Assembly (NCBI GenBank): GCA_026125795.1
Contig: JAHCKM010000001.1
Coordinates: 1,240,001 to 1,304,000, forward strand
DNA from: Burkholderiaceae bacterium
GTDB lineage: Bacteria; Pseudomonadota; Gammaproteobacteria; Burkholderiales; Burkholderiaceae_C
Reading direction: 5' to 3'
Length of the DNA stretch: 64,000 nt
Numbering within the stretch: position 1 is the stretch's first letter; every line of letters starts with the position of its first letter. The notes under the pieces were generated by a model. The model saw only the letters and a list, made by a program, of their open reading frames with translations. It was not told where the DNA came from and searched no databases. The translations under genes were made by a program, and so were the position numbers. Shown piece by piece: positions 1-64,000 of this stretch.

Positions 1-287
1 GCAAATTCAAGAACAACAACGCGGAACCGCTGCGCGCGCGGGCCACCGTCACGCTGGCGCGCAATCCGCAAGGCCGTTTGCGCGTCGGGCGCATCGCCGT
101 CGAGTTGCACCTGGCCGCGGCGGCGCGCGAGCTGCGCGCCATCGACCGGGTGCTCGCGCAGTTCGAGGACTTCTGCATCGTCACGCAGAGCGTGCGCACC
201 GGCATCCAGGTCGACGTGACCGTGATCGACGGCGAGGCCGCGGTGCTGAAGGCACCGGCGGAGTCCGACGCCCTCGTGGCCGGGTGA
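1..287 (+). CDS. OsmC-family protein, C-terminal part (partial)
   Basis: The reading frame is open from the left edge and ends with TGA at 285-287, so only the last ~94 residues are present. The stretch FEDFCIVTQSVRTGIQVDV matches the C-terminal cysteine region of OsmC/Ohr-like proteins, in which a redox-active Cys reduces organic hydroperoxides or the fold binds small thiol substrates. The N-terminal half with the first cysteine lies outside the window, so OsmC proper cannot be told from a looser OsmC-like protein. A TTG at 78 is internal and not the start. It is followed after about 70 bp by the nicotinamidase gene on the same strand. Confidence 0.7.
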   Translation, partial: KFKNNNAEPLRARATVTLARNPQGRLRVGRIAVELHLAAAARELRAIDRVLAQFEDFCIVTQSVRTGIQVDVTVIDGEAAVLKAPAESDALVAG

Positions 288-306
288 CGGCCCGATCGGA
301 ACCTGC

Positions 307-363
307 ATGAAAAACCGCGTCGTCGAGAAGGCCACGCTGCTCGGCGACGGCGGCACGCTGTGA
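307..363 (+). other. 18-codon open frame overlapping the pncA start
   Basis: An ATG frame of 18 codons begins MKNRVVEKATLLGDGG and its TGA overlaps the GTG start of the next gene. It resembles no family I know. It could be a leader peptide coupling translation, the remnant of a deleted gene, or chance. Confidence 0.2.
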
Positions 364-956
364 GTGCGGTGCGCGACAACGGCGCCGCCGAGGCGCTGCT
401 GGTCGTCGACGTGCAGCGCGACTTCCTGCCCGGCGGCGCGCTCGCAGTGCCCGGCGGCGATCGTGTGTTGGCCCCGCTGCAGCGCTGCCTCGACCGTTTT
501 GCCGAACGCGCGCGGCCGGTCTTCTTGACGCGAGACTGGCACCCGGCGGACCACTGCTCGTTCACGACCCAGGGCGGCAGCTGGCCGGTGCATTGTGTGG
601 GCGGCACGCCCGGCGCTGCGTTTGCGCCGGCGCTGCACATCCCGGCTCAGGCGCAGCTCGTCTCCAAGGGCACCGATCCGCGTGCGGAGGCCTACTCGGC
701 GTTCAGCGCCACCGATTTGTGTGCGCGTCTGCGGCACCTGGGGATTCATCGCCTCTACGTGGGCGGATTGGCCACGGACTACTGCGTGTTGCAGACGGTG
801 CTCGATGCGCGCAGCCTCGGCTTCGACGCTCGGGTGATGACCGATGCCGTGGCTGCGGTGGATCTCGCCCCGGGCGACGGCGCTCGCGCGATCCAGCGCA
901 TGCAGGCCGCCGGCGCCACGCTGACGACCAGCGAAGAGGCCGTGGCGGCGCGCTGA
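360..956 (+). CDS. pncA: Nicotinamidase (isochorismatase-fold cysteine hydrolase)
   Basis: The 198-residue protein hydrolyses nicotinamide to nicotinate and ammonia in cytoplasmic NAD salvage. The catalytic triad of the family is visible: D17 in VVDVQRDF, K103 in VSKGTD and C142 in GGLATDYCV. Metal ligands D59, H61 and H65 sit in TRDWHPADH. Length is normal for PncA. GTG at 360 is the start because homology begins soon after it. The product, nicotinate, is the substrate of the convergent neighbour pncB, so the two genes form a complete nicotinamide-to-NaMN route. No FNR-like site was seen directly upstream. Confidence 0.9.
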   Translation: MSAVRDNGAAEALLVVDVQRDFLPGGALAVPGGDRVLAPLQRCLDRFAERARPVFLTRDWHPADHCSFTTQGGSWPVHCVGGTPGAAFAPALHIPAQAQLVSKGTDPRAEAYSAFSATDLCARLRHLGIHRLYVGGLATDYCVLQTVLDARSLGFDARVMTDAVAAVDLAPGDGARAIQRMQAAGATLTTSEEAVAAR

Positions 957-965
957 GGGCGCGGC

Positions 966-2303
966 TCACGGCCGTGCCGCCGCGGCGGCATCGATGCGCG
1001 CGGTCATGTCGCGCAGCGCCTGCGAGATGACGGGCTCGAACGGCTGGCTGCTCGGCTCCAGCAAACGAAGCTCCGGCGGCAGCATGGCGCGCTGCTCGGC
1101 ATGGAAGGCGCGCACCTGCGCCAGCGATGGCGCCGGCTGCAGCCGCCGACCCGAGCGCATGCACGGCTGCAGCAGCGGCGTGGCGTCAACCGGTTCGCCC
1201 AGCAGCTGAACCCGGTCCTCGAGCAGCGTGCCGTCGTCTCGCCGGCGGCGGCACACCTGCTTGGCGCCGGGCCAGGTGGCCTTGCCCTCCGAGCGCTTGC
1301 GCTTCGGCTCGCCCGCATAGGCCTGCAGCTTGTAGACCATGTCGATCGCCGGCGCGTCGCTCGAGGTGTCGAGTGCGGTGCCGACGCCGAAGCCGTCGAT
1401 GGGCGCACCGGTGCTCACCAGCGAAGCGATGCGGTGCTCGTCGAGGTTGCCGCTGGCAAAGATGGTCAGCGCCCGTTGCCCGGCCGCGTCGAACAGCCCG
1501 CGAACCGCGCGCGCGTGCGCCGCGAGATCGCCGCTGTCGAGCCGCACGCCGCCGATCTGCAGGCCCGCCGACGCCAGGCGTTGCGCGAGCGCAACCACCT
1601 TCTGCGCGCCGGCCTCGGTGTCGTAGGTGTCGATCAGCAGGATCGGCCGCTGCGGCCACACGCGCGCGAACGCTTCGAACGCTGCAGACTCGCTGGCATG
1701 GGCCTGCACGAACGAATGCGCCATCGTGCCGACGACCGGCATGCCGAAGCGACGCCCCGCCTCTGCGGTGGCGGTGGCGTCGAAACCCGCGAGGTAGGCC
1801 GCGCGCGCGGCCATCAACGCCGCCTCTTCGCCGTGCGCGCGCCGCATGCCGAAGTCAACCAGTTGCCGTCCTCCGGCGTGCATGACCACGCGCGCCGCCT
1901 TCGACGCGATCAGCGTCTGCAGGTGCACGATGTTGAGCAGGCGGCTCTCGACCAGCTGGGCCTGCGGCAGCGGTGCCGTCACGCGCAGGATCGGCTCGTT
2001 GGCGAAGAAGATCGAGCCTTCGGGCATCGCATCGACATCGCCGGCGAATCGCAGCTGCGCGAGATGGTCGATGAGGCGCGCCGAGAACCGGTGCTGCGCG
2101 GCCAGCCACTGCAACTCCTCGTCGGAGAAGGCGAGCGACTCCAGGAACTGCAGCGCCTGCTCCAGGCCCGCCGCCACGCCGAAGCGCCGCTGCGGCGGCA
2201 GCTTGCGCACGAACAGCTCGAACACGGCAGTTTGCTGCAGATCCTCCTCCAGGTAGGCCTGCAGCATCGTCAGCTGGTACAGGTCGGTCAGCAGTGCGCT
2301 CAT
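966..2303 (-). CDS. pncB: Nicotinate phosphoribosyltransferase
   Basis: The 445-residue enzyme joins nicotinate and PRPP to give nicotinate mononucleotide, the committed Preiss-Handler step. The N-terminal SALLTDLYQLTML is the family signature, followed by VDFGMRRAHG, GTMAHSFVQ and LIDTYDTEAGA, which shape the nicotinate/PRPP site, and VRLDSGDL. The ATG at 2303 is chosen although the frame is open upstream to 2432, because the extension is Arg-rich and the family start is at SALLTDLYQ. It converges on pncA with a 9-bp gap. An FNR-like dyad is centred 76 bp upstream of the ATG. Confidence 0.93.
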   Translation of the reverse strand: MSALLTDLYQLTMLQAYLEEDLQQTAVFELFVRKLPPQRRFGVAAGLEQALQFLESLAFSDEELQWLAAQHRFSARLIDHLAQLRFAGDVDAMPEGSIFFANEPILRVTAPLPQAQLVESRLLNIVHLQTLIASKAARVVMHAGGRQLVDFGMRRAHGEEAALMAARAAYLAGFDATATAEAGRRFGMPVVGTMAHSFVQAHASESAAFEAFARVWPQRPILLIDTYDTEAGAQKVVALAQRLASAGLQIGGVRLDSGDLAAHARAVRGLFDAAGQRALTIFASGNLDEHRIASLVSTGAPIDGFGVGTALDTSSDAPAIDMVYKLQAYAGEPKRKRSEGKATWPGAKQVCRRRRDDGTLLEDRVQLLGEPVDATPLLQPCMRSGRRLQPAPSLAQVRAFHAEQRAMLPPELRLLEPSSQPFEPVISQALRDMTARIDAAAAARP

Positions 2304-2372
2304 GCGCACAGCCTGGGCGCCGCAGGGATCGGCGCGCTTGATGGCGCGCAACGCAGCGCGCGAGCGCCTGCC

Positions 2373-2386
2373 TTGATCGAGCGCAA
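2373..2386 (-). promoter_or_regulatory. FNR/CRP-type dyad upstream of pncB
   Basis: TTGATCGAGCGCAA has a consensus FNR left half (TTGAT) and the CGCAA right half seen at many other sites in this window. It is centred 76 bp upstream of the pncB ATG. No convincing -10 hexamer was found at the expected 32-bp distance, so it is weaker than the others. Confidence 0.45.
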
Positions 2387-2450
2387 GGCGGCCGCCGCGA
2401 GATCGCCTAGAGTTTCTTTGCCACCGCGCCAAGGGCGTTGCCCGTTGAAG

Positions 2451-2554
2451 CGGTTTGGGCGCGAGAGCAGGGCCATGGTCCCATGGCCCGTCGAAACCGC
2501 GGCGTCAGCGTCGCGGTCGTTGCCCGAAGTTCAGGCGGGCCTGCCTCAGGCAGG
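2451..2554. repeat. Nested and serial inverted repeats upstream of the phosphatidyltransferase
   Basis: A perfect 9-bp inverted repeat with a 2-bp loop (GGGCCATGG / CCATGGCCC) lies at 2470-2489. It is nested inside CGGTTT (2451-2456) and AAACCG (2494-2499). A second hairpin, CCTGCC-TCA-GGCAGG, lies at 2540-2554. The 293-bp gap 2304-2596 otherwise holds only the FNR-like site. It could be a structured leader of the downstream gene or a decayed mobile repeat. Confidence 0.5.
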
Positions 2555-2596
2555 ACCTGCGGCGCGGTGGCCTCGTTCCAATGGCAAAGTGAAGCC

Positions 2597-3151
2597 GTGA
2601 ACCCCGTTGTTCAGCGGCTGTTGCCCAACGCGCTGACCGTGCTGCGCCTGCTGCTGGCGCCGGTGATCGCCGGGCTGCTGTGGCGGCGCCACGATGCGCT
2701 GGCGCTGCCGCTGTTTCTCTTTGCCGCGCTCTCGGACTTCGTCGACGGCATGCTGGCGCGCCGCTGGCAGCAGCGCTCGCGCTTCGGCGCGCTGGTCGAC
2801 CCGCTCGCCGACAAGGCCACCGGCGTGCTGGTGGTGGTGGTGCTGACGCTGCAGGGCAGCCTGCCGCTGTGGTTCGCGGCGACCGTGGTGGCGCGCGACG
2901 TCGTCATCGTCGGCGGCGCGCTGGCCTATCACGCCCGGTTCGGCCGCGTCGAGATGGCACCGAGCGCGGTCTCCAAGCTGAACACCGCGCTGCTGTTCGT
3001 GCTGCTGCTGAGTGTGTTGTGTGCACGCGTTGGCCTCCTGCCGACGGGATGGTGGCTGCAGGCACTGCTGTGGGCCACGCTGGCGACCACCATCGCTTCG
3101 GGCGTGCACTACGTGGTGATGGGGGTGCGCAAGGCACGCGGCGGCGCTTGA
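2597..3151 (+). CDS. CDP-alcohol phosphatidyltransferase family membrane protein
   Basis: The 184-residue integral membrane enzyme carries the family signature DG-x2-AR-x8-G-x3-D-x3-D, seen as DGMLARRWQQRSRFGALVDPLAD at about residues 47-70. Such enzymes swap CMP of a CDP-alcohol for another alcohol in phospholipid synthesis (PgsA, Pss and Cls-like members). The substrate cannot be told from sequence. Five or six hydrophobic segments follow. GTG at 2597 is preferred to the in-frame ATG at 2438, because the intervening 53 residues are low-complexity and lie across inverted repeats. It may act with the CDP-archaeol-synthase-like gene at 34.5 kb, but that is inference. Confidence 0.78.
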   Translation: MNPVVQRLLPNALTVLRLLLAPVIAGLLWRRHDALALPLFLFAALSDFVDGMLARRWQQRSRFGALVDPLADKATGVLVVVVLTLQGSLPLWFAATVVARDVVIVGGALAYHARFGRVEMAPSAVSKLNTALLFVLLLSVLCARVGLLPTGWWLQALLWATLATTIASGVHYVVMGVRKARGGA

Positions 3152-3198
3152 GCCACCCGCCAAGGCCTGCAAGCCGGCGCAACGCAGCCACCGCCCGA

Positions 3199-3240
3199 TT
3201 GAGCGAGCGCAAGGCCTTCGGCGGAGTCCGGCTCCATCGT
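3199..3240 (+). promoter_or_regulatory. FNR/CRP-type class II promoter of the nitroreductase gene
   Basis: TTGAGCGAGCGCAA at 3199-3212 is followed by the -10-like hexamer CATCGT at 3235-3240, 32 bp from the dyad centre. The dyad centre is 66 bp upstream of the ATG at 3272. The same 14-mer recurs exactly at 11894-11907. Confidence 0.6.
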
Positions 3241-3271
3241 TGCACCACTTGCGACACCGAAGGAGCCCGCC

Positions 3272-3874
3272 ATGTCCACCGTTGCACTGAACCTCGAAAC
3301 CGACGATGTCGTCCTGCCCGCGCCGGCGCTGCCCGAGCGCGCCACGCTCGAGGCGACGCTGCGGCAGCGCAAGAGCACGCGCGACGTGCGGGCCGACGCG
3401 CTGCCGCTGGCCACGCTGTCGGCGCTGCTGTGGGCCGCCTTCGGCATCAACCGCTCCGGCAGCGGCGGTCGCACTGCACCGTCGGCGCACAACTGGCAGG
3501 AGACCACCGTGTACGCCGTGCTGCCGGAAGGCAGCTACCGCTACGACGCACCCAGCCACCGGCTGTGCCTGGTGAAGGCGCAGGACCTGCGCCACCTGAC
3601 GGGCACGCAGCCGTTCGTGGGCAGCGCACCGTTGAACCTGGTGTACGTGGCCGACTTCGCGCGCATGCCCGATGTCGCGCCGCACGAGCGTGAGTTCCTG
3701 GCCGGCGTGGCGTCGGGCTGCATTGCGCAGAACGTGTACCTGGCCTGCGCGGCGTTCGGCCTCGGCACCGTGCTGCGCGGCCTGGTGGATCGGCGTGCGC
3801 TCGCGCACGCGCTCGGCTTGCCGCCCACGCAACGCATCACGCTGGCGCAGAGCGTCGGCGTGCCCTTGTCCTGA
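3272..3874 (+). CDS. SagB/nitroreductase-family FMN oxidoreductase
   Basis: The 200-residue protein has the nitroreductase fold: RKSTRDV near the N-terminus and GGRTAPSAHNWQET for FMN phosphate and flavin contacts, then GVASGCIAQNVYLACAAFGL, the family helix at the dimer interface, and LAQSVGVP at the end. In SagB-type members this single-domain flavoenzyme works in peptide modification, but no precursor peptide or cyclodehydratase is present here, so a general NAD(P)H-dependent reductase is likelier. A good AAGGAG ribosome site lies 8 bp upstream of ATG. The HPF-like gene follows after 23 bp and is probably cotranscribed. Confidence 0.8.
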   Translation: MSTVALNLETDDVVLPAPALPERATLEATLRQRKSTRDVRADALPLATLSALLWAAFGINRSGSGGRTAPSAHNWQETTVYAVLPEGSYRYDAPSHRLCLVKAQDLRHLTGTQPFVGSAPLNLVYVADFARMPDVAPHEREFLAGVASGCIAQNVYLACAAFGLGTVLRGLVDRRALAHALGLPPTQRITLAQSVGVPLS

Positions 3875-3897
3875 ATCCTTCTCATGGAGAAACGACG

Positions 3898-4434
3898 GTG
3901 AAACAACCGCTGGAAGTGCGTTTTCTCGGCCTCGAGCCGTCACCTGCCGTCGAGGCGGCGGCCCGCGCGAAGGCCGCCAAGCTCGACCAGTTCCGCGGCG
4001 ACCTGATGTCGTGCCGCGTCACGATCGAGCTGGCGCACAAGCACAAGCACCAGGGGCAACCCTTTGCGGTGCGCATCGACGCGACCATGACGGGCCGGGA
4101 GTTGTGCGTCGATCGTGTGCAGCACGAGGACGTGTACGTCGCGCTGCGCGATGCCTTCGACGACATGAAGCGGCAGATCGAGGAGTCGGCACAACGCGCG
4201 CGCGGCGAGGAGAAGCTGCACGCCCAGGAGTTGCACGGCGAAGTGGTGCGCGTCAGCGACGCAGACCGCTGCGGCTTCATCCGCACCGCCGATGGCGACG
4301 AGTACTGGTTCGGGCCGGACAACGTGGCCGGCACGCCCTGGGAGCACGTGCAGATCGGTGCCGAGGTCCGCTTCATACCGGAGTTGGCTGCCCAAGGGCG
4401 CCAGGCCAAGCGCGTCAGCGTGAGCCGGCGCTGA
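3898..4434 (+). CDS. HPF/RaiA-like ribosome-associated protein with C-terminal cold-shock-like domain
   Basis: The 178-residue protein starts at GTG with GGAG 8 bp upstream. Residues 1-105 resemble the hibernation-promoting factor/YfiA fold: KQPLEVRFLGLEPSPAVEAAARAKAAKL, a basic KHKHQG patch and the YVALRDAFDDMKRQIE helix. Residues 115-178 (GEVVRVSDADRCGFIRTADGDEYWF) read like a cold-shock OB domain. HPF proteins dimerise or silence ribosomes in stationary phase. The added OB domain suggests RNA binding. It follows the nitroreductase gene and precedes the ACP-ligase fusion. Confidence 0.8.
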   Translation: MKQPLEVRFLGLEPSPAVEAAARAKAAKLDQFRGDLMSCRVTIELAHKHKHQGQPFAVRIDATMTGRELCVDRVQHEDVYVALRDAFDDMKRQIEESAQRARGEEKLHAQELHGEVVRVSDADRCGFIRTADGDEYWFGPDNVAGTPWEHVQIGAEVRFIPELAAQGRQAKRVSVSRR

Positions 4435-4492
4435 TGCGCCAGCCTGCCTGACGCACCGGCTCCTGCGCCGGCGCATCCCCGCCGCCGCACGA

Positions 4493-7342
4493 ATGCCCAT
4501 GGTGCAGGCGATGGATCAGGTCACCGGCATCACCCCGCTCGCGGACGGCACGAAGCGGCCGGTGACTGCCGCGCAGTTGGCGGCGGTCATGCGGACGTTC
4601 CTGCGCGAGCTGCGCGGCGCCGACGCCGCGCCGCCCGCGCTCGACGATGACCTGGAACGTGCGCTCGGCATCGACAGCCTGGCGCGCATGGAGTTGATGC
4701 TGCGCCTGGAGCAGGCGTTCGACCTGAGGATTGCCGAAGCGGCCATGCAAGCGGCCAAGACGCCGCGCGACTTGCTGCGCGCCCTGGCCGTGGCGCTGCC
4801 GCATGCCGATGCCGCGCGTGCCGTACCGGCCGTTGCGAGCGTTGCGGCGGCATCCGTGCCCGGCGCGGCGGACTTTCCGCGCCAGGCCGCGACGCTGCTC
4901 GACGTGCTGCAGTGGCAGGCCGAGCGCGCCGGCACGCGCCGGCATGTGGCGCTGCTGCGCGACGAGCAGGCGCCGCACGAGCTGAGCCATGCCGGGCTGC
5001 TCGAGCGCGCGCGGTCGGTGGCCGGTGCGCTGCAGCGCTGGGGGCTCGCACCCGACGAGGTGGTGTCGTTGATGCTGCCCACCGGCACGGCGTTCCTGGA
5101 ATGTTTCATGGGCATCCTGCTCGCCGGCGGCGTGCCCGTTCCGATCTACCCGCCGTTGCGGGCCTCGCAGATCGAGGACCACTTGCGACGGCAGGCGCAC
5201 ATCGTCGCCAACGCGCGTGCGGTCCTGTTGATCACCGACGAGCAGGCCTTGCCCGCGGCGCGCATCCTGCGCGCGGGTGCGCGCGAGCTGCGTGCGGTGC
5301 TCACCGCCGAAGGGCTGCGCGCGGCGGGCGGCCGCTGGCAGCCGGTGGCGCGCAGCGCGCACGACACGGCGCTGATCCAGTACACCTCCGGCAGCACCGG
5401 GCAGCCCAAGGGCGTGGTGCTCACGCACGCCAACCTGCTGGCCAACATCCGCGCGATGGGACAGGCCCTGAAGGCCACGCCGGACGATGTCTTCGTGAGC
5501 TGGCTGCCGCTGTATCACGACATGGGTCTGATCGGCGCCTGGCTCGGCAGCCTCTACCACGGCCTGTCGCTGGTGCTGATGTCGCCGCAGGCGTTCCTGG
5601 GGCGGCCGTCGCGCTGGCTGCGCGCCATCAGCGAGCACCGCGCCACGCTGACCGGCGCGCCCAACTTCGCCTACGAGATCCTCGCCACGCGGGTGCCGGA
5701 CGACGACTTGCGCGGCCTTGATCTGGGCTGCCTGCGCGCGGCGATCAACGGCTCTGAACCGGTGCATGCGACCACGCTGACGTCGTTCTGCGAGCGCTTC
5801 GGCCGCAGCGGCTTTGACCGGCGCGCGCTGATGCCGACGTATGGCCTGGCCGAATGCGGCGTCGGCCTGGCGTTTCCGCCGCTTGGGCGCGGTCCCAGGG
5901 TCGACGTCATCGATCGACAGGTGCTGCGCGACGAGGGCCTGGCTCATCCGGTGGACGCCAAAAACGCCAGTGCGATGCACGTGGTGGCCTGCGGCGTGCC
6001 GCTGCCGGGGCACGAGCTGCGCGTCATCGACGAGCACGCTGCGGAGTTGCCGGACCGGCACGAGGGGCGCATTCAGTTCCGGGGGCCGTCGGCCACGGCC
6101 GGGTACTTCGGCAACGCGGAGGCCACGCGAGCCTTGTTCCACGGCGACTGGCTCGACACGGGCGACGTCGGTTATGTCGTCGACGGCGAGATCCACCTGA
6201 CCAGCCGCGTGAAGGACCTGATCATCCGCGGCGGGCACAACATCCATCCGTACGACCTGGAAGAGGCGATCGGCGCGCTGCCCGGCGTGCGGCGCGGCTG
6301 TGTCGCCGTGTTCGGCGCCACCGACCCGCAGACGCGCAGCGAGCGCGTGGTCGTGCTGGTGGAGACGCGCGCCGAGGACGCCCGCGCCCGAACCGCGCTG
6401 CACGAGCGGATCGCGCAGCTGAGCATCGAGGTGCTCGGCCTGCCGACCGACGACATCGTGCTGGCGCCGCCACACACCGTGTTGAAGACGTCCAGCGGCA
6501 AGATCCGCCGCGCCGCCTGCCGCGCCCTCTATGAGCAAGGACAGCTCGCGGCTCACGAGCGCAGTGTCGCCGCGCAACTGGCGCGGCTGTGGATGGACGC
6601 GGCGCACCGCCGCCTGCGCGGGCCGCTTCGGCAGTCTGGATCGGCGCTGTTCGCGGCCTGGGTCTGGACGGTGTTCGGCATCGGAGCGCTCATCGGCGCG
6701 CTGGCCGCGCTGCTGCCGCATCGCGCCGCGCGCAAGCAGGTGGCACGCGCCGTCGCTCGCGCCGGGCTGCGCGTCAGCGGGCTGCCGCTGCAGGTGCAGG
6801 GCGAGGCGGCGCTGCAAGGCGACCGCGGGATCGTCGTCTGCAACCACGCGAGCTACCTCGATTGGCTGGTGCTCACGGCCGTGCTGCCGGCGTCGGCATG
6901 CCTGGTGGCCAAGCGCGAGCTGGCGGGGGTGGCGTTGGTGGGCTGGGTGCTCGGGCGCATGGGCGTGCGCTTCGTCGAGCGCGACGACGTGCATGCCAGC
7001 GTCGAGGGTGCGAAGGATCTGGTGCAGGCCGCCAAGGCGGGGGAGATGCTGGTGTATTTCCCCGAGGGCACGCTGACGCGCGCACCCGGCCTGCGACCGT
7101 TTCACATGGGCGCATTCGTCGCGGCGGCACAGGCCCATGTCGCGGTGCTGCCGGTCAGCCTGCGCGGCACGCGATCGGTGTTGCGCGATGGCTCATGGTG
7201 GCCGCGCCGCGAGCCGGTCACCGTGCAGGTGCACGCGCCGCTGGCGGCCGACGGCGACTCCTGGTCGGCCGCGCTGCGCCTGCGTGATGCGGCGCGCGAG
7301 CGGATCGCGCGCGGCTGCGGGGAGCCTGTACTGGCCGGCTGA
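4493..7342 (+). CDS. Three-domain fusion: acyl carrier protein, fatty-acyl AMP ligase, 1-acylglycerol-phosphate acyltransferase
   Basis: The 949-residue protein begins with an ACP domain whose phosphopantetheine serine is S62 in GIDSLAR. An AMP-dependent synthetase follows, with YTSGSTGQPKG from residue 297, and PTYGLAE and GGHNIHPYDLEE further on. It ends with a hydrophobic segment and a PlsC-type acyltransferase having NHASYLD (784-790) and FPEGT (856-860). The order suggests that an acid is activated as acyl-AMP, loaded on the in-cis carrier and transferred to a lysophospholipid or other alcohol, as in the Aas acylation cycle. The substrate is unknown. ATG at 4493 is the first in-frame start, but no clear ribosome site is visible and ATGs at 4499 and 4508 are alternatives. 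It follows the HPF-like gene by 58 bp. Confidence 0.85.
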   Translation: MPMVQAMDQVTGITPLADGTKRPVTAAQLAAVMRTFLRELRGADAAPPALDDDLERALGIDSLARMELMLRLEQAFDLRIAEAAMQAAKTPRDLLRALAVALPHADAARAVPAVASVAAASVPGAADFPRQAATLLDVLQWQAERAGTRRHVALLRDEQAPHELSHAGLLERARSVAGALQRWGLAPDEVVSLMLPTGTAFLECFMGILLAGGVPVPIYPPLRASQIEDHLRRQAHIVANARAVLLITDEQALPAARILRAGARELRAVLTAEGLRAAGGRWQPVARSAHDTALIQYTSGSTGQPKGVVLTHANLLANIRAMGQALKATPDDVFVSWLPLYHDMGLIGAWLGSLYHGLSLVLMSPQAFLGRPSRWLRAISEHRATLTGAPNFAYEILATRVPDDDLRGLDLGCLRAAINGSEPVHATTLTSFCERFGRSGFDRRALMPTYGLAECGVGLAFPPLGRGPRVDVIDRQVLRDEGLAHPVDAKNASAMHVVACGVPLPGHELRVIDEHAAELPDRHEGRIQFRGPSATAGYFGNAEATRALFHGDWLDTGDVGYVVDGEIHLTSRVKDLIIRGGHNIHPYDLEEAIGALPGVRRGCVAVFGATDPQTRSERVVVLVETRAEDARARTALHERIAQLSIEVLGLPTDDIVLAPPHTVLKTSSGKIRRAACRALYEQGQLAAHERSVAAQLARLWMDAAHRRLRGPLRQSGSALFAAWVWTVFGIGALIGALAALLPHRAARKQVARAVARAGLRVSGLPLQVQGEAALQGDRGIVVCNHASYLDWLVLTAVLPASACLVAKRELAGVALVGWVLGRMGVRFVERDDVHASVEGAKDLVQAAKAGEMLVYFPEGTLTRAPGLRPFHMGAFVAAAQAHVAVLPVSLRGTRSVLRDGSWWPRREPVTVQVHAPLAADGDSWSAALRLRDAARERIARGCGEPVLAG

Positions 7343-7344
7343 CC

Positions 7345-7367
7345 CACGTGCCTCAGGCTCGCACGTG
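7345..7367. terminator. Hairpin between convergent genes
   Basis: CACGTGC at 7345-7351 pairs with GCACGTG at 7361-7367 across a 9-base loop, between the stop codons of the convergent ligase fusion and glgC. No T-run follows on either strand, so function as a terminator is uncertain. Confidence 0.35.
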
Positions 7368-7375
7368 TGAGCACG

Positions 7376-8635
7376 TTACAGCCGGGCCAGCATCTCGGCG
7401 TTGATCAGCACCACGCCGGACTCGGTGCGCTCGAAACGGCGCGCGTCGAGCACCGGATCCTCGCCGACCACCAGGCCCTCGGGCAACGAGCAGCGCCGGT
7501 CGATCACCACCTTGCGCAGGTGGCAGCCGCGACCGACCGTCACGTCGGGCAGCACGACCGACTGCTCCATGTGGCAGAACGAGCGCAACTGCACGCCGGA
7601 GAACAGCACCGAGTCGGAGAGATGAGATCCCGCGACGATGCAGCCGCCGGACACCAGCGTGTTCACGGCCACACCGTGCCGGCCGTGCTCGTCGCGGATG
7701 AACTTGGCCGGCGGCAGCTGGTGCTGGTAGGTCCAGATCGGCCACTGCCGGTCGTAGATGTCGAGCTCGGGATCGATCGAGGCCAGATCTAGGTTGGCCG
7801 CCCAGAACGCGTCGATCGTGCCGACGTCGCGCCAGTACGGCGGCGCGCCGTTCACGTTGAGGATGCACGACTGCGCGAACGGATGCGCCAGCGCGCGGCC
7901 CTGGGCCACCGCGCGCGGGATCACGTCCTTGCCGAAGTCGTGGCTCGACGCGGGATCGGCCAGGTCGGCGGTCAGCAGGTGATAGAGGTACTCGGCATCG
8001 AACACATAGATGCCCATGCTGGCCAGCGAGCGGTCCTCGCGGCCGGGCAGGCCGGGCGGCTCGGGCGGCTTCTCGACAAACGAGGTGATGCGGCGCGACC
8101 CGTCGACGGCCATAACGCCGAAGGCGCAGGCTTCGCTGCGCGGCACCTCGATGCAGCCCACGGTGCAGGCTGCGCCTTGCTCGACATGGTCGCGCAGCAT
8201 CACCGAGTAGTCCATCTTGTAGACATGGTCGCCGGCCAGCACCACGATGTACGACGGCGCTGCCTGCCGGATGAAATCGAGGTTCTGGAACACCGCGTCG
8301 GCGGTGCCGCGGTACCAGTGGTCATCGCCCACGCGCTGCTGCGCGGGCAGCGCCTCCACCATCTCGTTGAGCTCGGCGCGCAAGAAGCTCCAGCCGCGCT
8401 GCAGGTGGCGCAGCAGCGAGTGCGATTCGTACTGCGCCACCACGCCGATGCGGCGGATGCCCGAGTTGATGCAGTTCGACAGCGTGAAGTCGACGATGCG
8501 GAACTTGCCGCCGAAGTGCACCGCCGGCTTGCAGCGATGCTCGGTGAGCTGCTTCAGGCGCGCGCCGCGCCCGCCGGCCAGCACGACGGCCATCGTGCGG
8601 CGGATCAGTTGGTGCGAAGTGACGGCTCGATCCAT
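7376..8635 (-). CDS. glgC: Glucose-1-phosphate adenylyltransferase (ADP-glucose pyrophosphorylase)
   Basis: The 419-residue enzyme makes ADP-glucose from glucose-1-phosphate and ATP, the committed step of bacterial glycogen synthesis. The nucleotidyltransferase motif [22 protein letters not shown] is near the N-terminus, with [10 protein letters not shown] and FVEKP in the middle and [17 protein letters not shown]. The C-terminal third is the left-handed beta-helix regulatory domain ([21 protein letters not shown]). The ATG at 8635 is preferred to the TTG at 8668. It diverges from glk with an FNR-like dyad between the two. A second, shorter paralogue lies at 33.0-34.0 kb. Confidence 0.93.
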
Positions 8636-8667
8636 CCGGAACCCCACGGAGAAGCTTGTGGCGGTCA

Positions 8668-8709
8668 AGGCTGACGCCGGTCCTCGACACCGGCCTTGTC
8701 TTGGCGCAA
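8668..8709. promoter_or_regulatory. FNR/CRP-type site in the glgC-glk divergent promoter region
   Basis: TTGTCTTGGCGCAA at 8696-8709 is centred 67 bp from the glgC ATG and 77 bp from the glk ATG. Toward glgC a weak -10 (CAGCCT, complement of 8668-8673) lies 32 bp from the centre. Toward glk a CATGGT at 8730-8735 lies 30 bp away. The left half TTGTC departs from the other sites. Confidence 0.4.
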
Positions 8710-8779
8710 AGCAGCGCCACGAGCAGGTCCATGGTCAGCGCCCGCAGTGCGCGATAGAGTGGGCGCGCAAGGTGCGAAC

Positions 8780-9745
8780 ATGCGCGGCTATCCGAGGTTG
8801 CTGGGGGACATCGGCGGCACCAACGCCCGCTGGGCCTGGCGCGCCGCACCCGAGGCGCCGCTGCAGCACATCAGCGCGCGGCCGTGCGCCGAGCACGCCA
8901 CGCTGGCCGACTCGGCGCTCGACTACCTGAGTCGGCACGGCCTCGGCACGCCGGCCTGGATGGCATTCGGAGTGGCCACGGCGGTCACCGGCGACCGCGT
9001 GCACCTCACCAACCGTTCGTGGGCGTTTTCGATCCACGAGCTGCAGCGCCTGATCGGAGCCGAGCGTTGTCTGGTGCTCAACGATTTCACCGCGCTCGCG
9101 ATGAGCCTGCCGTTGCTCGAGCCCGGCGATCTGCGGTTGATCGGTGGTGCCGGTGCAGCGGTGCCCGGTGCACCGGCGGCGCTGCTCGGCCCGGGCACCG
9201 GGTTCGGTGTCTCGGGCCTGATCAACGGCCCCGGCGGCCCGTGCGCGATCAGCGGCGAGGGCGGCCATGCGACGCTGGCGGCCAGCGACGACGAGGAGGC
9301 TGCGCTGATCCATTGGATGCGCGGCCGCCATTCGCACGTGTCGGCCGAACGCGTGCTGTCGGGTCCCGGGCTGCTTCTGCTGTACGAAGCGGTGTGCGCG
9401 CGCGAGGGCAGGGCACCGCTGGCGCTCGAGCCGCCCGATGTCACCCGCCGCGCGATCGAGGGCAGCGATGCCGCCTGCGTGGGTGCGCTGCGGCTGTTCA
9501 CCGGATGGCTCGGCGGCGTGGCCGGTGACCTGGCGCTCACGCTCGGCGCGCGCGGCGGCGTCTACATCGGCGGCGGCGTCGTGCCGCGGCTCGGCACGGG
9601 CCTGGATGAGGCGCTCTTTCGCCGGCGCTTCGAGGGCAAGGGCCGGTTCGCGCACTACCTCCAAGCGATCCCCGCGTGGGTCATCGTGGCCTCGACGCCC
9701 GCCCTGCTCGGGGCGGATCGGGCGCTGACGTCATGGCCTGCGTGA
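8780..9745 (+). CDS. glk: Glucokinase
   Basis: The 321-residue protein phosphorylates glucose with ATP. The bacterial Glk signature LLGDIGGTNARW is at residues 7-18. NDFTALAMSLPLL carries the glucose-binding Asn-Asp, LGPGTGFGVSGL is the nucleotide loop and GEGGHATLA is the sugar-contact loop. VYIGGGVVPR is the second phosphate motif. Length matches Glk of proteobacteria. The ATG at 8780 is chosen because the family starts there and the upstream in-frame TTG at 8696 would add an Arg-rich tail. With the divergent glgC it may direct glucose to glycogen. Confidence 0.92.
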   Translation: MRGYPRLLGDIGGTNARWAWRAAPEAPLQHISARPCAEHATLADSALDYLSRHGLGTPAWMAFGVATAVTGDRVHLTNRSWAFSIHELQRLIGAERCLVLNDFTALAMSLPLLEPGDLRLIGGAGAAVPGAPAALLGPGTGFGVSGLINGPGGPCAISGEGGHATLAASDDEEAALIHWMRGRHSHVSAERVLSGPGLLLLYEAVCAREGRAPLALEPPDVTRRAIEGSDAACVGALRLFTGWLGGVAGDLALTLGARGGVYIGGGVVPRLGTGLDEALFRRRFEGKGRFAHYLQAIPAWVIVASTPALLGADRALTSWPA

Positions 9746-9834
9746 GGCCGTGACGTCGATGCTGCGGGGTCTGCCGCGCGTGGGTCGATGCGATCCTGTC
9801 ACCACCGTCAAGCGGACACCGCGGTGCGATACGG

Positions 9835-11265
9835 TCAACCCTTGATGCACACCAGCGGCGCCAGCCGCGCCACCTTGCGCGCCAGCCCGGCGTCGTGCGC
9901 TGCATCCACCACCGCGCTCACGTCCTTGTAGGCGCCAGGCGCTTCCTCGGCGATGCCGCGCGACGACGGGCTGCGCACCACGATGCCCCGGGCCGCCAGC
10001 TCGTCGACCACGGCGCGGCCGTGCCAGGTGCGCAGCGCCTGGTGACGGCTCATCTGCCGTCCGGCGCCGTGGCAGGCCGACGCGAAGGCCAGCGATGCCG
10101 ATTGCGCGGTGCCGGCCATCACGTACGAGCCCGTGCCCATCGAGCCGCCGATCAGCACCGGCTGGCCGTGGTCGCGCAGCGCGGGCGGCAGTTCCGGATG
10201 GCCCGGGCCCCACGCGCGCGTGGCGCCCTTGCGGTGCACGAAGAGCTCGCGCGCCCGGCCGTCGACGCGATGTGTCTCGAGCTTGCACGTGTTGTGCGAC
10301 ACGTCGTAGAGCACGCGCAGATCGGCCTGCGGCAGCAACTCGGCGAACACCTGGCGCACCAGGTGCGTGAGGATCTGCCGATTGGCCAAGGCGCAGTTGA
10401 TCGCGGCGCGCATGGCGCCGAGGTACCGCACACCGAGGTCGGAGCGGATCGGCGCACAGGCAAGCTCGCGGTCGGGCAGCGTGAGCCCGAAGTGCGGCGC
10501 CTCCTCGGCCATGTGCAGCAGGAACTCGCTGCCGATCTGGTGGCCCAGCCCGCGCGAGCCGCAGTGGATCATCACCACGACATCGCCGGCGTGCAGGCCG
10601 TAGCCATCGGCGATCGAGGCGTCGAACACGTCGCTCACCCGCTGCACCTCGAGGTAGTGGTTGCCGCTGCCGAGCGTGCCCATCTCCTCGCGCTGGCGGC
10701 GGCGCGCCTGCATCGACACACACGCCGGCTTGGCGTGCTGCATCTGCCCGTGCTCTTCGATGCGCTCCAGGTCTTCGGCAAGCCCCCAACCTTGTGCGAC
10801 GGCCCAGCGGGCACCGCCGGTCAGCATCGCCTCTGTGGCCGCGCTGTTCAGCCGGATGTGGCCGGTGCTGCCCACGCCGGCCGGGATCTGGGCGAACAGC
10901 GCGTCGGCGAGGCGTCGCTGCACGGGCAGCACCTGCTCGTGGCGCAGGCCGGTCAGCAGGCAGCGCACGCCACACGAGATGTCGAAGCCGACGCCGCCGG
11001 CCGAGACGATGCCACCGGCCTCGGGGTCGAAAGCGGCCACGCCGCCGATCGGGAAGCCGTAGCCCCAATGCGCGTCGGGCATCGCGTACGACGCGCCGAC
11101 GATACCCGGCAGGGTGGCCACGTTGCGGGCCTGCTCGTGCACCTTGTCGTCCATGTCCCGGATCAGGGCCTCGCTGCCGTACAGGATGGCGGGCACCCGC
11201 ATCGCGCCTTCGCGCGGCATCTCCCACACGCAGTCGGCGCGGCGGATCAACCTGGCGGTGTCCAT
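9835..11265 (-). CDS. rtcB: RNA-splicing ligase RtcB
   Basis: The 476-residue enzyme joins RNA 2',3'-cyclic phosphate or 3'-phosphate ends to 5'-OH ends using GTP and Mn2+. Family motifs are present: SYAMPDAHWGYGFPIGGVAA, GGVGFDISCGVR with the metal Cys, GTLGSGNHYLEVQ, IHCGSRGLGHQ, DVSHNTCK and the guanylylated His in CHGAGR near residue 400. ATG at 11265 is preceded by AGGCAGG 7 bp upstream. It lies 13 bp after the archease gene, which activates RtcB in known systems, so the pair is a functional repair operon. Confidence 0.95.
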   Translation of the reverse strand: MDTARLIRRADCVWEMPREGAMRVPAILYGSEALIRDMDDKVHEQARNVATLPGIVGASYAMPDAHWGYGFPIGGVAAFDPEAGGIVSAGGVGFDISCGVRCLLTGLRHEQVLPVQRRLADALFAQIPAGVGSTGHIRLNSAATEAMLTGGARWAVAQGWGLAEDLERIEEHGQMQHAKPACVSMQARRRQREEMGTLGSGNHYLEVQRVSDVFDASIADGYGLHAGDVVVMIHCGSRGLGHQIGSEFLLHMAEEAPHFGLTLPDRELACAPIRSDLGVRYLGAMRAAINCALANRQILTHLVRQVFAELLPQADLRVLYDVSHNTCKLETHRVDGRARELFVHRKGATRAWGPGHPELPPALRDHGQPVLIGGSMGTGSYVMAGTAQSASLAFASACHGAGRQMSRHQALRTWHGRAVVDELAARGIVVRSPSSRGIAEEAPGAYKDVSAVVDAAHDAGLARKVARLAPLVCIKG

Positions 11266-11278
11266 CGGGACCTGCCTT

Positions 11279-11695
11279 TCAGACGTCGACCACCGTCTGC
11301 GCCAGCCAGCCGCCGTCGTGCGGCGCGACGCGCAACGCGGTGCACGTGGCGCCCTTGACCTCCACCGCCGGGTTGTGGCGCTCGACGGAGGCGGTCTCGC
11401 CGCTGGCCACGCCGAGCAGGCGATGGCCGTCGAGTTGCACGCGATAGCGGCCAAACAGCATGCGGCGCGCCGCCATCTCGCTGGCCACCGCGTTGAGCCA
11501 GTGCGCGAGCAGCAGCTCGTCGTCCGGCGCCTCGCAGCGGATCTCGACGTCGTGCCGCGCGGCCACCTGCTGGGGATCGGTGGCCACCGCGGTCAGCGCG
11601 AGCGCGGCCTGCTCGAAGGCACCGGCCTTGGTGGCGGCGATGCCGCGCACGCCGATGTCGGCACCGTGTTCGAAGTGTTCCCAGCGGTCGTGCAT
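11279..11695 (-). CDS. Archease, RtcB cofactor
   Basis: The 138-residue protein has the archease form: WEHFEHGADIGVRG at the N-terminus with the Asp and His ligands of the fold, and EVKGATCTALRV near the C-terminus. Archease restores RtcB turnover by promoting its guanylylation and widening nucleotide use. ATG at 11695 is chosen since the family starts at HDRWEHFEHGAD. The frame is open far upstream (to 12625) but that is only G+C-driven. It is the first gene of the archease-rtcB operon. The nearest candidate promoter lies about 165-210 bp upstream. Confidence 0.9.
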   Translation of the reverse strand: MHDRWEHFEHGADIGVRGIAATKAGAFEQAALALTAVATDPQQVAARHDVEIRCEAPDDELLLAHWLNAVASEMAARRMLFGRYRVQLDGHRLLGVASGETASVERHNPAVEVKGATCTALRVAPHDGGWLAQTVVDV

Positions 11696-11865
11696 GCCGT
11701 CTCCCGTTGGCCGCGCGCGCCTCGGTGGCTTGCGCGACCGCTCGCCCGCACACCCTGCATCGGCCGGTCGAGCCAGGAAGCCCGGTACGGTGTCGCTGAA
11801 GTCGGGCGGGGATTCGAACGGGGAGGCAAGAGAGGTCTGCATCGTCAGTCGGTCCGTTTCAGCCG

Positions 11866-11907
11866 AGTGGAGCCGAAACCGCGTGGCGCGGCGTTGAGCG
11901 AGCGCAA
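11866..11907 (-). promoter_or_regulatory. FNR/CRP-type promoter for archease-rtcB
   Basis: TTGAGCGAGCGCAA at 11894-11907 is identical to the site at 3199. On the minus strand the hexamer TCCACT (complement of 11866-11871) is 32 bp from the centre, the same hexamer and spacing as upstream of cbpA at 59.5 kb. A start near 11859 would give the archease mRNA a leader of about 160 nt (11696-11859), in which I see no gene. Confidence 0.5.
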
Positions 11908-11928
11908 GCGCCTCCGCAACGAGCCGTT

Positions 11929-13092
11929 TCAACGGAACTGGCGGCGAAACTGCAGCACGCCCACGGCGAGCAGCGCGGAGCCGATGGCCAGCATGCTCAG
12001 CAGCGCCGGCGCCAGGGTCTCGATCGGCGCACCGCGGATCAGCAGGCCATAGGCCAGCACGATGAAGTGCCGCAGTGGCGAGAGCTCGGTCAAGGCCTGC
12101 AGCCAGCCCGGCATGCTCTCCACCATGTTCCATGTGCCGGACAGCATGATCATCGGCACCACGATCAGGATGACGATCAGGCTCATCTGACCCGAGTTGC
12201 GCGCGAAGCCGGAGGCCACGATGCCGACGCCGGCACACGACATCGTGAACAGCGCCGTCACGGCGAAGAAGAGGCCGACGTCGCCGCGCATCGGCACACC
12301 GTAGGCAAAGTGCATAACGCCGAACACCGCCACCGCGGTGCCGGCGAGCATCACCAGCACCATCGCCAGTACCTTGCTGAGCACCACCTGCAGCGACGTC
12401 AGCGGCGCGACGAGCAGCTGCTCGACCGTGCCGCGCTCGCGTTCGCGCACCAGCGCGGCGGCCGGCAAGACGACGGCGGCGATCGTCAGCATGGTCAGCC
12501 ACTCCGACACGGTGTTGAACCAGATCTCGTTCAGCGTGGGGTTGTAGGCATAGCGTGGCGCGGCCACGATCGCCGGCAGCCGCTGCGGGTCGATGCCCTG
12601 GCGCTCCAGCGATCGACGTGTCCATTCGTCGCCCAACTCGGCAGCGATGCGTTCGGCATAGCTGGCCACGAGGAACCCCTGGATCGCCTGCGCCGTGTCA
12701 ACCAGCAACTGGACCTCGGCCTGCCTGCCGGATGCGAGATCGCGGTCGAAATCGGTCGTCAGCGCGAGCACGGCGCGCACCTCGCCGCGATCGAGCTGCG
12801 CCGCTGCGTCGCGGGCGTCGGACACGTGGGATTCGATCCTGAAGTAGGGCGGCTGGAAGCGCCCGATCAGCTCGCGGCCGACGGCCGCATGGCCGAGGTC
12901 GTGCACCGCCAGCGGCGCGCGCCGCAACTCGATCGACGACGCGCCGGCAGCCAGCGCGATGTCGAGCGTGAAGATGAACACCGTGTAGGCGAACAACGCG
13001 CGGTCCTTCAGCAGCTGCTTGAGCTCCTTGACCACAAGCACGCGCAACTGCTCGAGCCAGACCCGTGCCGCACCCGGCAGGCTGCTCGTCAT
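11929..13092 (-). CDS. ABC-2 type exporter permease, second subunit
   Basis: The 387-residue membrane protein has one N-terminal membrane segment (LFAYTVFIFTLDIALAAG), a long periplasmic region (~50-180) and five or six segments in the C-terminal half. VRERERGTVEQLLVAPLTSLQVVLSKVL is the conserved cytoplasmic loop of ABC-2 permeases of the YhhJ/YbhR group. ATG at 13092 overlaps the stop of the first permease by 4 bp (ATGA). It is the last gene of the exporter operon and pairs with the fused ATPase at 14.2-16.0 kb. Confidence 0.88.
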   Translation of the reverse strand: MTSSLPGAARVWLEQLRVLVVKELKQLLKDRALFAYTVFIFTLDIALAAGASSIELRRAPLAVHDLGHAAVGRELIGRFQPPYFRIESHVSDARDAAAQLDRGEVRAVLALTTDFDRDLASGRQAEVQLLVDTAQAIQGFLVASYAERIAAELGDEWTRRSLERQGIDPQRLPAIVAAPRYAYNPTLNEIWFNTVSEWLTMLTIAAVVLPAAALVRERERGTVEQLLVAPLTSLQVVLSKVLAMVLVMLAGTAVAVFGVMHFAYGVPMRGDVGLFFAVTALFTMSCAGVGIVASGFARNSGQMSLIVILIVVPMIMLSGTWNMVESMPGWLQALTELSPLRHFIVLAYGLLIRGAPIETLAPALLSMLAIGSALLAVGVLQFRRQFR

Positions 13093-14246
13093 GACGCGGT
13101 CCTCTTGTGGAACGACAGGTAGGCGAGCCCCAGCATCAGCGCCGCGAAGGCGGCGAGGGCCGCGAACTCCAGACCCAGGTCTTGCAGCGCGCTTCGTTTC
13201 AGGAACGCACCGACCACGATCTCGCGATAGTGGCTCGCCGGCAGCGCCAGCGCGATCGCACGGTTGGCGCCGGTCATCGAGTCCACCGGCGCGAACAACC
13301 CGGAGAACTGGATCGCGATGATCGACGCGGTGATGGTGGCGATGATGATCGCCGCCTGCTGGCTGCGCACCAGCAACGAGATCAGGAGGCCGAGCGCGGT
13401 GGTGCCCAGCAGGTACAGCGCGGTGCCCCCGGCCAGCAGCCCCGCGCTGCCCTTGAACGGCACGTCGAAATAGGCCACGGCGGCCAGCCACAGCACGGCG
13501 GCGTTGAGCGCCGACACCAACAGGCTCGGCAGCAGCTTGCCGGCCATGAATTCGCCGCGCGTCAGCGCCGAGCAGCGCACGTTGTAGATCGAGCCGGTTT
13601 CCTTCTCGCGCACCACGCTCACCGCCATCAACAGCGGCGGCACCATCAGCAGGATCAGCATCAGCAGCGACGGCGCGATGGTCCAGATGCTGCGCACCTC
13701 TTCGTTGTAGAGGTAGCGCACCTGCAGCTGGATCGGATGGATCAGCGCCAGCGCGCGCTCCGGCGCGATGCCGCCCAGCTTGGCCAGCGCGCCGGCGCGC
13801 AGCTCGGCGCTGGCCGCGGCGTTGATCGCCTCGACATAGCCGCGCAGCGTGCGCGCCGGCGCGGTGAAGGTGCCATCGATCACGAACTGCACCTCGACGC
13901 TGCCGCCGCGCAGCAGGTCGCGTTCGTAACCCGGGGCGATGCGCAGCAGCACCCGCGCCCGCCCGGTGGCGAGCAACGGCTCGATCTCGGCGGCCGATCG
14001 CAGTGCGCCGACGATCCGGAAGTGATGCGTGCGCGCAAAGTGGTCGATGTAGCCGCGGCTGGTCGGGCTGCGGTCCTCGTCCAGCACGGCCAGGCCGACG
14101 CGCTCCACCTCCTGGCTCATGCCGTGGCCGAACACCAGCATCAGCGTCAGCGGCAGCGCAAATGCCAGCAGCAGGTACACGCGGTCGCGCAGGATCTCGC
14201 GGCACTCCTTCAGTGCCACGGCGCGCACGCGACGCAGCCTTGTCAT
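13089..14246 (-). CDS. ABC-2 type exporter permease, first subunit
   Basis: The 385-residue permease resembles its neighbour: N-terminal segment VYLLLAFALPLTLMLVFGHG, a periplasmic domain to about residue 180, then a C-terminal membrane bundle. VREKETGSIYNVRCSALTRGEFMAGKL is the ABC-2 loop. The two permeases are paralogous and would form a heterodimer. Its ATG overlaps the ATPase stop by 4 bp, and its own stop overlaps the second permease start. The YbhFSR/YhiI type of system exports hydrophobic drugs or lipids, but the substrate here is unknown. Confidence 0.88.
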   Translation of the reverse strand: MTRLRRVRAVALKECREILRDRVYLLLAFALPLTLMLVFGHGMSQEVERVGLAVLDEDRSPTSRGYIDHFARTHHFRIVGALRSAAEIEPLLATGRARVLLRIAPGYERDLLRGGSVEVQFVIDGTFTAPARTLRGYVEAINAAASAELRAGALAKLGGIAPERALALIHPIQLQVRYLYNEEVRSIWTIAPSLLMLILLMVPPLLMAVSVVREKETGSIYNVRCSALTRGEFMAGKLLPSLLVSALNAAVLWLAAVAYFDVPFKGSAGLLAGGTALYLLGTTALGLLISLLVRSQQAAIIIATITASIIAIQFSGLFAPVDSMTGANRAIALALPASHYREIVVGAFLKRSALQDLGLEFAALAAFAALMLGLAYLSFHKRTAS

Positions 14247-16012
14247 CGTGCCGCGCCCTGCAGCGCCGCCACGCGCTGCACGAACACCTCTTCCATGTCG
14301 ACCGGGCGCCGCTGCAGCGACAGCAGCGCGAGGCCCTGCGCGGCGAACAGCTCGGCGATGCGCCGTTCGTCGGTGGCCGGGTCGCGCGTCATCAGCCGCG
14401 CCGCGTGGCCGTGCAGCACGGCGTCGCGATAACCGGCTTCGCGCAACGCGAGCACGCCGGCCGCCGGAACCGCGCAGTGCACCTCCAGCAGCTGCCCCGC
14501 CTGCTGCTGCAGCTCGCGCTTCATCTGCTGCGGCGACGCGTCGGCCGCGACCCGCCCGTCGAACATCAGCACCAGGTGGTCGCACAGCTCGGCCTCTGCC
14601 ATGTGGTGCGTGCTCAGCAGGATGGCGACGCCGTGCTCGCGTGCCAGCCACGTCAGGATGCTCCAGAAGTGGCGCCGGGCCAGCGGGTCCACACCGGAGG
14701 TCGGCTCGTCGAGGAACAGCACGCGCGGACGGTGCATCAGCGCACAGCCGAGCGCCAGGCGCTGGCGCAACCCCATCGGCAGGCTGTCGGCGCTGTCTTC
14801 GCGGTGGGCTTGCAGACCCGCCAGTTCGATCACCCAGTCGGCGCGCCGACGTGCCGCGAGCCCGCTCAGGCCATAGATGCCGGCGTACAGCATCACGTTG
14901 TCGCGCACGCCGAGGTCGCCGTACAACGAGAACGACTGCGACATGTAGCCGATGCGCTGGCGGATCTCGCGCGATGCGCGCCGCATGTCGGCGCCGGCCA
15001 CGTGCCCGCTGCCACGGGTTGGCGGCAGGATGCCGGTCAGCATCTTGATCACGGTGGTCTTGCCGGCGCCGTTGGCGCCGAGCAGCCCGAAGATCTCACC
15101 CGCCGCGGCACGAAAGCTGACGTCGCTGACCGCACGAAAGTCGCCGAAGTCGCGACCGAGCCCGACGGCTTCGATGGCATGGCCGGGCGCGGGTGGAGCG
15201 GCGGGTGCATCGTCGGGCAGCCGCAAAGCCGGCGCGGGTTCGTGCTCGAGCGCGCGCAGCGATTCCACGACGACGTCCTCGAGCTCGGGCGTTGCGCTCG
15301 GCGCCGAGCCGCTCGGCCGGGCCTTGGCCAGCGTGTCGGGATCGCCCTCGAGGATCAGCCGGCCGTCGTGCATCAGCGCCACGCGATCGAAGCGGCTGGC
15401 CTCGTCGAGGTACGCGGTCGACACCAGCGCGGTCATGCCGCGTTCGCGCACCAGCTCACCGAGCAGCCGCCAGAAGTCGCGCCGCGACAACGGGTCCACG
15501 CCGGTCGTCGGTTCGTCGAGCACGATCAGTTCGGGTTCGTGGATCAGCGTGCAGACCAGCCCGAGCTTCTGCTTCATGCCGCCGGACAACGCCTTCATCG
15601 GTCGCGTGCGGAAGGCGTCGAGCCGTGTCATTGCCAGCAGCCGCGACTTGCGCGCGACCCGCGTCTCGGCACGCACGCCACGCAGGTCGGCGAAGAAGTC
15701 GACGTTCTCGTCCACCGACAGCTCCGGATACAGGTGCTGCCCCAGCCCCTGCGGCATGAAGCCGATGCGCGGCTGGACCTGCTCGGCTTCGCGCTCGCTG
15801 CCGACCGGGCGGCCGAACACCTGGACGCGTCCGCCCTCGAAGGCCAGCACACCGGCCACGGCCTTGAACAGGCTGCTCTTGCCGGCGCCGTCGGGCCCGA
15901 TCACGCCGTAGAGCTCGCCACGTGCCACCTGCAGCGACACGCCGCGCACCGCCTCGCGTCGCCGATAGCGCTTGAGCAGTGCGTCGACCCGCACCACCGG
16001 CGCCGTGTTCAT
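14243..16012 (-). CDS. ABC exporter ATPase with two fused nucleotide-binding domains
   Basis: The 589-residue protein carries two ATPase domains. Domain 1 has Walker A GPDGAGKSS (39-47), signature LSGGMKQKL and Walker B LIVLDEPTTG. Domain 2 has Walker A GANGAGKTT (312-320), a diverged signature LPMGLRQRL instead of LSGGQ, and Walker B VLFLDEPTSG. A linker of about 50 residues (Ala/Pro-rich) separates them. This RbbA/YhiH-like organisation suits a heterodimeric permease such as the two that follow. The gene is preceded directly by a 74-bp structured repeat that runs up to its ATG. Confidence 0.9.
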   Translation of the reverse strand: MNTAPVVRVDALLKRYRRREAVRGVSLQVARGELYGVIGPDGAGKSSLFKAVAGVLAFEGGRVQVFGRPVGSEREAEQVQPRIGFMPQGLGQHLYPELSVDENVDFFADLRGVRAETRVARKSRLLAMTRLDAFRTRPMKALSGGMKQKLGLVCTLIHEPELIVLDEPTTGVDPLSRRDFWRLLGELVRERGMTALVSTAYLDEASRFDRVALMHDGRLILEGDPDTLAKARPSGSAPSATPELEDVVVESLRALEHEPAPALRLPDDAPAAPPAPGHAIEAVGLGRDFGDFRAVSDVSFRAAAGEIFGLLGANGAGKTTVIKMLTGILPPTRGSGHVAGADMRRASREIRQRIGYMSQSFSLYGDLGVRDNVMLYAGIYGLSGLAARRRADWVIELAGLQAHREDSADSLPMGLRQRLALGCALMHRPRVLFLDEPTSGVDPLARRHFWSILTWLAREHGVAILLSTHHMAEAELCDHLVLMFDGRVAADASPQQMKRELQQQAGQLLEVHCAVPAAGVLALREAGYRDAVLHGHAARLMTRDPATDERRIAELFAAQGLALLSLQRRPVDMEEVFVQRVAALQGAAR

Positions 16013-16086
16013 CGTGCCCCCTTGGGCCTGCGGCCCGTCCCCCCGAGGGGGAGCGAGCGCCTTCGGAGCGGCCGTGCGTCGCTCAT
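16013..16086 (-). repeat. 74-bp structured intergenic element, copy A
   Basis: Read on the minus strand the element starts with ATGAGC, supplies the TGA stop of the upstream membrane-fusion gene, and ends directly before the ATG of the ATPase. It contains three successive hairpins: GAGCG/CGCTC, CCCCC-TCG-GGGGG and GGGCC-GCA-GGCCC, then AAGGGGG as ribosome site. Copy B at 38092-38165 has the same length, order and position relative to its gene, with compensatory stem changes. Confidence 0.75.
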
Positions 16087-17189
16087 CGCCGCGGCACGTG
16101 CCATGCGACGTCCTCGCGCGTGCGGATCATCGCGTCGGCCGGCTGCCCGGGGCTGAGCCGGCCGGCCGCGTCTTGCTCGAGGTACAGCCGCACCTCGTAG
16201 ACCAGGCGCACGCGTTCATCGACCGTCTGCACCTCCTTGGGCGTGAACTCGGCGCGCGACGCCACGTAGCGCAGCGTCGCGTTGAAGCCTTCGCCGGGAA
16301 ACGCATCGACGTGCACACGCGCCGCCATGCCGCGCCGCACGCGGCCGATCTGCGGCTCGGGCAGATAGCCCTTGAGGTAGAGCTGGCCCAGGTCGATCAG
16401 GTCCAGCAGCGGAGCACCGGCGCCCACGACCTCACCCGCGTGGGTGAAGCGGCGCACCACCGTGCCGCCAGCGGGCGCGCGGATCACCATGTCGTCGAGC
16501 GCGCTCTGGGCCTCGGCCACGGTGGCGGTGGCCTCCTGCAGCCGCGCGCGGCTGACGGCCAGCTCGGCCTCGCGCGTGCGCACACGTTGCGGACCCAGCT
16601 GCGCGTCGCGCACGAGCTGGCGCGACTGCTCGAGCAGCGCGTCGGCGGCATCGCGCTGCTCGGCCGACTGCTTCAAGGCCAGACCGGTGCGCTCCATTGC
16701 CTGTGGACCGATGAACCCTTGTTCCGACAGATCACGCGCACGCGCATGGTCGCGCTCGTCCTGCGCATGGGCCGCGGCAGCGCGGCGTGCGTCGGCCTCG
16801 GCCGCGGCCATGCGGTTGCGCGCGGCGTTGAGGGCCAGCGCGGTTTCGCCGCGCATCACGACCAGCGCGGCCTGCTGCGCGGCGATCTGCGCCTGCAGCG
16901 TCTGCACGGCGGCCTCGGCCTGTTCCAGGCGCGCCCGAACGGCGCGGTCGTCCAGCCGCACCAACACCTGCCCGCTCGTCACGACGTCGCCCTCGTGGAC
17001 CCGCAGTTCAACCACCCGGCCGGCGGTCTTCGGCGCGATCGTCACGCGATCGCCTTCGATGCGGCCATTGATCTGCAGCAGGCCGTCGGCCGGCACCGAC
17101 CGCTGTTGCATCCACCAGGCCAGCACGCCGACCAGCGCCGCCACGGCCAACACGGCGGCCCCGCCGATGCGCCGCGTCAGCGTCTGCAT
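16083..17189 (-). CDS. HlyD/EmrA-family membrane fusion protein
   Basis: The 368-residue periplasmic adaptor has one N-terminal membrane anchor (GGAAVLAVAALVGVLAWWMQ), a biotinyl-lipoyl-like half (VVELRVHEGDVVTSGQVLVRLDDRAV), a coiled-coil hairpin of about 120 residues rich in Ala/Gln/Glu, and the second half (IRAPAGGTVVRRFTHAGEVVGAG). It would connect the ABC exporter to an outer-membrane channel, none of which is encoded nearby. ATG at 17189 is preferred to GTG at 17198 because GGAG lies 8 bp upstream of the ATG. Its stop codon lies in repeat copy A. Confidence 0.88.
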   Translation of the reverse strand: MQTLTRRIGGAAVLAVAALVGVLAWWMQQRSVPADGLLQINGRIEGDRVTIAPKTAGRVVELRVHEGDVVTSGQVLVRLDDRAVRARLEQAEAAVQTLQAQIAAQQAALVVMRGETALALNAARNRMAAAEADARRAAAAHAQDERDHARARDLSEQGFIGPQAMERTGLALKQSAEQRDAADALLEQSRQLVRDAQLGPQRVRTREAELAVSRARLQEATATVAEAQSALDDMVIRAPAGGTVVRRFTHAGEVVGAGAPLLDLIDLGQLYLKGYLPEPQIGRVRRGMAARVHVDAFPGEGFNATLRYVASRAEFTPKEVQTVDERVRLVYEVRLYLEQDAAGRLSPGQPADAMIRTREDVAWHVPRR

Positions 17190-17216
17190 GGTCGGCACTC
17201 CGTGGGCGGCGGCATG

Positions 17217-18122
17217 TCAGTGCAGCACGCGGTCCGCGTGCGCTTCGGTGCCGGGCAACTGCACGTACTCGAGCACGGTCTCGGTCACGCGCCGCGTGCG
17301 CGTCGGCCGCGTGTCGCCGTCGTAGACCGTCCGGCGCAGCAATTCACCGAGGTTGAGGCTGATGCCCACGCTGACGCGGCGGCTCGGCGAGGCGAGTGCG
17401 TGCCACTCCGGATCGAACTGCCGCGTGGCATAGCCCAGGTTCACTTCCAGGTATCGCCACAGCCGATGGTGTGCCAGCGCGGCCACCCCGCTGGCCTTGA
17501 ACACCAGCAGGTAGCGCTGGCCCGAGTAGTCCCCAAAGGGGTTGAACTCGCGCCGTCCGTCGGGGCCACGCGACGGGCTGTACTGCAATCGCAGATCGAC
17601 CAGTGCGTCCAGCGCCGGCAGCGTCTCCATGGTGTAGGCCAACGCGCCACCGAGCAGGTCCATCACGGCGTCCTCGCGGGAGAAGCGCCACTTCATGGAG
17701 TAGCCGTCGGCGATTTCGGCCGCGAGCAGCGTGCCCACAGCGGTGACTGCCCCGAGCTTGACCGCGTGCGGCCGGTCGTTGCCGGCCGCCTCGAAGGCGC
17801 GCGTCAGCAGGCGGCCCGCGGTGTAGCCGAACATGCCGTGGCCCAGCTTGTCCGCCCCGCCGTGGCGGGTGGCCTGGCCGAACCAGCCTTCCTTGACTGT
17901 GCTGAATCTGTCGGTGAAACCGTCCTGCCACCATTGGGCCTTGCCGTAGGCCGCCATGCCGGCGACGCTGCCCACCACGATGGCCGCGGTGCGCAGCCGC
18001 ACCCTGCGTTCGTCACGCACGGCCGGGTCTTCATCGCGCGAGGCCGATTCGCCCTGCGCCATCACCGGGCAGGCGGCACCCAGCGCGACGAGCGTGAGCA
18101 CGCCGAACCATCTTGCGCTCAC
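17217..18122 (-). CDS. Exported DUF2279-like protein of unknown function
   Basis: The 301-residue protein has a signal peptide (WFGVLTLVALGAACPVMAQ). The middle holds a hydrophobic and Gly-rich portion with GGADKLGHGMFGYTAGRLL and SREDAVMDLLGGALAY, which recall the DUF2279/YfiM-like family. The C-terminal half has alternating patterns (RYLEVNLGYATRQFD, VSVGISLNLGELL) typical of outer-membrane strands. GTG at 18122 overlaps the CBS gene stop (GTGA). Position in the operon suggests an envelope part linked to the exporter, possibly its outer-membrane partner, but that is inference. Confidence 0.6.
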   Translation of the reverse strand: MSARWFGVLTLVALGAACPVMAQGESASRDEDPAVRDERRVRLRTAAIVVGSVAGMAAYGKAQWWQDGFTDRFSTVKEGWFGQATRHGGADKLGHGMFGYTAGRLLTRAFEAAGNDRPHAVKLGAVTAVGTLLAAEIADGYSMKWRFSREDAVMDLLGGALAYTMETLPALDALVDLRLQYSPSRGPDGRREFNPFGDYSGQRYLLVFKASGVAALAHHRLWRYLEVNLGYATRQFDPEWHALASPSRRVSVGISLNLGELLRRTVYDGDTRPTRTRRVTETVLEYVQLPGTEAHADRVLH

Positions 18123-18343
18123 GGTCGTGCGATCTGCTCCACCTTGACCTGCTCCGACAGCGCATGCGCCAGCGCGTGCAACTCGTCGGTCAGCATGCGC
18201 ACCGCGTCGTCGGCGGCGATCACGCCCACCAGCCGACGCTGCGGACCGGTCACCGGCAGGCGGCGCACGCGGTGGGTCTTCATGGTCGCCAGCACGTCGT
18301 GCAGCGAGGCGTTCTCGTCGATGCACGCCACGTCGGCGCTCAT
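18119..18343 (-). CDS. Single CBS-domain protein (N-terminally shortened)
   Basis: The 74-residue product covers only the second CBS motif: CIDENASLHDVLATMKTHRVRRLPV and RRLVGVIAADDAV. The full two-CBS protein at 63.4-63.9 kb shows that the usual first CBS domain is missing here. CBS pairs bind adenosyl ligands, so a single motif would need to dimerise. ATG at 18343 is preferred to the adjoining TTG at 18346. A candidate promoter ends only about 11 bp upstream, which argues that the short form is the expressed one. It is the first gene of the exporter operon, overlapping the next gene. Confidence 0.6.
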   Translation of the reverse strand: MSADVACIDENASLHDVLATMKTHRVRRLPVTGPQRRLVGVIAADDAVRMLTDELHALAHALSEQVKVEQIARP

Positions 18344-18360
18344 CAATGGCTTGGCTCATG

Positions 18361-18402
18361 ATGTTGTGCGCATCGATCGCCGTGCGCGTTGAGCAAGCGC
18401 AA
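18361..18402 (-). promoter_or_regulatory. FNR/CRP-type promoter of the CBS-exporter operon
   Basis: TTGAGCAAGCGCAA at 18389-18402 has the minus-strand hexamer CAACAT (complement of 18361-18366) 32 bp from its centre. A start near 18354 would leave a leader of about 11 nt before the ATG at 18343. The divergent stress-protein gene begins 169 bp away, and toward it no -10 was found at the right distance. Confidence 0.55.
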
Positions 18403-18570
18403 GTGCGGACTCGTGAGCGGCCGCGCCGGTGCGAGCACGCCCGCCACAGCCTCACCGTGGCCGATCCGACCGGCGCGGTGCCGTGCACGCACTGAAGGCG
18501 CACCAGCAAGCCTTGCCCGCAAAGCGGCCATCGGCTTCGCCGCGGCGCCCGGCAGTGCCACACTGCGTGC

Positions 18571-19509
18571 ATGAGCCGTCCGACAACGATTCTTGCAGCC
18601 ACCGACTTCTCCGCGCCGGCGCGCCACGCCGCCGATCGAGCGGCCTTGCTGGCCCATGAGGCGCGTGCGCAGCTGACGCTGATGCACGTGATTGCCGGCG
18701 GCCGCGTGGCACAGCTGCGCGAGTGGTTTGCACAGCAGCAGTCCGCCGAACAGAGCCTGCATGACGAGGCGCGCGAGCGCCTGGAGCGGCTGGCCGGCGA
18801 GCTGAAGGCGCACCGCCACGTCACGGTGCGCACGGTGCACAGCGTGGGCGACGTGGTGCAAGACCTGCTGGTCGAGGCCAGCGCGCTCGACGCCGAGCTG
18901 ATCGTGGTCGGTGCGCGCGGCACCGGTTTTCTGCGCCGCCTGGTGCTCGGCACCACCGCCGAGCGATTGCTGCGCCGCGCGTCGCGGCCGGTGCTGATGG
19001 TGCGCGAGCGCGCGCACGAAGGCTACCGCCGCGCCCTCGTGGCGCTCGACTTCTCGGCCGTGTCCGCGGCGCTGCTGGCCACGGTGCGGCGGCTCGCGCC
19101 GCGCGCGCGCCTGGTGCTGCTGCACGCCTTCGAGGTGCCGTTCGAGTCCAAGCTGCGCTTCGCCGGCGTCGATGGCGCCGCCATCGAGCATCAGCGCCAG
19201 CAGGTGCGCGGTGCGGCCAACCGGCGGCTGCACGCGCTGGCGCAGTCGGCCGGTCTGGCGCGTGATGCCTACGAGGCCTGCGTGGTCGAGGGCGACGCGT
19301 CGCAACGCATCGTGGAGCTCGAGCAGGAGGCAGACTGCGACCTCGTGGTGGTCGGCAAGCACGGCCAGTCGGTGGTCGAGGACCTGCTGCTGGGGAGCGT
19401 GACGCTGCACGTGCTGTCCGAAGGCAGCACCGACGTGCTGGTCTGCCCGATCGGCGAAGAGCAAGAAGGCCTGCGTTCACACGACGCTGGCGGCCCAGCG
19501 CGCCCGTGA
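18571..19509 (+). CDS. Tandem-domain universal stress protein
   Basis: The 312-residue protein has two UspA domains (about 4-145 and 152-298). Domain 1 begins TTILAATDFSAPARHAADRA and ends with the ATP-binding run GARGTGFLRRLVLGTTAERLL, matching G-x2-G-x9-G-S/T. Domain 2 has VALDFSAVSAALL and GKHGQSVVEDLLLGSVTLHVL. Such proteins bind ATP and help survival under starvation or oxygen limitation. The ATG lies 168 bp from the nearest FNR-like site. Its stop overlaps the GTG of the acyl-CoA dehydrogenase by 4 bp, so the two are translationally coupled. Confidence 0.92.
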   Translation: MSRPTTILAATDFSAPARHAADRAALLAHEARAQLTLMHVIAGGRVAQLREWFAQQQSAEQSLHDEARERLERLAGELKAHRHVTVRTVHSVGDVVQDLLVEASALDAELIVVGARGTGFLRRLVLGTTAERLLRRASRPVLMVRERAHEGYRRALVALDFSAVSAALLATVRRLAPRARLVLLHAFEVPFESKLRFAGVDGAAIEHQRQQVRGAANRRLHALAQSAGLARDAYEACVVEGDASQRIVELEQEADCDLVVVGKHGQSVVEDLLLGSVTLHVLSEGSTDVLVCPIGEEQEGLRSHDAGGPARP

Positions 19510-21641
19510 TCGCCGCGCTGCTGGGCCGTTGGGCGCTGGGCCCGTTCGCCAAGGCGCTGCCCGCGATGGGCGACACCGAGCGCGCGGCGCTGGAGGCCGG
19601 CACCGTGGGCTTCGAGGGCGCGCTGTTCGCCGGCCGCCCGGACTTCGAGCGCCTGCTCGCGATGCCGCCCAACCGACTCACGCCGCAAGAGCAGGTCTTC
19701 GTCGAGCGCGACGTGCAGGAGCTGGTGGCGCTGCTCGACGACTTCGCCATCGACGAGGCGCGCGACCTGCCGCCGGCCGTGTGGCAGTTGCTGCGCGAAC
19801 GGCGCTTCTTCGGGATGATCATCCCGCGCGAGCACGGCGGGCTGGGCTTCGGCCATTTCGCGCATGCCACGGTGGTGACGCGCATCGCAACCGTGAACGT
19901 GGCGGCCGCGGTGACCGTGATGGTGCCCAACTCGCTCGGGCCGGCCGAGCTGCTGCTGCGCTACGGCACCGAGGCGCAGAAGGCCCAGCATCTGCCGCGC
20001 CTGGCCGACGGGCGCGAGCTGCCGTGCTTTGCGCTGACCTCGCCGTATGCCGGCTCCGACGCGGCCTCGATCCCCGACACCGGCGTGCTCACCGAGCGCC
20101 AGATCGACGGCCGCACCGTGCGCGGTTTCAGCGTGCGCTTTGACAAGCGCTACATCACGCTGGCGCCGGTGGCCAACCTGGTGGGCCTGGCGTTCCAGGC
20201 GGTGGACCGCTCGCGGCCCGACGGGCAGCAGCAGCTCGGCATCACCTGCGCGCTGATCCCGGTGCCCACGCCGGGCCTGCAGATCGGCCGGCGTCACCTG
20301 CCGATGAACTCGGCCTTCATGAACGGCCCGATCCGCGGCCACGACGTGTTCGTGCCGATGGACTGGGTGATCGGCGGCGAGGCCTGCGTGGGCCAGGGCT
20401 GGCGCATGCTGATGGAGTGCCTGGCCGCGGGACGCGCGATCTCGCTGCCGGCGCTGGGCGCGGCGCTGCAGCAGGCGTCGCTGTATGTGATGAACGGCTA
20501 CGGCCGCATCCGCGAGCAGTTCGGCCTGCCGATCGGACGCTTCCAGGCGGTGGCCGGGCTGGTGGCGCGTTGCGCGGCGGACCTGTATGCCACCGATGCC
20601 GCGCGCCGCTACACCGCGGCCGCGCTCGATGCCGGCGAGCGCCCCAGCGTGGCCAGCGCCATCCTCAAGGTGCAGCTCACCGAGGCCGGCCGACGCGCGG
20701 TCAACCACGGCATGGACGTGCTCGGCGGCAAGGGCATCATCCGCGGACCGAGCAACCTGCTGGGTGTGGCCTACCGGCACGCGCCGATCGCCATCACCGT
20801 CGAGGGCGCCAACCTGCTGACGCGCGCGCTGATCATCTTTGGCCAGGGCGCGGTGCGCTGCCATCCGTACGTGCAGGCCGAGATGGCGGCGGTGCAGGCG
20901 CGCGACGAGGCGGCGCTGGGCCGCGCGCTGCTCGGCCATGCAGGCCACGTGCTGCGCAACCTCGCGGCCAGCCTGTTCGGCGCCGGCGTGCGCGGCCGCG
21001 CGCCGCCGGGGCTGGAGAAGGAGCTGCGGCTGATCGCGCGCGTGTCGGCCAAGTACGCGCTGACGGCCGACCTCGCGATGGGCCTGCTGGGCGGGCGGCT
21101 CAAGCGCATGGAACTGCTGTCGGCGCGGCTGGGCGACGTGCTGTCGTGCCTGTACCTGGCCGCGGCCTGCGTGTGGCGCTTTCATGCAGAGGCCGACGCC
21201 AAGATGCTGCCGTTCGCGCGCGCGGCCATCCGCTTTCAGCTCGACCTGGCGGCCGCCACGCTGCGCGACCTGTACGCCAACCTGCCGTCGCGCGGCCTGC
21301 GCGCGCTGGCGCCGCTGCTGCTGCGCGGCACGCGCCATCTGGCGCCGCTGCGCGACCGCGATCTGATGGCGCTGGCCGATGTGCTGCGCACCGACCCATC
21401 GATGGTCGCGCGCTTGTGCCCCGACATGTGCCTGCCCGCACGCGGCGGCCTGCGCGACCTGGCCGATGCGCTGCGCCTGGCCGACGCGCTGGGCGACGAG
21501 GCGGCCGAGCTGAGCCGTGCACTGCGGCGCACGCACTCGCTGGAAGAGACCGCGTCGCGGTCCGCCCATCCGTCGGCCGCGCTCGACTATCTGCGTGCCG
21601 CCGACCGCGTGATCCAGGTGGACGACTTCCCGCCGGCGTGA
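19506..21641 (+). CDS. FadE-type acyl-CoA dehydrogenase
   Basis: The 711-residue flavoprotein catalyses the first step of fatty-acid beta-oxidation or a related acyl-CoA desaturation. EHGGLGFGHFAHATVVTRI, ALTSPYAGSDAASI and the FAD-binding loop FNGPIRGHDVFVP-like region are present. The catalytic Glu is likely that in ITVEGANLLTR, as in FadE. Residues after ~450 form the extra C-terminal domain (DUF1974) of this subfamily. It is about 100 residues shorter than E. coli FadE, lacking most of the N-terminal membrane part. GTG at 19506 is coupled to the stress-protein stop. Confidence 0.87.
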   Translation: MIAALLGRWALGPFAKALPAMGDTERAALEAGTVGFEGALFAGRPDFERLLAMPPNRLTPQEQVFVERDVQELVALLDDFAIDEARDLPPAVWQLLRERRFFGMIIPREHGGLGFGHFAHATVVTRIATVNVAAAVTVMVPNSLGPAELLLRYGTEAQKAQHLPRLADGRELPCFALTSPYAGSDAASIPDTGVLTERQIDGRTVRGFSVRFDKRYITLAPVANLVGLAFQAVDRSRPDGQQQLGITCALIPVPTPGLQIGRRHLPMNSAFMNGPIRGHDVFVPMDWVIGGEACVGQGWRMLMECLAAGRAISLPALGAALQQASLYVMNGYGRIREQFGLPIGRFQAVAGLVARCAADLYATDAARRYTAAALDAGERPSVASAILKVQLTEAGRRAVNHGMDVLGGKGIIRGPSNLLGVAYRHAPIAITVEGANLLTRALIIFGQGAVRCHPYVQAEMAAVQARDEAALGRALLGHAGHVLRNLAASLFGAGVRGRAPPGLEKELRLIARVSAKYALTADLAMGLLGGRLKRMELLSARLGDVLSCLYLAAACVWRFHAEADAKMLPFARAAIRFQLDLAAATLRDLYANLPSRGLRALAPLLLRGTRHLAPLRDRDLMALADVLRTDPSMVARLCPDMCLPARGGLRDLADALRLADALGDEAAELSRALRRTHSLEETASRSAHPSAALDYLRAADRVIQVDDFPPA

Positions 21642-21654
21642 ATCCGCCTCGAGC

Positions 21655-21674
21655 GCGCGTGTCGGTGCACGCGC
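21655..21674. terminator. Hairpin between convergent fadE-like gene and a small exported-protein gene
   Basis: GCGCGTG at 21655-21661 pairs with CACGCGC at 21668-21674 across a 6-base loop in the 40-bp gap between two convergent genes. No T-run is seen. Confidence 0.35.
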
Positions 21675-21681
21675 CTGGGCG

Positions 21682-22089
21682 CTACAGCCTGGCGCAGGCG
21701 TCGCGGCGCGGCCGTGCGGGCATGTTGACCCCCTTGTCCTTCGCGCGCTCCATCATCTGCTGGTGGTGCTGCTCCATGTAGGCACGGCACTCGTCGCGGT
21801 TCGTCATCGAGCGCATCTTCTCCTGGTGCTCGGTGCGTTCCTGCGGCGTCATCATCGACCAGCCCGGCGTGTATTGCGAGCCCCAGCGGCCACCCATCAT
21901 GCCGGGACCGCGCGGCGCGCTGGCGGCGGGGCCACCTCGGCCACCCATGGGGCCACCCATCATGCCGGGACCGCCTCGCGGTGCACTCGCACCGGGACCG
22001 GGACCCGGGCCCGCACCCTGTTGGGCCGAGACGCCGCCCACGGCCGCGGCGAGCGCCGCAGCGACAAAGAAGTTTGAAAGCCGGTTCAT
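21682..22089 (-). CDS. Small exported Gly/Met-rich protein
   Basis: The 135-residue protein has a signal peptide (FFVAAALAAAVGGVSAQQ), then a low-complexity stretch with repeats of GPGMMGG and GGPMGGRGG, and a charged C-terminal part (MTPQERTEHQEKMRSMTNRDECRAYM split over residues ~85-110). The Met- and His-containing stretches suggest metal or surface contact, but no function is known to me. The ATG at 22089 has an excellent FNR-type promoter upstream, one of the best in the window. It is separate from the ACP gene 98 bp upstream. Confidence 0.7.
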   Translation of the reverse strand: MNRLSNFFVAAALAAAVGGVSAQQGAGPGPGPGASAPRGGPGMMGGPMGGRGGPAASAPRGPGMMGGRWGSQYTPGWSMMTPQERTEHQEKMRSMTNRDECRAYMEQHHQQMMERAKDKGVNMPARPRRDACARL

Positions 22090-22125
22090 CGAGCGTTCCT
22101 TTGCTGCATCGTTGGACGAACGCCC

Positions 22126-22167
22126 AAGATAGGCACGCCTGTGCAGCACACCCTTGATGCGGCTCAA
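22126..22167 (-). promoter_or_regulatory. FNR/CRP-type class II promoter of the small exported protein
   Basis: TTGATGCGGCTCAA at 22154-22167 is followed on the minus strand by TATCTT (complement of 22126-22131), 32 bp from the dyad centre. The dyad is 71.5 bp upstream of the ATG. The same TATCTTG hexamer context occurs upstream of the second glgC. Confidence 0.65.
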
Positions 22168-22187
22168 CGCGGCGCTCCGCCAAAGGC

Positions 22188-22433
22188 TCAGCGCACGCGA
22201 TCGGCCACGTAGTCGACGATCTGCGCCAGTGTGCCGAGCCGGGCGTAGTCCGACTCCGGGATCTCGACGGCAAAGCGCCGGTGCACGCCGAGCAACACGT
22301 TGAGCCAGTCCATCGAATCCAGATCGACCTGATCGCGCAGCGGCTGCGCGTCGCGCAGTTCGGCCACGTCGACCTCGGGTGCGATGGCGAGCAGGGCGTC
22401 GAGCACGCCCTGGCGGATCTGCGAGCGGTCCAT
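22188..22433 (-). CDS. Acyl carrier protein with DSMDW attachment motif
   Basis: The 81-residue protein is an acyl carrier protein. Ser40 in LDSMDWLNVLLGV is the expected phosphopantetheine site, where usual ACPs have DSL. It begins 3 bp after the E2 stop, so it is the last gene of the acsA-E1-E2 operon. The core PLRDQVDLDSMDWLNVL is nearly repeated in the ACP domain of the acetyltransferase fusion at 62.5 kb. A dedicated carrier beside a 2-oxoacid dehydrogenase is unusual and suggests acyl transfer from lipoyl or CoA to ACP. Confidence 0.85.
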   Translation of the reverse strand: MDRSQIRQGVLDALLAIAPEVDVAELRDAQPLRDQVDLDSMDWLNVLLGVHRRFAVEIPESDYARLGTLAQIVDYVADRVR

Positions 22434-22436
22434 CGG

Positions 22437-23639
22437 TCAGTCCTCGAGCTGTTGCGGTTCCTGCAGCACGTTGCGCAGGCGGGCCAGAAAGGCGGCACCC
22501 ACGTGGCCGTCGCTGACGCGGTGGTCGGCGGCCAGGCTGGCCACCACCGACGGCATCGCGGCGATTGCACCGTCGGTGACCCACGGCCGCTCGTCGATGC
22601 GGCCGAACCCCACCAGCGCCACCTGCGGCGGATAGATCACGCCGAGCACCGACTCCACCGACTGCTCGCCGAGGTTGGTCACCGTGATCGTCGGGTCCGA
22701 CATCTCCGAGCTGCGCAGGCTGCCGGCGCGCGCACGCTGCACCAGATCGGCCAGCTCGCGCATCAGCTGCGGCAGCGGCTTGGCATTCACGTCGTGCAGC
22801 GCCGGCGCCACCAGGCCGCCGCCGCGCAGCGAGATCGCCACGCCGACGTGCACCAGCGGCGCGGCCTGGAATGCGCCGTCGACGAAGTGCCCGTTGAGCT
22901 GCGGCGTGGCGGGCAACGCACGCGCCACCGCCTTGAGCAGCAGCGCGGCGGGCAGCACGCGCTCGGTGATGGAACGCTTGGCGTTGAACGCCTGCAACCA
23001 GTGCAGCGCCGCGCGCAGCGCGATCGGCTCGCGCAGGTAGTAGTGCGGGATCTCGCGCTTGGAGCGCGCCATCGCCGCCGCGATCGCCTTGCGCATCTCG
23101 GCCGCGCGGTTGGCGGCCGGGGTCGGTGGCGCTGCGGCCGTGGTGCCGGGTCTCGCTGCGTGCTCGACGTCGGCCAGCGTCACCGCGCCATCGGCGCCGG
23201 TGCCGGCGAGCGTGTCCGGCGTCAGGTGCAGTTGCGCGGCGCGTTGGCGCGCCGCCGGTGTGACCCGTGCGCGCGTCGCCGCGGCAGGTGCGGGCGGCAG
23301 CGGCGCGACGGGGGGCGGTGCGGTCACCGGGGCGGTGGGCACCGATGGCTCGCGCACGCCCGTTGCGATCACGGGCTGAGCGCGCGCCGGTGGTGCCGCC
23401 TCACCCGGCGCGAGCACCAGGGCCATCGGCGTGCCCACCGGGATCGTGTCGCCGACCTGGGCCAGCAGTCGGTGTACCGTGCCGTCGACCCAGATCTCGA
23501 CGTCGACCGCGGCCTTGCTGGTGTCGACCACCGCCACCACGTCGCCTTTCTTCACCGCCTGGCCAGGCTCGACGCACCACTGCACCAGCGTGCCCTGGTC
23601 CATGTCGGAGCCGAGCGAGGGCAGCTTGAACTCGATCAT
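22437..23639 (-). CDS. Dihydrolipoamide acyltransferase (E2) of a PDH-like complex
   Basis: The 400-residue protein has one lipoyl domain (residues 1-78) with the lipoyl Lys in [13 protein letters not shown], an Ala/Pro linker, a peripheral-subunit binding domain ([14 protein letters not shown], ~125-160) and a catalytic domain from about residue 175 ending with the active-site His in [11 protein letters not shown]. It would take the acyl group made by the E1 pair and pass it to CoA. Its ATG overlaps the E1-beta stop by 4 bp. No E3 gene is present, so E3 must be shared. Confidence 0.92.
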
Positions 23640-24622
23640 GGACGCCGCGCGAGCAGCGCGCGCGCCGCCGCCGAGATCTTGGGCGCCAGCGGCAGCGCGG
23701 CTTCCTCGAGGTGCTTGGCATACGGCATCGGCACCTCCGCGCTGCACACGCGCGCCGGTGGCGCATCGAGCTCGTAGAAGGCACTTTCGCAGACGCGCGC
23801 CAGCACCTCGCCGGCCAGGCTGCCGCTGCGCCACGCCTCGTCCACCGCCACGATGCGCCGCGTTTTGCGCACCGACGCGAGCACGGTGTCCATGTCGAGC
23901 GGACGCAGCACGCGCAGGTCGATCACCTCGGCGTCGATGCCGTCGGCGGCGAGCTGCACGGCGGCATCGAGCGTGCGCGGCAGCGAACCGCCGTAGGCCA
24001 CCAGCGTCACGTCGCGCCCGGCGCGCCGCACCGCGGCGCGCTGGAGATCGACGACCGCTGCCGGATCGCTCAGCGTGCCTTCCAGGTTGTACAGCTGCGC
24101 ATGCTCGAAGATCACGGTGGGATCTTCCTGCTGCAGCGCGGGCCACAACATGCCCCGCGCGTCGTCCAGCGTGGCCGGTGCCAGCACGCGCAAGCCCGGC
24201 ACGTGCGCGTACCAAGGCTCGAGGCTGTGCGAATGCTGCGCCGCCAGCTGGCGTCCGGCGCCGCTGGCCATGCGGATCACAACCGGCACGTGGAACTGCC
24301 CGCCCGACATGTGGCGGTACAGCGCCGCGGTATTGACGATGGCGTCGAGCGCCAGCAGGCTGAAGTTGACGGTCATGATCTCGACGATCGGCCGCATGCC
24401 GCCCAGTGCCGCGCCGATGGCCGCGCCCACGAAGCCCAGCTCCGACAGCGGCGCGTCGCGGATGCGCGCCTCGCCGAACTCGGCGAGCAGCCCTTTGCTG
24501 ACCGCGTAGGTGCCGCCGTAGCGACCGACGTCCTCGCCCATCAGGAACACGCGCGGGTCGCGCTGCAGCGCCTCGCGGTGGGCCTCGCGCAAGGCGTCGC
24601 GGTAGGTGGTGGTGGTGCTCAT
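23636..24622 (-). CDS. 2-oxoacid dehydrogenase E1 component, beta subunit
   Basis: The 328-residue protein matches PdhB/Aco[28 protein letters not shown] at the N-terminus with the TPP-activating Glu in the GED motif, [24 protein letters not shown], and [17 protein letters not shown] with the conserved His. The C-terminal half is the transketolase C domain. It pairs with the alpha subunit encoded 4 bp upstream. Pyruvate is the likely substrate, though acetoin or branched 2-oxoacids cannot be excluded from sequence alone. Confidence 0.92.
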
Positions 24623-24626
24623 CGCC

Positions 24627-25636
24627 TCAATCCTGGGCCGTCAGGTGCCGCGTGAGCTGCTCCACCGGCTCGAGCGCGGCAGCGTCGGCAAACGCCACCG
24701 CGGCGTTCACCTCGCGCTCGGCGTCTTGGTGCAGGCGCTCGACGTCGGCACGCGTCAGCAGCTCGGCCGCGAGCAGCTGGCCGGCAAAACGATCGATCGG
24801 GTCGTGCTCCTTCCAGCGCGCCACCTCGGCCTTGTCGCGGTACAGATCGGGGTCGAACATCGAGTGCGCGCGGAAGCGGTAGGTGTGCAGCTCCAGAAAG
24901 AACGGTCCGCCTCGTTCGCGCACGCGCGCCACCGCCTGGCGCGCGGCCTCGTGCACCGCCAACACGTTCATGCCGTTGATCTGTGCGCCGGCGATGCCGT
25001 GGCTGGCGGCCTTGGCCGTCAGCTCGATCTGCGCCTGCGAGCGCGCCAGCGCGGTGCCCATCGCGTACAGGTTGTTCTCGCAGATGAACAGCACCGGCAG
25101 CTGCCACAGCGACGCCAGGTTCATCGACTCGTGGAAGGCGCCCTCGGCCACCGCACCTTCGCCGAAGAAGCAGGCGGTCACCGCGCCCGGGCGAGGCGCG
25201 AGCCGGTCGGCCAGCGCGAGGCCGACCGCGATCGCGAGGCCGCCGCCGACGATGGCGTTGCCGCCGTAGAAACGTGTGGCCTTGTCAAACAGGTGCATCG
25301 AGCCACCGCGCCCGCCCGAGCAGCCGGCCTGCTTGCCGAACATCTCGGCCATGATCGCGTTCATCGACACGCCGCGCAGCAGCGCGTGACCGTGCTCGCG
25401 GTAGGTGGCCACCACGTTGTCCTGCGGCTGCAGCTGCGGCATCACGCCGGCGGCCACCGCCTCCTCGCCGACGTAGAGGTGCAGGAAGCCGCGGATCTTC
25501 TGCTCGCCGTAGAGCTGCGCGCAGCGCTCCTCGAGGTGGCGGATGCGCACCATGTCGGCCAGGCGCGCTTCGCACCATGCACGGCCCAGCGTGCGCACCT
25601 CGGGCAGGCGCGCGTCGGCAGTTCGGGTGGTCGCCA

Positions 25637-25637
<1 letters not shown>
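24627..25637 (-). CDS. 2-oxoacid dehydrogenase E1 component, alpha subunit
   Basis: The 336-residue thiamine-diphosphate protein has the PdhA/AcoA pattern: [27 protein letters not shown] with the catalytic His, [11 protein letters not shown], and the TPP motif seen as GEGAVAEG ... ENN (GEG in place of the commoner GDG). The phosphorylation-loop-like RAHSMFDP is also present. The ATG overlaps the acyl-CoA synthetase stop by one base (TGATG), so translation is coupled. It is the second gene of the operon. Confidence 0.92.
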
Positions 25638-27424
<1,787 letters not shown>

Positions 27425-27457
27425 GCGCGCATGGTGCGCATGCCGGCCGGCCACGGC

Positions 27458-27471
27458 ATGACGAGGATCAA
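27458..27471 (-). promoter_or_regulatory. Weak FNR-like site upstream of the acsA operon
   Basis: On the minus strand TTGATCCTCGTCAT has a full TTGAT left half but CAT instead of CAA. Its centre is 40.5 bp upstream of the acsA ATG, close to the 41.5-bp spacing at two other predicted leaderless genes. No good -10 was found. Confidence 0.3.
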
Positions 27472-27513
27472 TGCAGCCGCGCCGGCCGCGTCAACCCCGG
27501 CGCAGGCGGCCGC

Positions 27514-29364
<1,851 letters not shown>

Positions 29365-29547
29365 TCACTTCACGGTGGGCAGGCGCGCCGCTCGCAGCGC
29401 CATGGAGGGGTTCCGCGCCGGGGCGGCGGCGTGGCCCGTGCTACCGGACCTGGCGGCCCGTCGGGCGTACTGCACCCATCTGAGGCTGCCGGCGGCGGAT
29501 TCAATGCAGATCGGCCGCGGGCCGTGGGGGCGGGCGGCGTGCCGCGC

Positions 29548-29589
29548 TTGACCCAGCGCAAGCCCGTGGCGCGCGCGGCGGGCCATGGT
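29548..29589 (+). promoter_or_regulatory. FNR/CRP-type promoter, predicted leaderless
   Basis: TTGACCCAGCGCAA at 29548-29561 and CATGGT at 29584-29589 are 32 bp apart, centre to centre. The implied transcription start coincides with the A of the ATG at 29596. The divergent gap 29365-29595 holds nothing else that I recognise. Confidence 0.5.
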
Positions 29590-29595
29590 GTCCGC

Positions 29596-30528
29596 ATGGA
29601 GACGCATGCGCAGCCCGATTCGACGAGCCGGCCGTCCGACCGCGGCAACGCCGCGGTGGCGCAGATGCTGCGCGAGATGGCCGACCTGCTGCAGGCGCAG
29701 GGCGAGGCCAATCCGTTTCGCAGCGCCGCCTATCGACGCGCGGCCGACACGGTGGCGGCGAGCCCGGTCGCGGTGGTGGAGCTGTTCGAGCGCGAGGGGC
29801 TGTCAGCGCTCGACGCGCTGCCCGGCATCGGGCCCGGCATCGCCGCGGCGATCGCCGAGATCGCGCAGACCGGTCGGTGGACGCGGCTCGATCGCCTGCG
29901 CGGCACGTCGGACCCGCAGGCGGTGTTGCGCACCATTCCCGGCGTGGGGTCGCAGCTGGCGGCGCGGCTGCACGACGAGCTCGGCGTCGAGACGCTGGAG
30001 GAACTCGAGCTGGCCGCGCACGACGGCCGCCTGGAGCGCCTGCCGCAGCTCGGCGCACGGCGCGCCGCCGCGATCCGCGCCGCGCTGACCCAATTGCTCG
30101 ATCGCACGCGCCTGCTGCGGCGGCCTGCGGCGGGCCCGTCTTTGCAGCCGCAGGTGCCGGTCGAGCTGCTGCTCGATGTCGATCGGCAATACCGCGCCGC
30201 CGCGGCGGCCGGGCAGCTACCCAGGATCAGCACGCGCCGTTTCAACCCCGAGGGCAAGCCCTGGCTGCCGGTGCTGCACACGCACCGCGCCGGGCACAAC
30301 GTGACCGCCCTGTACTCCAACACCGCACGCGCCCACGAGCTGGGCCGCACGCACGACTGGGTGGTGCTCTACGTGGAGGACGGTGCGCATCGCGAACGCC
30401 AGTACACCGTGGTCACCGCGGCACGCGGCGCGCTCGCCGGGCGGCGTGTCGTGCGCGGGCGCGAGGACGAGTGCGCCGCGTGGTATGCGCGTGCGGCCGG
30501 TGCGCCGCGCGCCGCAACGGCCGCCTGA
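29596..30528 (+). CDS. Helix-hairpin-helix protein related to the PolX N-terminal domain
   Basis: The 310-residue protein begins like the 8-kDa domain of family X DNA polymerases (VAQMLREMADLLQAQGEANPFRSAAYRRAA), then has HhH motifs in ALPGIGPGIAAAIAEI and TIPGVGSQLAARL. The polymerase palm with its Asp triad is absent. The C-terminal part (~190-310; GKPWLPVLHTHRAGHNVTALYSNTARAHEL) is a separate module often following such HhH regions. A DNA-binding or repair role is inferred. ATG at 29596 is chosen although the frame stays open far upstream. It is directly followed by lon. Confidence 0.75.
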   Translation: METHAQPDSTSRPSDRGNAAVAQMLREMADLLQAQGEANPFRSAAYRRAADTVAASPVAVVELFEREGLSALDALPGIGPGIAAAIAEIAQTGRWTRLDRLRGTSDPQAVLRTIPGVGSQLAARLHDELGVETLEELELAAHDGRLERLPQLGARRAAAIRAALTQLLDRTRLLRRPAAGPSLQPQVPVELLLDVDRQYRAAAAAGQLPRISTRRFNPEGKPWLPVLHTHRAGHNVTALYSNTARAHELGRTHDWVVLYVEDGAHRERQYTVVTAARGALAGRRVVRGREDECAAWYARAAGAPRAATAA

Positions 30529-30566
30529 TCTGGCGCAAGCGTGCGGCATTCCGCCGCTCGCACGAT
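30525..30566 (+). promoter_or_regulatory. FNR/CRP-type promoter of lon
   Basis: CTGATCTGGCGCAA at 30525-30538 overlaps the stop codon of the preceding gene. CACGAT at 30561-30566 lies 32 bp from its centre. The first base is C instead of T. The dyad is 83.5 bp upstream of the lon ATG. Confidence 0.5.
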
Positions 30567-30614
30567 CACGCCGAACGCAGCATCCGCTGTTTGATCTGCC
30601 GAAAGGACGATGCG

Positions 30615-32972
<2,358 letters not shown>

Positions 32973-33014
32973 CGCCGGCAACTGCAGCGCCACGACGCCG
33001 GCTGCAGACGGCGC

Positions 33015-33962
33015 TCAGGTCAAGGCGGCGTGCAATCGCGCCTCGGCGGCACGCAGCCGGGCGATTCCATAGATGGCGCCGGCTCTCGGCAACGTCGCGG
33101 ACGTGCAGCGGATCGGCCAGGCGGCATTGCGCAGGTTCAGCAGCGGGAAGCGTCCACGCGCGTCCTGCTGCGCGTCGAAGTACGCGTCGACCGTGCCGAC
33201 GTCGCGCCAGTAGACCGGCTCCTCGCAGGACATCAGGCCGGGGACGGCGTTGTGCCGGAAGTCGTAGGCGTAGACGTTCGCCTGCTCGACCAGCTGCGGC
33301 AGCACGTCGCGGCCGAAGTCGTGGCCGCCGCGCAGCGCCGCCTCGCGCAGCGCGTGACGCAGGACGTGGGGCCGGAACAGGTAGTTGCCCATCGAGACGC
33401 AGGCTGCCGAGCGGTCGCTCGGGCAACAGGCCGGATGAGCCGGTTTCTCGTCGAAACCGGTGATGCGGCCATCAGCCGCCGAGCGGATGACGCCAAACTG
33501 GCGCGCCTGGTCCAGCGGCACCGGCAGCGCAGCCACCGTTGCGTCGGCATCGTGCTCGAGGTGGAACGCGGCCATCTGCCGCACGTCCATCCGGTACACG
33601 TGATCGGCCGCGAACACGGCCACCAGATCGGCGCGCGTGGCGTCGAGCAGGTCGAGGCTCTGGCGCACGGCATCGGCGGTGCCGCGCCACGGCGACGCAG
33701 ACAGCACCGGCTCGACGAACTCGCCCAGGCCATGGGGTGACCAATGCGCCGCCAGGTGCTCGACCAGGATCTGCGGCTTGTACTGCAGCAGCACGAAGAT
33801 CGAGCGGATCGACGAGTTGTGCAGGTTGCTCAACGCGAAGTCGATGACGCGGCAGTGGCCTGCGCACGAGGGCGCGGGCTTGGGCACCTCGTTGGTGAAC
33901 GGGCGCAGCCGCGCACCCTCGCCGCCGGCGAGGACGAAGGCAACGATGCGGGGTTCGTTCAT
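33015..33962 (-). CDS. Short ADP-glucose pyrophosphorylase-like nucleotidyltransferase
   Basis: The 315-residue protein aligns with the first three quarters of GlgC: FVLAGGEGARLRPFTNEVPKPA, FAADHVYRMDV, GFDEKPAHP and YWRDVGTVDAYFDAQQD. It stops where GlgC at 7.4-8.6 kb begins its beta-helix, so it lacks the allosteric C-terminal domain. It also has PKPAPSCAGHCRVIDF where GlgC has [16 protein letters not shown]. It could be an unregulated or inactive partner subunit, or act on another sugar phosphate. It has its own good FNR-type promoter, so a decayed pseudogene seems unlikely. Confidence 0.8.
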   Translation of the reverse strand: MNEPRIVAFVLAGGEGARLRPFTNEVPKPAPSCAGHCRVIDFALSNLHNSSIRSIFVLLQYKPQILVEHLAAHWSPHGLGEFVEPVLSASPWRGTADAVRQSLDLLDATRADLVAVFAADHVYRMDVRQMAAFHLEHDADATVAALPVPLDQARQFGVIRSAADGRITGFDEKPAHPACCPSDRSAACVSMGNYLFRPHVLRHALREAALRGGHDFGRDVLPQLVEQANVYAYDFRHNAVPGLMSCEEPVYWRDVGTVDAYFDAQQDARGRFPLLNLRNAAWPIRCTSATLPRAGAIYGIARLRAAEARLHAALT

Positions 33963-33992
33963 GACATCTCCCGTCGTGTCGGTGTGGTGCGC

Positions 33993-34033
33993 AAGATAGA
34001 CGCGCAGGCTCGCGTCACCTTGAGCCGCATCAA
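33993..34033 (-). promoter_or_regulatory. FNR/CRP-type class II promoter of the short glgC-like gene
   Basis: TTGAGCCGCATCAA at 34020-34033 is one of the two sites with a perfect ATCAA right half. TATCTT on the minus strand (complement of 33993-33998) lies 31 bp from its centre, and the ATG is 64.5 bp from the centre. Confidence 0.65.
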
Positions 34034-34126
34034 GACGCGCGCCAGTCAGGCGCTTGTGGCGTTCGCGCGCCGGTCGGTGCGGCGCGATCGCGGTGCCGCC
34101 GGCGCGACCCTCGAACGCAGCGGACC

Positions 34127-34168
34127 TTGCGCCGGCGCAAGGCTGCCGGCCCGGCGCGGCGCCACAGT
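34127..34168 (+). promoter_or_regulatory. Perfect palindromic dyad and -10, predicted leaderless
   Basis: CTTGCGCCGGCGCAAG at 34126-34141 is a perfect 16-bp palindrome containing TTG-N8-CAA. CACAGT at 34163-34168 is 32 bp from the centre, and the implied start is the A of the ATG at 34175. Confidence 0.55.
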
Positions 34169-34174
34169 GGCGGC

Positions 34175-34531
34175 ATGAAAGCCAACCGCATCAAGCCGGA
34201 AAAGCCCGCAGCGCACCGGCCGCTGCGCGCCAGGGGGAGCGCGCGCGTGATCGAGGAATCGGCGGCGCCGGTGGAATCCGCCGTGGACCCGGGCCTGTTC
34301 GAGCGTCCCGACGGCTGGTACTGGGCCGCACCCGACGCGCAGCAGGAGTTCGGCCCGTTCGTCACGCGCATGGAGGCGCGCGCCGACCGCGACCGCCTGG
34401 AGCAGCAGGGCATCGACGATGTCGAGGCTCTGCAGGAAGCGGAGAGCGAGATCGGCATTGCCGACTGGATCGATGCCGAGACGGGCGCGCCCGCCGAGGG
34501 GCAGTCGCCACCGCACCTCGAGCTGCACTGA
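34175..34531 (+). CDS. Small acidic protein of unknown function
   Basis: I do not recognise this 118-residue protein. The first ~35 residues are basic (KANRIKPEKPAAHRPLRARG). The rest is acidic with a compact pattern (GLFERPDGWYWAAPDAQQEFGPF, then EARADRDRLEQQGIDDVEALQE, then IGIADWIDAETG). No signal peptide or membrane segment is visible. Aromatic residues around GWYW suggest a small folded core. It has a strong FNR-like promoter with predicted leaderless start and converges on the CDP-archaeol-synthase-like gene. Confidence 0.65.
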   Translation: MKANRIKPEKPAAHRPLRARGSARVIEESAAPVESAVDPGLFERPDGWYWAAPDAQQEFGPFVTRMEARADRDRLEQQGIDDVEALQEAESEIGIADWIDAETGAPAEGQSPPHLELH

Positions 34532-34552
34532 GGAGCGGCGCCGCGCCGCGGC

Positions 34553-35050
34553 TCACCAGGGCGTGCTCTTGATGCCCAGGCGATGCGACAGTCGGTTGAC
34601 CCCCAACGACCCGACGAAGCTCGCGGCCAGGACGATCGCCACATCGGTCCAGTCGAAGCGATGCCACAGCGACAGCGCGAGCAACCCGGCCACCACGTAG
34701 TCGAGCTGATCCGCCGGGATCCAGGGTGCGCCGGGCGCGATGCGCAGCCGGCGCTTGACGAAGCTCTTGGCGCTGTCACCGGCCATCGCGGCCACGCCGC
34801 ACAACAGGCCCAGCGCAAGCCAGTCGTCGTAGCGAATCACGGCGCCGCTCCATTGCAGACGGGCCTGCACCCACGCGGTGAGCGTCGAGGCCAGCACCGC
34901 CAGCAGGCTGCCGCGCCAGGTCTTGTGGCTGCCGAGCCAGCGCTCGCTGATGGGACGCGGCACGCCCGGCAACGCGCGCGCGAACGGTGCCGCCATGTTG
35001 GCGGCGTACACCGGTGCCATCAGGTACAGCAGCTGCAGCAGGCGCCACAT
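34553..35050 (-). CDS. CDP-archaeol synthase-like (CarS/DUF46) membrane protein
   Basis: The 165-residue membrane protein matches the CarS/CDP-diglyceride synthase fold: LGSHKTWRGSLLAVLASTLTA at ~39-60 and GDSAKSFVKRRLRIAPG with the Asp/Lys motif at ~92-108, followed by APWIPADQLDYVVAGLL. Archaeal CarS loads CTP onto an ether-lipid phosphate. Bacterial members of the family have no settled role. With the CDP-alcohol phosphatidyltransferase at 2.6 kb it could make a lipid headgroup variant, which is inference. About five membrane segments are apparent. Confidence 0.78.
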   Translation of the reverse strand: MWRLLQLLYLMAPVYAANMAAPFARALPGVPRPISERWLGSHKTWRGSLLAVLASTLTAWVQARLQWSGAVIRYDDWLALGLLCGVAAMAGDSAKSFVKRRLRIAPGAPWIPADQLDYVVAGLLALSLWHRFDWTDVAIVLAASFVGSLGVNRLSHRLGIKSTPW

Positions 35051-35105
35051 GGTTCGTCGCAGGTGACGCGACGGCCGCGCAAAACGCTCGACTGAGGCGT
35101 CCGGC

Positions 35106-35639
35106 TCAGGCCGCGGCCTCGTAGTCGAGCGGCCAGCGTTTGGACAACCAGGCCAGCACGTTGCGATCCGCCTCCGGCGAGTCGTAGTGCCAGACCGCCG
35201 CGGCGGTGCGGAACTTCTCGAGACGGTCGGGGCGCATGTTGATGTGCCGCACCGGCAACTCGCGCGCTCTCAGGGCCTCGGCCTCCGCGCGCGACTGCGC
35301 ATCGTCGTCAAAGAACAGCCAGTGGCGGACAAATCGGTCCTGCAAGCGGCTCAACTCGTGGCGCACGGTTTCGGGCACGGGCGAAGAATGCGACACCGGC
35401 GCGCCGTGCTCGTGCACCAGGATCCAATCGCCGCTCACGTCGTCCTGCGCCGAGCGAAAGAAGGCGGTGTCGCGCGCGGCGTAGTAGTCCTGCAGCATGA
35501 AGTAGCTCGCCAGGTGGCCGCCGTTGCGCGCGCCGATGAACCAGCCGTAGACGTGGTCGCCCTCGGCGAACCACATCACCGCGTAGAGCACGCCGACACC
35601 GCGCGGGGCGTAGGCAAAGTGCGTGTGGGCCTGGCTCAT
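35106..35639 (-). CDS. Conserved-looking cytoplasmic protein of unknown function
   Basis: The 177-residue protein is not recognised. It has aromatic-rich N-terminal residues (YAPRGVGVLYAVMWFAEGDHVYGWF), a middle with FFRSAQDDVSGDWILVHEHGAPV, and a charged C-terminal half ending WLSKRWPLDYEAAA. No signal peptide or clear membrane segment. It follows the host-attachment-like gene with a 12-bp gap on the same strand, so the two probably form one transcript under the FNR-like site at 36.19 kb. Confidence 0.65.
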   Translation of the reverse strand: MSQAHTHFAYAPRGVGVLYAVMWFAEGDHVYGWFIGARNGGHLASYFMLQDYYAARDTAFFRSAQDDVSGDWILVHEHGAPVSHSSPVPETVRHELSRLQDRFVRHWLFFDDDAQSRAEAEALRARELPVRHINMRPDRLEKFRTAAAVWHYDSPEADRNVLAWLSKRWPLDYEAAA

Positions 35640-35651
35640 TGCAGATCGCCC

Positions 35652-36098
35652 TCAGGCACGACCTTCCAGCTCATGCACGCGCTGCTCGAGCGCGCCGAGC
35701 TCCAGCGACGTGAAGTCGCTGTTGTGCGCCGCCTGCAGTCGATGCAGCAGCGGCTCGCTGAGCGCGCCCTTGAGCTCGCCGAGAAAAGGGTCGGACGCAA
35801 AGAGCGCGAGCGAGCCGAGCTCGTTGTGCGCCAGCGCCTGGTCGAGCCGCTCGGTGATCTCGCGGGCGAAGCGGCGGTGCTCCTTGCGCCGGGGGTCGGT
35901 GCGCGGCTCGAACCGCGTGCCGCCGGCGCTGAAGTCGCTCGCCTCGTGGCCCGGGCGGTCCCCTGCCAGGTCACTGCCCTTGGCCCGGCTCTCTGGGTGC
36001 TCCATCGTCGCCACCGGCAGCAGCGCGCCGCCAGGTGCCTCGCGCTTGAACACGCGTGCCAGCGATGCATTGGCCACCACGATCCATTGGGTCTTCAT
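35652..36098 (-). CDS. Host-attachment-family protein (AtsA-like)
   Basis: The 148-residue protein starts TQWIVVANASLARVFKRE and has ESRAKGSDLAGDRPGHEASDF and ERLDQALAHNELGSLALFASDPFLGELKG, the pattern of the family annotated as host attachment protein (related to Agrobacterium AtsA-region proteins). The biochemical role of the family is not established. Its N-terminal part recalls the eRF1/Pelota-like RNA-associated fold. First gene of a two-gene unit, with FNR-like sites in the divergent region upstream. Confidence 0.72.
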   Translation of the reverse strand: MKTQWIVVANASLARVFKREAPGGALLPVATMEHPESRAKGSDLAGDRPGHEASDFSAGGTRFEPRTDPRRKEHRRFAREITERLDQALAHNELGSLALFASDPFLGELKGALSEPLLHRLQAAHNSDFTSLELGALEQRVHELEGRA

Positions 36099-36156
36099 CG
36101 GTTGTCGCTCCGGTCCTGCTGCGTGGCCCCTGCCACGCGAACGTTCTGACGAGCGA

Positions 36157-36264
36157 TCAGTGTCGGCGGCGCCCGCCGTGTCGGCTTGACGGACATCAAG
36201 CGCCGCCAACGCGGCTCGCGCTTTGAGATTGAGCAAGCGGGCGCCGCGCCGTCGGGCGCATGCT
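36157..36264. promoter_or_regulatory. Two FNR/CRP-type dyads between divergent genes
   Basis: TTGACGGACATCAA at 36186-36199 is centred 94.5 bp from the host-attachment-like ATG (36098), with a possible minus-strand GACACT (complement of 36159-36164) 31 bp away. TTGAGATTGAGCAA at 36223-36236 is centred 70.5 bp before the ATG at 36300, with CATGCT at 36259-36264 32 bp from its centre. Each gene thus appears to have its own site. Confidence 0.6.
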
Positions 36265-36299
36265 GCCGCGATGTCTGAACTCGCGAAGGAGCGGGGGCC

Positions 36300-36608
36300 A
36301 TGGCCGCATTCGTGTTGCTGACGCGCCTGTCGCCCGAGGCGCTGCACCAGCCGCGCTCGTTCGAGACCCTCGAGCGCCATGTCGACGAGCAGGTCAAGAA
36401 GCACTGCCCGGCGGTGCAATGGGTGTCCAGCTATGCGCTGCTGGGGCCGTGGGACTACCTCGACGTGATCGAAGCGCCCGATCTGGAGACCGCCACCCGT
36501 GTGTCGGTGCTGGTGCGCAGCCATGCGCATGCCCACACCGAGATCTGGCCCGCGATGCCGTGGCAGCAGTTCAAGGGCGTGTTGCACGCGTTGGCGGAAC
36601 GCCCATGA
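36300..36608 (+). CDS. GYD-domain/AsnC-ligand-domain-like small protein
   Basis: The 102-residue protein has FVLLTRLSPEAL, SSYALLGPWDYLDVIEAPDLETATRVSVLV and ends with WQQFKGVL, matching the GYD family (Gly-Pro-Trp-Asp-Tyr instead of Gly-x-Tyr-Asp). The fold is a ferredoxin-like dimer related to Lrp/AsnC ligand domains. Function is unknown. The stop at 36606-36608 comes only 11 bp before the transposase stop, so the IS110 element inserted just after an intact gene. Confidence 0.75.
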   Translation: MAAFVLLTRLSPEALHQPRSFETLERHVDEQVKKHCPAVQWVSSYALLGPWDYLDVIEAPDLETATRVSVLVRSHAHAHTEIWPAMPWQQFKGVLHALAERP

Positions 36609-37939
36609 GACATCCAGTGTCAACCTCCGTGCTCCGAAGCCTTGAGGGCGCCGAGGTGGAGCTGGGGGTCGTAGGGTTTGCGATCGACCCAGGCGCGCCA
36701 GATGACGCGCAACCAGGCGCGCGCGAGGATGCGGATGGCGTGTGGATGGTCGCAACCGCGATGACGAGCGGCGGTGTAGATGTTGCGTGCCCACAGATTG
36801 GCATGACGGGAGTTGTCGGCCAAGGTGGTGATGGCGCGGCGCAAGCGGTGATTGCACGCCCAGCGGAAGCCCACGCAGCGGCGCTTGCCCGACTCATAGG
36901 TCAGCGGCACGACACCGGCCTCGGCGGCGAGGCGATCATCGCTGGGGTAGCGCTCGCGCACGTCGCCGATCTCGGCAAGGATCTGAGCGGCACACACGCG
37001 CCCTGCACGCGGGAAGGACATGAAGATCAGACCGTCGGGCAGCGAGTGCACGAAGTGCTCGATGCGTCGGGTGAGCGAGGCCAGTTGCTCGACCAAGGGC
37101 TTGAGCACGCTCACCAGGGCCAGCACGACATCGCCCATGGCCGCTGTGGTCAGCGCGCCGGTGTGTCCAGGCGCTGCGGCGCGCAGGCGTGCCAGCAGTT
37201 GCGCAGGGCTGCGATGACCGCTGTAGTGCTGGGCGCGCAAGAAGCGCCCGAGTTGCACTTGGCCCAAGCGAGCTGCCATGGCCGGCGCTGGATAGCGGCG
37301 CAGGAACGCCAACCCGATAGGCGAGTCCACGGCGGCGAAGATGCGCGCAGCGCCGGGCCAGAAGGCCTCCAGCGTGGCGCGCAACTGGTTGGCCAACGCG
37401 ATGCGGGTGGCCACCAGTTCATCGCGCGCACGCACCAGCGCGCGCAAGGCGCGGATGGAGTCCGATTGCGGCGACAGCGGCGCCCAGCGATGGCCGTCGG
37501 TGCGCAGCAAATCGGCCAGCAGGTACGCATCGCTGGCATCGCTCTTGGCGCCGTGGCTGCGATAGCGCGGCCGGCTGGCTGCCACGGCGTTGGGATGTAT
37601 CGGGAAGACCTGGTGCCCGGCTTCGACCAAGGCATCGACGATGAGGCCCGAGGGGCGCTCGATGGCGATGCGCACGCGCGGGCCAAAGCGCGCCAGCCGG
37701 CGCAGCAGCTCGGCCAGGCCGTCGCGATCGTGAGCGACGCTGAAGCGCTCGAGCACGTGCCCGGTGGCGTCGATGATGCACACCGCGTGCGTGGTTGTGG
37801 CCCAGTCCAGGCCGACGGAAACATCAGCACTCATAGACAGACTCCTAGCAGTTGCGCTATGACTGCCCGTGTCGGAAGGCGCGACGGGGAGCTCATTGAT
37901 CGGCGCTCCAGCTTCCAAGGCGTGGCGCTACATCCAGTG
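36609..37939 (-). mobile_element. IS110-family insertion sequence (boundaries approximate)
   Basis: The element holds the transposase plus non-coding ends. No long terminal inverted repeat is seen, as expected for IS110. The 10-mer ACATCCAGTG occurs at 36610-36619 and again at 37930-37939, bracketing the transposase and about 100 bp before it. This could mark the junctions, but the boundary on the upstream side may instead lie nearer 38090. Confidence 0.65.
36620..37834 (-). CDS. IS110-family transposase (DEDD recombinase)
   Basis: The 404-residue enzyme has the RuvC-like N-terminal DEDD domain (D in VGLDWATTTH, E in IAIERPSGL, D pair in AKSDASDAYLLADLL) and the C-terminal Transposase_20 domain (SFPRAGRVCAAQILAEIGDV, AAEAGVVPLTYESGKRR). 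The catalytic Ser of the C-domain is probably in YESGKR. ATG at 37834 begins MSADVSVGLDWA. The frame appears intact, so the element may be active. Family members are guided by a bridge RNA encoded in the non-coding end. Confidence 0.93.
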   Translation of the reverse strand: MSADVSVGLDWATTTHAVCIIDATGHVLERFSVAHDRDGLAELLRRLARFGPRVRIAIERPSGLIVDALVEAGHQVFPIHPNAVAASRPRYRSHGAKSDASDAYLLADLLRTDGHRWAPLSPQSDSIRALRALVRARDELVATRIALANQLRATLEAFWPGAARIFAAVDSPIGLAFLRRYPAPAMAARLGQVQLGRFLRAQHYSGHRSPAQLLARLRAAAPGHTGALTTAAMGDVVLALVSVLKPLVEQLASLTRRIEHFVHSLPDGLIFMSFPRAGRVCAAQILAEIGDVRERYPSDDRLAAEAGVVPLTYESGKRRCVGFRWACNHRLRRAITTLADNSRHANLWARNIYTAARHRGCDHPHAIRILARAWLRVIWRAWVDRKPYDPQLHLGALKASEHGG

Positions 37940-38091
37940 GCCCGTTGTGGCCTTCCGGCACCCCACGGCGCCGCGGGTCTCATGCGGGCCTTCAAGAGGC
38001 AGCCGCGCAAGGCAGTCACCGCGAGGGCACGGAAGTCGGTCACACCATCGGCTGCTCTCCTTCGCGGTGTCAATACCGGGGAGGATGCCCA
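37835..38091 (-). ncRNA. Gene-free stretch upstream of the IS110 transposase; candidate bridge RNA region
   Basis: No gene is seen in these 257 bp. In the IS110 group the region 5' of the recombinase gene encodes a structured bridge RNA that pairs with target and donor DNA. A potential long-range stem (CACCGCGA with TCGCGGTG, around 38020-38070) is visible. The RNA is inferred from family knowledge and not demonstrated. Confidence 0.35.
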
Positions 38092-38165
38092 ATGAGCCCC
38101 GCCCGGCCGCCCGAAGGGGCTCATTCCCTCTTGGAGGGACGGGCCGAAGGCCCAAGGGTGTACCC
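38092..38165 (+). repeat. 74-bp structured intergenic element, copy B
   Basis: It starts ATGAGC and ends directly before the ATG at 38166, as copy A does at 16086-16013. Stems are GAGCCCC/GGGGCTC, CCCTC-TTG-GAGGG and GGGCC-GAA-GGCCC, followed by AAGGG seven bases before ATG. Against copy A the stems CCCTC/GAGGG versus CCCCC/GGGGG change on both sides, which is covariation. Confidence 0.75.
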
Positions 38166-39164
38166 ATGAGCCAAGCGGCCACGCTGCGCCGCTTTGACGT
38201 GTGCAACGGCGACGCCGACGGCTTGTGCGCGGTGCTGCAATGGCGCTTGCACGACCCCGCACCGGCCACACTCGTGACCGGGCTGAAGCGCGAGATCGAT
38301 CTGCTGCGGCACGTGCCGTGCGGCGAGGCCGACGAGGTGCTGGTGTGCGACCTGTCGGTCGCGCGCAACCGCGAGCCGCTGCGCCGCTTGCTCGACGCCG
38401 GCACGCGGGTGCGCTACTTTGATCATCACATCGCGGCCGACGTGCCTATCCACGACAAGCTCGAGGCGCACCTCGATGCCGATCCGCAGACCTGCAGCAG
38501 CCTGCTGGTGGACCGATGGCTCGGCGGGCGCTTTCATGCCTGGGCGCTGGTGGGGGCGTTCGGCGATGCGCTGACCGCGCTGGCGCAGCGCCGCGCCGCA
38601 GCCACGGGCTATGACGTCGAGCGCCGCAACGCGCTGCAGCGGCTGGGCGAGGCGATCAACTACAACGCGTACGGCGAAGACCTCCATGACGTGCGCATCG
38701 CGCCGGCCGATCTCTATCGCATCATGGCGCGGCATCCCGACCCGCTGGAGATGATCGCGCGCGAGTCGATCGTGCAGGAGCTCGACACGCTGCGGCGCGC
38801 CGACCTGCAGCGCGCCCTGGCGCTGCAGCCGCTGCTCAACCACGAACGCGCGCGCGTGTGCGTGTTGCCCGACGAGCCCTGGAGCCGCCGCGTCAGCGGC
38901 AGCCTTGCCAACGAGCTCGCGGCGGCGGCGCCGCGCCAGGCGCAGGCCGTTCTGACCACGCGGCCCGACGGAGGCTACCGGGTCAGCGTGCGCGCGCCCA
39001 GGGCGTTGCCGCACGGCGCCGATGTGCTGTGCAAGACTTTTGGCGGAGGCGGGCGTGCGGCCGCCGCCGGTGTCGATGCGCTGCCGGCCGACCAGCTGAA
39101 CCACTTTGTGGCCTCTTTTGGCGCGATGCCATGGGAGGCGTGGCTTCCTGCGGAGCACGCCTGA
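38166..39164 (+). CDS. DHH-family phosphoesterase
   Basis: The 332-residue protein has the DHH motifs: CNGDADGLCAVLQWRL at the N-terminus, VCDLSVARN, FDHHIAADVP and DPQTCSSLLVDRWL. It ends with a DHHA1 domain containing CKTFGGGGRAAAAG, the substrate-binding GGGH-like motif written as GGGGR. Members cleave phosphodiester bonds of oligonucleotides, cyclic dinucleotides or pyrophosphate, depending on branch; the target here is unknown. ATG at 38166 follows repeat copy B. It overlaps the PRPP-synthetase-like gene by one base (TGATG), implying a joint nucleotide task. Confidence 0.85.
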   Translation: MSQAATLRRFDVCNGDADGLCAVLQWRLHDPAPATLVTGLKREIDLLRHVPCGEADEVLVCDLSVARNREPLRRLLDAGTRVRYFDHHIAADVPIHDKLEAHLDADPQTCSSLLVDRWLGGRFHAWALVGAFGDALTALAQRRAAATGYDVERRNALQRLGEAINYNAYGEDLHDVRIAPADLYRIMARHPDPLEMIARESIVQELDTLRRADLQRALALQPLLNHERARVCVLPDEPWSRRVSGSLANELAAAAPRQAQAVLTTRPDGGYRVSVRAPRALPHGADVLCKTFGGGGRAAAAGVDALPADQLNHFVASFGAMPWEAWLPAEHA

Positions 39165-40120
39165 TGCGGCTGTTTGCGCTCGACGCCGGCTATGCGCTTG
39201 CAGCGGCGCTGGCGAGCCGGCTTGAAGAGCCGCTGGCGCCGCACGAACTGCGCGTGTTCGAGGATGGCGAATGCAAGCTGCGGCCGCTGGTGGACCCGCG
39301 CGGCGACGATGTCTACGTGGTTGCCGGCCTGCACGGCGATGCCAGCGGCAGTCCGCACGACAGGCTGTGCCGGCTGCTGATGTTCGTGGCAACGCTGCAC
39401 GACCACGGCGCGCGCCGCGTGACCGCGGTGGTGCCGTACCTCGCCTATGCACGCAAGGATCGGCGCACCAAGCCGTGGGACCCGGTGAGCCTGCGCTACG
39501 TGGCGCAGTGGTTCGAGGCCTCCGGCATGGACCAGCTGATCGTGCTGGAAGCGCACAACGTGGCGGCGCTGGAGAACGCGTTTCGGCGGCCCACCCTGCA
39601 CGTGTCGGCGCACGGCCTGTTTGACCCGCTGGTCGCCGCGTGGCCGGGAAGGCCGACGTTCGTGGTGGCCTCGCCGGATGCCGGCGGTGTCAAGCGCGCG
39701 CAGCTGTGGCGCGAGTCACTGCTGGAGCGCCTGCAGCGTCCGGTGGGTTTTGCGATGGTCGACAAGCGCCGCAGCGCCGGCGTGGTGTCCAGCGATCGGC
39801 TGGTGGCCGGCGACGTGGTCGGCGCGCACGTGCTGCTGCTCGATGACCTGATCGCCAGCGGCGAGACGATGCAGCGCGCGGCGCAGGCCTTGCGCGCCGC
39901 CGGTGCGCACGAGGTCTCGGTGTTCGCCGCCCACGGGTTGTTCGTGGGCGCCGCGGCCCAGGCCCTGGCCGACCCGGCGATCGCGCGCGTGGTGGTGAGC
40001 GACAGCGTGCCGCCGTTTCGCTGGCCGGTGCAGGCGGCTTCGCGCGCCAAGCTCCAGGTGGTGAGCGCGGCGCCGCTGCTGGCGCACGCGATCAGCGAGT
40101 GTTTGGAGACGGGTCGTTGA
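39164..40120 (+). CDS. Ribose-phosphate pyrophosphokinase-like protein
   Basis: The 318-residue protein keeps the Prs layout: FEDGECKLRPLVDPRGDDVYVV, YLAYARKDRRTKPWDPVSLRYVAQW, VVASPDAGGVKRAQLW, MVDKRRSAG and the PRPP loop VLLLDDLIASGETMQRAA. The usual metal-binding DLHAxQIQGFF is replaced by LEAHNVAALENAF, so it is a diverged paralogue. It would make PRPP from ribose-5-phosphate and ATP if active. PRPP is used by pncB and by the phosphoribosyltransferase at 57 kb. It is coupled to the DHH gene. Confidence 0.82.
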   Translation: MRLFALDAGYALAAALASRLEEPLAPHELRVFEDGECKLRPLVDPRGDDVYVVAGLHGDASGSPHDRLCRLLMFVATLHDHGARRVTAVVPYLAYARKDRRTKPWDPVSLRYVAQWFEASGMDQLIVLEAHNVAALENAFRRPTLHVSAHGLFDPLVAAWPGRPTFVVASPDAGGVKRAQLWRESLLERLQRPVGFAMVDKRRSAGVVSSDRLVAGDVVGAHVLLLDDLIASGETMQRAAQALRAAGAHEVSVFAAHGLFVGAAAQALADPAIARVVVSDSVPPFRWPVQAASRAKLQVVSAAPLLAHAISECLETGR

Positions 40121-40163
40121 AGCGGTCGAGCGGCAGACGGCGGGCTGAGCCCGTGGCAGGTAC

Positions 40164-41249
40164 CTATGACCGCGCAGCCAACGGCAGATTCAGCAGCAGG
40201 TTCTGCGGCTTCATCCGCAGCTGGCCCTGCGGGTTGGCCATCAGGGCCAGGTAGACCGGCACGCCGGCCACATCGGCACGCATCTCGGCGGCGTTGGCAA
40301 ACTGCAGGCGGAAGAGGCCGACGATGCGCGCCAATCGCTCGCCGTCGACCAAGGCGCCGGCGTAGAGATCGTTGAGCAGCGCAGTGGCCTCGACATCGAG
40401 GCCGACGTGCCAGCGCCAGCGCGCGTCTTCGATCCGCGGCACCGGCATGATCCGCACCTCAACGCCGAGCAGCTGCCGCACCCAACGTTCGAGCAGAACG
40501 GCCAGCGGCTTCAACCCCGAGCGCGCGTTGCCGAGCTTGAAGTGCACGCCGTGGCCAACGTCGGTGCTGGTTTCCTGTGTCAGGTCGAGCAGCAGCGAGC
40601 TGCGGAAGTGCGGGCTGGTGGCGTCGCGCCAGTAGCGCGATTCGGTGTCGGGCTGTCCAAGCACCGGCAGCTGCGCCGGCAGCGCCTTGACCTGTGCTTG
40701 CGCCATCAGCCGGCCGAGCTCGCCGAGGCCCTGGCTCTGGCGAAACTCCTCCAGCGTCTCCAGGTCAGCGGCGAGCACGCGGCCTTGCTCAAAGCTCACC
40801 CGTTGCGTGCGGAAGAAGAGCTCGGCTGCGCGCGCCTGCAGCGGATCGGGCGGCTCGTCGAGCATGCCAGCGACGATAGCCTGCAGCGCCAAGTCGATGA
40901 ACAGCGGCGGCACCGTCACGCCGTGGCTGAACTGCGCGATCACCCAGGCCTGCAGCGATCCCGCCGCCTGCACGCCGTTGCGCAGGCTCAGCAGGTGGCG
41001 GTAGTTCTCGCGGGCATCGGGATCGGCGATCGCCGCCAGCTCCGGCGCCGCCACTTCGCGCATCGGCTCCTGCTGCAGGCGCCGGTGCAGGGCGGTCTCC
41101 GCACGGCACGAGTCAGCCACCAGCGCCATCTCCGGACGCGCCAACCAATGCAGCCACCAAGCCGGCGTCGGCACGAGCGCGCCATCGTCGCGCTGCTCCA
41201 AATGGGCTCGGCCGCATGAAGGCCACAGGGCTCTGGCGGGAGGTGTCAT
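40164..41249 (-). CDS. Unknown protein, DUF6352-like
   Basis: The 361-residue protein has WWLHWLARPEMALVADSCRAE, AIADPDARENYRHLLSLRNGV and GNARSGLKPLAVLLERWVRQLLG, then MPVPRIEDARWRWHVGLDVEATALLNDLYAG. This resembles a family I recall as DUF6352, found in betaproteobacteria with no known role. No signal peptide. ATG at 41249 is chosen over the upstream open frame (to 41363). It converges on the PRPP-synthetase-like gene. Confidence 0.65.
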   Translation of the reverse strand: MTPPARALWPSCGRAHLEQRDDGALVPTPAWWLHWLARPEMALVADSCRAETALHRRLQQEPMREVAAPELAAIADPDARENYRHLLSLRNGVQAAGSLQAWVIAQFSHGVTVPPLFIDLALQAIVAGMLDEPPDPLQARAAELFFRTQRVSFEQGRVLAADLETLEEFRQSQGLGELGRLMAQAQVKALPAQLPVLGQPDTESRYWRDATSPHFRSSLLLDLTQETSTDVGHGVHFKLGNARSGLKPLAVLLERWVRQLLGVEVRIMPVPRIEDARWRWHVGLDVEATALLNDLYAGALVDGERLARIVGLFRLQFANAAEMRADVAGVPVYLALMANPQGQLRMKPQNLLLNLPLAARS

Positions 41250-41408
41250 ACACCGATTGTGTGGCGGCTTCCTGGCCGGAAGCACTGGCATCACCGAGAC
41301 GATGACGCTCCAGACTGAAGGCGGTCTTTCAGCCGAAGCGACTCCAGCGACCGCTAACAGCAAAACAGCTGCGGTTCAGACTCTGCGAGTGGTCGCCGTC
41401 GACAGCGA

Positions 41409-41705
41409 TCACGGGCTGGTTCTCGCGGCCGAGGCAGGTGCCGATGAGGTAGCTGCCGCGGCGGACGAGGCGAGTCCCTTGTCGCTGTCTGAAGTTATGG
41501 CGCTTCTTTCGTGAGAGGTAGGCAGCGGCTGGTCCGTGACCGAGCGCATGGCATCCAGCTTCGAGTCGTGGTAGGTTGGCACAGGGCCTTTGTGTTCGAA
41601 GCGCTCGCATGCGGTCAGCGCCAGCGCCGCGGGCAGCGCGATCACCAGCGCCAGAGTGCGGATCAGGGAGGTGGTCCAGCTCGGAAGATTCAGAATGTGC
41701 AGCAT
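41409..41705 (-). CDS. Small putative lipoprotein
   Basis: The 98-residue product has a lipoprotein signal (LALVIALPAALALTAC, lipobox LTAC) then a short polar chain (ERFEHKGPVPTYHDSKLDAMRS). It is not related to anything I know. Start ATG at 41705. The frame on the other strand (41257-41514) overlaps its end. The lipobox argues for this strand. It diverges from the CadC-like gene, with about 116 bp between the start codons. Confidence 0.55.
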   Translation of the reverse strand: MLHILNLPSWTTSLIRTLALVIALPAALALTACERFEHKGPVPTYHDSKLDAMRSVTDQPLPTSHERSAITSDSDKGLASSAAAATSSAPASAARTSP

Positions 41706-41821
41706 GTCGACTCCAGTCGCGGCCAAGGGAGCGCATTGACGGTACGGCTCCGGCAGGGTCGAGTCCTGAAAGAGTGCTCAAATCGGATCGAAAGAACTTC
41801 GAATCCCGGGGCGCAGCGGCG

Positions 41822-43501
41822 ATGAACGACCAGAAGGCGGGGGACGAAGTGGCGGTGAACGGCCGGTTGCCGCTCGGCGCGCTGACGCTGGATCTCGGGT
41901 GCGGCGATTTGTTCGGTGCCGACGGACGGCCGGCGCCGCTGCGCCGCCAGGCGCTCGAGGTGCTGCTGGTGCTCGGCCGGCGGGCGAACCAAGTCGTGAC
42001 CAAGGACGAACTGATGTCGGCCGTCTGGCCGGCCGTCGTGGTCGGCGACGGTTCGCTGGCAGCAGCGGTAGCCGATATCCGGCGTGTGCTGGGAGACGGT
42101 GAGCACCTGCTGGTACGAAACATCGCGCGGCGCGGCTACATGCTGGTGCCGAGCCCCAGCCATTCAGGCCCAGTCCCATCATCGGTGGCGCAGCCGCGGC
42201 CAGCGTGGGGGCGATGGGTCGCTGCATCAGCACTACTGTTGGCCATGGTGGTGGCCCTTGTCGTGTGGACTCGGGGCAAGCCTGCCATCCAAAGCGACAA
42301 GGCGCTGTCAATCGTGGTGCTGCCGCTGAAAGCGGAGGGGGCTTGGCCGGACACCGAAGCGTTCGCCGACGTGCTGCACAACGACCTGATTGCCGAAGCC
42401 TCTCGCTTCGAGGCAAGCACGGTCATCGCGCGGGGCACGGCAGCCACCTACAAAGGTCGTGGCGTCGATCCGCGAGAGGTCGCGCGCGAGCTCCAGGTCC
42501 GCCATGTCGTCAGCGGGAGCCTGCGCCGCGACGGTGACAAGCTGCGCTTGAGCCTGACACTCGTCGATGGCGAGTCCGGCGTGCAGCGCTGGTCCGAGGT
42601 CTTCGAGTTCGAGCGCGCGCTGCTTGGTCAGACCGTGGATGAGGCGGTGCGTGAGCTGGCTCGCGCGCTGTACATCCAGGCGTGGAAGTCGGCCGCCGTA
42701 CGCGCCGCGGCCCTGTCGCCATCGCAGGTGACTGGCGACGACCTCGCGACCCGTGCCATGGGTTTGTGGTTCCGCGGGCTGAATCGGGACAACGTGTTGG
42801 GTCTGCTGGCGCTGGCGGAACAGGCGGTGGCGACCGACCCGGACTCGGCGCGCGGCTGGGGGATGATCGCCATCGGCAATGTGCAGGCCCTCAACAACAA
42901 CTGGATCGAAGGGGCGGAAGCCCGCAGCGCAGCCCGGCTGCGCGCTGAGCAGGCCAGTGCGGCGCTCGATCGCATCGCACCCGACGGCTTCTTTGCCATG
43001 CAGGCGCGCGTGATCGAGGCCTACAACCGCAGCGAGTTTCCTACGATGTTGCAACGTGCGCGCCTTTGGGTCGAGCGACACCCACACCCGGTTGCTCTCG
43101 GCGCGCTCGGTGCCGCGCTCTTTCACAACGACCAACCCGAGGCTGCAGTGGTGGCGCTGGAGCGTGCGCTGCGCCTCAGCCCCCTCGACTCGTTCCGTGC
43201 CGAGTGGATGTACCGGTTGGCTTGGTCGCACTACATCGTGGGCAACCTGGATCGGGCGTTGGAGTGGTCGCGCAGAGCACGCGCGACGAACCCGCTGTTG
43301 CCATGGCCGCCAGTGGAAGCCGCATCGCTGCTACAGCTCGGACAACGCGCCGAAGCCCAGTCGGTCTTGAACGAGTTTCGGCGCCGTCACCCGAGCTTCG
43401 ATCACGCAGCAATCGGTCGCAGACTGAGTGGCGATTCCCCGCGCTTTGCCGCAGCTCGGTCCCGTCTCCTTGACGACTTGACCGAGCTGGGTATGAAGTA
43501 G
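41822..43501 (+). CDS. CadC/ToxR-like winged-helix regulator with membrane segment and TPR region
   Basis: The 559-residue protein has an OmpR-type winged helix at residues ~20-100 (LRRQALEVLLVLGRRANQVV, VADIRRVLGDGEHLLVRNIARRGYML), a single membrane segment (WVAASALLLAMVVALVVW, ~135-152), a domain like the TolB/FlgO-type SIVVLPL...ADVLHNDLIAEA region (~165-300), and TPR-like helices to the end (DPDSARGWGMIAIGN, HPHPVALGALGAALF). It probably senses an envelope cue and regulates neighbouring genes. Its base composition is less G+C-extreme than region 1. Confidence 0.82.
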   Translation: MNDQKAGDEVAVNGRLPLGALTLDLGCGDLFGADGRPAPLRRQALEVLLVLGRRANQVVTKDELMSAVWPAVVVGDGSLAAAVADIRRVLGDGEHLLVRNIARRGYMLVPSPSHSGPVPSSVAQPRPAWGRWVAASALLLAMVVALVVWTRGKPAIQSDKALSIVVLPLKAEGAWPDTEAFADVLHNDLIAEASRFEASTVIARGTAATYKGRGVDPREVARELQVRHVVSGSLRRDGDKLRLSLTLVDGESGVQRWSEVFEFERALLGQTVDEAVRELARALYIQAWKSAAVRAAALSPSQVTGDDLATRAMGLWFRGLNRDNVLGLLALAEQAVATDPDSARGWGMIAIGNVQALNNNWIEGAEARSAARLRAEQASAALDRIAPDGFFAMQARVIEAYNRSEFPTMLQRARLWVERHPHPVALGALGAALFHNDQPEAAVVALERALRLSPLDSFRAEWMYRLAWSHYIVGNLDRALEWSRRARATNPLLPWPPVEAASLLQLGQRAEAQSVLNEFRRRHPSFDHAAIGRRLSGDSPRFAAARSRLLDDLTELGMK

Positions 43502-44047
43502 CCGCCTAGGCACAACTCATCAACCTGCAACTGCTCGTCGGCGTCGGATCTGCCCCGAAGTACTGGTCGCCGGTGCGGCACTCGATAGTCGTACGTGGTC
43601 AAAGGTACTCGATAGTCGTACGTGGTCAAAGCTTCGCAAGACGTCTAGCGATGCCTCAAAGGTCCAAGTAGCCTGCGCTGCTGTCGCCGGAGTCAACGCC
43701 GGCCACCGGATCCGCTGACCAGTCGGTATCGGTCTGCACGAGCACAGCCGGCTGACCCCATAGTCCACTTCCGCTGCAGCACAAAACACCGCCTGCGTTC
43801 GACTGCTTCCGATCGCAGAGAAGGCACTGAGTCACAACGCGACGGACGAAGCGGGCGCTTGAGCGGAGCTACCAATCGAAATCCGCTGATGCAAACCGTT
43901 CGCGAGCGGACCGCTTCGTCTTCACACTCGCGCAGGCTTCGCACGCCGGCGAGTGTCGCAAAGTGAACCGGCAGGCACGGCAATATTGAACTAGGGGATG
44001 ACCAAGCCTCCGTTGGACGCGCACAGTCGCTGCCGTAAGAAGGTTCG
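43502..44047. other. Gene-free accessory stretch
   Basis: No convincing gene is seen in these 546 bp. A frame on the minus strand (43693-44148) has a Cys/Arg/Ser-rich composition unlike coding sequence here. The only structure is the 25-bp direct repeat at 43580-43631. Confidence 0.5.
43580..43631. repeat. Two 25-bp direct repeats with a 2-bp spacer
   Basis: The sequence ACTCGATAGTCGTACGTGGT plus CAAAG occurs at 43580-43604 and exactly again at 43607-43631. It contains the palindrome CGTACG. Confidence 0.8.
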
Positions 44048-44305
44048 ATGCGCTTGCAGGTCCGGGCAGTTGCGTTGGTCCCGTTGGCATTGACGGGGTG
44101 CGCCGACTTTAGAGCGGTCGGCGCATTCGGAACCGAGACGCAAAACATGGCCGCAACCGTTCAGGCTGAGATGTCGACGCTGCAATCAATCTGCACGCGA
44201 ATCGCCGCGTGCATGGTTGCTGTATTCAGGAAGGACGACTTGGGCGCCGCTTGGTGGCGCGTTCGCTGCCGCCCGCGTGGCGCTGAGCACCGAGGAGAAC
44301 GATGA
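44048..44305 (+). pseudogene. Lipoprotein gene fragment, probably frameshifted or truncated
   Basis: The first ~50 of 85 codons read as a lipoprotein: signal and lipobox VALVPLALTGC, then ADFRAVGAFGTETQNMAATVQAEM, which resembles the N-terminus of longer hypothetical lipoproteins with a coiled-coil start. After about residue 55 the composition turns to Arg/Trp-rich text with no likeness. The remainder of the gene was probably lost by deletion or frameshift. It overlaps the next gene by 4 bp. Confidence 0.45.
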
Positions 44306-45069
44306 ACACGGAGCAACAACCCGGATCCTGGACGCGGGGAGCTGCGTTGGTTCCGCTACCTGTCTACAAAGTCAAGGGCGACTTGTCGCTTGCGAACTTC
44401 CGCCTTGCGCCCATCGTCAACGGGAAGGTCTGGTGCCTGCACTACGAGACACTCGAGCCATTCGAATGTGCGTTCACAGAGGCCAGCGGGTGCACGCTGG
44501 AAAGTGAACGGGGACTGTATACAACCGTTGGTCAGCTCATCTCCCGCGACGGCGAGCCGGGTGGTCCGTACGCCGAATACGTGGTCGCGGCGAAGATCAG
44601 TGATGACTTGACCGTGCCCTGTATCCATCCGAGCGTGGTCCCAGGCGTTCCGCCCGGATGCGAGCTCGGGGGAGCGGCGGTTCGCGAAACCGGCTTGTCA
44701 GCGTTCAACGCGACCGGGCAACCGTTGCGCCACCACTGCCGACTGTCCGTGTGCACCAGCAGCCATCCGCATCCGGATGGCGCGCAACTGGTCGGCAGCG
44801 CAAGCGGGCCGTCTTTTTGCTACGCGGGCGTTGGCGCGGCGCTCAACGACATCAACGGCCGCGAAGCCGACGAGCGCAGTATCTACCTGCCCGGTGCGGC
44901 ATTCGTCCACGTCGTGTGGAACAGCGGTTTCGAGGTTCCCGGCGCCAAGCGGCCGGCTGTACGAGGCTGGCCGAAGGTGGTCGATCCGAACTCGCCGATC
45001 GTTTGGCGAGCATTTGCCTCAGGCGTGAAGATCGGAAGTGAACCGCGTGCCGCCGGCGGCTGCCCTTGA
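44302..45069 (+). CDS. Cysteine-rich protein of unknown function
   Basis: The 255-residue protein is not recognised. It has about ten cysteines, some paired in CRLSVCTSSHPHPDG, and motifs GKVWCLHYETLEPFECAF and ESERGLYTTVGQLISRDGEPG. No signal peptide is visible, which is odd for a Cys-rich protein. The C-terminal third (AAFVHVVWNSGFEVPGAKRPAV) might hold a beta-rich fold. The start ATG at 44302 has GAGGAG 6 bp upstream. Base use is more AT-rich than the surrounding island. Confidence 0.5.
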   Translation: MNTEQQPGSWTRGAALVPLPVYKVKGDLSLANFRLAPIVNGKVWCLHYETLEPFECAFTEASGCTLESERGLYTTVGQLISRDGEPGGPYAEYVVAAKISDDLTVPCIHPSVVPGVPPGCELGGAAVRETGLSAFNATGQPLRHHCRLSVCTSSHPHPDGAQLVGSASGPSFCYAGVGAALNDINGREADERSIYLPGAAFVHVVWNSGFEVPGAKRPAVRGWPKVVDPNSPIVWRAFASGVKIGSEPRAAGGCP

Positions 45070-45247
45070 ACGGAAGCGAGAGACCGGGGCAGTATGGTGT
45101 GGACGTGGCAGTCGATGCTGACTGCGAAGATCCCGCATGGGTGGTCGGCTGTCCCCTTCGAAAGACGGCACATCAAGCTTGGGTCGGAATGACCGGTGCT
45201 GCAAGCGACGCGCGCGGCGTGGGAACGTCGCGTGACCGCCGCAGTGG

Positions 45248-47152
45248 TCACGTGCCTCCCGACCGCGCCGGACTGAAGCCGAACACCCGCCCATAGAAGG
45301 CCAGCTCGGCCTCGAGGCACGTCTGGATCGTCGCTGCCCTGCGGAAGCCGTGGCCCTCGCCTTCGAAGGCGTGATACTCCACCGGGACGCCGCGCCTTTT
45401 CATGGCTGCGACCATGGACTCGGACTGTGCCGGCGTCACCACCTTGTCGTCGAGCCCCTGGAAGAAGATCACCGGCGAGTTCAGCCGGTCTGCGTGGGCG
45501 AGCGGCGAACGTGCCGCGTAGTCGGAGCGCGCAATCAGGTAGCTCGTATAACGCGACTCGAACTTGTGCGTGTCGGCGTCGAGCCCGGCGAGATCGCTGA
45601 CGCCAAAGTAGCTCGCGCCGGCCTTGAAGACGTCGTGGAAGATCAGCGCGCACAGCGTGGTGAAGCCGCTCGCGCTCGCGCCGCGGATCGCCATGCGCCG
45701 AGCATCGACAAGCCCGCGCTCGGCAAGGTGGCGAGCCGCGGCAACGCAGTCTTCGACATCGACGATGCCCCAGGCGTGCTGCAGCAGCTCTCGATAGGCG
45801 CGGCCGTAGCCGGTGGAACCGCCGTAGTTGACATCGACCAGCGCGAAGCCGCGGCTGGTCCAGAAGTTGACGCTCAGGCGCAGGCTCGTGTTGGTTGAGG
45901 AGGTGGGGCCGCCATGGCTCGTCACGACGAGCGGAGGACGCTCGCCTGGCGGGGCCGCAAAGTCAGGATGCGTCGGCGCATAGTAGAAGGCGTGCGCGGT
46001 GCGCCCGCGCGCGCTCGGGAACTCGATCGCCTGCGCGGCGGCGAGGAATCCGGCATCGGGCAGCTCGTCCACGCTGCTGGCCAGGACCGCGCTCGCGCCG
46101 CTCACGAGATCGATGCGCAAAACCTGACGCGGCACCATCGGCGATCCGCCGACGATCGCAACGAATCCCGGCCCGACGCGCAGCTCTTCGATGTCGGTGC
46201 AGGCGTTGGCGATCGGCGTCCAGCGCCCGGTGGCGAGCTCGATGCGGCCGAGCCGGCTCACGCCCTGCTCGATGCACGTGGCGATGATCTCGTGGGCGCC
46301 ATGGAAGCCGAACATGTGCCGCCCGAAGACCCACTGCGGATGCGCGAACTCGGCGCTCATCGGACACACCGCCTCCAGCGCATCGTGCGCATCCACGCGG
46401 TACAGGTTCCACCAGCCCGAGCGGTCGGAGACGACGAACAAGCACCCGTCGGGCGACCACTGCGGCTGCACCAGCGACTCGCCGATGCCGCCGGCGATGC
46501 GCCGCGGCGCGACCAGCGCACCGTCGGTGGCGATGTCGGCGAGCCACAGTTCGGTGTCGAAGAACGGCATCGAAGGATGGTTCCACGCCAGCCAGGCAAG
46601 CCGCCGACCGTCGGGCGACAGCCGCGGCGCGGCGTAGAAGTCGTGCCCCGCCGCGAGCTCCACCGGGTCTGCTGCACCTTCGCAGGCGATCGCGACCAGC
46701 GAATTGCGCGGCTCGTGCGAACCGGCGCGGTGGTCCTCGCGTACGGCGATCAGTCGCCGTCGCGCAGCATCGAGCTCAAAGTCGGCGTGGCGCTGCGCGC
46801 TGTCGTGTGTGATCGGCCGTGCGGCACCCTGCGCATCCTGCCGATAGACGAGGTTGTCGGCAAAGTTCGACAGGTACAGCGTCTCGTCCGCGACGACAAA
46901 GGCTCCTTCGCCGTACTCGTGCACGCGCGTGCGCACGTTGAGCGGGGCGGCCGTGATCATCCGCGGCAGCGACGCGCCGGGCGCCCACACCATGGCGGCG
47001 ACACGACCGCCCTCCTCGGGCAGCCCCTGAAGCCAGTGGATGCGCGCGCCGTCGATGCGCAGCGACGACAACGGCTTGCTCCCCGCCGCCACGCGCGCGG
47101 CGCTGACCGGCGACGGCCAGGTGCCGCACGCGGCGCCCACTGCGCTCACCAT
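45248..47152 (-). CDS. S9-family (prolyl oligopeptidase-type) serine peptidase
   Basis: The 634-residue protein has a beta-propeller N-terminal part with WD-like repeats (RLSPDGRRLAWLAWNHPSMPF, QPQWSPDGCLFVVSDRSGWWNLYRV) and a C-terminal alpha/beta-hydrolase domain from about residue 385. Catalytic Ser is in RGASASGF, with Asp in FQGLDDKVV and His in EGEGHGFRR. The oxyanion loop is SHGGPTSS. No signal peptide, so it is cytoplasmic. It likely cleaves short peptides as an acylaminoacyl- or dipeptidyl-peptidase type. Confidence 0.9.
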   Translation of the reverse strand: MVSAVGAACGTWPSPVSAARVAAGSKPLSSLRIDGARIHWLQGLPEEGGRVAAMVWAPGASLPRMITAAPLNVRTRVHEYGEGAFVVADETLYLSNFADNLVYRQDAQGAARPITHDSAQRHADFELDAARRRLIAVREDHRAGSHEPRNSLVAIACEGAADPVELAAGHDFYAAPRLSPDGRRLAWLAWNHPSMPFFDTELWLADIATDGALVAPRRIAGGIGESLVQPQWSPDGCLFVVSDRSGWWNLYRVDAHDALEAVCPMSAEFAHPQWVFGRHMFGFHGAHEIIATCIEQGVSRLGRIELATGRWTPIANACTDIEELRVGPGFVAIVGGSPMVPRQVLRIDLVSGASAVLASSVDELPDAGFLAAAQAIEFPSARGRTAHAFYYAPTHPDFAAPPGERPPLVVTSHGGPTSSTNTSLRLSVNFWTSRGFALVDVNYGGSTGYGRAYRELLQHAWGIVDVEDCVAAARHLAERGLVDARRMAIRGASASGFTTLCALIFHDVFKAGASYFGVSDLAGLDADTHKFESRYTSYLIARSDYAARSPLAHADRLNSPVIFFQGLDDKVVTPAQSESMVAAMKRRGVPVEYHAFEGEGHGFRRAATIQTCLEAELAFYGRVFGFSPARSGGT

Positions 47153-47277
47153 GCGTCGGTCTCCTTGTGGGGTTCAGTCGCGCAGAACGATACACCCCGG
47201 CGCCTCATCGAGCACCTGCTCGCGTTCGCGCACTTGGAGCCCGGACCCCACGTCCAGGTGCGGAGTCGCGCCGCCGT

Positions 47278-47646
47278 TCAGGCCTTCACTTCAACCACCG
47301 GTTCGAAGCCGCCGAAGATCATGCGCTTGCCGTCGAAGGGCATCGGGGGATTGCCGGGTGTGGACGGGTCCATGCGTGGGTCTTCCACCATTTTCTTCAT
47401 GGCGGCGTCGCGCGTGGCCTTGTCGGGCCATTCAACCCACGCAAAGGCCACCGTTTCCTCGGCCGTGGCCTGGACCGCGCGACGGAAATCGGTGACTTTG
47501 CCGTCCGGAACATCGTCGCCCCATCCCTCGATCACACGGATCGCGCCCAACTCGATGAATAGTGGGTCGAAATGACGCGCGTGCTCGATGAACTTCTGCT
47601 TGTTGGCGGTTGGAACCGCGATCACGAAACCGTCGATGTAGGACAT
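47278..47646 (-). CDS. DUF1428-family protein
   Basis: The 122-residue protein starts SYIDGFVIAVPTANKQKFIEHA and has GAIRVIEGWGDDVPDGKVTDF, WVEWPDKATRDAAMKKMVEDPRM and FDGKRMIFGGF, the pattern of DUF1428 (YbaA-like, ferredoxin-fold dimers). Function is unknown. ATG at 47646 is chosen by family fit. It is a lone gene between the peptidase and the periplasmic binding protein. Confidence 0.85.
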   Translation of the reverse strand: MSYIDGFVIAVPTANKQKFIEHARHFDPLFIELGAIRVIEGWGDDVPDGKVTDFRRAVQATAEETVAFAWVEWPDKATRDAAMKKMVEDPRMDPSTPGNPPMPFDGKRMIFGGFEPVVEVKA

Positions 47647-47790
47647 GCTTTGACTCCTGTTGGGTTGACCGGTCGACGCACCCGCCTGAGGGAGCGTCGT
47701 ACCTGGACGACGAACGGAAGTGAGCCGATTCGACATTGTCGGCACGCCATGCCGGCGCGCCTTGATTCGTGACGGGTTGACCCCGCCCAA

Positions 47791-47832
47791 CCGTGTGGAG
47801 CCGTGCGGAGGCCGTGTGGAGCCGTGCGGAGG
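47791..47832. repeat. 21-bp tandem duplication
   Basis: CCGTGTGGAGCCGTGCGGAG plus G occurs at 47791-47811 and again at 47812-47832. Internally it is a degenerate 10-bp unit (CCGTGYGGAG) repeated four times. It ends about 60 bp before the binding-protein start. Confidence 0.8.
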
Positions 47833-47891
47833 GTCACAACAGGCAGCCCAAGCCACGGCGCAGAATTTGCCGCACAGACGGGGAGATCACC

Positions 47892-49052
47892 ATGCTCGAC
47901 GATGATTCGAAGGCGGCGATCACGCGCCGATCGATCCTGGCCCTGACGATCGCTGCTTGGGCTGCGCCCGCTGCGGCTGCCGAGCCCGGCGTCAGCGCGA
48001 CGGAAATCATCATCGGACAAAGCATCACGCTGCAAGGCGGCAAGAACGACTATGGCGTTGCAGTGATGGAAGGCATCAAGGCATGTCTCGACCAGGTCAA
48101 TGCAGCGGGCGGCGTTCACGGCCGCAGGATCGTGCTGCGCACCCTCGACGACATGAACAGCTCGACGCAGGCCGAGGCAAACGCGCGCAAGCTGGTTGCT
48201 GAGCAGGGCGCCTTCGTTCTGTTCGGGTCGATCGAGGGAGGCCCTTCGACTGCAGTGATGAAGGCTGCGATCGACATGAATGTGCCGTTCTTCGGCCCGA
48301 TGGCCGGCTCGCCGGGATTGAGGCGACCTCATCAACCGCTGGTCTTCCCCGTGCGCGCAGAGCACCGCGAAGAGTTCCGCGCGCTGATGAATTACGGCCG
48401 TGAGCGCGGCATGAGACGGGTGGCGTTTCTGCATTCCGATTCGGAGGTCGGACAGGCCCACTTGGCCAACGTCGAGTTGCTTGCCAAAGAACTGGGCATG
48501 CAGGTCGTCGCGGCACAGCCGATCAAGTCCGAGGTCGACGACGCGCAGCTCGACACGATCGTGCGCCGCCTGTCTGCCTCGCAGGCGCAACTGATGTTCA
48601 ACCACGGTTCAGCTGGCATCTACGAGCGGCTGATACGCAAAGCACGTACCGCCGGGGTGAGTACCGTCTTCATGGCGATCAACTCGGGGTCGTCACAACT
48701 CGCGCACAAGCTTGGCCCACTGGCATCCGGCATGGTCTTCGCGCAAGTGGTACCGAGCCCTTTTTCGCGATCCACTCAACTCGCGCGCGACTACCAAGAC
48801 AGCTTCCGCAAAGCTGGGCCGGACAAAGCGTTCTCCTACGGCAGCCTGGAGGGCTGGCTGACAGCTCGTGCGCTGGTCGCCGCGCTGACCCAGGCCGGTC
48901 CGGGGTTGAGCCGCCAACGATTCGTGGCCGCGCTGTACGAGAAGAAGATCAGCGTTTCGGGCTATCCGTTGCTGTACGCACCGGGCGAGCATCGCGGATC
49001 GACTTTCGTCGACCTCGCGATGTTCACCAGCGACCAGCGCTTCATGCACTGA
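47892..49052 (+). CDS. ABC transporter periplasmic binding protein (branched-chain amino acid type), orphan
   Basis: The 386-residue protein has a signal that looks Tat-like (ITRRSILALTIAAWAAPAAAA) and a type I periplasmic fold: IIIGQSITLQGGKNDYGVAVMEGIKACLDQVNAAGGVHGR, LFGSIEGGPSTAV and VAFLHSDSEVGQAHL. Such proteins bind amino acids, amides or aromatic acids for LivHMGF-type import, or feed sensor kinases. No permease or ATPase genes are adjacent. ATG at 47892 has GGGGAG 8 bp upstream. Confidence 0.87.
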   Translation: MLDDDSKAAITRRSILALTIAAWAAPAAAAEPGVSATEIIIGQSITLQGGKNDYGVAVMEGIKACLDQVNAAGGVHGRRIVLRTLDDMNSSTQAEANARKLVAEQGAFVLFGSIEGGPSTAVMKAAIDMNVPFFGPMAGSPGLRRPHQPLVFPVRAEHREEFRALMNYGRERGMRRVAFLHSDSEVGQAHLANVELLAKELGMQVVAAQPIKSEVDDAQLDTIVRRLSASQAQLMFNHGSAGIYERLIRKARTAGVSTVFMAINSGSSQLAHKLGPLASGMVFAQVVPSPFSRSTQLARDYQDSFRKAGPDKAFSYGSLEGWLTARALVAALTQAGPGLSRQRFVAALYEKKISVSGYPLLYAPGEHRGSTFVDLAMFTSDQRFMH

Positions 49053-49395
49053 CTCGTTTGGTCTTCTAGCAGGATGCGGTGCCGTGTCGCTCGGCATCGG
49101 CATCGGCAGTCTCGGCGCATTGGCGAGGCATCGCCATGTGCCACGCCTACACCGCGGGTTTAGAACAAGCGCATGGCGAACAGCCGTCACGGCAGCTTGA
49201 GAGATCTCGGAGTGGCATTCAGTCTGGTTCGGACGGCCGCAGGGTCACGCGCACTTCGACTCACAATGTTGGCATGCGCTGGCCGGACGTTCCGAACCCG
49301 AGAAAGCGTTTGGCGACTCGTGACCCGCGGCCCGCGGGTGCGGCCGCGCTTCGGCTCGGCCCGTGCACCCGCGGCGAGGTGGGCCGCCTGTGCGA
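49053..49395. other. Gene-free stretch before the MFS gene
   Basis: No gene is seen in 343 bp. It contains G+C palindromic segments (CCCGCGGCCCGCGGG near 49325) and a short AT-richer part around 49190-49270. No FNR-like dyad is present. Confidence 0.45.
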
Positions 49396-50694
49396 ATGAA
49401 GGCGCTCGCGCAGGGGCCCTTTGGCACGCGCAGCTTCCGCTACCAGTGGCCGGCAGACCTGTGCACGGCGTGGGCGCTGGAGATGGAAACCTTGATCCTG
49501 GGCTGGTACGTGCTGGTCGAGTCCGGCTCGGTGGTGCAGCTGACGATCTTCGGCGCCCTGATGTACGGGGGCACGCTGCTTTCCCCGGTGCTGGGCACGG
49601 TGGGTGACCGGCTGGGCCTGCGTCGTGTGCTGACGGCCATGCGAACGGCTTACGCCCTGCTGGCCGGCGTGATCCTCGTGTTGGTCGCCAGTGGCAACCT
49701 GGGTCCGGTTAGCGTACTGACCGTGGCGTTTCTCGTCGGGTTGATCAAGCCCTCGGACATTGGTCTGCGCACGGCCTTGGTCAGTGCCACCGTTCCAGCC
49801 ACGCAGCTGGTGGCTGCCATGGGGATCTCTCGCACCACGCAGGACTCGGCACGCATCGGTGGCGCGCTCGCCGGCGCCGGCTTCATGGCGAGCCTGGGCA
49901 TGGCGAGTGCCTATGTGGCCATCGTCACGCTGTACCTCATCGGCACGGTGCTCACACTGCGATCCGGCGGCGCGCAAAAGGCGGCCTCCGCGGCGCCCGC
50001 GGGCAGGGGCGGCGCGGCGGTGGCCAGCCCCTTGCACAGCGCAGCCGCACCGCTGCCTCCTCGCGCATCGCCCTGGAGCGACCTGCTGGAAGGCCTCAAG
50101 CATGTGTGGCAGACGCCGCGTTTGCGCGCCGCGATGTCGCTGGCCGCCCTGGTCAACCTGTGCGCGTTCCCGCTGAGCGGAGGGCTGATGCCCTACATCG
50201 CACGCGACGTCTTTGGTTTGGACCAGCAAGGCCTGGGCTGGCTGGTGGCCAGCTATGCCACAGGTGCCTTGTTGGGATCGCTGGGCATGAGCGCCTTCGG
50301 TGTGCACCTGCGGCCGGCCCGCACGATGCTGGTCGCTTGCGTGGCCTGGTACCTGTGCCTGCTGGGCCTGGCGTTCCCCATCGGCGCACCGATGGCCATG
50401 GCGCTGTATGTCGCCGCAGGCCTGAACCAGAGCCTGAGCATGGTGGCCCTGTCGATCATCCTGCTGCGCACCAACAATGAACGGTTCCGCGGGCGCGTGA
50501 TGGGCGTGCGGATGTTGGCCATCTACACGCTGCCGATCGGCCTGCTGGTGTCGGGGCCCATTGTTGCGGCGGTTGGATTTCGTGGATTGGTGGTGCTCTA
50601 CGTCGGCCTCGGGCTTGCGCTCTTGGCATCCATCGCGCTCGCCTGGCGCAACGAGTTGCTGCTGCGCAGCGCCCCCGCCAACGCTCTGTTGTGA
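49396..50694 (+). CDS. MFS transporter (MFS_3/enterobactin-exporter-like)
   Basis: The 432-residue membrane protein has about ten to twelve segments. GDRLGLRRVLTAM between segments 2 and 3 is the MFS loop motif, and RGRVMGVRMLAIYTLPIGL in the second half fits the MFS_3 family. The central loop is an Ala-rich, non-conserved stretch (~195-235). Exporters of this branch move siderophores or drugs. ATG at 49396 is chosen over a possible start at 49363. It lies 132 bp upstream of marR on the same strand. Confidence 0.87.
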   Translation: MKALAQGPFGTRSFRYQWPADLCTAWALEMETLILGWYVLVESGSVVQLTIFGALMYGGTLLSPVLGTVGDRLGLRRVLTAMRTAYALLAGVILVLVASGNLGPVSVLTVAFLVGLIKPSDIGLRTALVSATVPATQLVAAMGISRTTQDSARIGGALAGAGFMASLGMASAYVAIVTLYLIGTVLTLRSGGAQKAASAAPAGRGGAAVASPLHSAAAPLPPRASPWSDLLEGLKHVWQTPRLRAAMSLAALVNLCAFPLSGGLMPYIARDVFGLDQQGLGWLVASYATGALLGSLGMSAFGVHLRPARTMLVACVAWYLCLLGLAFPIGAPMAMALYVAAGLNQSLSMVALSIILLRTNNERFRGRVMGVRMLAIYTLPIGLLVSGPIVAAVGFRGLVVLYVGLGLALLASIALAWRNELLLRSAPANALL

Positions 50695-50766
50695 CGGCTG
50701 CGGTGCGTACAGCGGGCGCCGCGCAAAGGCCCTGGTGCGGATCAGGAATTGCTGCACAGGCAGAAT

Positions 50767-50778
50767 TTGCCTAGGCAA
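50767..50778 (+). promoter_or_regulatory. MarR-type operator
   Basis: TTGCCTAGGCAA is a perfect 12-bp palindrome fitting the MarR consensus TTGCC-N2-GGCAA known from the E. coli mar operator. A half-site TTGCC follows at about 50782. It lies 48 bp before the marR ATG and probably mediates autorepression of the marR-emrAB operon. Confidence 0.65.
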
Positions 50779-50826
50779 TCATTGCCATGCCAAGATGGTG
50801 TGCCACCGAAGCCCATCGCTGCTGCC

Positions 50827-51321
50827 ATGTCGCCCACCCCGCTGAAACCCCGCACGCTGTACGACGGCCGTCGCTACGAGGTCTCCGAAAGCGTCGGATA
50901 CCTGTTGTTCAACGTCATGACGCAGATGCGCCGGGAGGTCGAGAAGCGCATGGCGCAGCATGGCCTCACCGACGCGCAATGGAAGCCGCTGTGGATGGTG
51001 AGGATCGGCCGCGCCACCACCGCGATCGAGCTGGCGCGTGAGATGGACATCGATGCCGGCGCCATCACGCGGATGATCGACCGCCTGGAATCCAAAGGGC
51101 TGATCGAGCGCGTGCGTTCCGAGGCCGACCGTCGGGTGGTGCACCTGCGGCTCACCGAGGCCGGCGATGCGGTGGCCAGGAAGGTGCCCTACGTGCTGGC
51201 CGCCGTGAACAACGACTTCCTTCGCGGCTTCAGCGAAGCCGAGTGGAAGCAGCTGCGCCGGCTGCTCGGCCGCATGGCCGACAGCGGTGCGGCGCTGCAG
51301 GCCGACAGCGAGGCCGCATGA
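50827..51321 (+). CDS. MarR-family transcriptional regulator
   Basis: The 164-residue dimeric repressor has a winged helix at ~65-130: WKPLWMVRIGRATTAIELAREMDIDAGAITRMIDRLESKGLIERV then SEADRRVVHLRLTEAGDAV, the family wing. It probably represses the emrAB genes behind it and is released by a drug or phenolic ligand. ATG at 50827 follows the operator by 48 bp. The stop overlaps a 22-codon frame (ATGA). Confidence 0.92.
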   Translation: MSPTPLKPRTLYDGRRYEVSESVGYLLFNVMTQMRREVEKRMAQHGLTDAQWKPLWMVRIGRATTAIELAREMDIDAGAITRMIDRLESKGLIERVRSEADRRVVHLRLTEAGDAVARKVPYVLAAVNNDFLRGFSEAEWKQLRRLLGRMADSGAALQADSEAA

Positions 51322-51386
51322 AGCCGACGCTGACGTTCCCCGACACCGGCGGCGGCGCGCTGCCGCAGACCACGGCCGTGCGCTGA
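51318..51386 (+). other. 22-codon open frame between marR and emrA
   Basis: It starts with ATG overlapping the marR stop and ends 24 bp before emrA. It begins MKPTLTFPDTGGG. In many marR-emrAB operons an outer-membrane efflux gene stands here, so this may be the scar of a deleted one, or a coupling leader. Both are inference. Confidence 0.25.
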
Positions 51387-51409
51387 GCGCGCGGCTTCGG
51401 AAAGTCCAC

Positions 51410-52693
51410 ATGGCACCAGAAGCGTCTTCTTCCAATGACGGCAACGGCGCCGGCTCCAGACGCAAGCCGGCGCTGCTCGCCGTGACCGCGCTCGTGGCGG
51501 CCGGCGCGCTCGGCTACGGCGCGTACTGGGCCCTGGTGCTGCGGCACCAGGAGTCGACCGACAACGCCTACGTGCAGGCGCCGGTGGTGCAGATCACGCC
51601 GCAGGTCGCCGGCACCGTGCTCGCGGTGTTGGTCGACGACACGGACGTGGTCCAGGTCGGGCAGCCGCTGGTGCGCCTCGATCCTGCCGATGCCCGCCTG
51701 ACGCTCGAGCGCGCCGAGTCGCAGCTGGCGCAGACGGTGCGCGAGGTGCGCACGCTGTACGCCAACAATGCCGCCCTCGACGCCACCATCAAGCTGCGCG
51801 AGGCCGACGTGGCGCGCATGCAGGCCGACGTGGCGCGCGCCAGCGACGACGTGACGCGCCGCCGTCCGCTGATCGCCACCGGCGCGATCGCCCGCGAGGA
51901 GATGCACCACGCCGAGGCCACGCTGGCCGCCGCACAGAGTGCGCTGGCGGGCGCGCGTTCTGCGCTGGCCGCCGCGAGAGAGCAGGCGGCCAGCAACCGC
52001 GCGCTCACCGACGGCACCCGCGTCGAGAAGCACCCCAGCGTCGAGCGCGCCGCTGCTGCGGTGCGCGAGGCCTGGCTTCACGCGCAGCGCAACGAGCTGC
52101 CGGCACCGGTGGCCGGCCAAGTGGCGCGGCGCACGGTGCAGGTGGGCCAGCGCATCACGCCGGGCACGCCATTGATGTCGGTGATCCCGCTCGATCAGGT
52201 CTGGGTCGAGGCCAACTTCAAGGAGGTGCAGCTGCGCGACATGCGCATCGGGCAACCGGTGAGTCTGAAGGCCGATCTCTACGGCAGCCGCGTCGAGTAC
52301 GACGGCCGGGTCGCCGGTGTCGGCGCCGGCACCGGCGCGGCCTTTGCACTGTTGCCGGCACAAAACGCCACCGGCAACTGGATCAAGGTGGTGCAGCGCG
52401 TGCCGGTGCGCATCGAACTGGATCCGAAGCAGCTGGCTGCGCATCCGCTGCGCGTGGGGCTGTCGATGGAGGCCACCGTCGACCTGCACCAGACCTCGGG
52501 CGCGCCGGTGCTGAGCGCGCAGCCGGCGCCGCGCGCCAGCAGCCAGACCGCGGTGTTCAACACGCCGAGTGCCGAAGCCGACCGCCGCGTGCACGACATC
52601 ATCGCCGCCAACCTGGGCCGCCCGCTGCAGCGCACGGCTCCGGTGACCGTCGCGCCGGCGATCGGCGCGGCGGCATCGGTGAGCCGGCACTGA
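51410..52693 (+). CDS. emrA: EmrA-type membrane fusion protein
   Basis: The 427-residue protein has an N-terminal anchor (LLAVTALVAAGALGYGAYWALV), TDNAYVQAPVVQITPQVAGTV, a coiled-coil of about 130 residues rich in Ala/Arg/Glu, and VEANFKEVQLRDMRIGQPVSL. This is the EmrA/HlyD pattern. It links the inner-membrane EmrB to an outer-membrane channel. The gene is followed by emrB after 3 bp. Confidence 0.92.
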   Translation: MAPEASSSNDGNGAGSRRKPALLAVTALVAAGALGYGAYWALVLRHQESTDNAYVQAPVVQITPQVAGTVLAVLVDDTDVVQVGQPLVRLDPADARLTLERAESQLAQTVREVRTLYANNAALDATIKLREADVARMQADVARASDDVTRRRPLIATGAIAREEMHHAEATLAAAQSALAGARSALAAAREQAASNRALTDGTRVEKHPSVERAAAAVREAWLHAQRNELPAPVAGQVARRTVQVGQRITPGTPLMSVIPLDQVWVEANFKEVQLRDMRIGQPVSLKADLYGSRVEYDGRVAGVGAGTGAAFALLPAQNATGNWIKVVQRVPVRIELDPKQLAAHPLRVGLSMEATVDLHQTSGAPVLSAQPAPRASSQTAVFNTPSAEADRRVHDIIAANLGRPLQRTAPVTVAPAIGAAASVSRH

Positions 52694-52696
52694 GCC

Positions 52697-54310
52697 ATGG
52701 CTGTTGCGCAGGCCGCCGACGGCACGGCCCCTTTGCCGGCATCGGCGCCGGCGCGGGCTAGCGCTGCGGCGGTGGCGTTCCCGCCGCTGCAGGGCGCCGA
52801 GCGTGCGCTCGGCACGCTGGTGCTGTCGCTGGCCACCTTCATGACGGTGCTCGACACGTCGATCGCCAACGTGTCGATCCCGGCCATTTCCGGCGACCTC
52901 GGCGTCAGTCCGAACCAGGGCACCTGGGTCATCACGTCGTTCGCGGTGGCCAATGCCATCTCGGTGCCGCTGACCGGCTGGCTGACGCTGCGCTTCGGCC
53001 AGGTGCGGCTGTTCGCCGCCAGCGTGCTGCTGTTCGTGCTGGCGTCGTGGTTGTGCGGGCTGGCACCGAACATCGAGTCGCTGATCGCGTTTCGCGTGCT
53101 GCAAGGCGCGGTGGCCGGGCCACTGATCCCGCTGTCGCAGACGCTGCTGCTGGCGAGCTACCCTCCGGCGATGGCCGGCACAGCGATCGCGCTGTGGGGC
53201 ATGACCACCCTGGTGGCCCCTGTGATCGGCCCGCTGCTCGGCGGCTGGATCACAGACAACTTCAGCTGGCCTTGGATCTTCTACATCAACGTGCCGGTGG
53301 GGCTGCTGTCCGCGCTGTTCACCTGGTCGATCTACCGCAGCCGCGATCCCGGCCCGCGCAAGGTGCCGTTCGATGCGGTGGGCCTGGTGCTGGTGGTGCT
53401 GTGGATCGGCGCCTTCCAGATCATGATCGACAAGGGCAAGGAGCTCGACTGGTTCGGCTCGACGCAGATCGTCGCGCTGGCGATCGTCGCGGCAGTGGGC
53501 TTCCTGTACTTTCTGGCCTGGGAGCTGACCGAGCGCCACCCGATCGTCAACCTGCGGCTGTTCGCGCAGCGCAACTTCCTGGTCGGCACGGTCGCGTTGT
53601 CGGTTGGCTACGGCCTGTTCTTCGGCAACGTGGTGCTGTTGCCGCTGTGGTTGCAGCAGTGGATGGGCTACACCGCCACCTGGGCCGGCATCGCGCTGGC
53701 ACCGGTGGGACTGCTGGCGATCCTGCTGTCGCCGTGGGTCGGCAGGAACGTCGCCAAGCTCGACCCGCGCACGCTGGCGACGGTGGCCTTCGTCGGCTTC
53801 GCGCTCGTGTTGTGGATGCGCTCGAACTTCAACACCAACGCCACGGTGTGGGTGGTGCTGATCCCCACCCTGCTGCAAGGCGCCGCGATGGCGTTCTTCT
53901 TCATCCCGCTGCAGTCCATCGTGTTCAGCGGCCTGAAGCCGGAGCAGCTGCCGAGCGCATCCGGAATGTCGAACTTCGTGCGCATCACCGCTGGTGCCTT
54001 CGGCACCTCGGTGTTCACGACGTTGTGGGACAGCCGCGCGGCGCTGCACCACGCACAGCTGACCGAGCAGATCCACCGCGGCAACGACGCCGCGATGCAG
54101 GCGCTGCAGCGCCTGGGCGGCGCTGGCTTGAGCCCCGAGCAGTCGAGCGCGATGGTCAATCGCCTGATCGACCAGCAGGCCTACACGATGGCGGCAACCG
54201 ACCTGTTCTATCTGTCGGCGCTGCTGTTCCTGGCACTGGTCGGGCTCGTGTGGCTGGCGCAGCCCAAGGTTGCCGGCGGCACGCCGGCCGAGGCCGGCGG
54301 CGCGCACTGA
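52697..54310 (+). CDS. emrB: EmrB-type DHA2 family drug/H+ antiporter
   Basis: The 537-residue MFS protein has about 14 membrane segments. LDTSIANVSIPAISGDLGVSPNQGTW is the DHA2 signature at ~52-77, GWLTLRFGQVRL the loop motif, and WFGSTQIVALAIVAAVGFLYFLAWE a middle segment. It expels hydrophobic compounds using the proton gradient, with EmrA. No outer-membrane factor is encoded in the operon. Confidence 0.93.
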   Translation: MAVAQAADGTAPLPASAPARASAAAVAFPPLQGAERALGTLVLSLATFMTVLDTSIANVSIPAISGDLGVSPNQGTWVITSFAVANAISVPLTGWLTLRFGQVRLFAASVLLFVLASWLCGLAPNIESLIAFRVLQGAVAGPLIPLSQTLLLASYPPAMAGTAIALWGMTTLVAPVIGPLLGGWITDNFSWPWIFYINVPVGLLSALFTWSIYRSRDPGPRKVPFDAVGLVLVVLWIGAFQIMIDKGKELDWFGSTQIVALAIVAAVGFLYFLAWELTERHPIVNLRLFAQRNFLVGTVALSVGYGLFFGNVVLLPLWLQQWMGYTATWAGIALAPVGLLAILLSPWVGRNVAKLDPRTLATVAFVGFALVLWMRSNFNTNATVWVVLIPTLLQGAAMAFFFIPLQSIVFSGLKPEQLPSASGMSNFVRITAGAFGTSVFTTLWDSRAALHHAQLTEQIHRGNDAAMQALQRLGGAGLSPEQSSAMVNRLIDQQAYTMAATDLFYLSALLFLALVGLVWLAQPKVAGGTPAEAGGAH

Positions 54311-54411
54311 GTGCGGAGACATGGCCCGTTCGGCCGAGCAGTCGGCAGTCGCTGTGCTCTCGCCTTCACCGGCACAGACCGGCGTCGGTGCCGGCCCGGA
54401 TTCGCGGCGAA

Positions 54412-55563
54412 TCAGCCCGAGCCCGGCGCGCCCTCCAGTGCCACGCACGTGGATCGCGCCGCCTGTCGTTCGCGCGCCTGGTCCGCCATGGGGTCGCGAT
54501 ACAGGCTGACGCAGCCCCGACCGCGGGCCTTGGCGTCGTACAGCGCGAGGTCGGCGCGTTTCAGCGTGTCGTCGGCGCTGGTCGTCGGATCGTCGATGAT
54601 GGCAACGCCCACGCTCGCGCCCACCTGCAGGGAGTGGCCCTGCAGCACGAACGGCGCACCGATCGACGCGATCAAGCGGTCGGCTGTCGCTTGCGCCGCA
54701 GCCGGCTGGGGCGCCCCGGTCTGGATGATGGCGAACTCGTCACCGCCAAGGCGTGCCACCAGGTCGCCCTCGCGGATGCACTGGCGAAGCCGCTGACCCG
54801 CTGCGCGCAACAGCTCGTCGCCCACCGGGTGGCCGAGCCCATCGTTCACGGCTTTGAAGCGGTCCAGGTCCACGCACAACACGGCCACCGGTGCGGTGGC
54901 GCTGGCCGTCGGCAATGCTTCGTTGAGCCGCTCTCGAAAATGCAGCCGGTTGGGCAGTGACGTCAGTGCGTCGCTGCGCGCCAGGCGCTCGATCTCGGCC
55001 TGGACCCGCCGGTGCTCGGTGATGTCGGCATGCGTGGCCACCCACCCTCCGTCGGGCATCGGCTCGTGGTGAATCTCGAACACGCGGCCGTCGCGCAGCG
55101 TGACCACGGTGTCGGAGCGCTGGTTGGCCGCAGCGATGCCTTCGCGCCAGGCGACGTATTCGTCACGCGCGATGGCCGGCATGGCACCGGTGCTGAACCG
55201 GTGATCGAGGATCTGGGCCAGCGTGGTGCCGCGGCGCACCAGCTCAGGCGTCAGGCCGTACATCGTTGCATAGCGGTTGTTGCAGACGATCAGGCGACGC
55301 TGTCCGTCGAAGAAGCACAGGCCTTGCGAGATGTTGTTGATGGCGGTTTCGAAGCGCAGGTGCTCGGCTTTCTGTTCCGCCTGCATGGCATCCCACTCGC
55401 GCAGCAGGTGGCTTCGCAGCAGGATGCCGGCAGCACCGGTGGCCAACGCGAGGATGCCGATCACGAGCGCATGGCCGCCGCCCAGCGCCGCCAGCAGCAG
55501 CCCGGCCGGTGCCATCGCACATGCGGCGGTTGCCGGCCACTTGAGGGTACTGCGCGTGAACAT
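54412..55563 (-). CDS. PAS-GGDEF diguanylate cyclase
   Basis: The 383-residue protein has two N-terminal membrane segments (AMAPAGLLLAALGGGHALVIGILALATGAAGI), a PAS domain (INNISQGLCFFDGQRRLIVCNN, ~65-180) and a GGDEF domain from about residue 190 with the active-site GGDEF at 273-277. An inhibitory I-site RxxD (REGD) lies five residues before GGDEF. It makes cyclic di-GMP, with product inhibition expected. Start ATG at 55563. The open frame extends far upstream on this strand only by chance. Confidence 0.9.
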   Translation of the reverse strand: MFTRSTLKWPATAACAMAPAGLLLAALGGGHALVIGILALATGAAGILLRSHLLREWDAMQAEQKAEHLRFETAINNISQGLCFFDGQRRLIVCNNRYATMYGLTPELVRRGTTLAQILDHRFSTGAMPAIARDEYVAWREGIAAANQRSDTVVTLRDGRVFEIHHEPMPDGGWVATHADITEHRRVQAEIERLARSDALTSLPNRLHFRERLNEALPTASATAPVAVLCVDLDRFKAVNDGLGHPVGDELLRAAGQRLRQCIREGDLVARLGGDEFAIIQTGAPQPAAAQATADRLIASIGAPFVLQGHSLQVGASVGVAIIDDPTTSADDTLKRADLALYDAKARGRGCVSLYRDPMADQARERQAARSTCVALEGAPGSG

Positions 55564-55690
55564 CGGGGCTTTCGGGACTGACGCCGTCCATGGATTTTCG
55601 GCGCCGGCGCCGTGCCTTGAAGTGCAGTGCATGGCGCCACTCGTGCGGTATGGCGCGATCACCAGCAGATCGCCGGCATTCAAGGGCGGG

Positions 55691-56743
55691 CTACGCGAGC
55701 TCCTGCAGCGCCTGCAGCGCGTGGCCGACATAACGCTGCGCCAGCGGCGCCCAGCGCTGCGGCGTGCGCGGTTGCGGATCGAGCAGATGCGCCATCGCGA
55801 GCCGGGCGCGCAGCAAGGCGCGATAGGCGGTGTAGAGCTGCCACAGCGCGCTCGGCGCCGCATCGTCGTGCAGCGCCGTGGCACAGCGATCGAGCAGATG
55901 CCGCACGACGCAGGGCGCCCCGGCGAGCGTGCACTCGAGTGCGAGGAAAGCCAGCTCGTCGAGCGGGTCCACCTGGCGCAGCCTGGCGTTGAACTCCAGG
56001 CAGTCGAACACCACCGGCGGCTGCAACAGACAGATGTGCTCGGGCCGCAGATCGCCGTGCCCATCGACGATGCGGCCGGCGCGCGCGCGCTGCGCCAGCA
56101 GCCCGGCATGGCGCTGCAGCGCGGCGTCGAGCCGGTCCAGCGCCTCGGTGGCGCCGTCGATGCGGAACTGCGGCCGCAGCAGCACCTCGCGGCTGATCGC
56201 CTGCTCGCGCTGGAAGCGCAGCGTGTACTCGGCGCCGTCGATCGCCACCACCGTGGCGCCACGATAGAACGTTGACAGCAGGTCGGCAACCGCGTCGATC
56301 TCGCGCGCCTGCAGCGCGCCGCCGGCGATCACGCGATCGAGCATGCGCCCGGCCGGCAGCCGATGCATCCACACCAGCCAGTCGAGCGTCGCGGCCTGCG
56401 GATCGGCTTGCGCCTCGGGCACCAAGCTCAAGGCGCCGGCGCGCCATTGCAGCACCATCAGGCCGCGGTAGATGCCGGGTGCCAGGCGTGCATTGAGGCG
56501 CACCTCCTCGCGGCACGCCGCTTCGCGCGCCGCCGGGGTCGAGAAGTCGAGGAACGGGTAGCGCACCGGCTTCTTCAGCTTCAGCGCCTGCGTGCCCGCC
56601 AGGAACACCCACGACATGTGGGTTTCGATCGTCTGCACGGTGTCCACCGGCGGGCCGGCGTATACATGGGCCTGTGCCGTGCCGAGAAAGCGCACGCAGG
56701 CCGCGCTGTCCGGCATCGGCGGGCACGGCGCGTGCTGCGCCAT
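55691..56743 (-). CDS. APH-family phosphotransferase-like protein (COG2187 type)
   Basis: The 350-residue protein has IETHMSWVFLAGTQALKLKKPVRYPFLDFS at the N-terminus, VDGHGDLRPEHICLL (the catalytic Asp of the Brenner-like HGD motif) and PPVVFDCLEFNARLRQVDPLDELAFLALE, as in COG2187. In other genomes this domain is fused to a P-loop kinase. Substrate unknown. It follows the phosphoribosyltransferase with a 6-bp gap and is the last gene of the operon. Confidence 0.83.
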   Translation of the reverse strand: MAQHAPCPPMPDSAACVRFLGTAQAHVYAGPPVDTVQTIETHMSWVFLAGTQALKLKKPVRYPFLDFSTPAAREAACREEVRLNARLAPGIYRGLMVLQWRAGALSLVPEAQADPQAATLDWLVWMHRLPAGRMLDRVIAGGALQAREIDAVADLLSTFYRGATVVAIDGAEYTLRFQREQAISREVLLRPQFRIDGATEALDRLDAALQRHAGLLAQRARAGRIVDGHGDLRPEHICLLQPPVVFDCLEFNARLRQVDPLDELAFLALECTLAGAPCVVRHLLDRCATALHDDAAPSALWQLYTAYRALLRARLAMAHLLDPQPRTPQRWAPLAQRYVGHALQALQELA

Positions 56744-56749
56744 CGACGA

Positions 56750-57421
56750 TCAGGCCGAGCGCTCGCGCGAGGCCGGTGCCGCAGCCGCCGCAGCGAGCGC
56801 CGCGATCACTTCATCGTCGGACACCTGGCGGAAGTCGTCGTAGTGCGCACCGACGGCGTAGAACGCCGGCGGTTCCGACAGGCACACGAGATCGTCGACC
56901 AGCGGATCGATCTCGAGCAGTGCGCGCGTCGGTGCCACTGGCACGGCCAGCACCACGCGGGCCGGGCGGCGCGCGCGCAGCGCCTGCAGCGCCGCACGCA
57001 CCGTGGTGCCGGTGGCGATGCCGTCGTCGACCACCACCGCGGTCTTGCCCTCCACCGCCATCGCTGCGCGACCACCCAGGTAGGCCGTGCGGCGTCGCGC
57101 GAGCTCGGCACGCTCGCGCTGCGCCTCGCGTTCGACATAGGCTTGCGGCGTGCCGGTGATGGCCATGGTCTCTTCATCGAGCACCAGGCCGCCGGGTCCT
57201 TCGGCGATGGCGGCCACGGCCAGCTCGCGCTGGTCGGGCGCGCCGATCTTGCGCACCAGCAGCAGGTCAAGCGGCGCGCCGAGCGCGTGCGCCACCTCCA
57301 CCGCCACCGGCACACCGCCGCGCGGCAGCGCCAGCACCACCGGATCCACCGGCTTGAGGGCGAGCACCGCGTGCGCGAGCCTGCGGCCGGCGTCGCGCCG
57401 GTCGGCAAAGCGCATCGTCAT
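56750..57421 (-). CDS. Phosphoribosyltransferase
   Basis: The 223-residue protein has VLALPRGGVPVAVEVAHALGA and DLLLVRKIGAP, then the PRPP motif TAVVVDDGIATGTTVRAAL and PAFYAVGAHYDDFRQVSDDEV, the pattern of the conserved phosphoribosyltransferase family usually beside or fused to a dienelactone-hydrolase-like protein. ATG at 57421 overlaps the hydrolase stop (ATGA). It needs PRPP. The base or acceptor is unknown. Confidence 0.85.
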   Translation of the reverse strand: MTMRFADRRDAGRRLAHAVLALKPVDPVVLALPRGGVPVAVEVAHALGAPLDLLLVRKIGAPDQRELAVAAIAEGPGGLVLDEETMAITGTPQAYVEREAQRERAELARRRTAYLGGRAAMAVEGKTAVVVDDGIATGTTVRAALQALRARRPARVVLAVPVAPTRALLEIDPLVDDLVCLSEPPAFYAVGAHYDDFRQVSDDEVIAALAAAAAAPASRERSA

Positions 57422-58062
57422 GGCGTCACCTCGGCCAAGTGCTGGTTGAACCATTCGCCGGCCGAGAAGGCCACCTGCTGCAGCGCGCCGGCTTCCTCGA
57501 ACAGGTGCGTGGCGCGCGGCACCACCTCGAGCCGGCTGGGGCAGTGCAGCAGGCGCTGCGCGGCGCGATTGAGCGCCAGCACCTGCGCGTCGAGCGCACC
57601 GACCAGCAGCAGCGTCGGCGCTTTCACCTGCTGCAGCACCGCGTCGCCGGCCAGATCGGGACGCCCGCCGCGCGACACCACGGCCGAGACGTCCTGCGGG
57701 CGCTCCGCCGCCGCCACCAGCGCCGCGGCGGCGCCGGTGCTGGCGCCGAACAAGCCCAGGCGCAAACCGGTCAATCGAGGATGCTCGCGCGCCCAGGCCA
57801 TGGCCTGCAGCAGGCGACGCGTCAGCAATCCGATGTCGAAAACGTTGGCGGCGTCGTGCGCCTCGTTCTCGGTCAGCAGATCAAACAGCAGCGTGCCGAG
57901 GCGGCGCGTGTGCAGCACCTCGGCCACGTAGCGGTTGCGCACGCTGTGGCGGCTGCTGCCGCTGCCGTGTGCGAACACCACCAATCCGCGCGGCGCGGCC
58001 GGTACGACCAGATCACCACCCAACGCGTGAGGGCCGATCAGGACTTGCTGCTGAATCATCAT
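57418..58062 (-). CDS. Alpha/beta hydrolase (dienelactone-hydrolase-like)
   Basis: The 214-residue hydrolase has VVFAHGSGSSRHSVRNRYVA at the oxyanion region, LGLFGASTGAAAALVAAAERP with the nucleophile elbow Gly-Ala-Ser-Thr-Gly, LLLVGALDAQVLALNR carrying the Asp, and the His in RATHLFEEAGAL. First gene of the hydrolase-phosphoribosyltransferase-kinase operon, with a GGGGA site before ATG at 58062. An FNR-like promoter lies 61.5 bp upstream. Confidence 0.87.
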   Translation of the reverse strand: MMIQQQVLIGPHALGGDLVVPAAPRGLVVFAHGSGSSRHSVRNRYVAEVLHTRRLGTLLFDLLTENEAHDAANVFDIGLLTRRLLQAMAWAREHPRLTGLRLGLFGASTGAAAALVAAAERPQDVSAVVSRGGRPDLAGDAVLQQVKAPTLLLVGALDAQVLALNRAAQRLLHCPSRLEVVPRATHLFEEAGALQQVAFSAGEWFNQHLAEVTP

Positions 58063-58089
58063 GGCAGTTCCCCACATCCAATGGCGTCC

Positions 58090-58130
58090 ATTGGAGCGCG
58101 CTGCGCCGTGACGGCATTGAGGTGGCGCAA
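58090..58130 (-). promoter_or_regulatory. FNR/CRP-type promoter of the hydrolase operon
   Basis: TTGAGGTGGCGCAA at 58117-58130 has the minus-strand hexamer TCCAAT (complement of 58090-58095) 31 bp from its centre, a four-of-six match to TATAAT. Confidence 0.6.
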
Positions 58131-58171
58131 GTGAGGCCGTTGCGCGCGGCGCTTGCGGCCGGGCAGGGCCG

Positions 58172-58489
58172 TCACTGCAAGCCGGCGCGGCGCAAGCGGG
58201 TCTTGAGCGCATCGATCTCGTCGAGCAGCTCCAGGACGAGCGCCATCGCATCGACACCGAGCTGGAGGTCGCGCCTCAGCCGCCAGGCGGTGCGCGCACG
58301 GACCAGCGCCGTGCCCTCGAACTGCCAGTCGTCCGGGCCGCTGCCGGTGGGGCTCAGCAACCCTTCGTCGACCAGCGCGGCGATGAACGAGGGCTCTACC
58401 GCGCAGGCCCGGCACAGATCGGCCAGGGTGAACCGCAGGTCATGCTCGACGACGACGGCTTCGATGACGGTTCTCTCGGTGTCGGTCAT
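58172..58489 (-). CDS. cbpM: Chaperone modulator CbpM
   Basis: The 105-residue protein fits CbpM, the MerR-like inhibitor of CbpA: LRFTLADLCRACAVEPSFIAALVDEGLL is the reduced winged-helix start, followed by RARTAWRLRRDLQLGVDAMALVLELLDEIDAL. It binds the J-domain of CbpA. The ATG at 58489 is preferred to an overlapping TTG at 58495. It follows cbpA directly. Confidence 0.87.
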   Translation of the reverse strand: MTDTERTVIEAVVVEHDLRFTLADLCRACAVEPSFIAALVDEGLLSPTGSGPDDWQFEGTALVRARTAWRLRRDLQLGVDAMALVLELLDEIDALKTRLRRAGLQ

Positions 58490-58491
58490 GG

Positions 58492-59436
58492 TCAACCCTC
58501 GAGTTCGCGACGCGGATTGAAGTGGGGAAAGGCGTGCGCCAGCGCCGCATAGGCCTGCGCCGCCGCGGGGGTGTCGGCGGGTGGCGCCGCGATCGCTAGC
58601 ACGGCATACAGATCACCCGGCGGCGTGCCCGGCAGCCCCTTGCCCTTCAGCCTGAGCTTGCGGCCCGCACCCGAGCCCGCGGGAACCGTGATCTGCACGC
58701 TGCCGTCGGGCGTCGGCGCGACCACGGTGGCGCCGAGCGCGGCCTCCCACGGGGCGACCGGCAGGTCCATGTACACGTCGCGGCCGTCGACGCGAAAGTG
58801 CGGATGCGGCTGAAATCCGATCTCGAGGTACAGGTCGCCCGCGGGCGTGCCGCCAACGCCCGGGCTGCCTTGGCCCGACAGGCGCAGGTGCTGGCCTTCG
58901 CGCACGCCGGCGGGGATCCGCACGTCGAGCTGGCGCTCGCGCAGCGAGACGCGGCCCTGCGCGTCGACCACCGGCATGCGCAGCGTCAGGGTCTTGCGTG
59001 CGCCGCGGTAGGCATCCTGCAGGTCGATCACGATCCTCGCGTGGCGGTCGCCGCCGGTGCGCGGCATGCCGCGCGCCGGGCCGCCGCCCATGCGGTGGCC
59101 GAACAGCGACTCGAAGAAGTCGCTGAAGTCCATGTCGGCGCCAGGGCCTGCATCACGACCGCTGAACTCGAACCCGCCACCGTCCCAGCCGGGCGGCGGA
59201 TGGAACTCACCGCGTTGACCGTAGCGCTGGCCCACGTCGTCATAGGCGGCGCGTTTCTCGGGGTCGCTGAGCACCTCGTGCGCCTCGGCCACCTCCTTGA
59301 AGCGCGCCTCGGCATCGGGCTCCTTGCTGACGTCGGGGTGGTACTTGCGCGCCAGCTTGCGGTAGGCGCGCTTGATCTCGTCCGACGAGGCCGTGCGCTC
59401 GACGCCGAGCGTGGCGTAGTAGTCCCTGAACTCCAT
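58492..59436 (-). CDS. cbpA: DnaJ-like co-chaperone CbpA
   Basis: The 314-residue protein has a J-domain at 4-68 with HPD (KYHPDV), a Gly/Phe-rich linker ([27 protein letters not shown]), and two DnaJ C-terminal beta domains ([19 protein letters not shown] and [12 protein letters not shown]). No zinc-finger domain is present, as in CbpA. It stimulates DnaK under stress or stationary phase. ATG at 59436. The operon cbpA-cbpM is the E. coli order. It diverges from the FAD oxidase with an FNR-like dyad between. Confidence 0.92.
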
Positions 59437-59476
59437 TGAACGTCCTCTGGCTCTCGAACTTTTTCTTCGATGCCGC

Positions 59477-59547
59477 AGTGGATGGGAAGATTCGTGCGGC
59501 CGATTTGACCTTGCGCAAGAGCGCCGGCTCGAACGCCGTGACACGAT
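59477..59547. promoter_or_regulatory. Bidirectional FNR/CRP-type promoter region
   Basis: TTGACCTTGCGCAA at 59505-59518 has minus-strand TCCACT (complement of 59477-59482) 32 bp toward cbpA and plus-strand CACGAT (59542-59547) 33 bp toward the FAD oxidase. The centre is 75.5 and 65.5 bp from the two start codons. One dyad may thus serve both directions. Confidence 0.6.
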
Positions 59548-59576
59548 CCCGCCGTGTCCGACGATGACCCTCTGTC

Positions 59577-60890
59577 TTGAGCCTGCTGGATTCCGACCAC
59601 GATCTCGCCCGTGATTCGTACTATGCGGCGACGTCGCCGCGGCAGGCATCGTTCCCACGGCTCCAGGGGTCGGCCCACTGCGACGTGGCCATCGTCGGCG
59701 CCGGCCTGGCCGGCTTGTCGGCCGCGATCGAGCTGGCGGACCGGGGGTTCGATGTGCGCGTGCTGGAGGCGCGCCAGGTCGGTTGGGGCGCCAGTGGTCG
59801 CAACGGCGGCCAGGCGATCCACGGCGTCGGCTGCGATCCGCTGGAGATCGAGCGTCAGCTGGGGCTCGACGAAGCGCGCCGCGTGTGGGCCGCCACGCTC
59901 GAAGGGCTCGACATCATCCACGCGCGCTGCCGGCGCTTCGCCATCGATGCCGAGTGGCGAAGCGGTTACCTGATGCCGGCGGTGCACGCGCGCCGAGCCC
60001 GCATGCTGCAGGCGCTGGCCGATCGGCTTGCCACCCACTATGACTACCCGTTGCGGCGCATCGGGCCCGATGAGATCGGCCGCTGGATCGCCAGCCGGCG
60101 CTTCCACAGCGCGCTGCACGATGCGCGCTCCGGCCACCTGCATCCATTGAAGTACGCACGCGGCCTGGCACGCGGCGCGGCATCGCTGGGCGTGCAGATC
60201 CACGAAGACACGCGCGTCAACGCGCTGGTGGCCGGCGCAAGACCAAAGCTGCTCACGCCGCAGGGCGTGTTGAGCGCGCGCCAGGTGCTGCTGGCCGGCA
60301 ACGCCTATCTGCAGGGCGTCGCGCCGCGACTCGAGGGGCGCATCATGCCGATCGAGACCTTCATCGCCGCGACCGAGCCGCTGCCCGAGCCGCTCGCGGT
60401 GTCGCTGATCCCGTCGGGCTCGGCGGTGTCGGACAACAACTTCGTGCTCGACTACTTTCGTGTCTCGAACGACCACCGGCTGCTGTTCGGCGGCGGCGAA
60501 AGCCACCGTGCGTCTCGTCCGTCCGATGTGGCCGCGGCGATGCGCCAGCGCATGCTGCTGGTGTTCCCGCAGCTGGCGCAGGTGCGCTTCGAGCACGTGT
60601 GGGGCGGCGTGGTCGACGTGACGCTGAACCGGGCTCCCGACTTCGGTCGTCTGCCGGCCAGTTCGCACAGCCCCAACGTGTACTACCTGCAGGGCTTCTC
60701 CGGTCATGGCCTGGCGCTGACCGGCATCGCGGGACGCATCGTGGCCGAGGCGATGGCGGGCGACGCGTCGCGTTTCGATGTGTTCGCGCGCTTGAAGCAC
60801 CGTGTGTTTCCCGGCGGCCGTTGGTTGCGCGCACCGGCGCTGCGGCTGGGCCTGGCCTGGTATCGGTTGCGCGACGCGCTGGCGTGGTGA
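59577..60890 (+). CDS. FAD-dependent amine oxidase, PuuB/DAO family
   Basis: The 437-residue flavoprotein has the FAD Rossmann motif [20 protein letters not shown] (~36-55) and [17 protein letters not shown], the family signature of gamma-glutamylputrescine oxidase and related DAO enzymes. It ends in [23 protein letters not shown] at 59577 is the start because [20 protein letters not shown] is the usual N-terminal run. Next to homospermidine synthase, a polyamine substrate is likely, but glycine- or sarcosine-type substrates are not excluded. Confidence 0.87.
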
Positions 60891-60903
60891 GCTGCGCCAC
60901 GCG

Positions 60904-62322
60904 CTACGTGACGCGGAAGTTCTTGAACTGCCACGGGTCGTCGCGATCGAGATCTTCGGTGAACAGCCAGTCGCGCCCGCTCAACGGCGTCCAGTCGCTG
61001 AACACGCCCACCACGTCGCCGAGGTAAGGGCGGCACAGGCGCAGCATCTCGTCGTGCGGCAGGTCGTCGGGCTCGACGATGTCGCGCGTGGGGTTCTTCA
61101 TCGCCCACACCACGCCGGCCATCACCGCCGCGGCCACCTGCAGGCTGGTGGCGCTGTTGTGCGGGCACAGCCCGCGTGCCTGCTCGATGCTCAAGCGCGA
61201 GCCATACCAGTAGGCGCCGCGCGCGTGGCCCATCAGCAGCACGCCGAGCTCGTCGATGCCCGAGACGATGTCGTCCTTCAGCACGCGGTTGCGGCTCTGC
61301 TTGCGCCAGTTGCGTCCCGCCAGCTCGTGCAGCGAGAGCACGGCGTCGTCGCACGGGTGATACGCATAGTGCACCGTGGGCCGGTAGTGCGGGCGGGCCC
61401 GATCGCCGAGCGTCAGGTAATCGGCGATCGCGATCGATTCGGTGTGCGTGACCAGGAAGCCTTGTTGCGCGCCGGCCAGCGGGGTCCAGGTCCGCACGCG
61501 CGTGGCGGCGCCGGGCCGGTTCAGGTAGATCGCGGCCAGCGAGCCTTCCGAGTGGCGCGAGCCGTCGGTGGGAAAGTGCCGTTCGTGGCTGCCCCATCCG
61601 AGCTCGGCCGGCTGCGTGCCCTCGTCGACGAAGCCTTCGACCGACCAGGTGTTGACGAACTCGCCGGCGCGCTTGCGCTGCGCGCCCACCTGCGAGTCGC
61701 GCTCGGCGACGTGGATCACGCGCACGCCGAGCGATTGCGCCAGGCGGGCCCAGCCCTCGCGGCTGCGCGGCGCCCGTCGCTCCCCACCCGCGGCCACGGC
61801 GATGTCGATCAGCGCCTGCTTGACGAAGTAAGAGACCAGGCCCGGGTTGGCGCCGTGGGTCAGCACCGCGGTGGGCGCGTCGCCGGACGGGCTGCGCAGC
61901 GCCAAGGCCGCCTCGCGCAGCGCGTAGTTGGTGCGCTGCGCCGGCGTGAGCGAGGCGTCGAGGTAGCCGCCGGCCCAGGGTTCGATGCAGGTGTCGAGGT
62001 ACAGCGCGCCGCGTTCGCGCGCCAGCGCGATCAGCGCCAGGCTGCTGACGTCGACCGACAGGTTCAGCACGAAGTCGCCCGGTTCCAGGCGCGGCGCCAG
62101 CACCTGCCGCAGGTTGTCGGCGTCCAGCGCCGTCACCAGGGTCTGCACGCCGGCTTGGTGCGCCGCCTCCAGGTCGCTGTCGTGCGGCTTGATGATCAGG
62201 ACCTGCTCGGGCCGCATCGCGATGTGGCGCAGCAGCAGGGGCAAGGTGCCCTGTCCGATGCAGCCGAAGCCGATCATCACCAGCCGGCCGTTGAAGACGT
62301 GTTCCTTGTGCGCCTCGCCCAT
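60904..62322 (-). CDS. Homospermidine synthase
   Basis: The 472-residue NAD-dependent enzyme makes sym-homospermidine from two putrescines. FNGRLVMIGFGCIGQGTLPLL is the family NAD-binding start, with LTHGANPGLVSYFVKQAL and HPCDDAVLSLHELAGRNWRKQS following. Length and motifs match bacterial HSS. Its ATG (62322) is preceded by an FNR-like site at the distance expected of a leaderless transcript. It converges on the FAD oxidase with a 13-bp gap. Confidence 0.92.
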   Translation of the reverse strand: MGEAHKEHVFNGRLVMIGFGCIGQGTLPLLLRHIAMRPEQVLIIKPHDSDLEAAHQAGVQTLVTALDADNLRQVLAPRLEPGDFVLNLSVDVSSLALIALARERGALYLDTCIEPWAGGYLDASLTPAQRTNYALREAALALRSPSGDAPTAVLTHGANPGLVSYFVKQALIDIAVAAGGERRAPRSREGWARLAQSLGVRVIHVAERDSQVGAQRKRAGEFVNTWSVEGFVDEGTQPAELGWGSHERHFPTDGSRHSEGSLAAIYLNRPGAATRVRTWTPLAGAQQGFLVTHTESIAIADYLTLGDRARPHYRPTVHYAYHPCDDAVLSLHELAGRNWRKQSRNRVLKDDIVSGIDELGVLLMGHARGAYWYGSRLSIEQARGLCPHNSATSLQVAAAVMAGVVWAMKNPTRDIVEPDDLPHDEMLRLCRPYLGDVVGVFSDWTPLSGRDWLFTEDLDRDDPWQFKNFRVT

Positions 62323-62330
62323 GGATGGTG

Positions 62331-62371
62331 ATTGAACCTGGGCGCTCGAAACCCGCGTTGACGCATCTCAA
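62331..62371 (-). promoter_or_regulatory. FNR/CRP-type promoter of homospermidine synthase
   Basis: TTGACGCATCTCAA at 62358-62371 has minus-strand TTCAAT (complement of 62331-62336) 31 bp from the centre. The dyad is only 42.5 bp from the ATG, so the transcript would have little or no leader. Confidence 0.5.
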
Positions 62372-62519
62372 TCGAACGAGCGCGCGGCGCGAGCGGCATG
62401 AGCCGCCGCAAGTCCTGGAGCCCACGAGCGATGCGAGACTCGCGACCGTGAATCGCGCCGAACCGCCGGTCTGCCCGGGCTCGACCCACGCCGCCGCGGC
62501 CGCGCCGCCCGGCCATGCG

Positions 62520-63314
62520 ATGAGCACCGACGAGATTCGCAAGGTCGTGTCCGACGTCATTGCATCGATCGCGCCGGACTTCGAGCGCGAACGGATCGAG
62601 CCCGCGCGCCCGTTGCGACAGCAAGTGGAGCTCGACTCGATGGACTGGATCAACGTGCTGTCGGGCCTGCAGGAGCGGCTGCAGGTCGACATCCCGGCAT
62701 GCGATGCGGGCCAGCTGACGACGCTGGACGCGATCGTCGGCTATCTGGCGCTGCGGCTCGCCAAGCCTGTCGAGCCCGCGCAGGCACGCGCCGATGCATG
62801 GACGGCGCTGCCCCATGCCTTCGATCTCGCCGATGGCACGCGCGTCACGGTGCGACCCATCCGCGCCGACGACGCGGCGTTGGAGGCGGCTTTCGTGCGC
62901 CGCCTGTCGGCCGAGTCGCGCTACATGCGATTCATGGCCACGATGCGCGAGCTGCCGCAGCCCCTTCTGGAGTCGCTGACCGATGTGGACGCGGTCCACC
63001 ACGTGGCGCTGGCGGCCACGGCACGCCGCGACGACAAGGAGGTCCTGCTCGGTGCGGCGCGCTACGTGGTCGACGCCGCGGGCACGGGCTGCGAGTTCGC
63101 CGTGGCCGTCGATGATGCGTGCCAAGGCTCGGGCCTGGCCGGACGCCTGATGCAGACGCTGCTCGAGGTCGCTCGGCAGCGCGGCCTCAAGCGCATGGAA
63201 GGCACGGTGCTGGCCAACAACCGCAGGATGCTGAAGTTCATGCGCCAGCTGGGTTTCAGCGTGCGGCGCGATCCCGACGATCCGCACAACGTGCTGGTGG
63301 CCCGCGCGCTCTGA
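62520..63314 (+). CDS. Fusion of acyl carrier protein and GNAT acetyltransferase
   Basis: The 264-residue protein has an N-terminal ACP (residues 1-80) with Ser40 in the motif LDSMDWINVLSGL, then a GNAT domain (~90-264): VRPIRADDAALEAAFVRRLS, GCEFAVAVDDACQGSGLAGRLMQTLLEVA (acetyl-CoA pyrophosphate loop Q-x2-G-x-A/G) and LKFMRQLGFSVRRD. ATG at 62520 is chosen because ACP homology starts there. An alternative GTG at 62448 would add 24 residues. The carrier is paralogous to the free ACP at 22.2 kb, so the transferase may use acyl-ACP instead of acyl-CoA. Confidence 0.8.
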   Translation: MSTDEIRKVVSDVIASIAPDFERERIEPARPLRQQVELDSMDWINVLSGLQERLQVDIPACDAGQLTTLDAIVGYLALRLAKPVEPAQARADAWTALPHAFDLADGTRVTVRPIRADDAALEAAFVRRLSAESRYMRFMATMRELPQPLLESLTDVDAVHHVALAATARRDDKEVLLGAARYVVDAAGTGCEFAVAVDDACQGSGLAGRLMQTLLEVARQRGLKRMEGTVLANNRRMLKFMRQLGFSVRRDPDDPHNVLVARAL

Positions 63315-63375
63315 AGCGGCGCCTTGGCGCGCCCGCGACGCATCGATCGCCTGTGACCGACGCGGGGCTGTCGGC

Positions 63376-63858
63376 TCAAGCGCCGAGCGGCGTGCCCGAT
63401 ATCGACCGTTCGTGACGCTGCGCCGCCCCCACCGCGTTGGCCAGCGCGCCCATGGCCTCGGCGACGACCGTCAGCACATCGTCGATCGCGACCACGCCGA
63501 CGAGACGGTGGAGCTCGTCGACCACCGGCACGCGGCGCACGCCCTTGCGCTGCATCGTGGCCAGCACGTCGAGCACCGAGTCGCTTTCGCGTGCGGTCAC
63601 GACGCTCGCGCTCATCACGTCGGCGACCCTCAGCGTCTGGGGGTCCTTCTGTGTCGCGACCACCGCGGTGACGATGTCGCGATCGGTCAGCACGCCGACC
63701 ACGTGGCGATCGGTGGTGCTGCGCTCCTGCACGACGACCAGGCTGCCGACGCGCTGGTCGCGCATCACGCGCGCGGCCTCGTCGATCGACAGCTCGGGGT
63801 AGGCCACCGACACGATGCGGGTGCAGATATCGCCAGCGGTCAGTTTGTGCTCGAACAT
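63376..63858 (-). CDS. Two-CBS-domain protein
   Basis: The 160-residue protein consists of two CBS motifs: VAYPELSIDEAARVMRDQRVGSLVVVQ with HVVGVLTDRDIVTAVVATQ, then VVTARESDSVLDVLATMQRKGVRRVPVV with RLVGVVAIDDVLTVV. Such pairs bind AMP/ATP or related ligands and sense energy state. It is a complete version of the short CBS protein at 18.1 kb. ATG at 63858 is preferred to the adjacent ATG at 63861 because of AGGAG spacing. Confidence 0.9.
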   Translation of the reverse strand: MFEHKLTAGDICTRIVSVAYPELSIDEAARVMRDQRVGSLVVVQERSTTDRHVVGVLTDRDIVTAVVATQKDPQTLRVADVMSASVVTARESDSVLDVLATMQRKGVRRVPVVDELHRLVGVVAIDDVLTVVAEAMGALANAVGAAQRHERSISGTPLGA

Positions 63859-63882
63859 CATCGCTCCTGTTGCGCAGCCACC

Positions 63883-63924
63883 AGCATCAACCGCGCATCG
63901 CGGCGCACGGTTGCGCCATGTCAA
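63883..63924 (-). promoter_or_regulatory. FNR/CRP-type class II promoter of the CBS protein
   Basis: On the minus strand TTGACATGGCGCAA (63924-63911) is followed by GATGCT (complement of 63883-63888) 32 bp from the centre. The ATG is 59.5 bp from the dyad centre. Confidence 0.6.
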
Positions 63925-64000
63925 CCGCGCAGCTGGCCGGCCGCAAGCCGAGCCGCACGGCCACCGGCGCCAGGCTGCGCGCCGTCGTGGGGGCGGCCGG
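63918..64000 (+). other. Open frame running off the right edge
   Basis: An ATG at 63918 opens a frame of 27 codons beginning MSTAQLAGRKPSRTATG that is still open at the window end. The ATG lies inside the FNR-like dyad, so the true start may be further right. Nothing can be said of function. Confidence 0.25.

Follow-up and report, generated by a model that had tools for sequence, protein, structure and literature searches.

The closest described counterpart of the system considered here is the FixK2-dependent micro-oxic regulon of the soybean-nodule bacterium Bradyrhizobium. In the part of the source available, FixK2 dependence was measured at 0.5% oxygen, and FixK2 is described as a protein with a single cysteine, therefore without a four-cysteine cluster, that is induced by a two-component system (PMC9104804). 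In the Burkholderia cepacia complex, the lxa locus is presented, in the available parts of the relevant papers, as a large island that is induced at low oxygen and carries metabolic genes and those of six USPs, a heat-shock protein and a nitro-reduction protein; the FNR/FixK-type regulator BCAM0049 has been proposed for it (PMC6127331, PMC3759415, PMC9104464, PMC5234846).

The stretch of DNA analysed here (64 kb; hereafter the window) lies at the centre of a cluster of palindromic boxes that spans ~106 kb (C1 ~1.209-1.315 Mb); the island is larger than the window within which it had been described. On sequence grounds, we put the probability that its operons are co-activated by FNR/FixK-type activators at roughly 80%. 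The island palindrome is 14 bp long and composed mostly of TTGA(T/C/G) and TTGCG half-sites. All 16 intergenic 14-mers listed in the preliminary description were found at their positions (that at 30525 in the CTG form); two of them, not three, end in CTCAA, and a further site at 2338 (pncB) had been overlooked. The sites are given below in window coordinates, with genes named by Pfam and with each candidate -10 box followed by its distance (bp) from the centre of the dyad.

2338..2351, minus strand: predicted class II site for pncB (nicotinate phosphoribosyltransferase, 966-2303); CAGGCT at 32
2373..2386, plus strand: CDP-alcohol phosphatidyltransferase gene 2567-3151; TAGAGT at 31
3199..3212, plus strand: nitroreductase, S30AE ribosome-associated protein and AMP-binding-acyltransferase genes 3272-7342; CATCGT at 32
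8696..8709, minus strand: sugar-phosphate nucleotidyltransferase 7376-8635 (GlgC-like, a label given in this analysis); CAGCCT at 32
11894..11907, minus strand: 199 bp upstream of the archease-RtcB genes 9835-11695; TCCACT at 32, which does not fit NANNNT
18389..18402, minus strand: CBS-domain gene 18119-18343, at the head of the DUF2279/HlyD/ABC-2 export genes 11929-18101; CAACAT at 32
22154..22167, minus strand: only a weak 93-aa ORF of no family downstream (21682-21963); TATCTT at 32
29548..29561, no strand assigned: flanked by the RpoD-type sigma factor gene 27514-29364 on one side and by a plus-strand ORF without support, 29585-30088, on the other; CATGGT at 32, plus direction only
30525..30538, plus strand: CTG variant at lon (30471-32972 as called); CACGAT at 32
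34020..34033, minus strand: nucleotidyltransferase gene 33015-33962; TATCTT at 31
34127..34140, plus strand: 118-aa gene of no family, 34175-34531; CACAGT at 32
36186..36199, minus strand: host-attachment/baeRF-type gene 35652-36098; GACACT at 31
36223..36236, plus strand: GYD-domain gene 36300-36608; CATGCT at 32
58117..58130, minus strand: upstream of the hydrolase and phosphoribosyltransferase genes 56750-58062; TCCAAT at 31, which does not fit NANNNT
59505..59518, plus strand: FAD-dependent oxidoreductase gene 59577-60890; CACGAT at 33
62358..62371, no strand assigned: between the saccharopine-dehydrogenase-like gene 60904-62322 and the acetyltransferase gene 62448-63314; no NANNNT at 31-33
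63911..63924, minus strand: two-CBS-domain gene 63376-63861; GATGCT at 32

Genes were called with a simple script of our own, and some starts are doubtful, as in the case of lon: box 30525 falls within the lon ORF as called, and the true start likely lies later than 30471. The site at 8696 fits the minus-strand GlgC-like gene and not the glucokinase gene.

The window contains 20 copies of TTG-N8-CAA, compared with 4.9 +/- 2.4 in dinucleotide shuffles, none of which (0/100) reached that number. Eighteen of the 20 are intergenic, giving a density in intergenic DNA of 2.36 per kb, 7-fold higher than the 0.33 per kb (9 sites in 27.3 kb) of control intergenic DNA drawn from 12 stretches of 20 kb in this genome. 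In the intergenic DNA of the whole island the motif occurs 33 times against 2.3 expected; the control DNA, 2.5-fold larger in amount, has 9. Among gapped palindromes with at least 8 occurrences (64 triplets by 13 gaps), TTG-N8-CAA has the top z-score. A genome-wide enrichment scan, which had been proposed as a check, gave a divided answer: the motif combined with a -10 is over-represented (125 versus 36 in the control), whereas the bare motif is not (761 versus 1042 for the reversed control). An Rfam scan of the window at gathering cut-offs gave no match.

The spacing between box and -10 was assessed without selection of sites in a ~120-kb region with 34 intergenic sites, 33 of which are followed by a gene that begins no more than 260 bp away. 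Of these 33, 26 have a NANNNT hexamer whose centre falls 31-33 bp from the dyad, with a peak at 32 (26/32 for the island only). Counted by oriented promoter, the hexamer occurs at 31-33 bp in 27/54, against a mean of 3.75 and a maximum of 8 for other offset triples. Sites more than 260 bp from any gene start, or less than 120 bases from a locus end, are excluded from all class II counts; in the ~120-kb region this concerns one site of the 34, at 44695. The arrangement of box and -10 supports the prediction of class II FNR/FixK promoters, the -41.5 spacing being reckoned from the -10.

The preliminary description had placed a -10-like hexamer 31-33 bp from the dyad at most of its 16 sites, and indeed 13 have NANNNT at this distance in at least one direction, 9 of them at exactly 32. 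The count drops to 12/16 without 29548, whose hexamer faces an ORF lacking a Pfam match, so that the regulon of "about fifteen operons" was roughly right, at 12-13 window sites with a matching -10. Sites 11894, 58117 and 62358 have no NANNNT at 31-33 bp in either direction, and 11894 is for this reason not confirmed as class II. Site 18389 has no matching -10 toward the divergent USP gene (18571-19509), and 59505 presents toward the divergent DnaJ-type/MerR_2 pair (58172-59436) only TCCACT at 32, which departs from NANNNT. The RtcB, DnaJ and saccharopine-dehydrogenase-like ("polyamine") sites are accordingly without a matching -10 in the direction of these genes.

A similar arrangement is found in related loci. 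Of 95 relatives 80 were kept, after which 18 Pandoraea and 5 weaker loci were left out; one of the remaining loci, L128, has no called regulator gene and was omitted from the protein counts. The 57 loci around regulator relatives contain 174 intergenic sites (1.59 per kb, versus 0.12 per kb in coding DNA), 14 of which were excluded from the class II counts by the same rules. Class II architecture is present at 132 of the other 160 sites and in 54 of the 57 loci. The box is kept at some orthologous promoters, for instance those of carbamoyltransferase-like (13/13), hemerythrin (8/8) and USP (8/11) genes; among leader genes, class II boxes are scarcely more frequent where orthologues are numerous (51/188) than elsewhere (75/334). 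The original assignment to class II architecture and to the FNR/CRP family, and the idea of a regulon covering many operons, survived the unselected tests, the controls and the comparison with the related loci.

The preliminary description missed the cluster-less FNR-type regulator that the island itself encodes outside the window, as well as the two-component pair associated with the family of this regulator. None of the 58 members of this regulator family has CxxC..C in its first 60 residues, the pattern looked for as a sign of the FNR four-cysteine cluster, and in the alignment all 58 have Trp at the position of FNR Cys122. Among cysteines that might correspond to the redox-active C183 of FixK2, C103 occurs in 56/58, and position 154 of L035 is a Cys in 84%. 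In sequence the family matches FNR (5cvr, E 8.6e-29) more closely than FixK2 (4i2o, E 3.7e-18). The genome codes for two such cluster-less paralogues, one in the island and one in another region rich in sites (C1 1.74-1.84 Mb); they are the most likely activators, in the second tier, of a set of operons that would be switched on jointly through class II boxes. The acting regulator is not proven, because at least seven proteins of the genome carry the same E--SR recognition residues (7/7 of those aligned). Nor can the boxes name it, because of these seven proteins and because matching sites occur across the bacterial family whether or not the cluster-less regulator is present. Box abundance across genomes was likewise rejected as a guide to the regulator: in a comparison read by eye, box plus hexamer exceeds the control in many, not all, genomes, both with and without the regulator family. 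Control of the regulator gene by FNR through its upstream box was also rejected and is without support, because this box mostly serves the divergent gene, being its class II site in 34 of the 35 cases with a divergent gene within 250 bp.

In relatives, a kinase/response-regulator pair adjoins the cluster-less regulator; in the present genome the pair is found at a distance of 15-16 genes from one paralogue, and the other has no such pair next to it. Regulator and response-regulator parts occur together in 29 of the 160 sampled genomes of the bacterial family, i.e., in 29/33 carriers versus 0/127 others at a cut-off of 1e-75; the figure of 0/127 is owed to this cut-off, which was set after a 54% response-regulator relative (2e-71) was seen in a same-genus genome without the regulator. 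The PAS module of the kinase matches FixL (1dp6, E 5e-11), and better a multi-sensor kinase (10jx, 1e-20) in which the His is also present; the His aligned with the FixL "RSRH" is kept in 47/50 kinase homologues, the other 3 being gapped. FixJ is a response regulator of the NarL/LuxR-like class. The response regulator found here is instead of the OmpR type (PF00486, Trans_reg_C). The regulator family travels with this OmpR-type protein and with a PAS/GAF hybrid kinase that resembles FixL, which suggests a FixLJ-FixK-like cascade that uses a different type of response regulator.

The promoter of the regulator carries a conserved array with a period of ~11 bp. Within 1.36 Mb the array occurs 51 times, in 42 cases upstream of the regulator, and it stands 55 bp from the -10 in 27/30; its probable reader is the OmpR-type response regulator associated with the family. 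A tie between array and kinase pair within individual loci was considered and rejected, there being no association (p = 0.71). Steps of 11 bp are apparent in the spacing between box and array and may correspond to gain or loss of array units; they were set aside as evidence. Taken as a whole, a FixL-FixJ-FixK oxygen cascade rebuilt in Burkholderiales from a FixL-like PAS+GAF hybrid kinase, an OmpR-type regulator, the array that it would read and a cluster-less FNR offshoot (Trp for Cys122) driving a FixK2-like survival island, with the activator duplicated here and each copy surrounded by a site-rich region, is a tentative proposal to which we would give slightly less than even odds.

Other explanations of the boxes have to be weighed against control by the cluster-less activators. 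Chance or composition, with palindromes and AT-rich hexamers arising in a GC-rich genome, could call on the absence of a genome-wide excess of the bare motif; this explanation is contradicted by the shuffles, the intergenic and offset controls, the gapped-palindrome scan and the relatives, was rejected on these controls and is scarcely credible. Anr of Pseudomonas aeruginosa is an Fe-S protein. A classical Fe-S FNR/Anr encoded elsewhere in the genome may read the boxes, leaving the cluster-less paralogues minor or functionless. The genome has two complete-looking Fe-S FNRs (L032 and L033, with N-terminal cysteines and a Cys at the C122 position), and box plus hexamer is above control also in many genomes that lack the cluster-less family (read by eye). 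Sites are dense, however, around the cluster-less family in the 57 loci and in both clusters of this genome, and recognition residues E-S-R intact in 58/58 members would be unlikely for idle genes. We therefore regard exclusive or dominant Fe-S control as rather unlikely, and favour the cluster-less paralogues, with an Fe-S FNR probably reading the same boxes alongside them.

A nitric-oxide-sensing protein of the DNR/NnrR type is a less probable candidate still, in our view a poor one. One protein, L039, DNR-like by sequence reading, is encoded in the island at C1:1211676, three genes from a cytochrome D1 protein; TTGCG-type half-sites make up 13/34 in the window, and TTGCG-N4-CGCAA is the NnrR consensus in the available part of the source (PMC1274295). 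Yet TTGCG halves mix freely with TTGA halves here and account for 9/48 half-sites in FixK2 boxes, and the 88 window and flank proteins scanned for nitrogen-oxide genes, the targets of an NnrR/DNR regulon, yielded only the one cytochrome d1. Reading of the hybrid TTGA...CGCAA boxes by heterodimers of two FNR paralogues, a model put forward for the group III promoters of Herbaspirillum, is very improbable: several paralogues do coexist and no form is more frequent in the window than a hybrid, but half-sites assort independently in the relatives (A x CG, 40 observed versus 38.9 expected), on which ground the idea was rejected, and both orientations relative to the gene occur.

If the cluster-less activators act as proposed, about 25 promoters, whose genes serve proteostasis, NAD salvage, carbon storage, export and stress responses, would share one low-oxygen switch, and a similar survival gene set would be placed on the same box type in alpha- and betaproteobacteria. 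Low oxygen as the signal is inferred from the matching Bradyrhizobium FixK2 regulon; the chaperones, proteases and stress proteins, together with NAD salvage, glycogen, PHB and export, would then help the cell through oxygen shortage. The cluster-less FNR, PAS/GAF kinase and OmpR-type regulator would form a compact three-gene module whose parts and target array are directly testable. A literature search, in which subscription journals were thinly covered, showed no paper on such a module or such an island in these genera among the titles and abstract openings listed.

Compared with the known systems, the island most resembles the FixK2 regulon of B. diazoefficiens. According to the available part of that source, the box type is alike, including TTGA...CGCAA hybrids, TTGCGCGAGCGCAA and a CTGAT variant (PMC9104804), and both sets include GroEL, Hsp20, USP, CBS, nitroreductase, DnaJ, PEP synthase, PhaC, a host-attachment protein and HlyD/ABC export; a CRP/FNR-type regulator without the four-cysteine cluster is likewise found here. 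The two differ in that Bradyrhizobium is an alphaproteobacterium and that FixK2 is induced by FixLJ, in place of the linked OmpR-type response regulator. The likeness to the lxa locus is one of gene kinds, drawn from the available parts of the papers alone, which give no map of boxes (PMC6127331, PMC3759415, PMC9104464, PMC5234846), and P. aeruginosa Anr offers, as partially consulted, a case of FNR-type control of USPs at low oxygen (PMC6127331). With Fnr1/Fnr3 of Herbaspirillum seropedicae, as described in the accessible sections of the report, the island shares several FNR paralogues, hybrid half-sites and usp targets, those paralogues acting on common promoters; the Herbaspirillum Fnr proteins belong to paralogues that keep the cluster cysteines, and there is no excess of hybrids here (PMC5934665).

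FNR/FixK-type boxes (TTG-N8-CAA) crowd the intergenic DNA of the window and its flanks. All 16 14-mers of the preliminary description were found at the coordinates it had given; its list was incomplete, the box at 2338 having been left out. The window contains 20 such sites, compared to 4.9 +/- 2.4 in dinucleotide shuffles, and none of 100 shuffles reached 20. Genes were called with a simple codon-usage script in the window and 80 kb on each side. Of the 20 sites, 18 fall between genes, a density of 2.36 per kb of intergenic DNA, whereas 12 control stretches of 20 kb from the same genome yielded 9 sites (0.33 per kb intergenic). Sites are dense between about -31 kb and +75 kb (window coordinates), such that the window forms only the middle of an island of ~106 kb. 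In a scan of the intergenic DNA of this island for palindromes (64 triplets at 13 gaps, scored only if seen at least 8 times), TTG-N8-CAA was far ahead of the others (33 vs 2.3 expected), and the second-ranked palindrome, TGA-N6-TCA, is simply the inner portion of this box.

The position of the boxes is that of class II activator sites. In a 120-kb region, 33 of the 34 intergenic sites lie no more than 260 bp from a gene start, and the hexamer NANNNT, centred 31-33 bp from the box dyad, accompanies 26 of these 33 sites and 27 of 54 oriented promoters, with no further selection. Other offset triples at the same promoters averaged 3.75 and never exceeded 8 (binomial using this maximum as rate, 1e-9). 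The distance from dyad to hexamer peaks at 32 bp, and in the island proper 26 of 32 sites possess the hexamer. Among the 16 sites originally described as mostly having such a -10-like element, 13 do so in some direction (12 without 29548), and those at 11894, 58117 and 62358 do not. Across the genome, the bare motif falls below its reversed control (761 vs 1042), whereas the motif plus hexamer exceeds its control (125 vs 36). Genome-wide counts were also high for TTGA-N6-TCAA (82 vs 26 for the reversed control) and for TTGA-N4-GCGCAA on both strands (55 vs 24 for the control).

According to Pfam, the window codes for metabolic proteins (nicotinate phosphoribosyltransferase, nitroreductase, a GlgC-like enzyme, glucokinase), RNA- and ribosome-related proteins (an S30AE ribosome-associated protein, RtcB with archease), HlyD/ABC-2 export proteins, USPs, CBS proteins, a host-attachment/baeRF protein, Lon and a DnaJ-type protein with MerR_2. 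The flanks add FtsH, Cpn60, PhaC, Hsp20, thioredoxin, a PEP-synthase-like enzyme, cytochrome d1, LonB, a family-X-like DNA polymerase and a cation ATPase. A search of the window against Rfam gave no match. Individual features are as follows (window coordinates).

-3023 to -2005 (L054:16977-17995): two overlapping ORFs that share one class I fructose-bisphosphate aldolase between them; the split is due to a true frameshift or else to a sequencing error
27514-29364: RpoD-type sigma factor gene inside the island; the genome encodes two sigma factors with region 1.1, this one and another on C2; a box lies 184 bp upstream, with no matching -10 in the direction of the gene
36186-36236: two boxes 37 bp apart, back to back, for the divergent host-attachment and GYD genes
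36620-37834: IS110-type transposase gene, after the GYD gene
43502-45247: 1.7 kb in which the script called no gene; box-like match at 44695 without a -10

The genome has 21 HTH_Crp_2 matches, 15 of them above the Pfam cut-off. Fourteen of these proteins were read and seven aligned, all seven retaining the E--SR recognition residues. L032 and L033 resemble Fe-S FNR, L031 is devoid of the C122 cysteine, and L034 and L039 appear DNR-like from their sequences. Two paralogues, L035 and L037, are cluster-less. The gene for L035 belongs to the island, lies some 5.5 kb to the left of the window and is followed by the PEP-synthase-like gene; that for L037 is in a second region rich in sites (16 intergenic ones within 140 kb). 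This second region (C1 1.7400-1.8420 Mb, L182-L187) combines L037 with a kinase/response-regulator pair and the Fe-S FNR L033, and also holds CcoG-type and HemN genes.

A scan of the species-genome collection retained 80 of 95 relatives, 57 of which encode the L035 family (at least 52% identity); 18 from Pandoraea and 5 others were left out as weaker. The carriers are nearly all labelled as Burkholderiales genera or MAGs, a few being labelled only Betaproteobacteria, Gammaproteobacteria or Pseudomonadota; judged by the named ones, the present genome probably belongs to the Burkholderiales too. Trp occupies the C122 position in all 58 family proteins (56 called relatives and the two of this genome), none of the 58 contains CxxC..C, the helix residues E, S and R are invariant, and 56 retain C103. 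Among proteins of solved structure, FNR is the best relative (5cvr at 8.6e-29, and its variants), followed by FixK2 (4i2o, 3.7e-18).

The boxes accompany these relatives: 54 of the 57 loci contain intergenic sites, 174 in total (1.59 per kb, vs 0.119 per kb of coding DNA), while the values for the 18 Pandoraea loci outside the family are 0.64 and 0.18 per kb, respectively. Of the 160 sites close enough to a gene start, 132 have the class II hexamer, as do 137 of 250 oriented promoters, where control triples gave a mean of 19.5 and a maximum of 34. Class II boxes are kept at some orthologous leader genes, such as those for carbamoyltransferase-like (13/13), hemerythrin (8/8), USP (8/11) and nitronate monooxygenase (5/5) proteins; other orthologous leader clusters have none (0/15, 0/10), and clustered leaders overall (51/188) are hardly richer than the rest (75/334). 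A Variovorax paradoxus plasmid carries the module amid annotated ccoNOQP, ccoG, hemN, USP, phosphoketolase, acetoacetyl-CoA reductase and BON genes.

A PAS-GAF-HisKA-HATPase-REC kinase adjoins the regulator in 47 of the 49 loci having both, and an OmpR-type response regulator (REC, Trans_reg_C) is found at a distance of two or three genes in 47 of 48. Among 160 genomes of the bacterial family, the response regulator accompanies the FNR-type protein in 29 of its 33 carriers and occurs in none of the 127 others (Fisher 7e-28; E <= 1e-75 and E <= 1e-55, respectively, paired by handle); the 1e-75 cut-off was chosen after a 54% relative at 2e-71 turned up in a genome of the same genus that lacks the FNR-type protein. 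Matches to the kinase PAS domain include FixL (E 5e-11) and, more strongly, the multi-sensor kinase 10jx (1e-20). Of 50 homologues, 47 retain the His aligned with that of FixL 'RSRH', the heme ligand, and three are gapped there. Since 10jx also has His at this position, heme in the PAS domain is at most a possibility.

A conserved array (consensus gatACc.accGTTcACcCAgcGTTACcgAgcG) is found in 42 of the 58 promoters of FNR-type genes. Within these 42, its AC dinucleotides, spaced by 11, 11 and 10 bp, are present in 60, 98, 100 and 98%, although the search pattern largely sets the last two values. In 27 of the 30 promoters where both were found, the array starts 55 bp from a CCTA/TCTA-type -10, and 42 of its 51 occurrences in 1.36 Mb are upstream of the regulator. 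With one mismatch allowed, this genome has five copies, of which those at L035 and L037 are exact; a further island copy with one mismatch (C1:1238696, L194), upstream of two small ORFs without a Pfam family and before Hsp20, is possibly another target. The response regulator may read the array; within loci, the array showed no association with the kinase/response-regulator pair (p = 0.71).

We infer oxygen dependence, the transcription starts and the identity of the acting regulator. Among described betaproteobacterial islands, the lxa locus is the nearest, as far as its source was available. Heterodimers, suggested for Herbaspirillum in the available part of that work, are not needed to explain the boxes here. 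In the accessible portion of PMC9104804, genes shown at 0.5% oxygen to be targets of FixK2 in Bradyrhizobium have boxes like those of the island, including hybrids and a CTGAT variant, and are of like kinds. Half-sites of types AT, AC, AG and CG (positions 4-5) comprise 47 of 48 in the 24 Bradyrhizobium boxes compared from that portion and 32 of 34 in 17 window sites. Given the match in boxes, gene kinds and half-site types, the proposed regulon is therefore most likely a betaproteobacterial counterpart of the known FixK2 regulon. The regulon as such is not new; what is new is the module of cluster-less FNR, PAS/GAF kinase, OmpR-type regulator and array.
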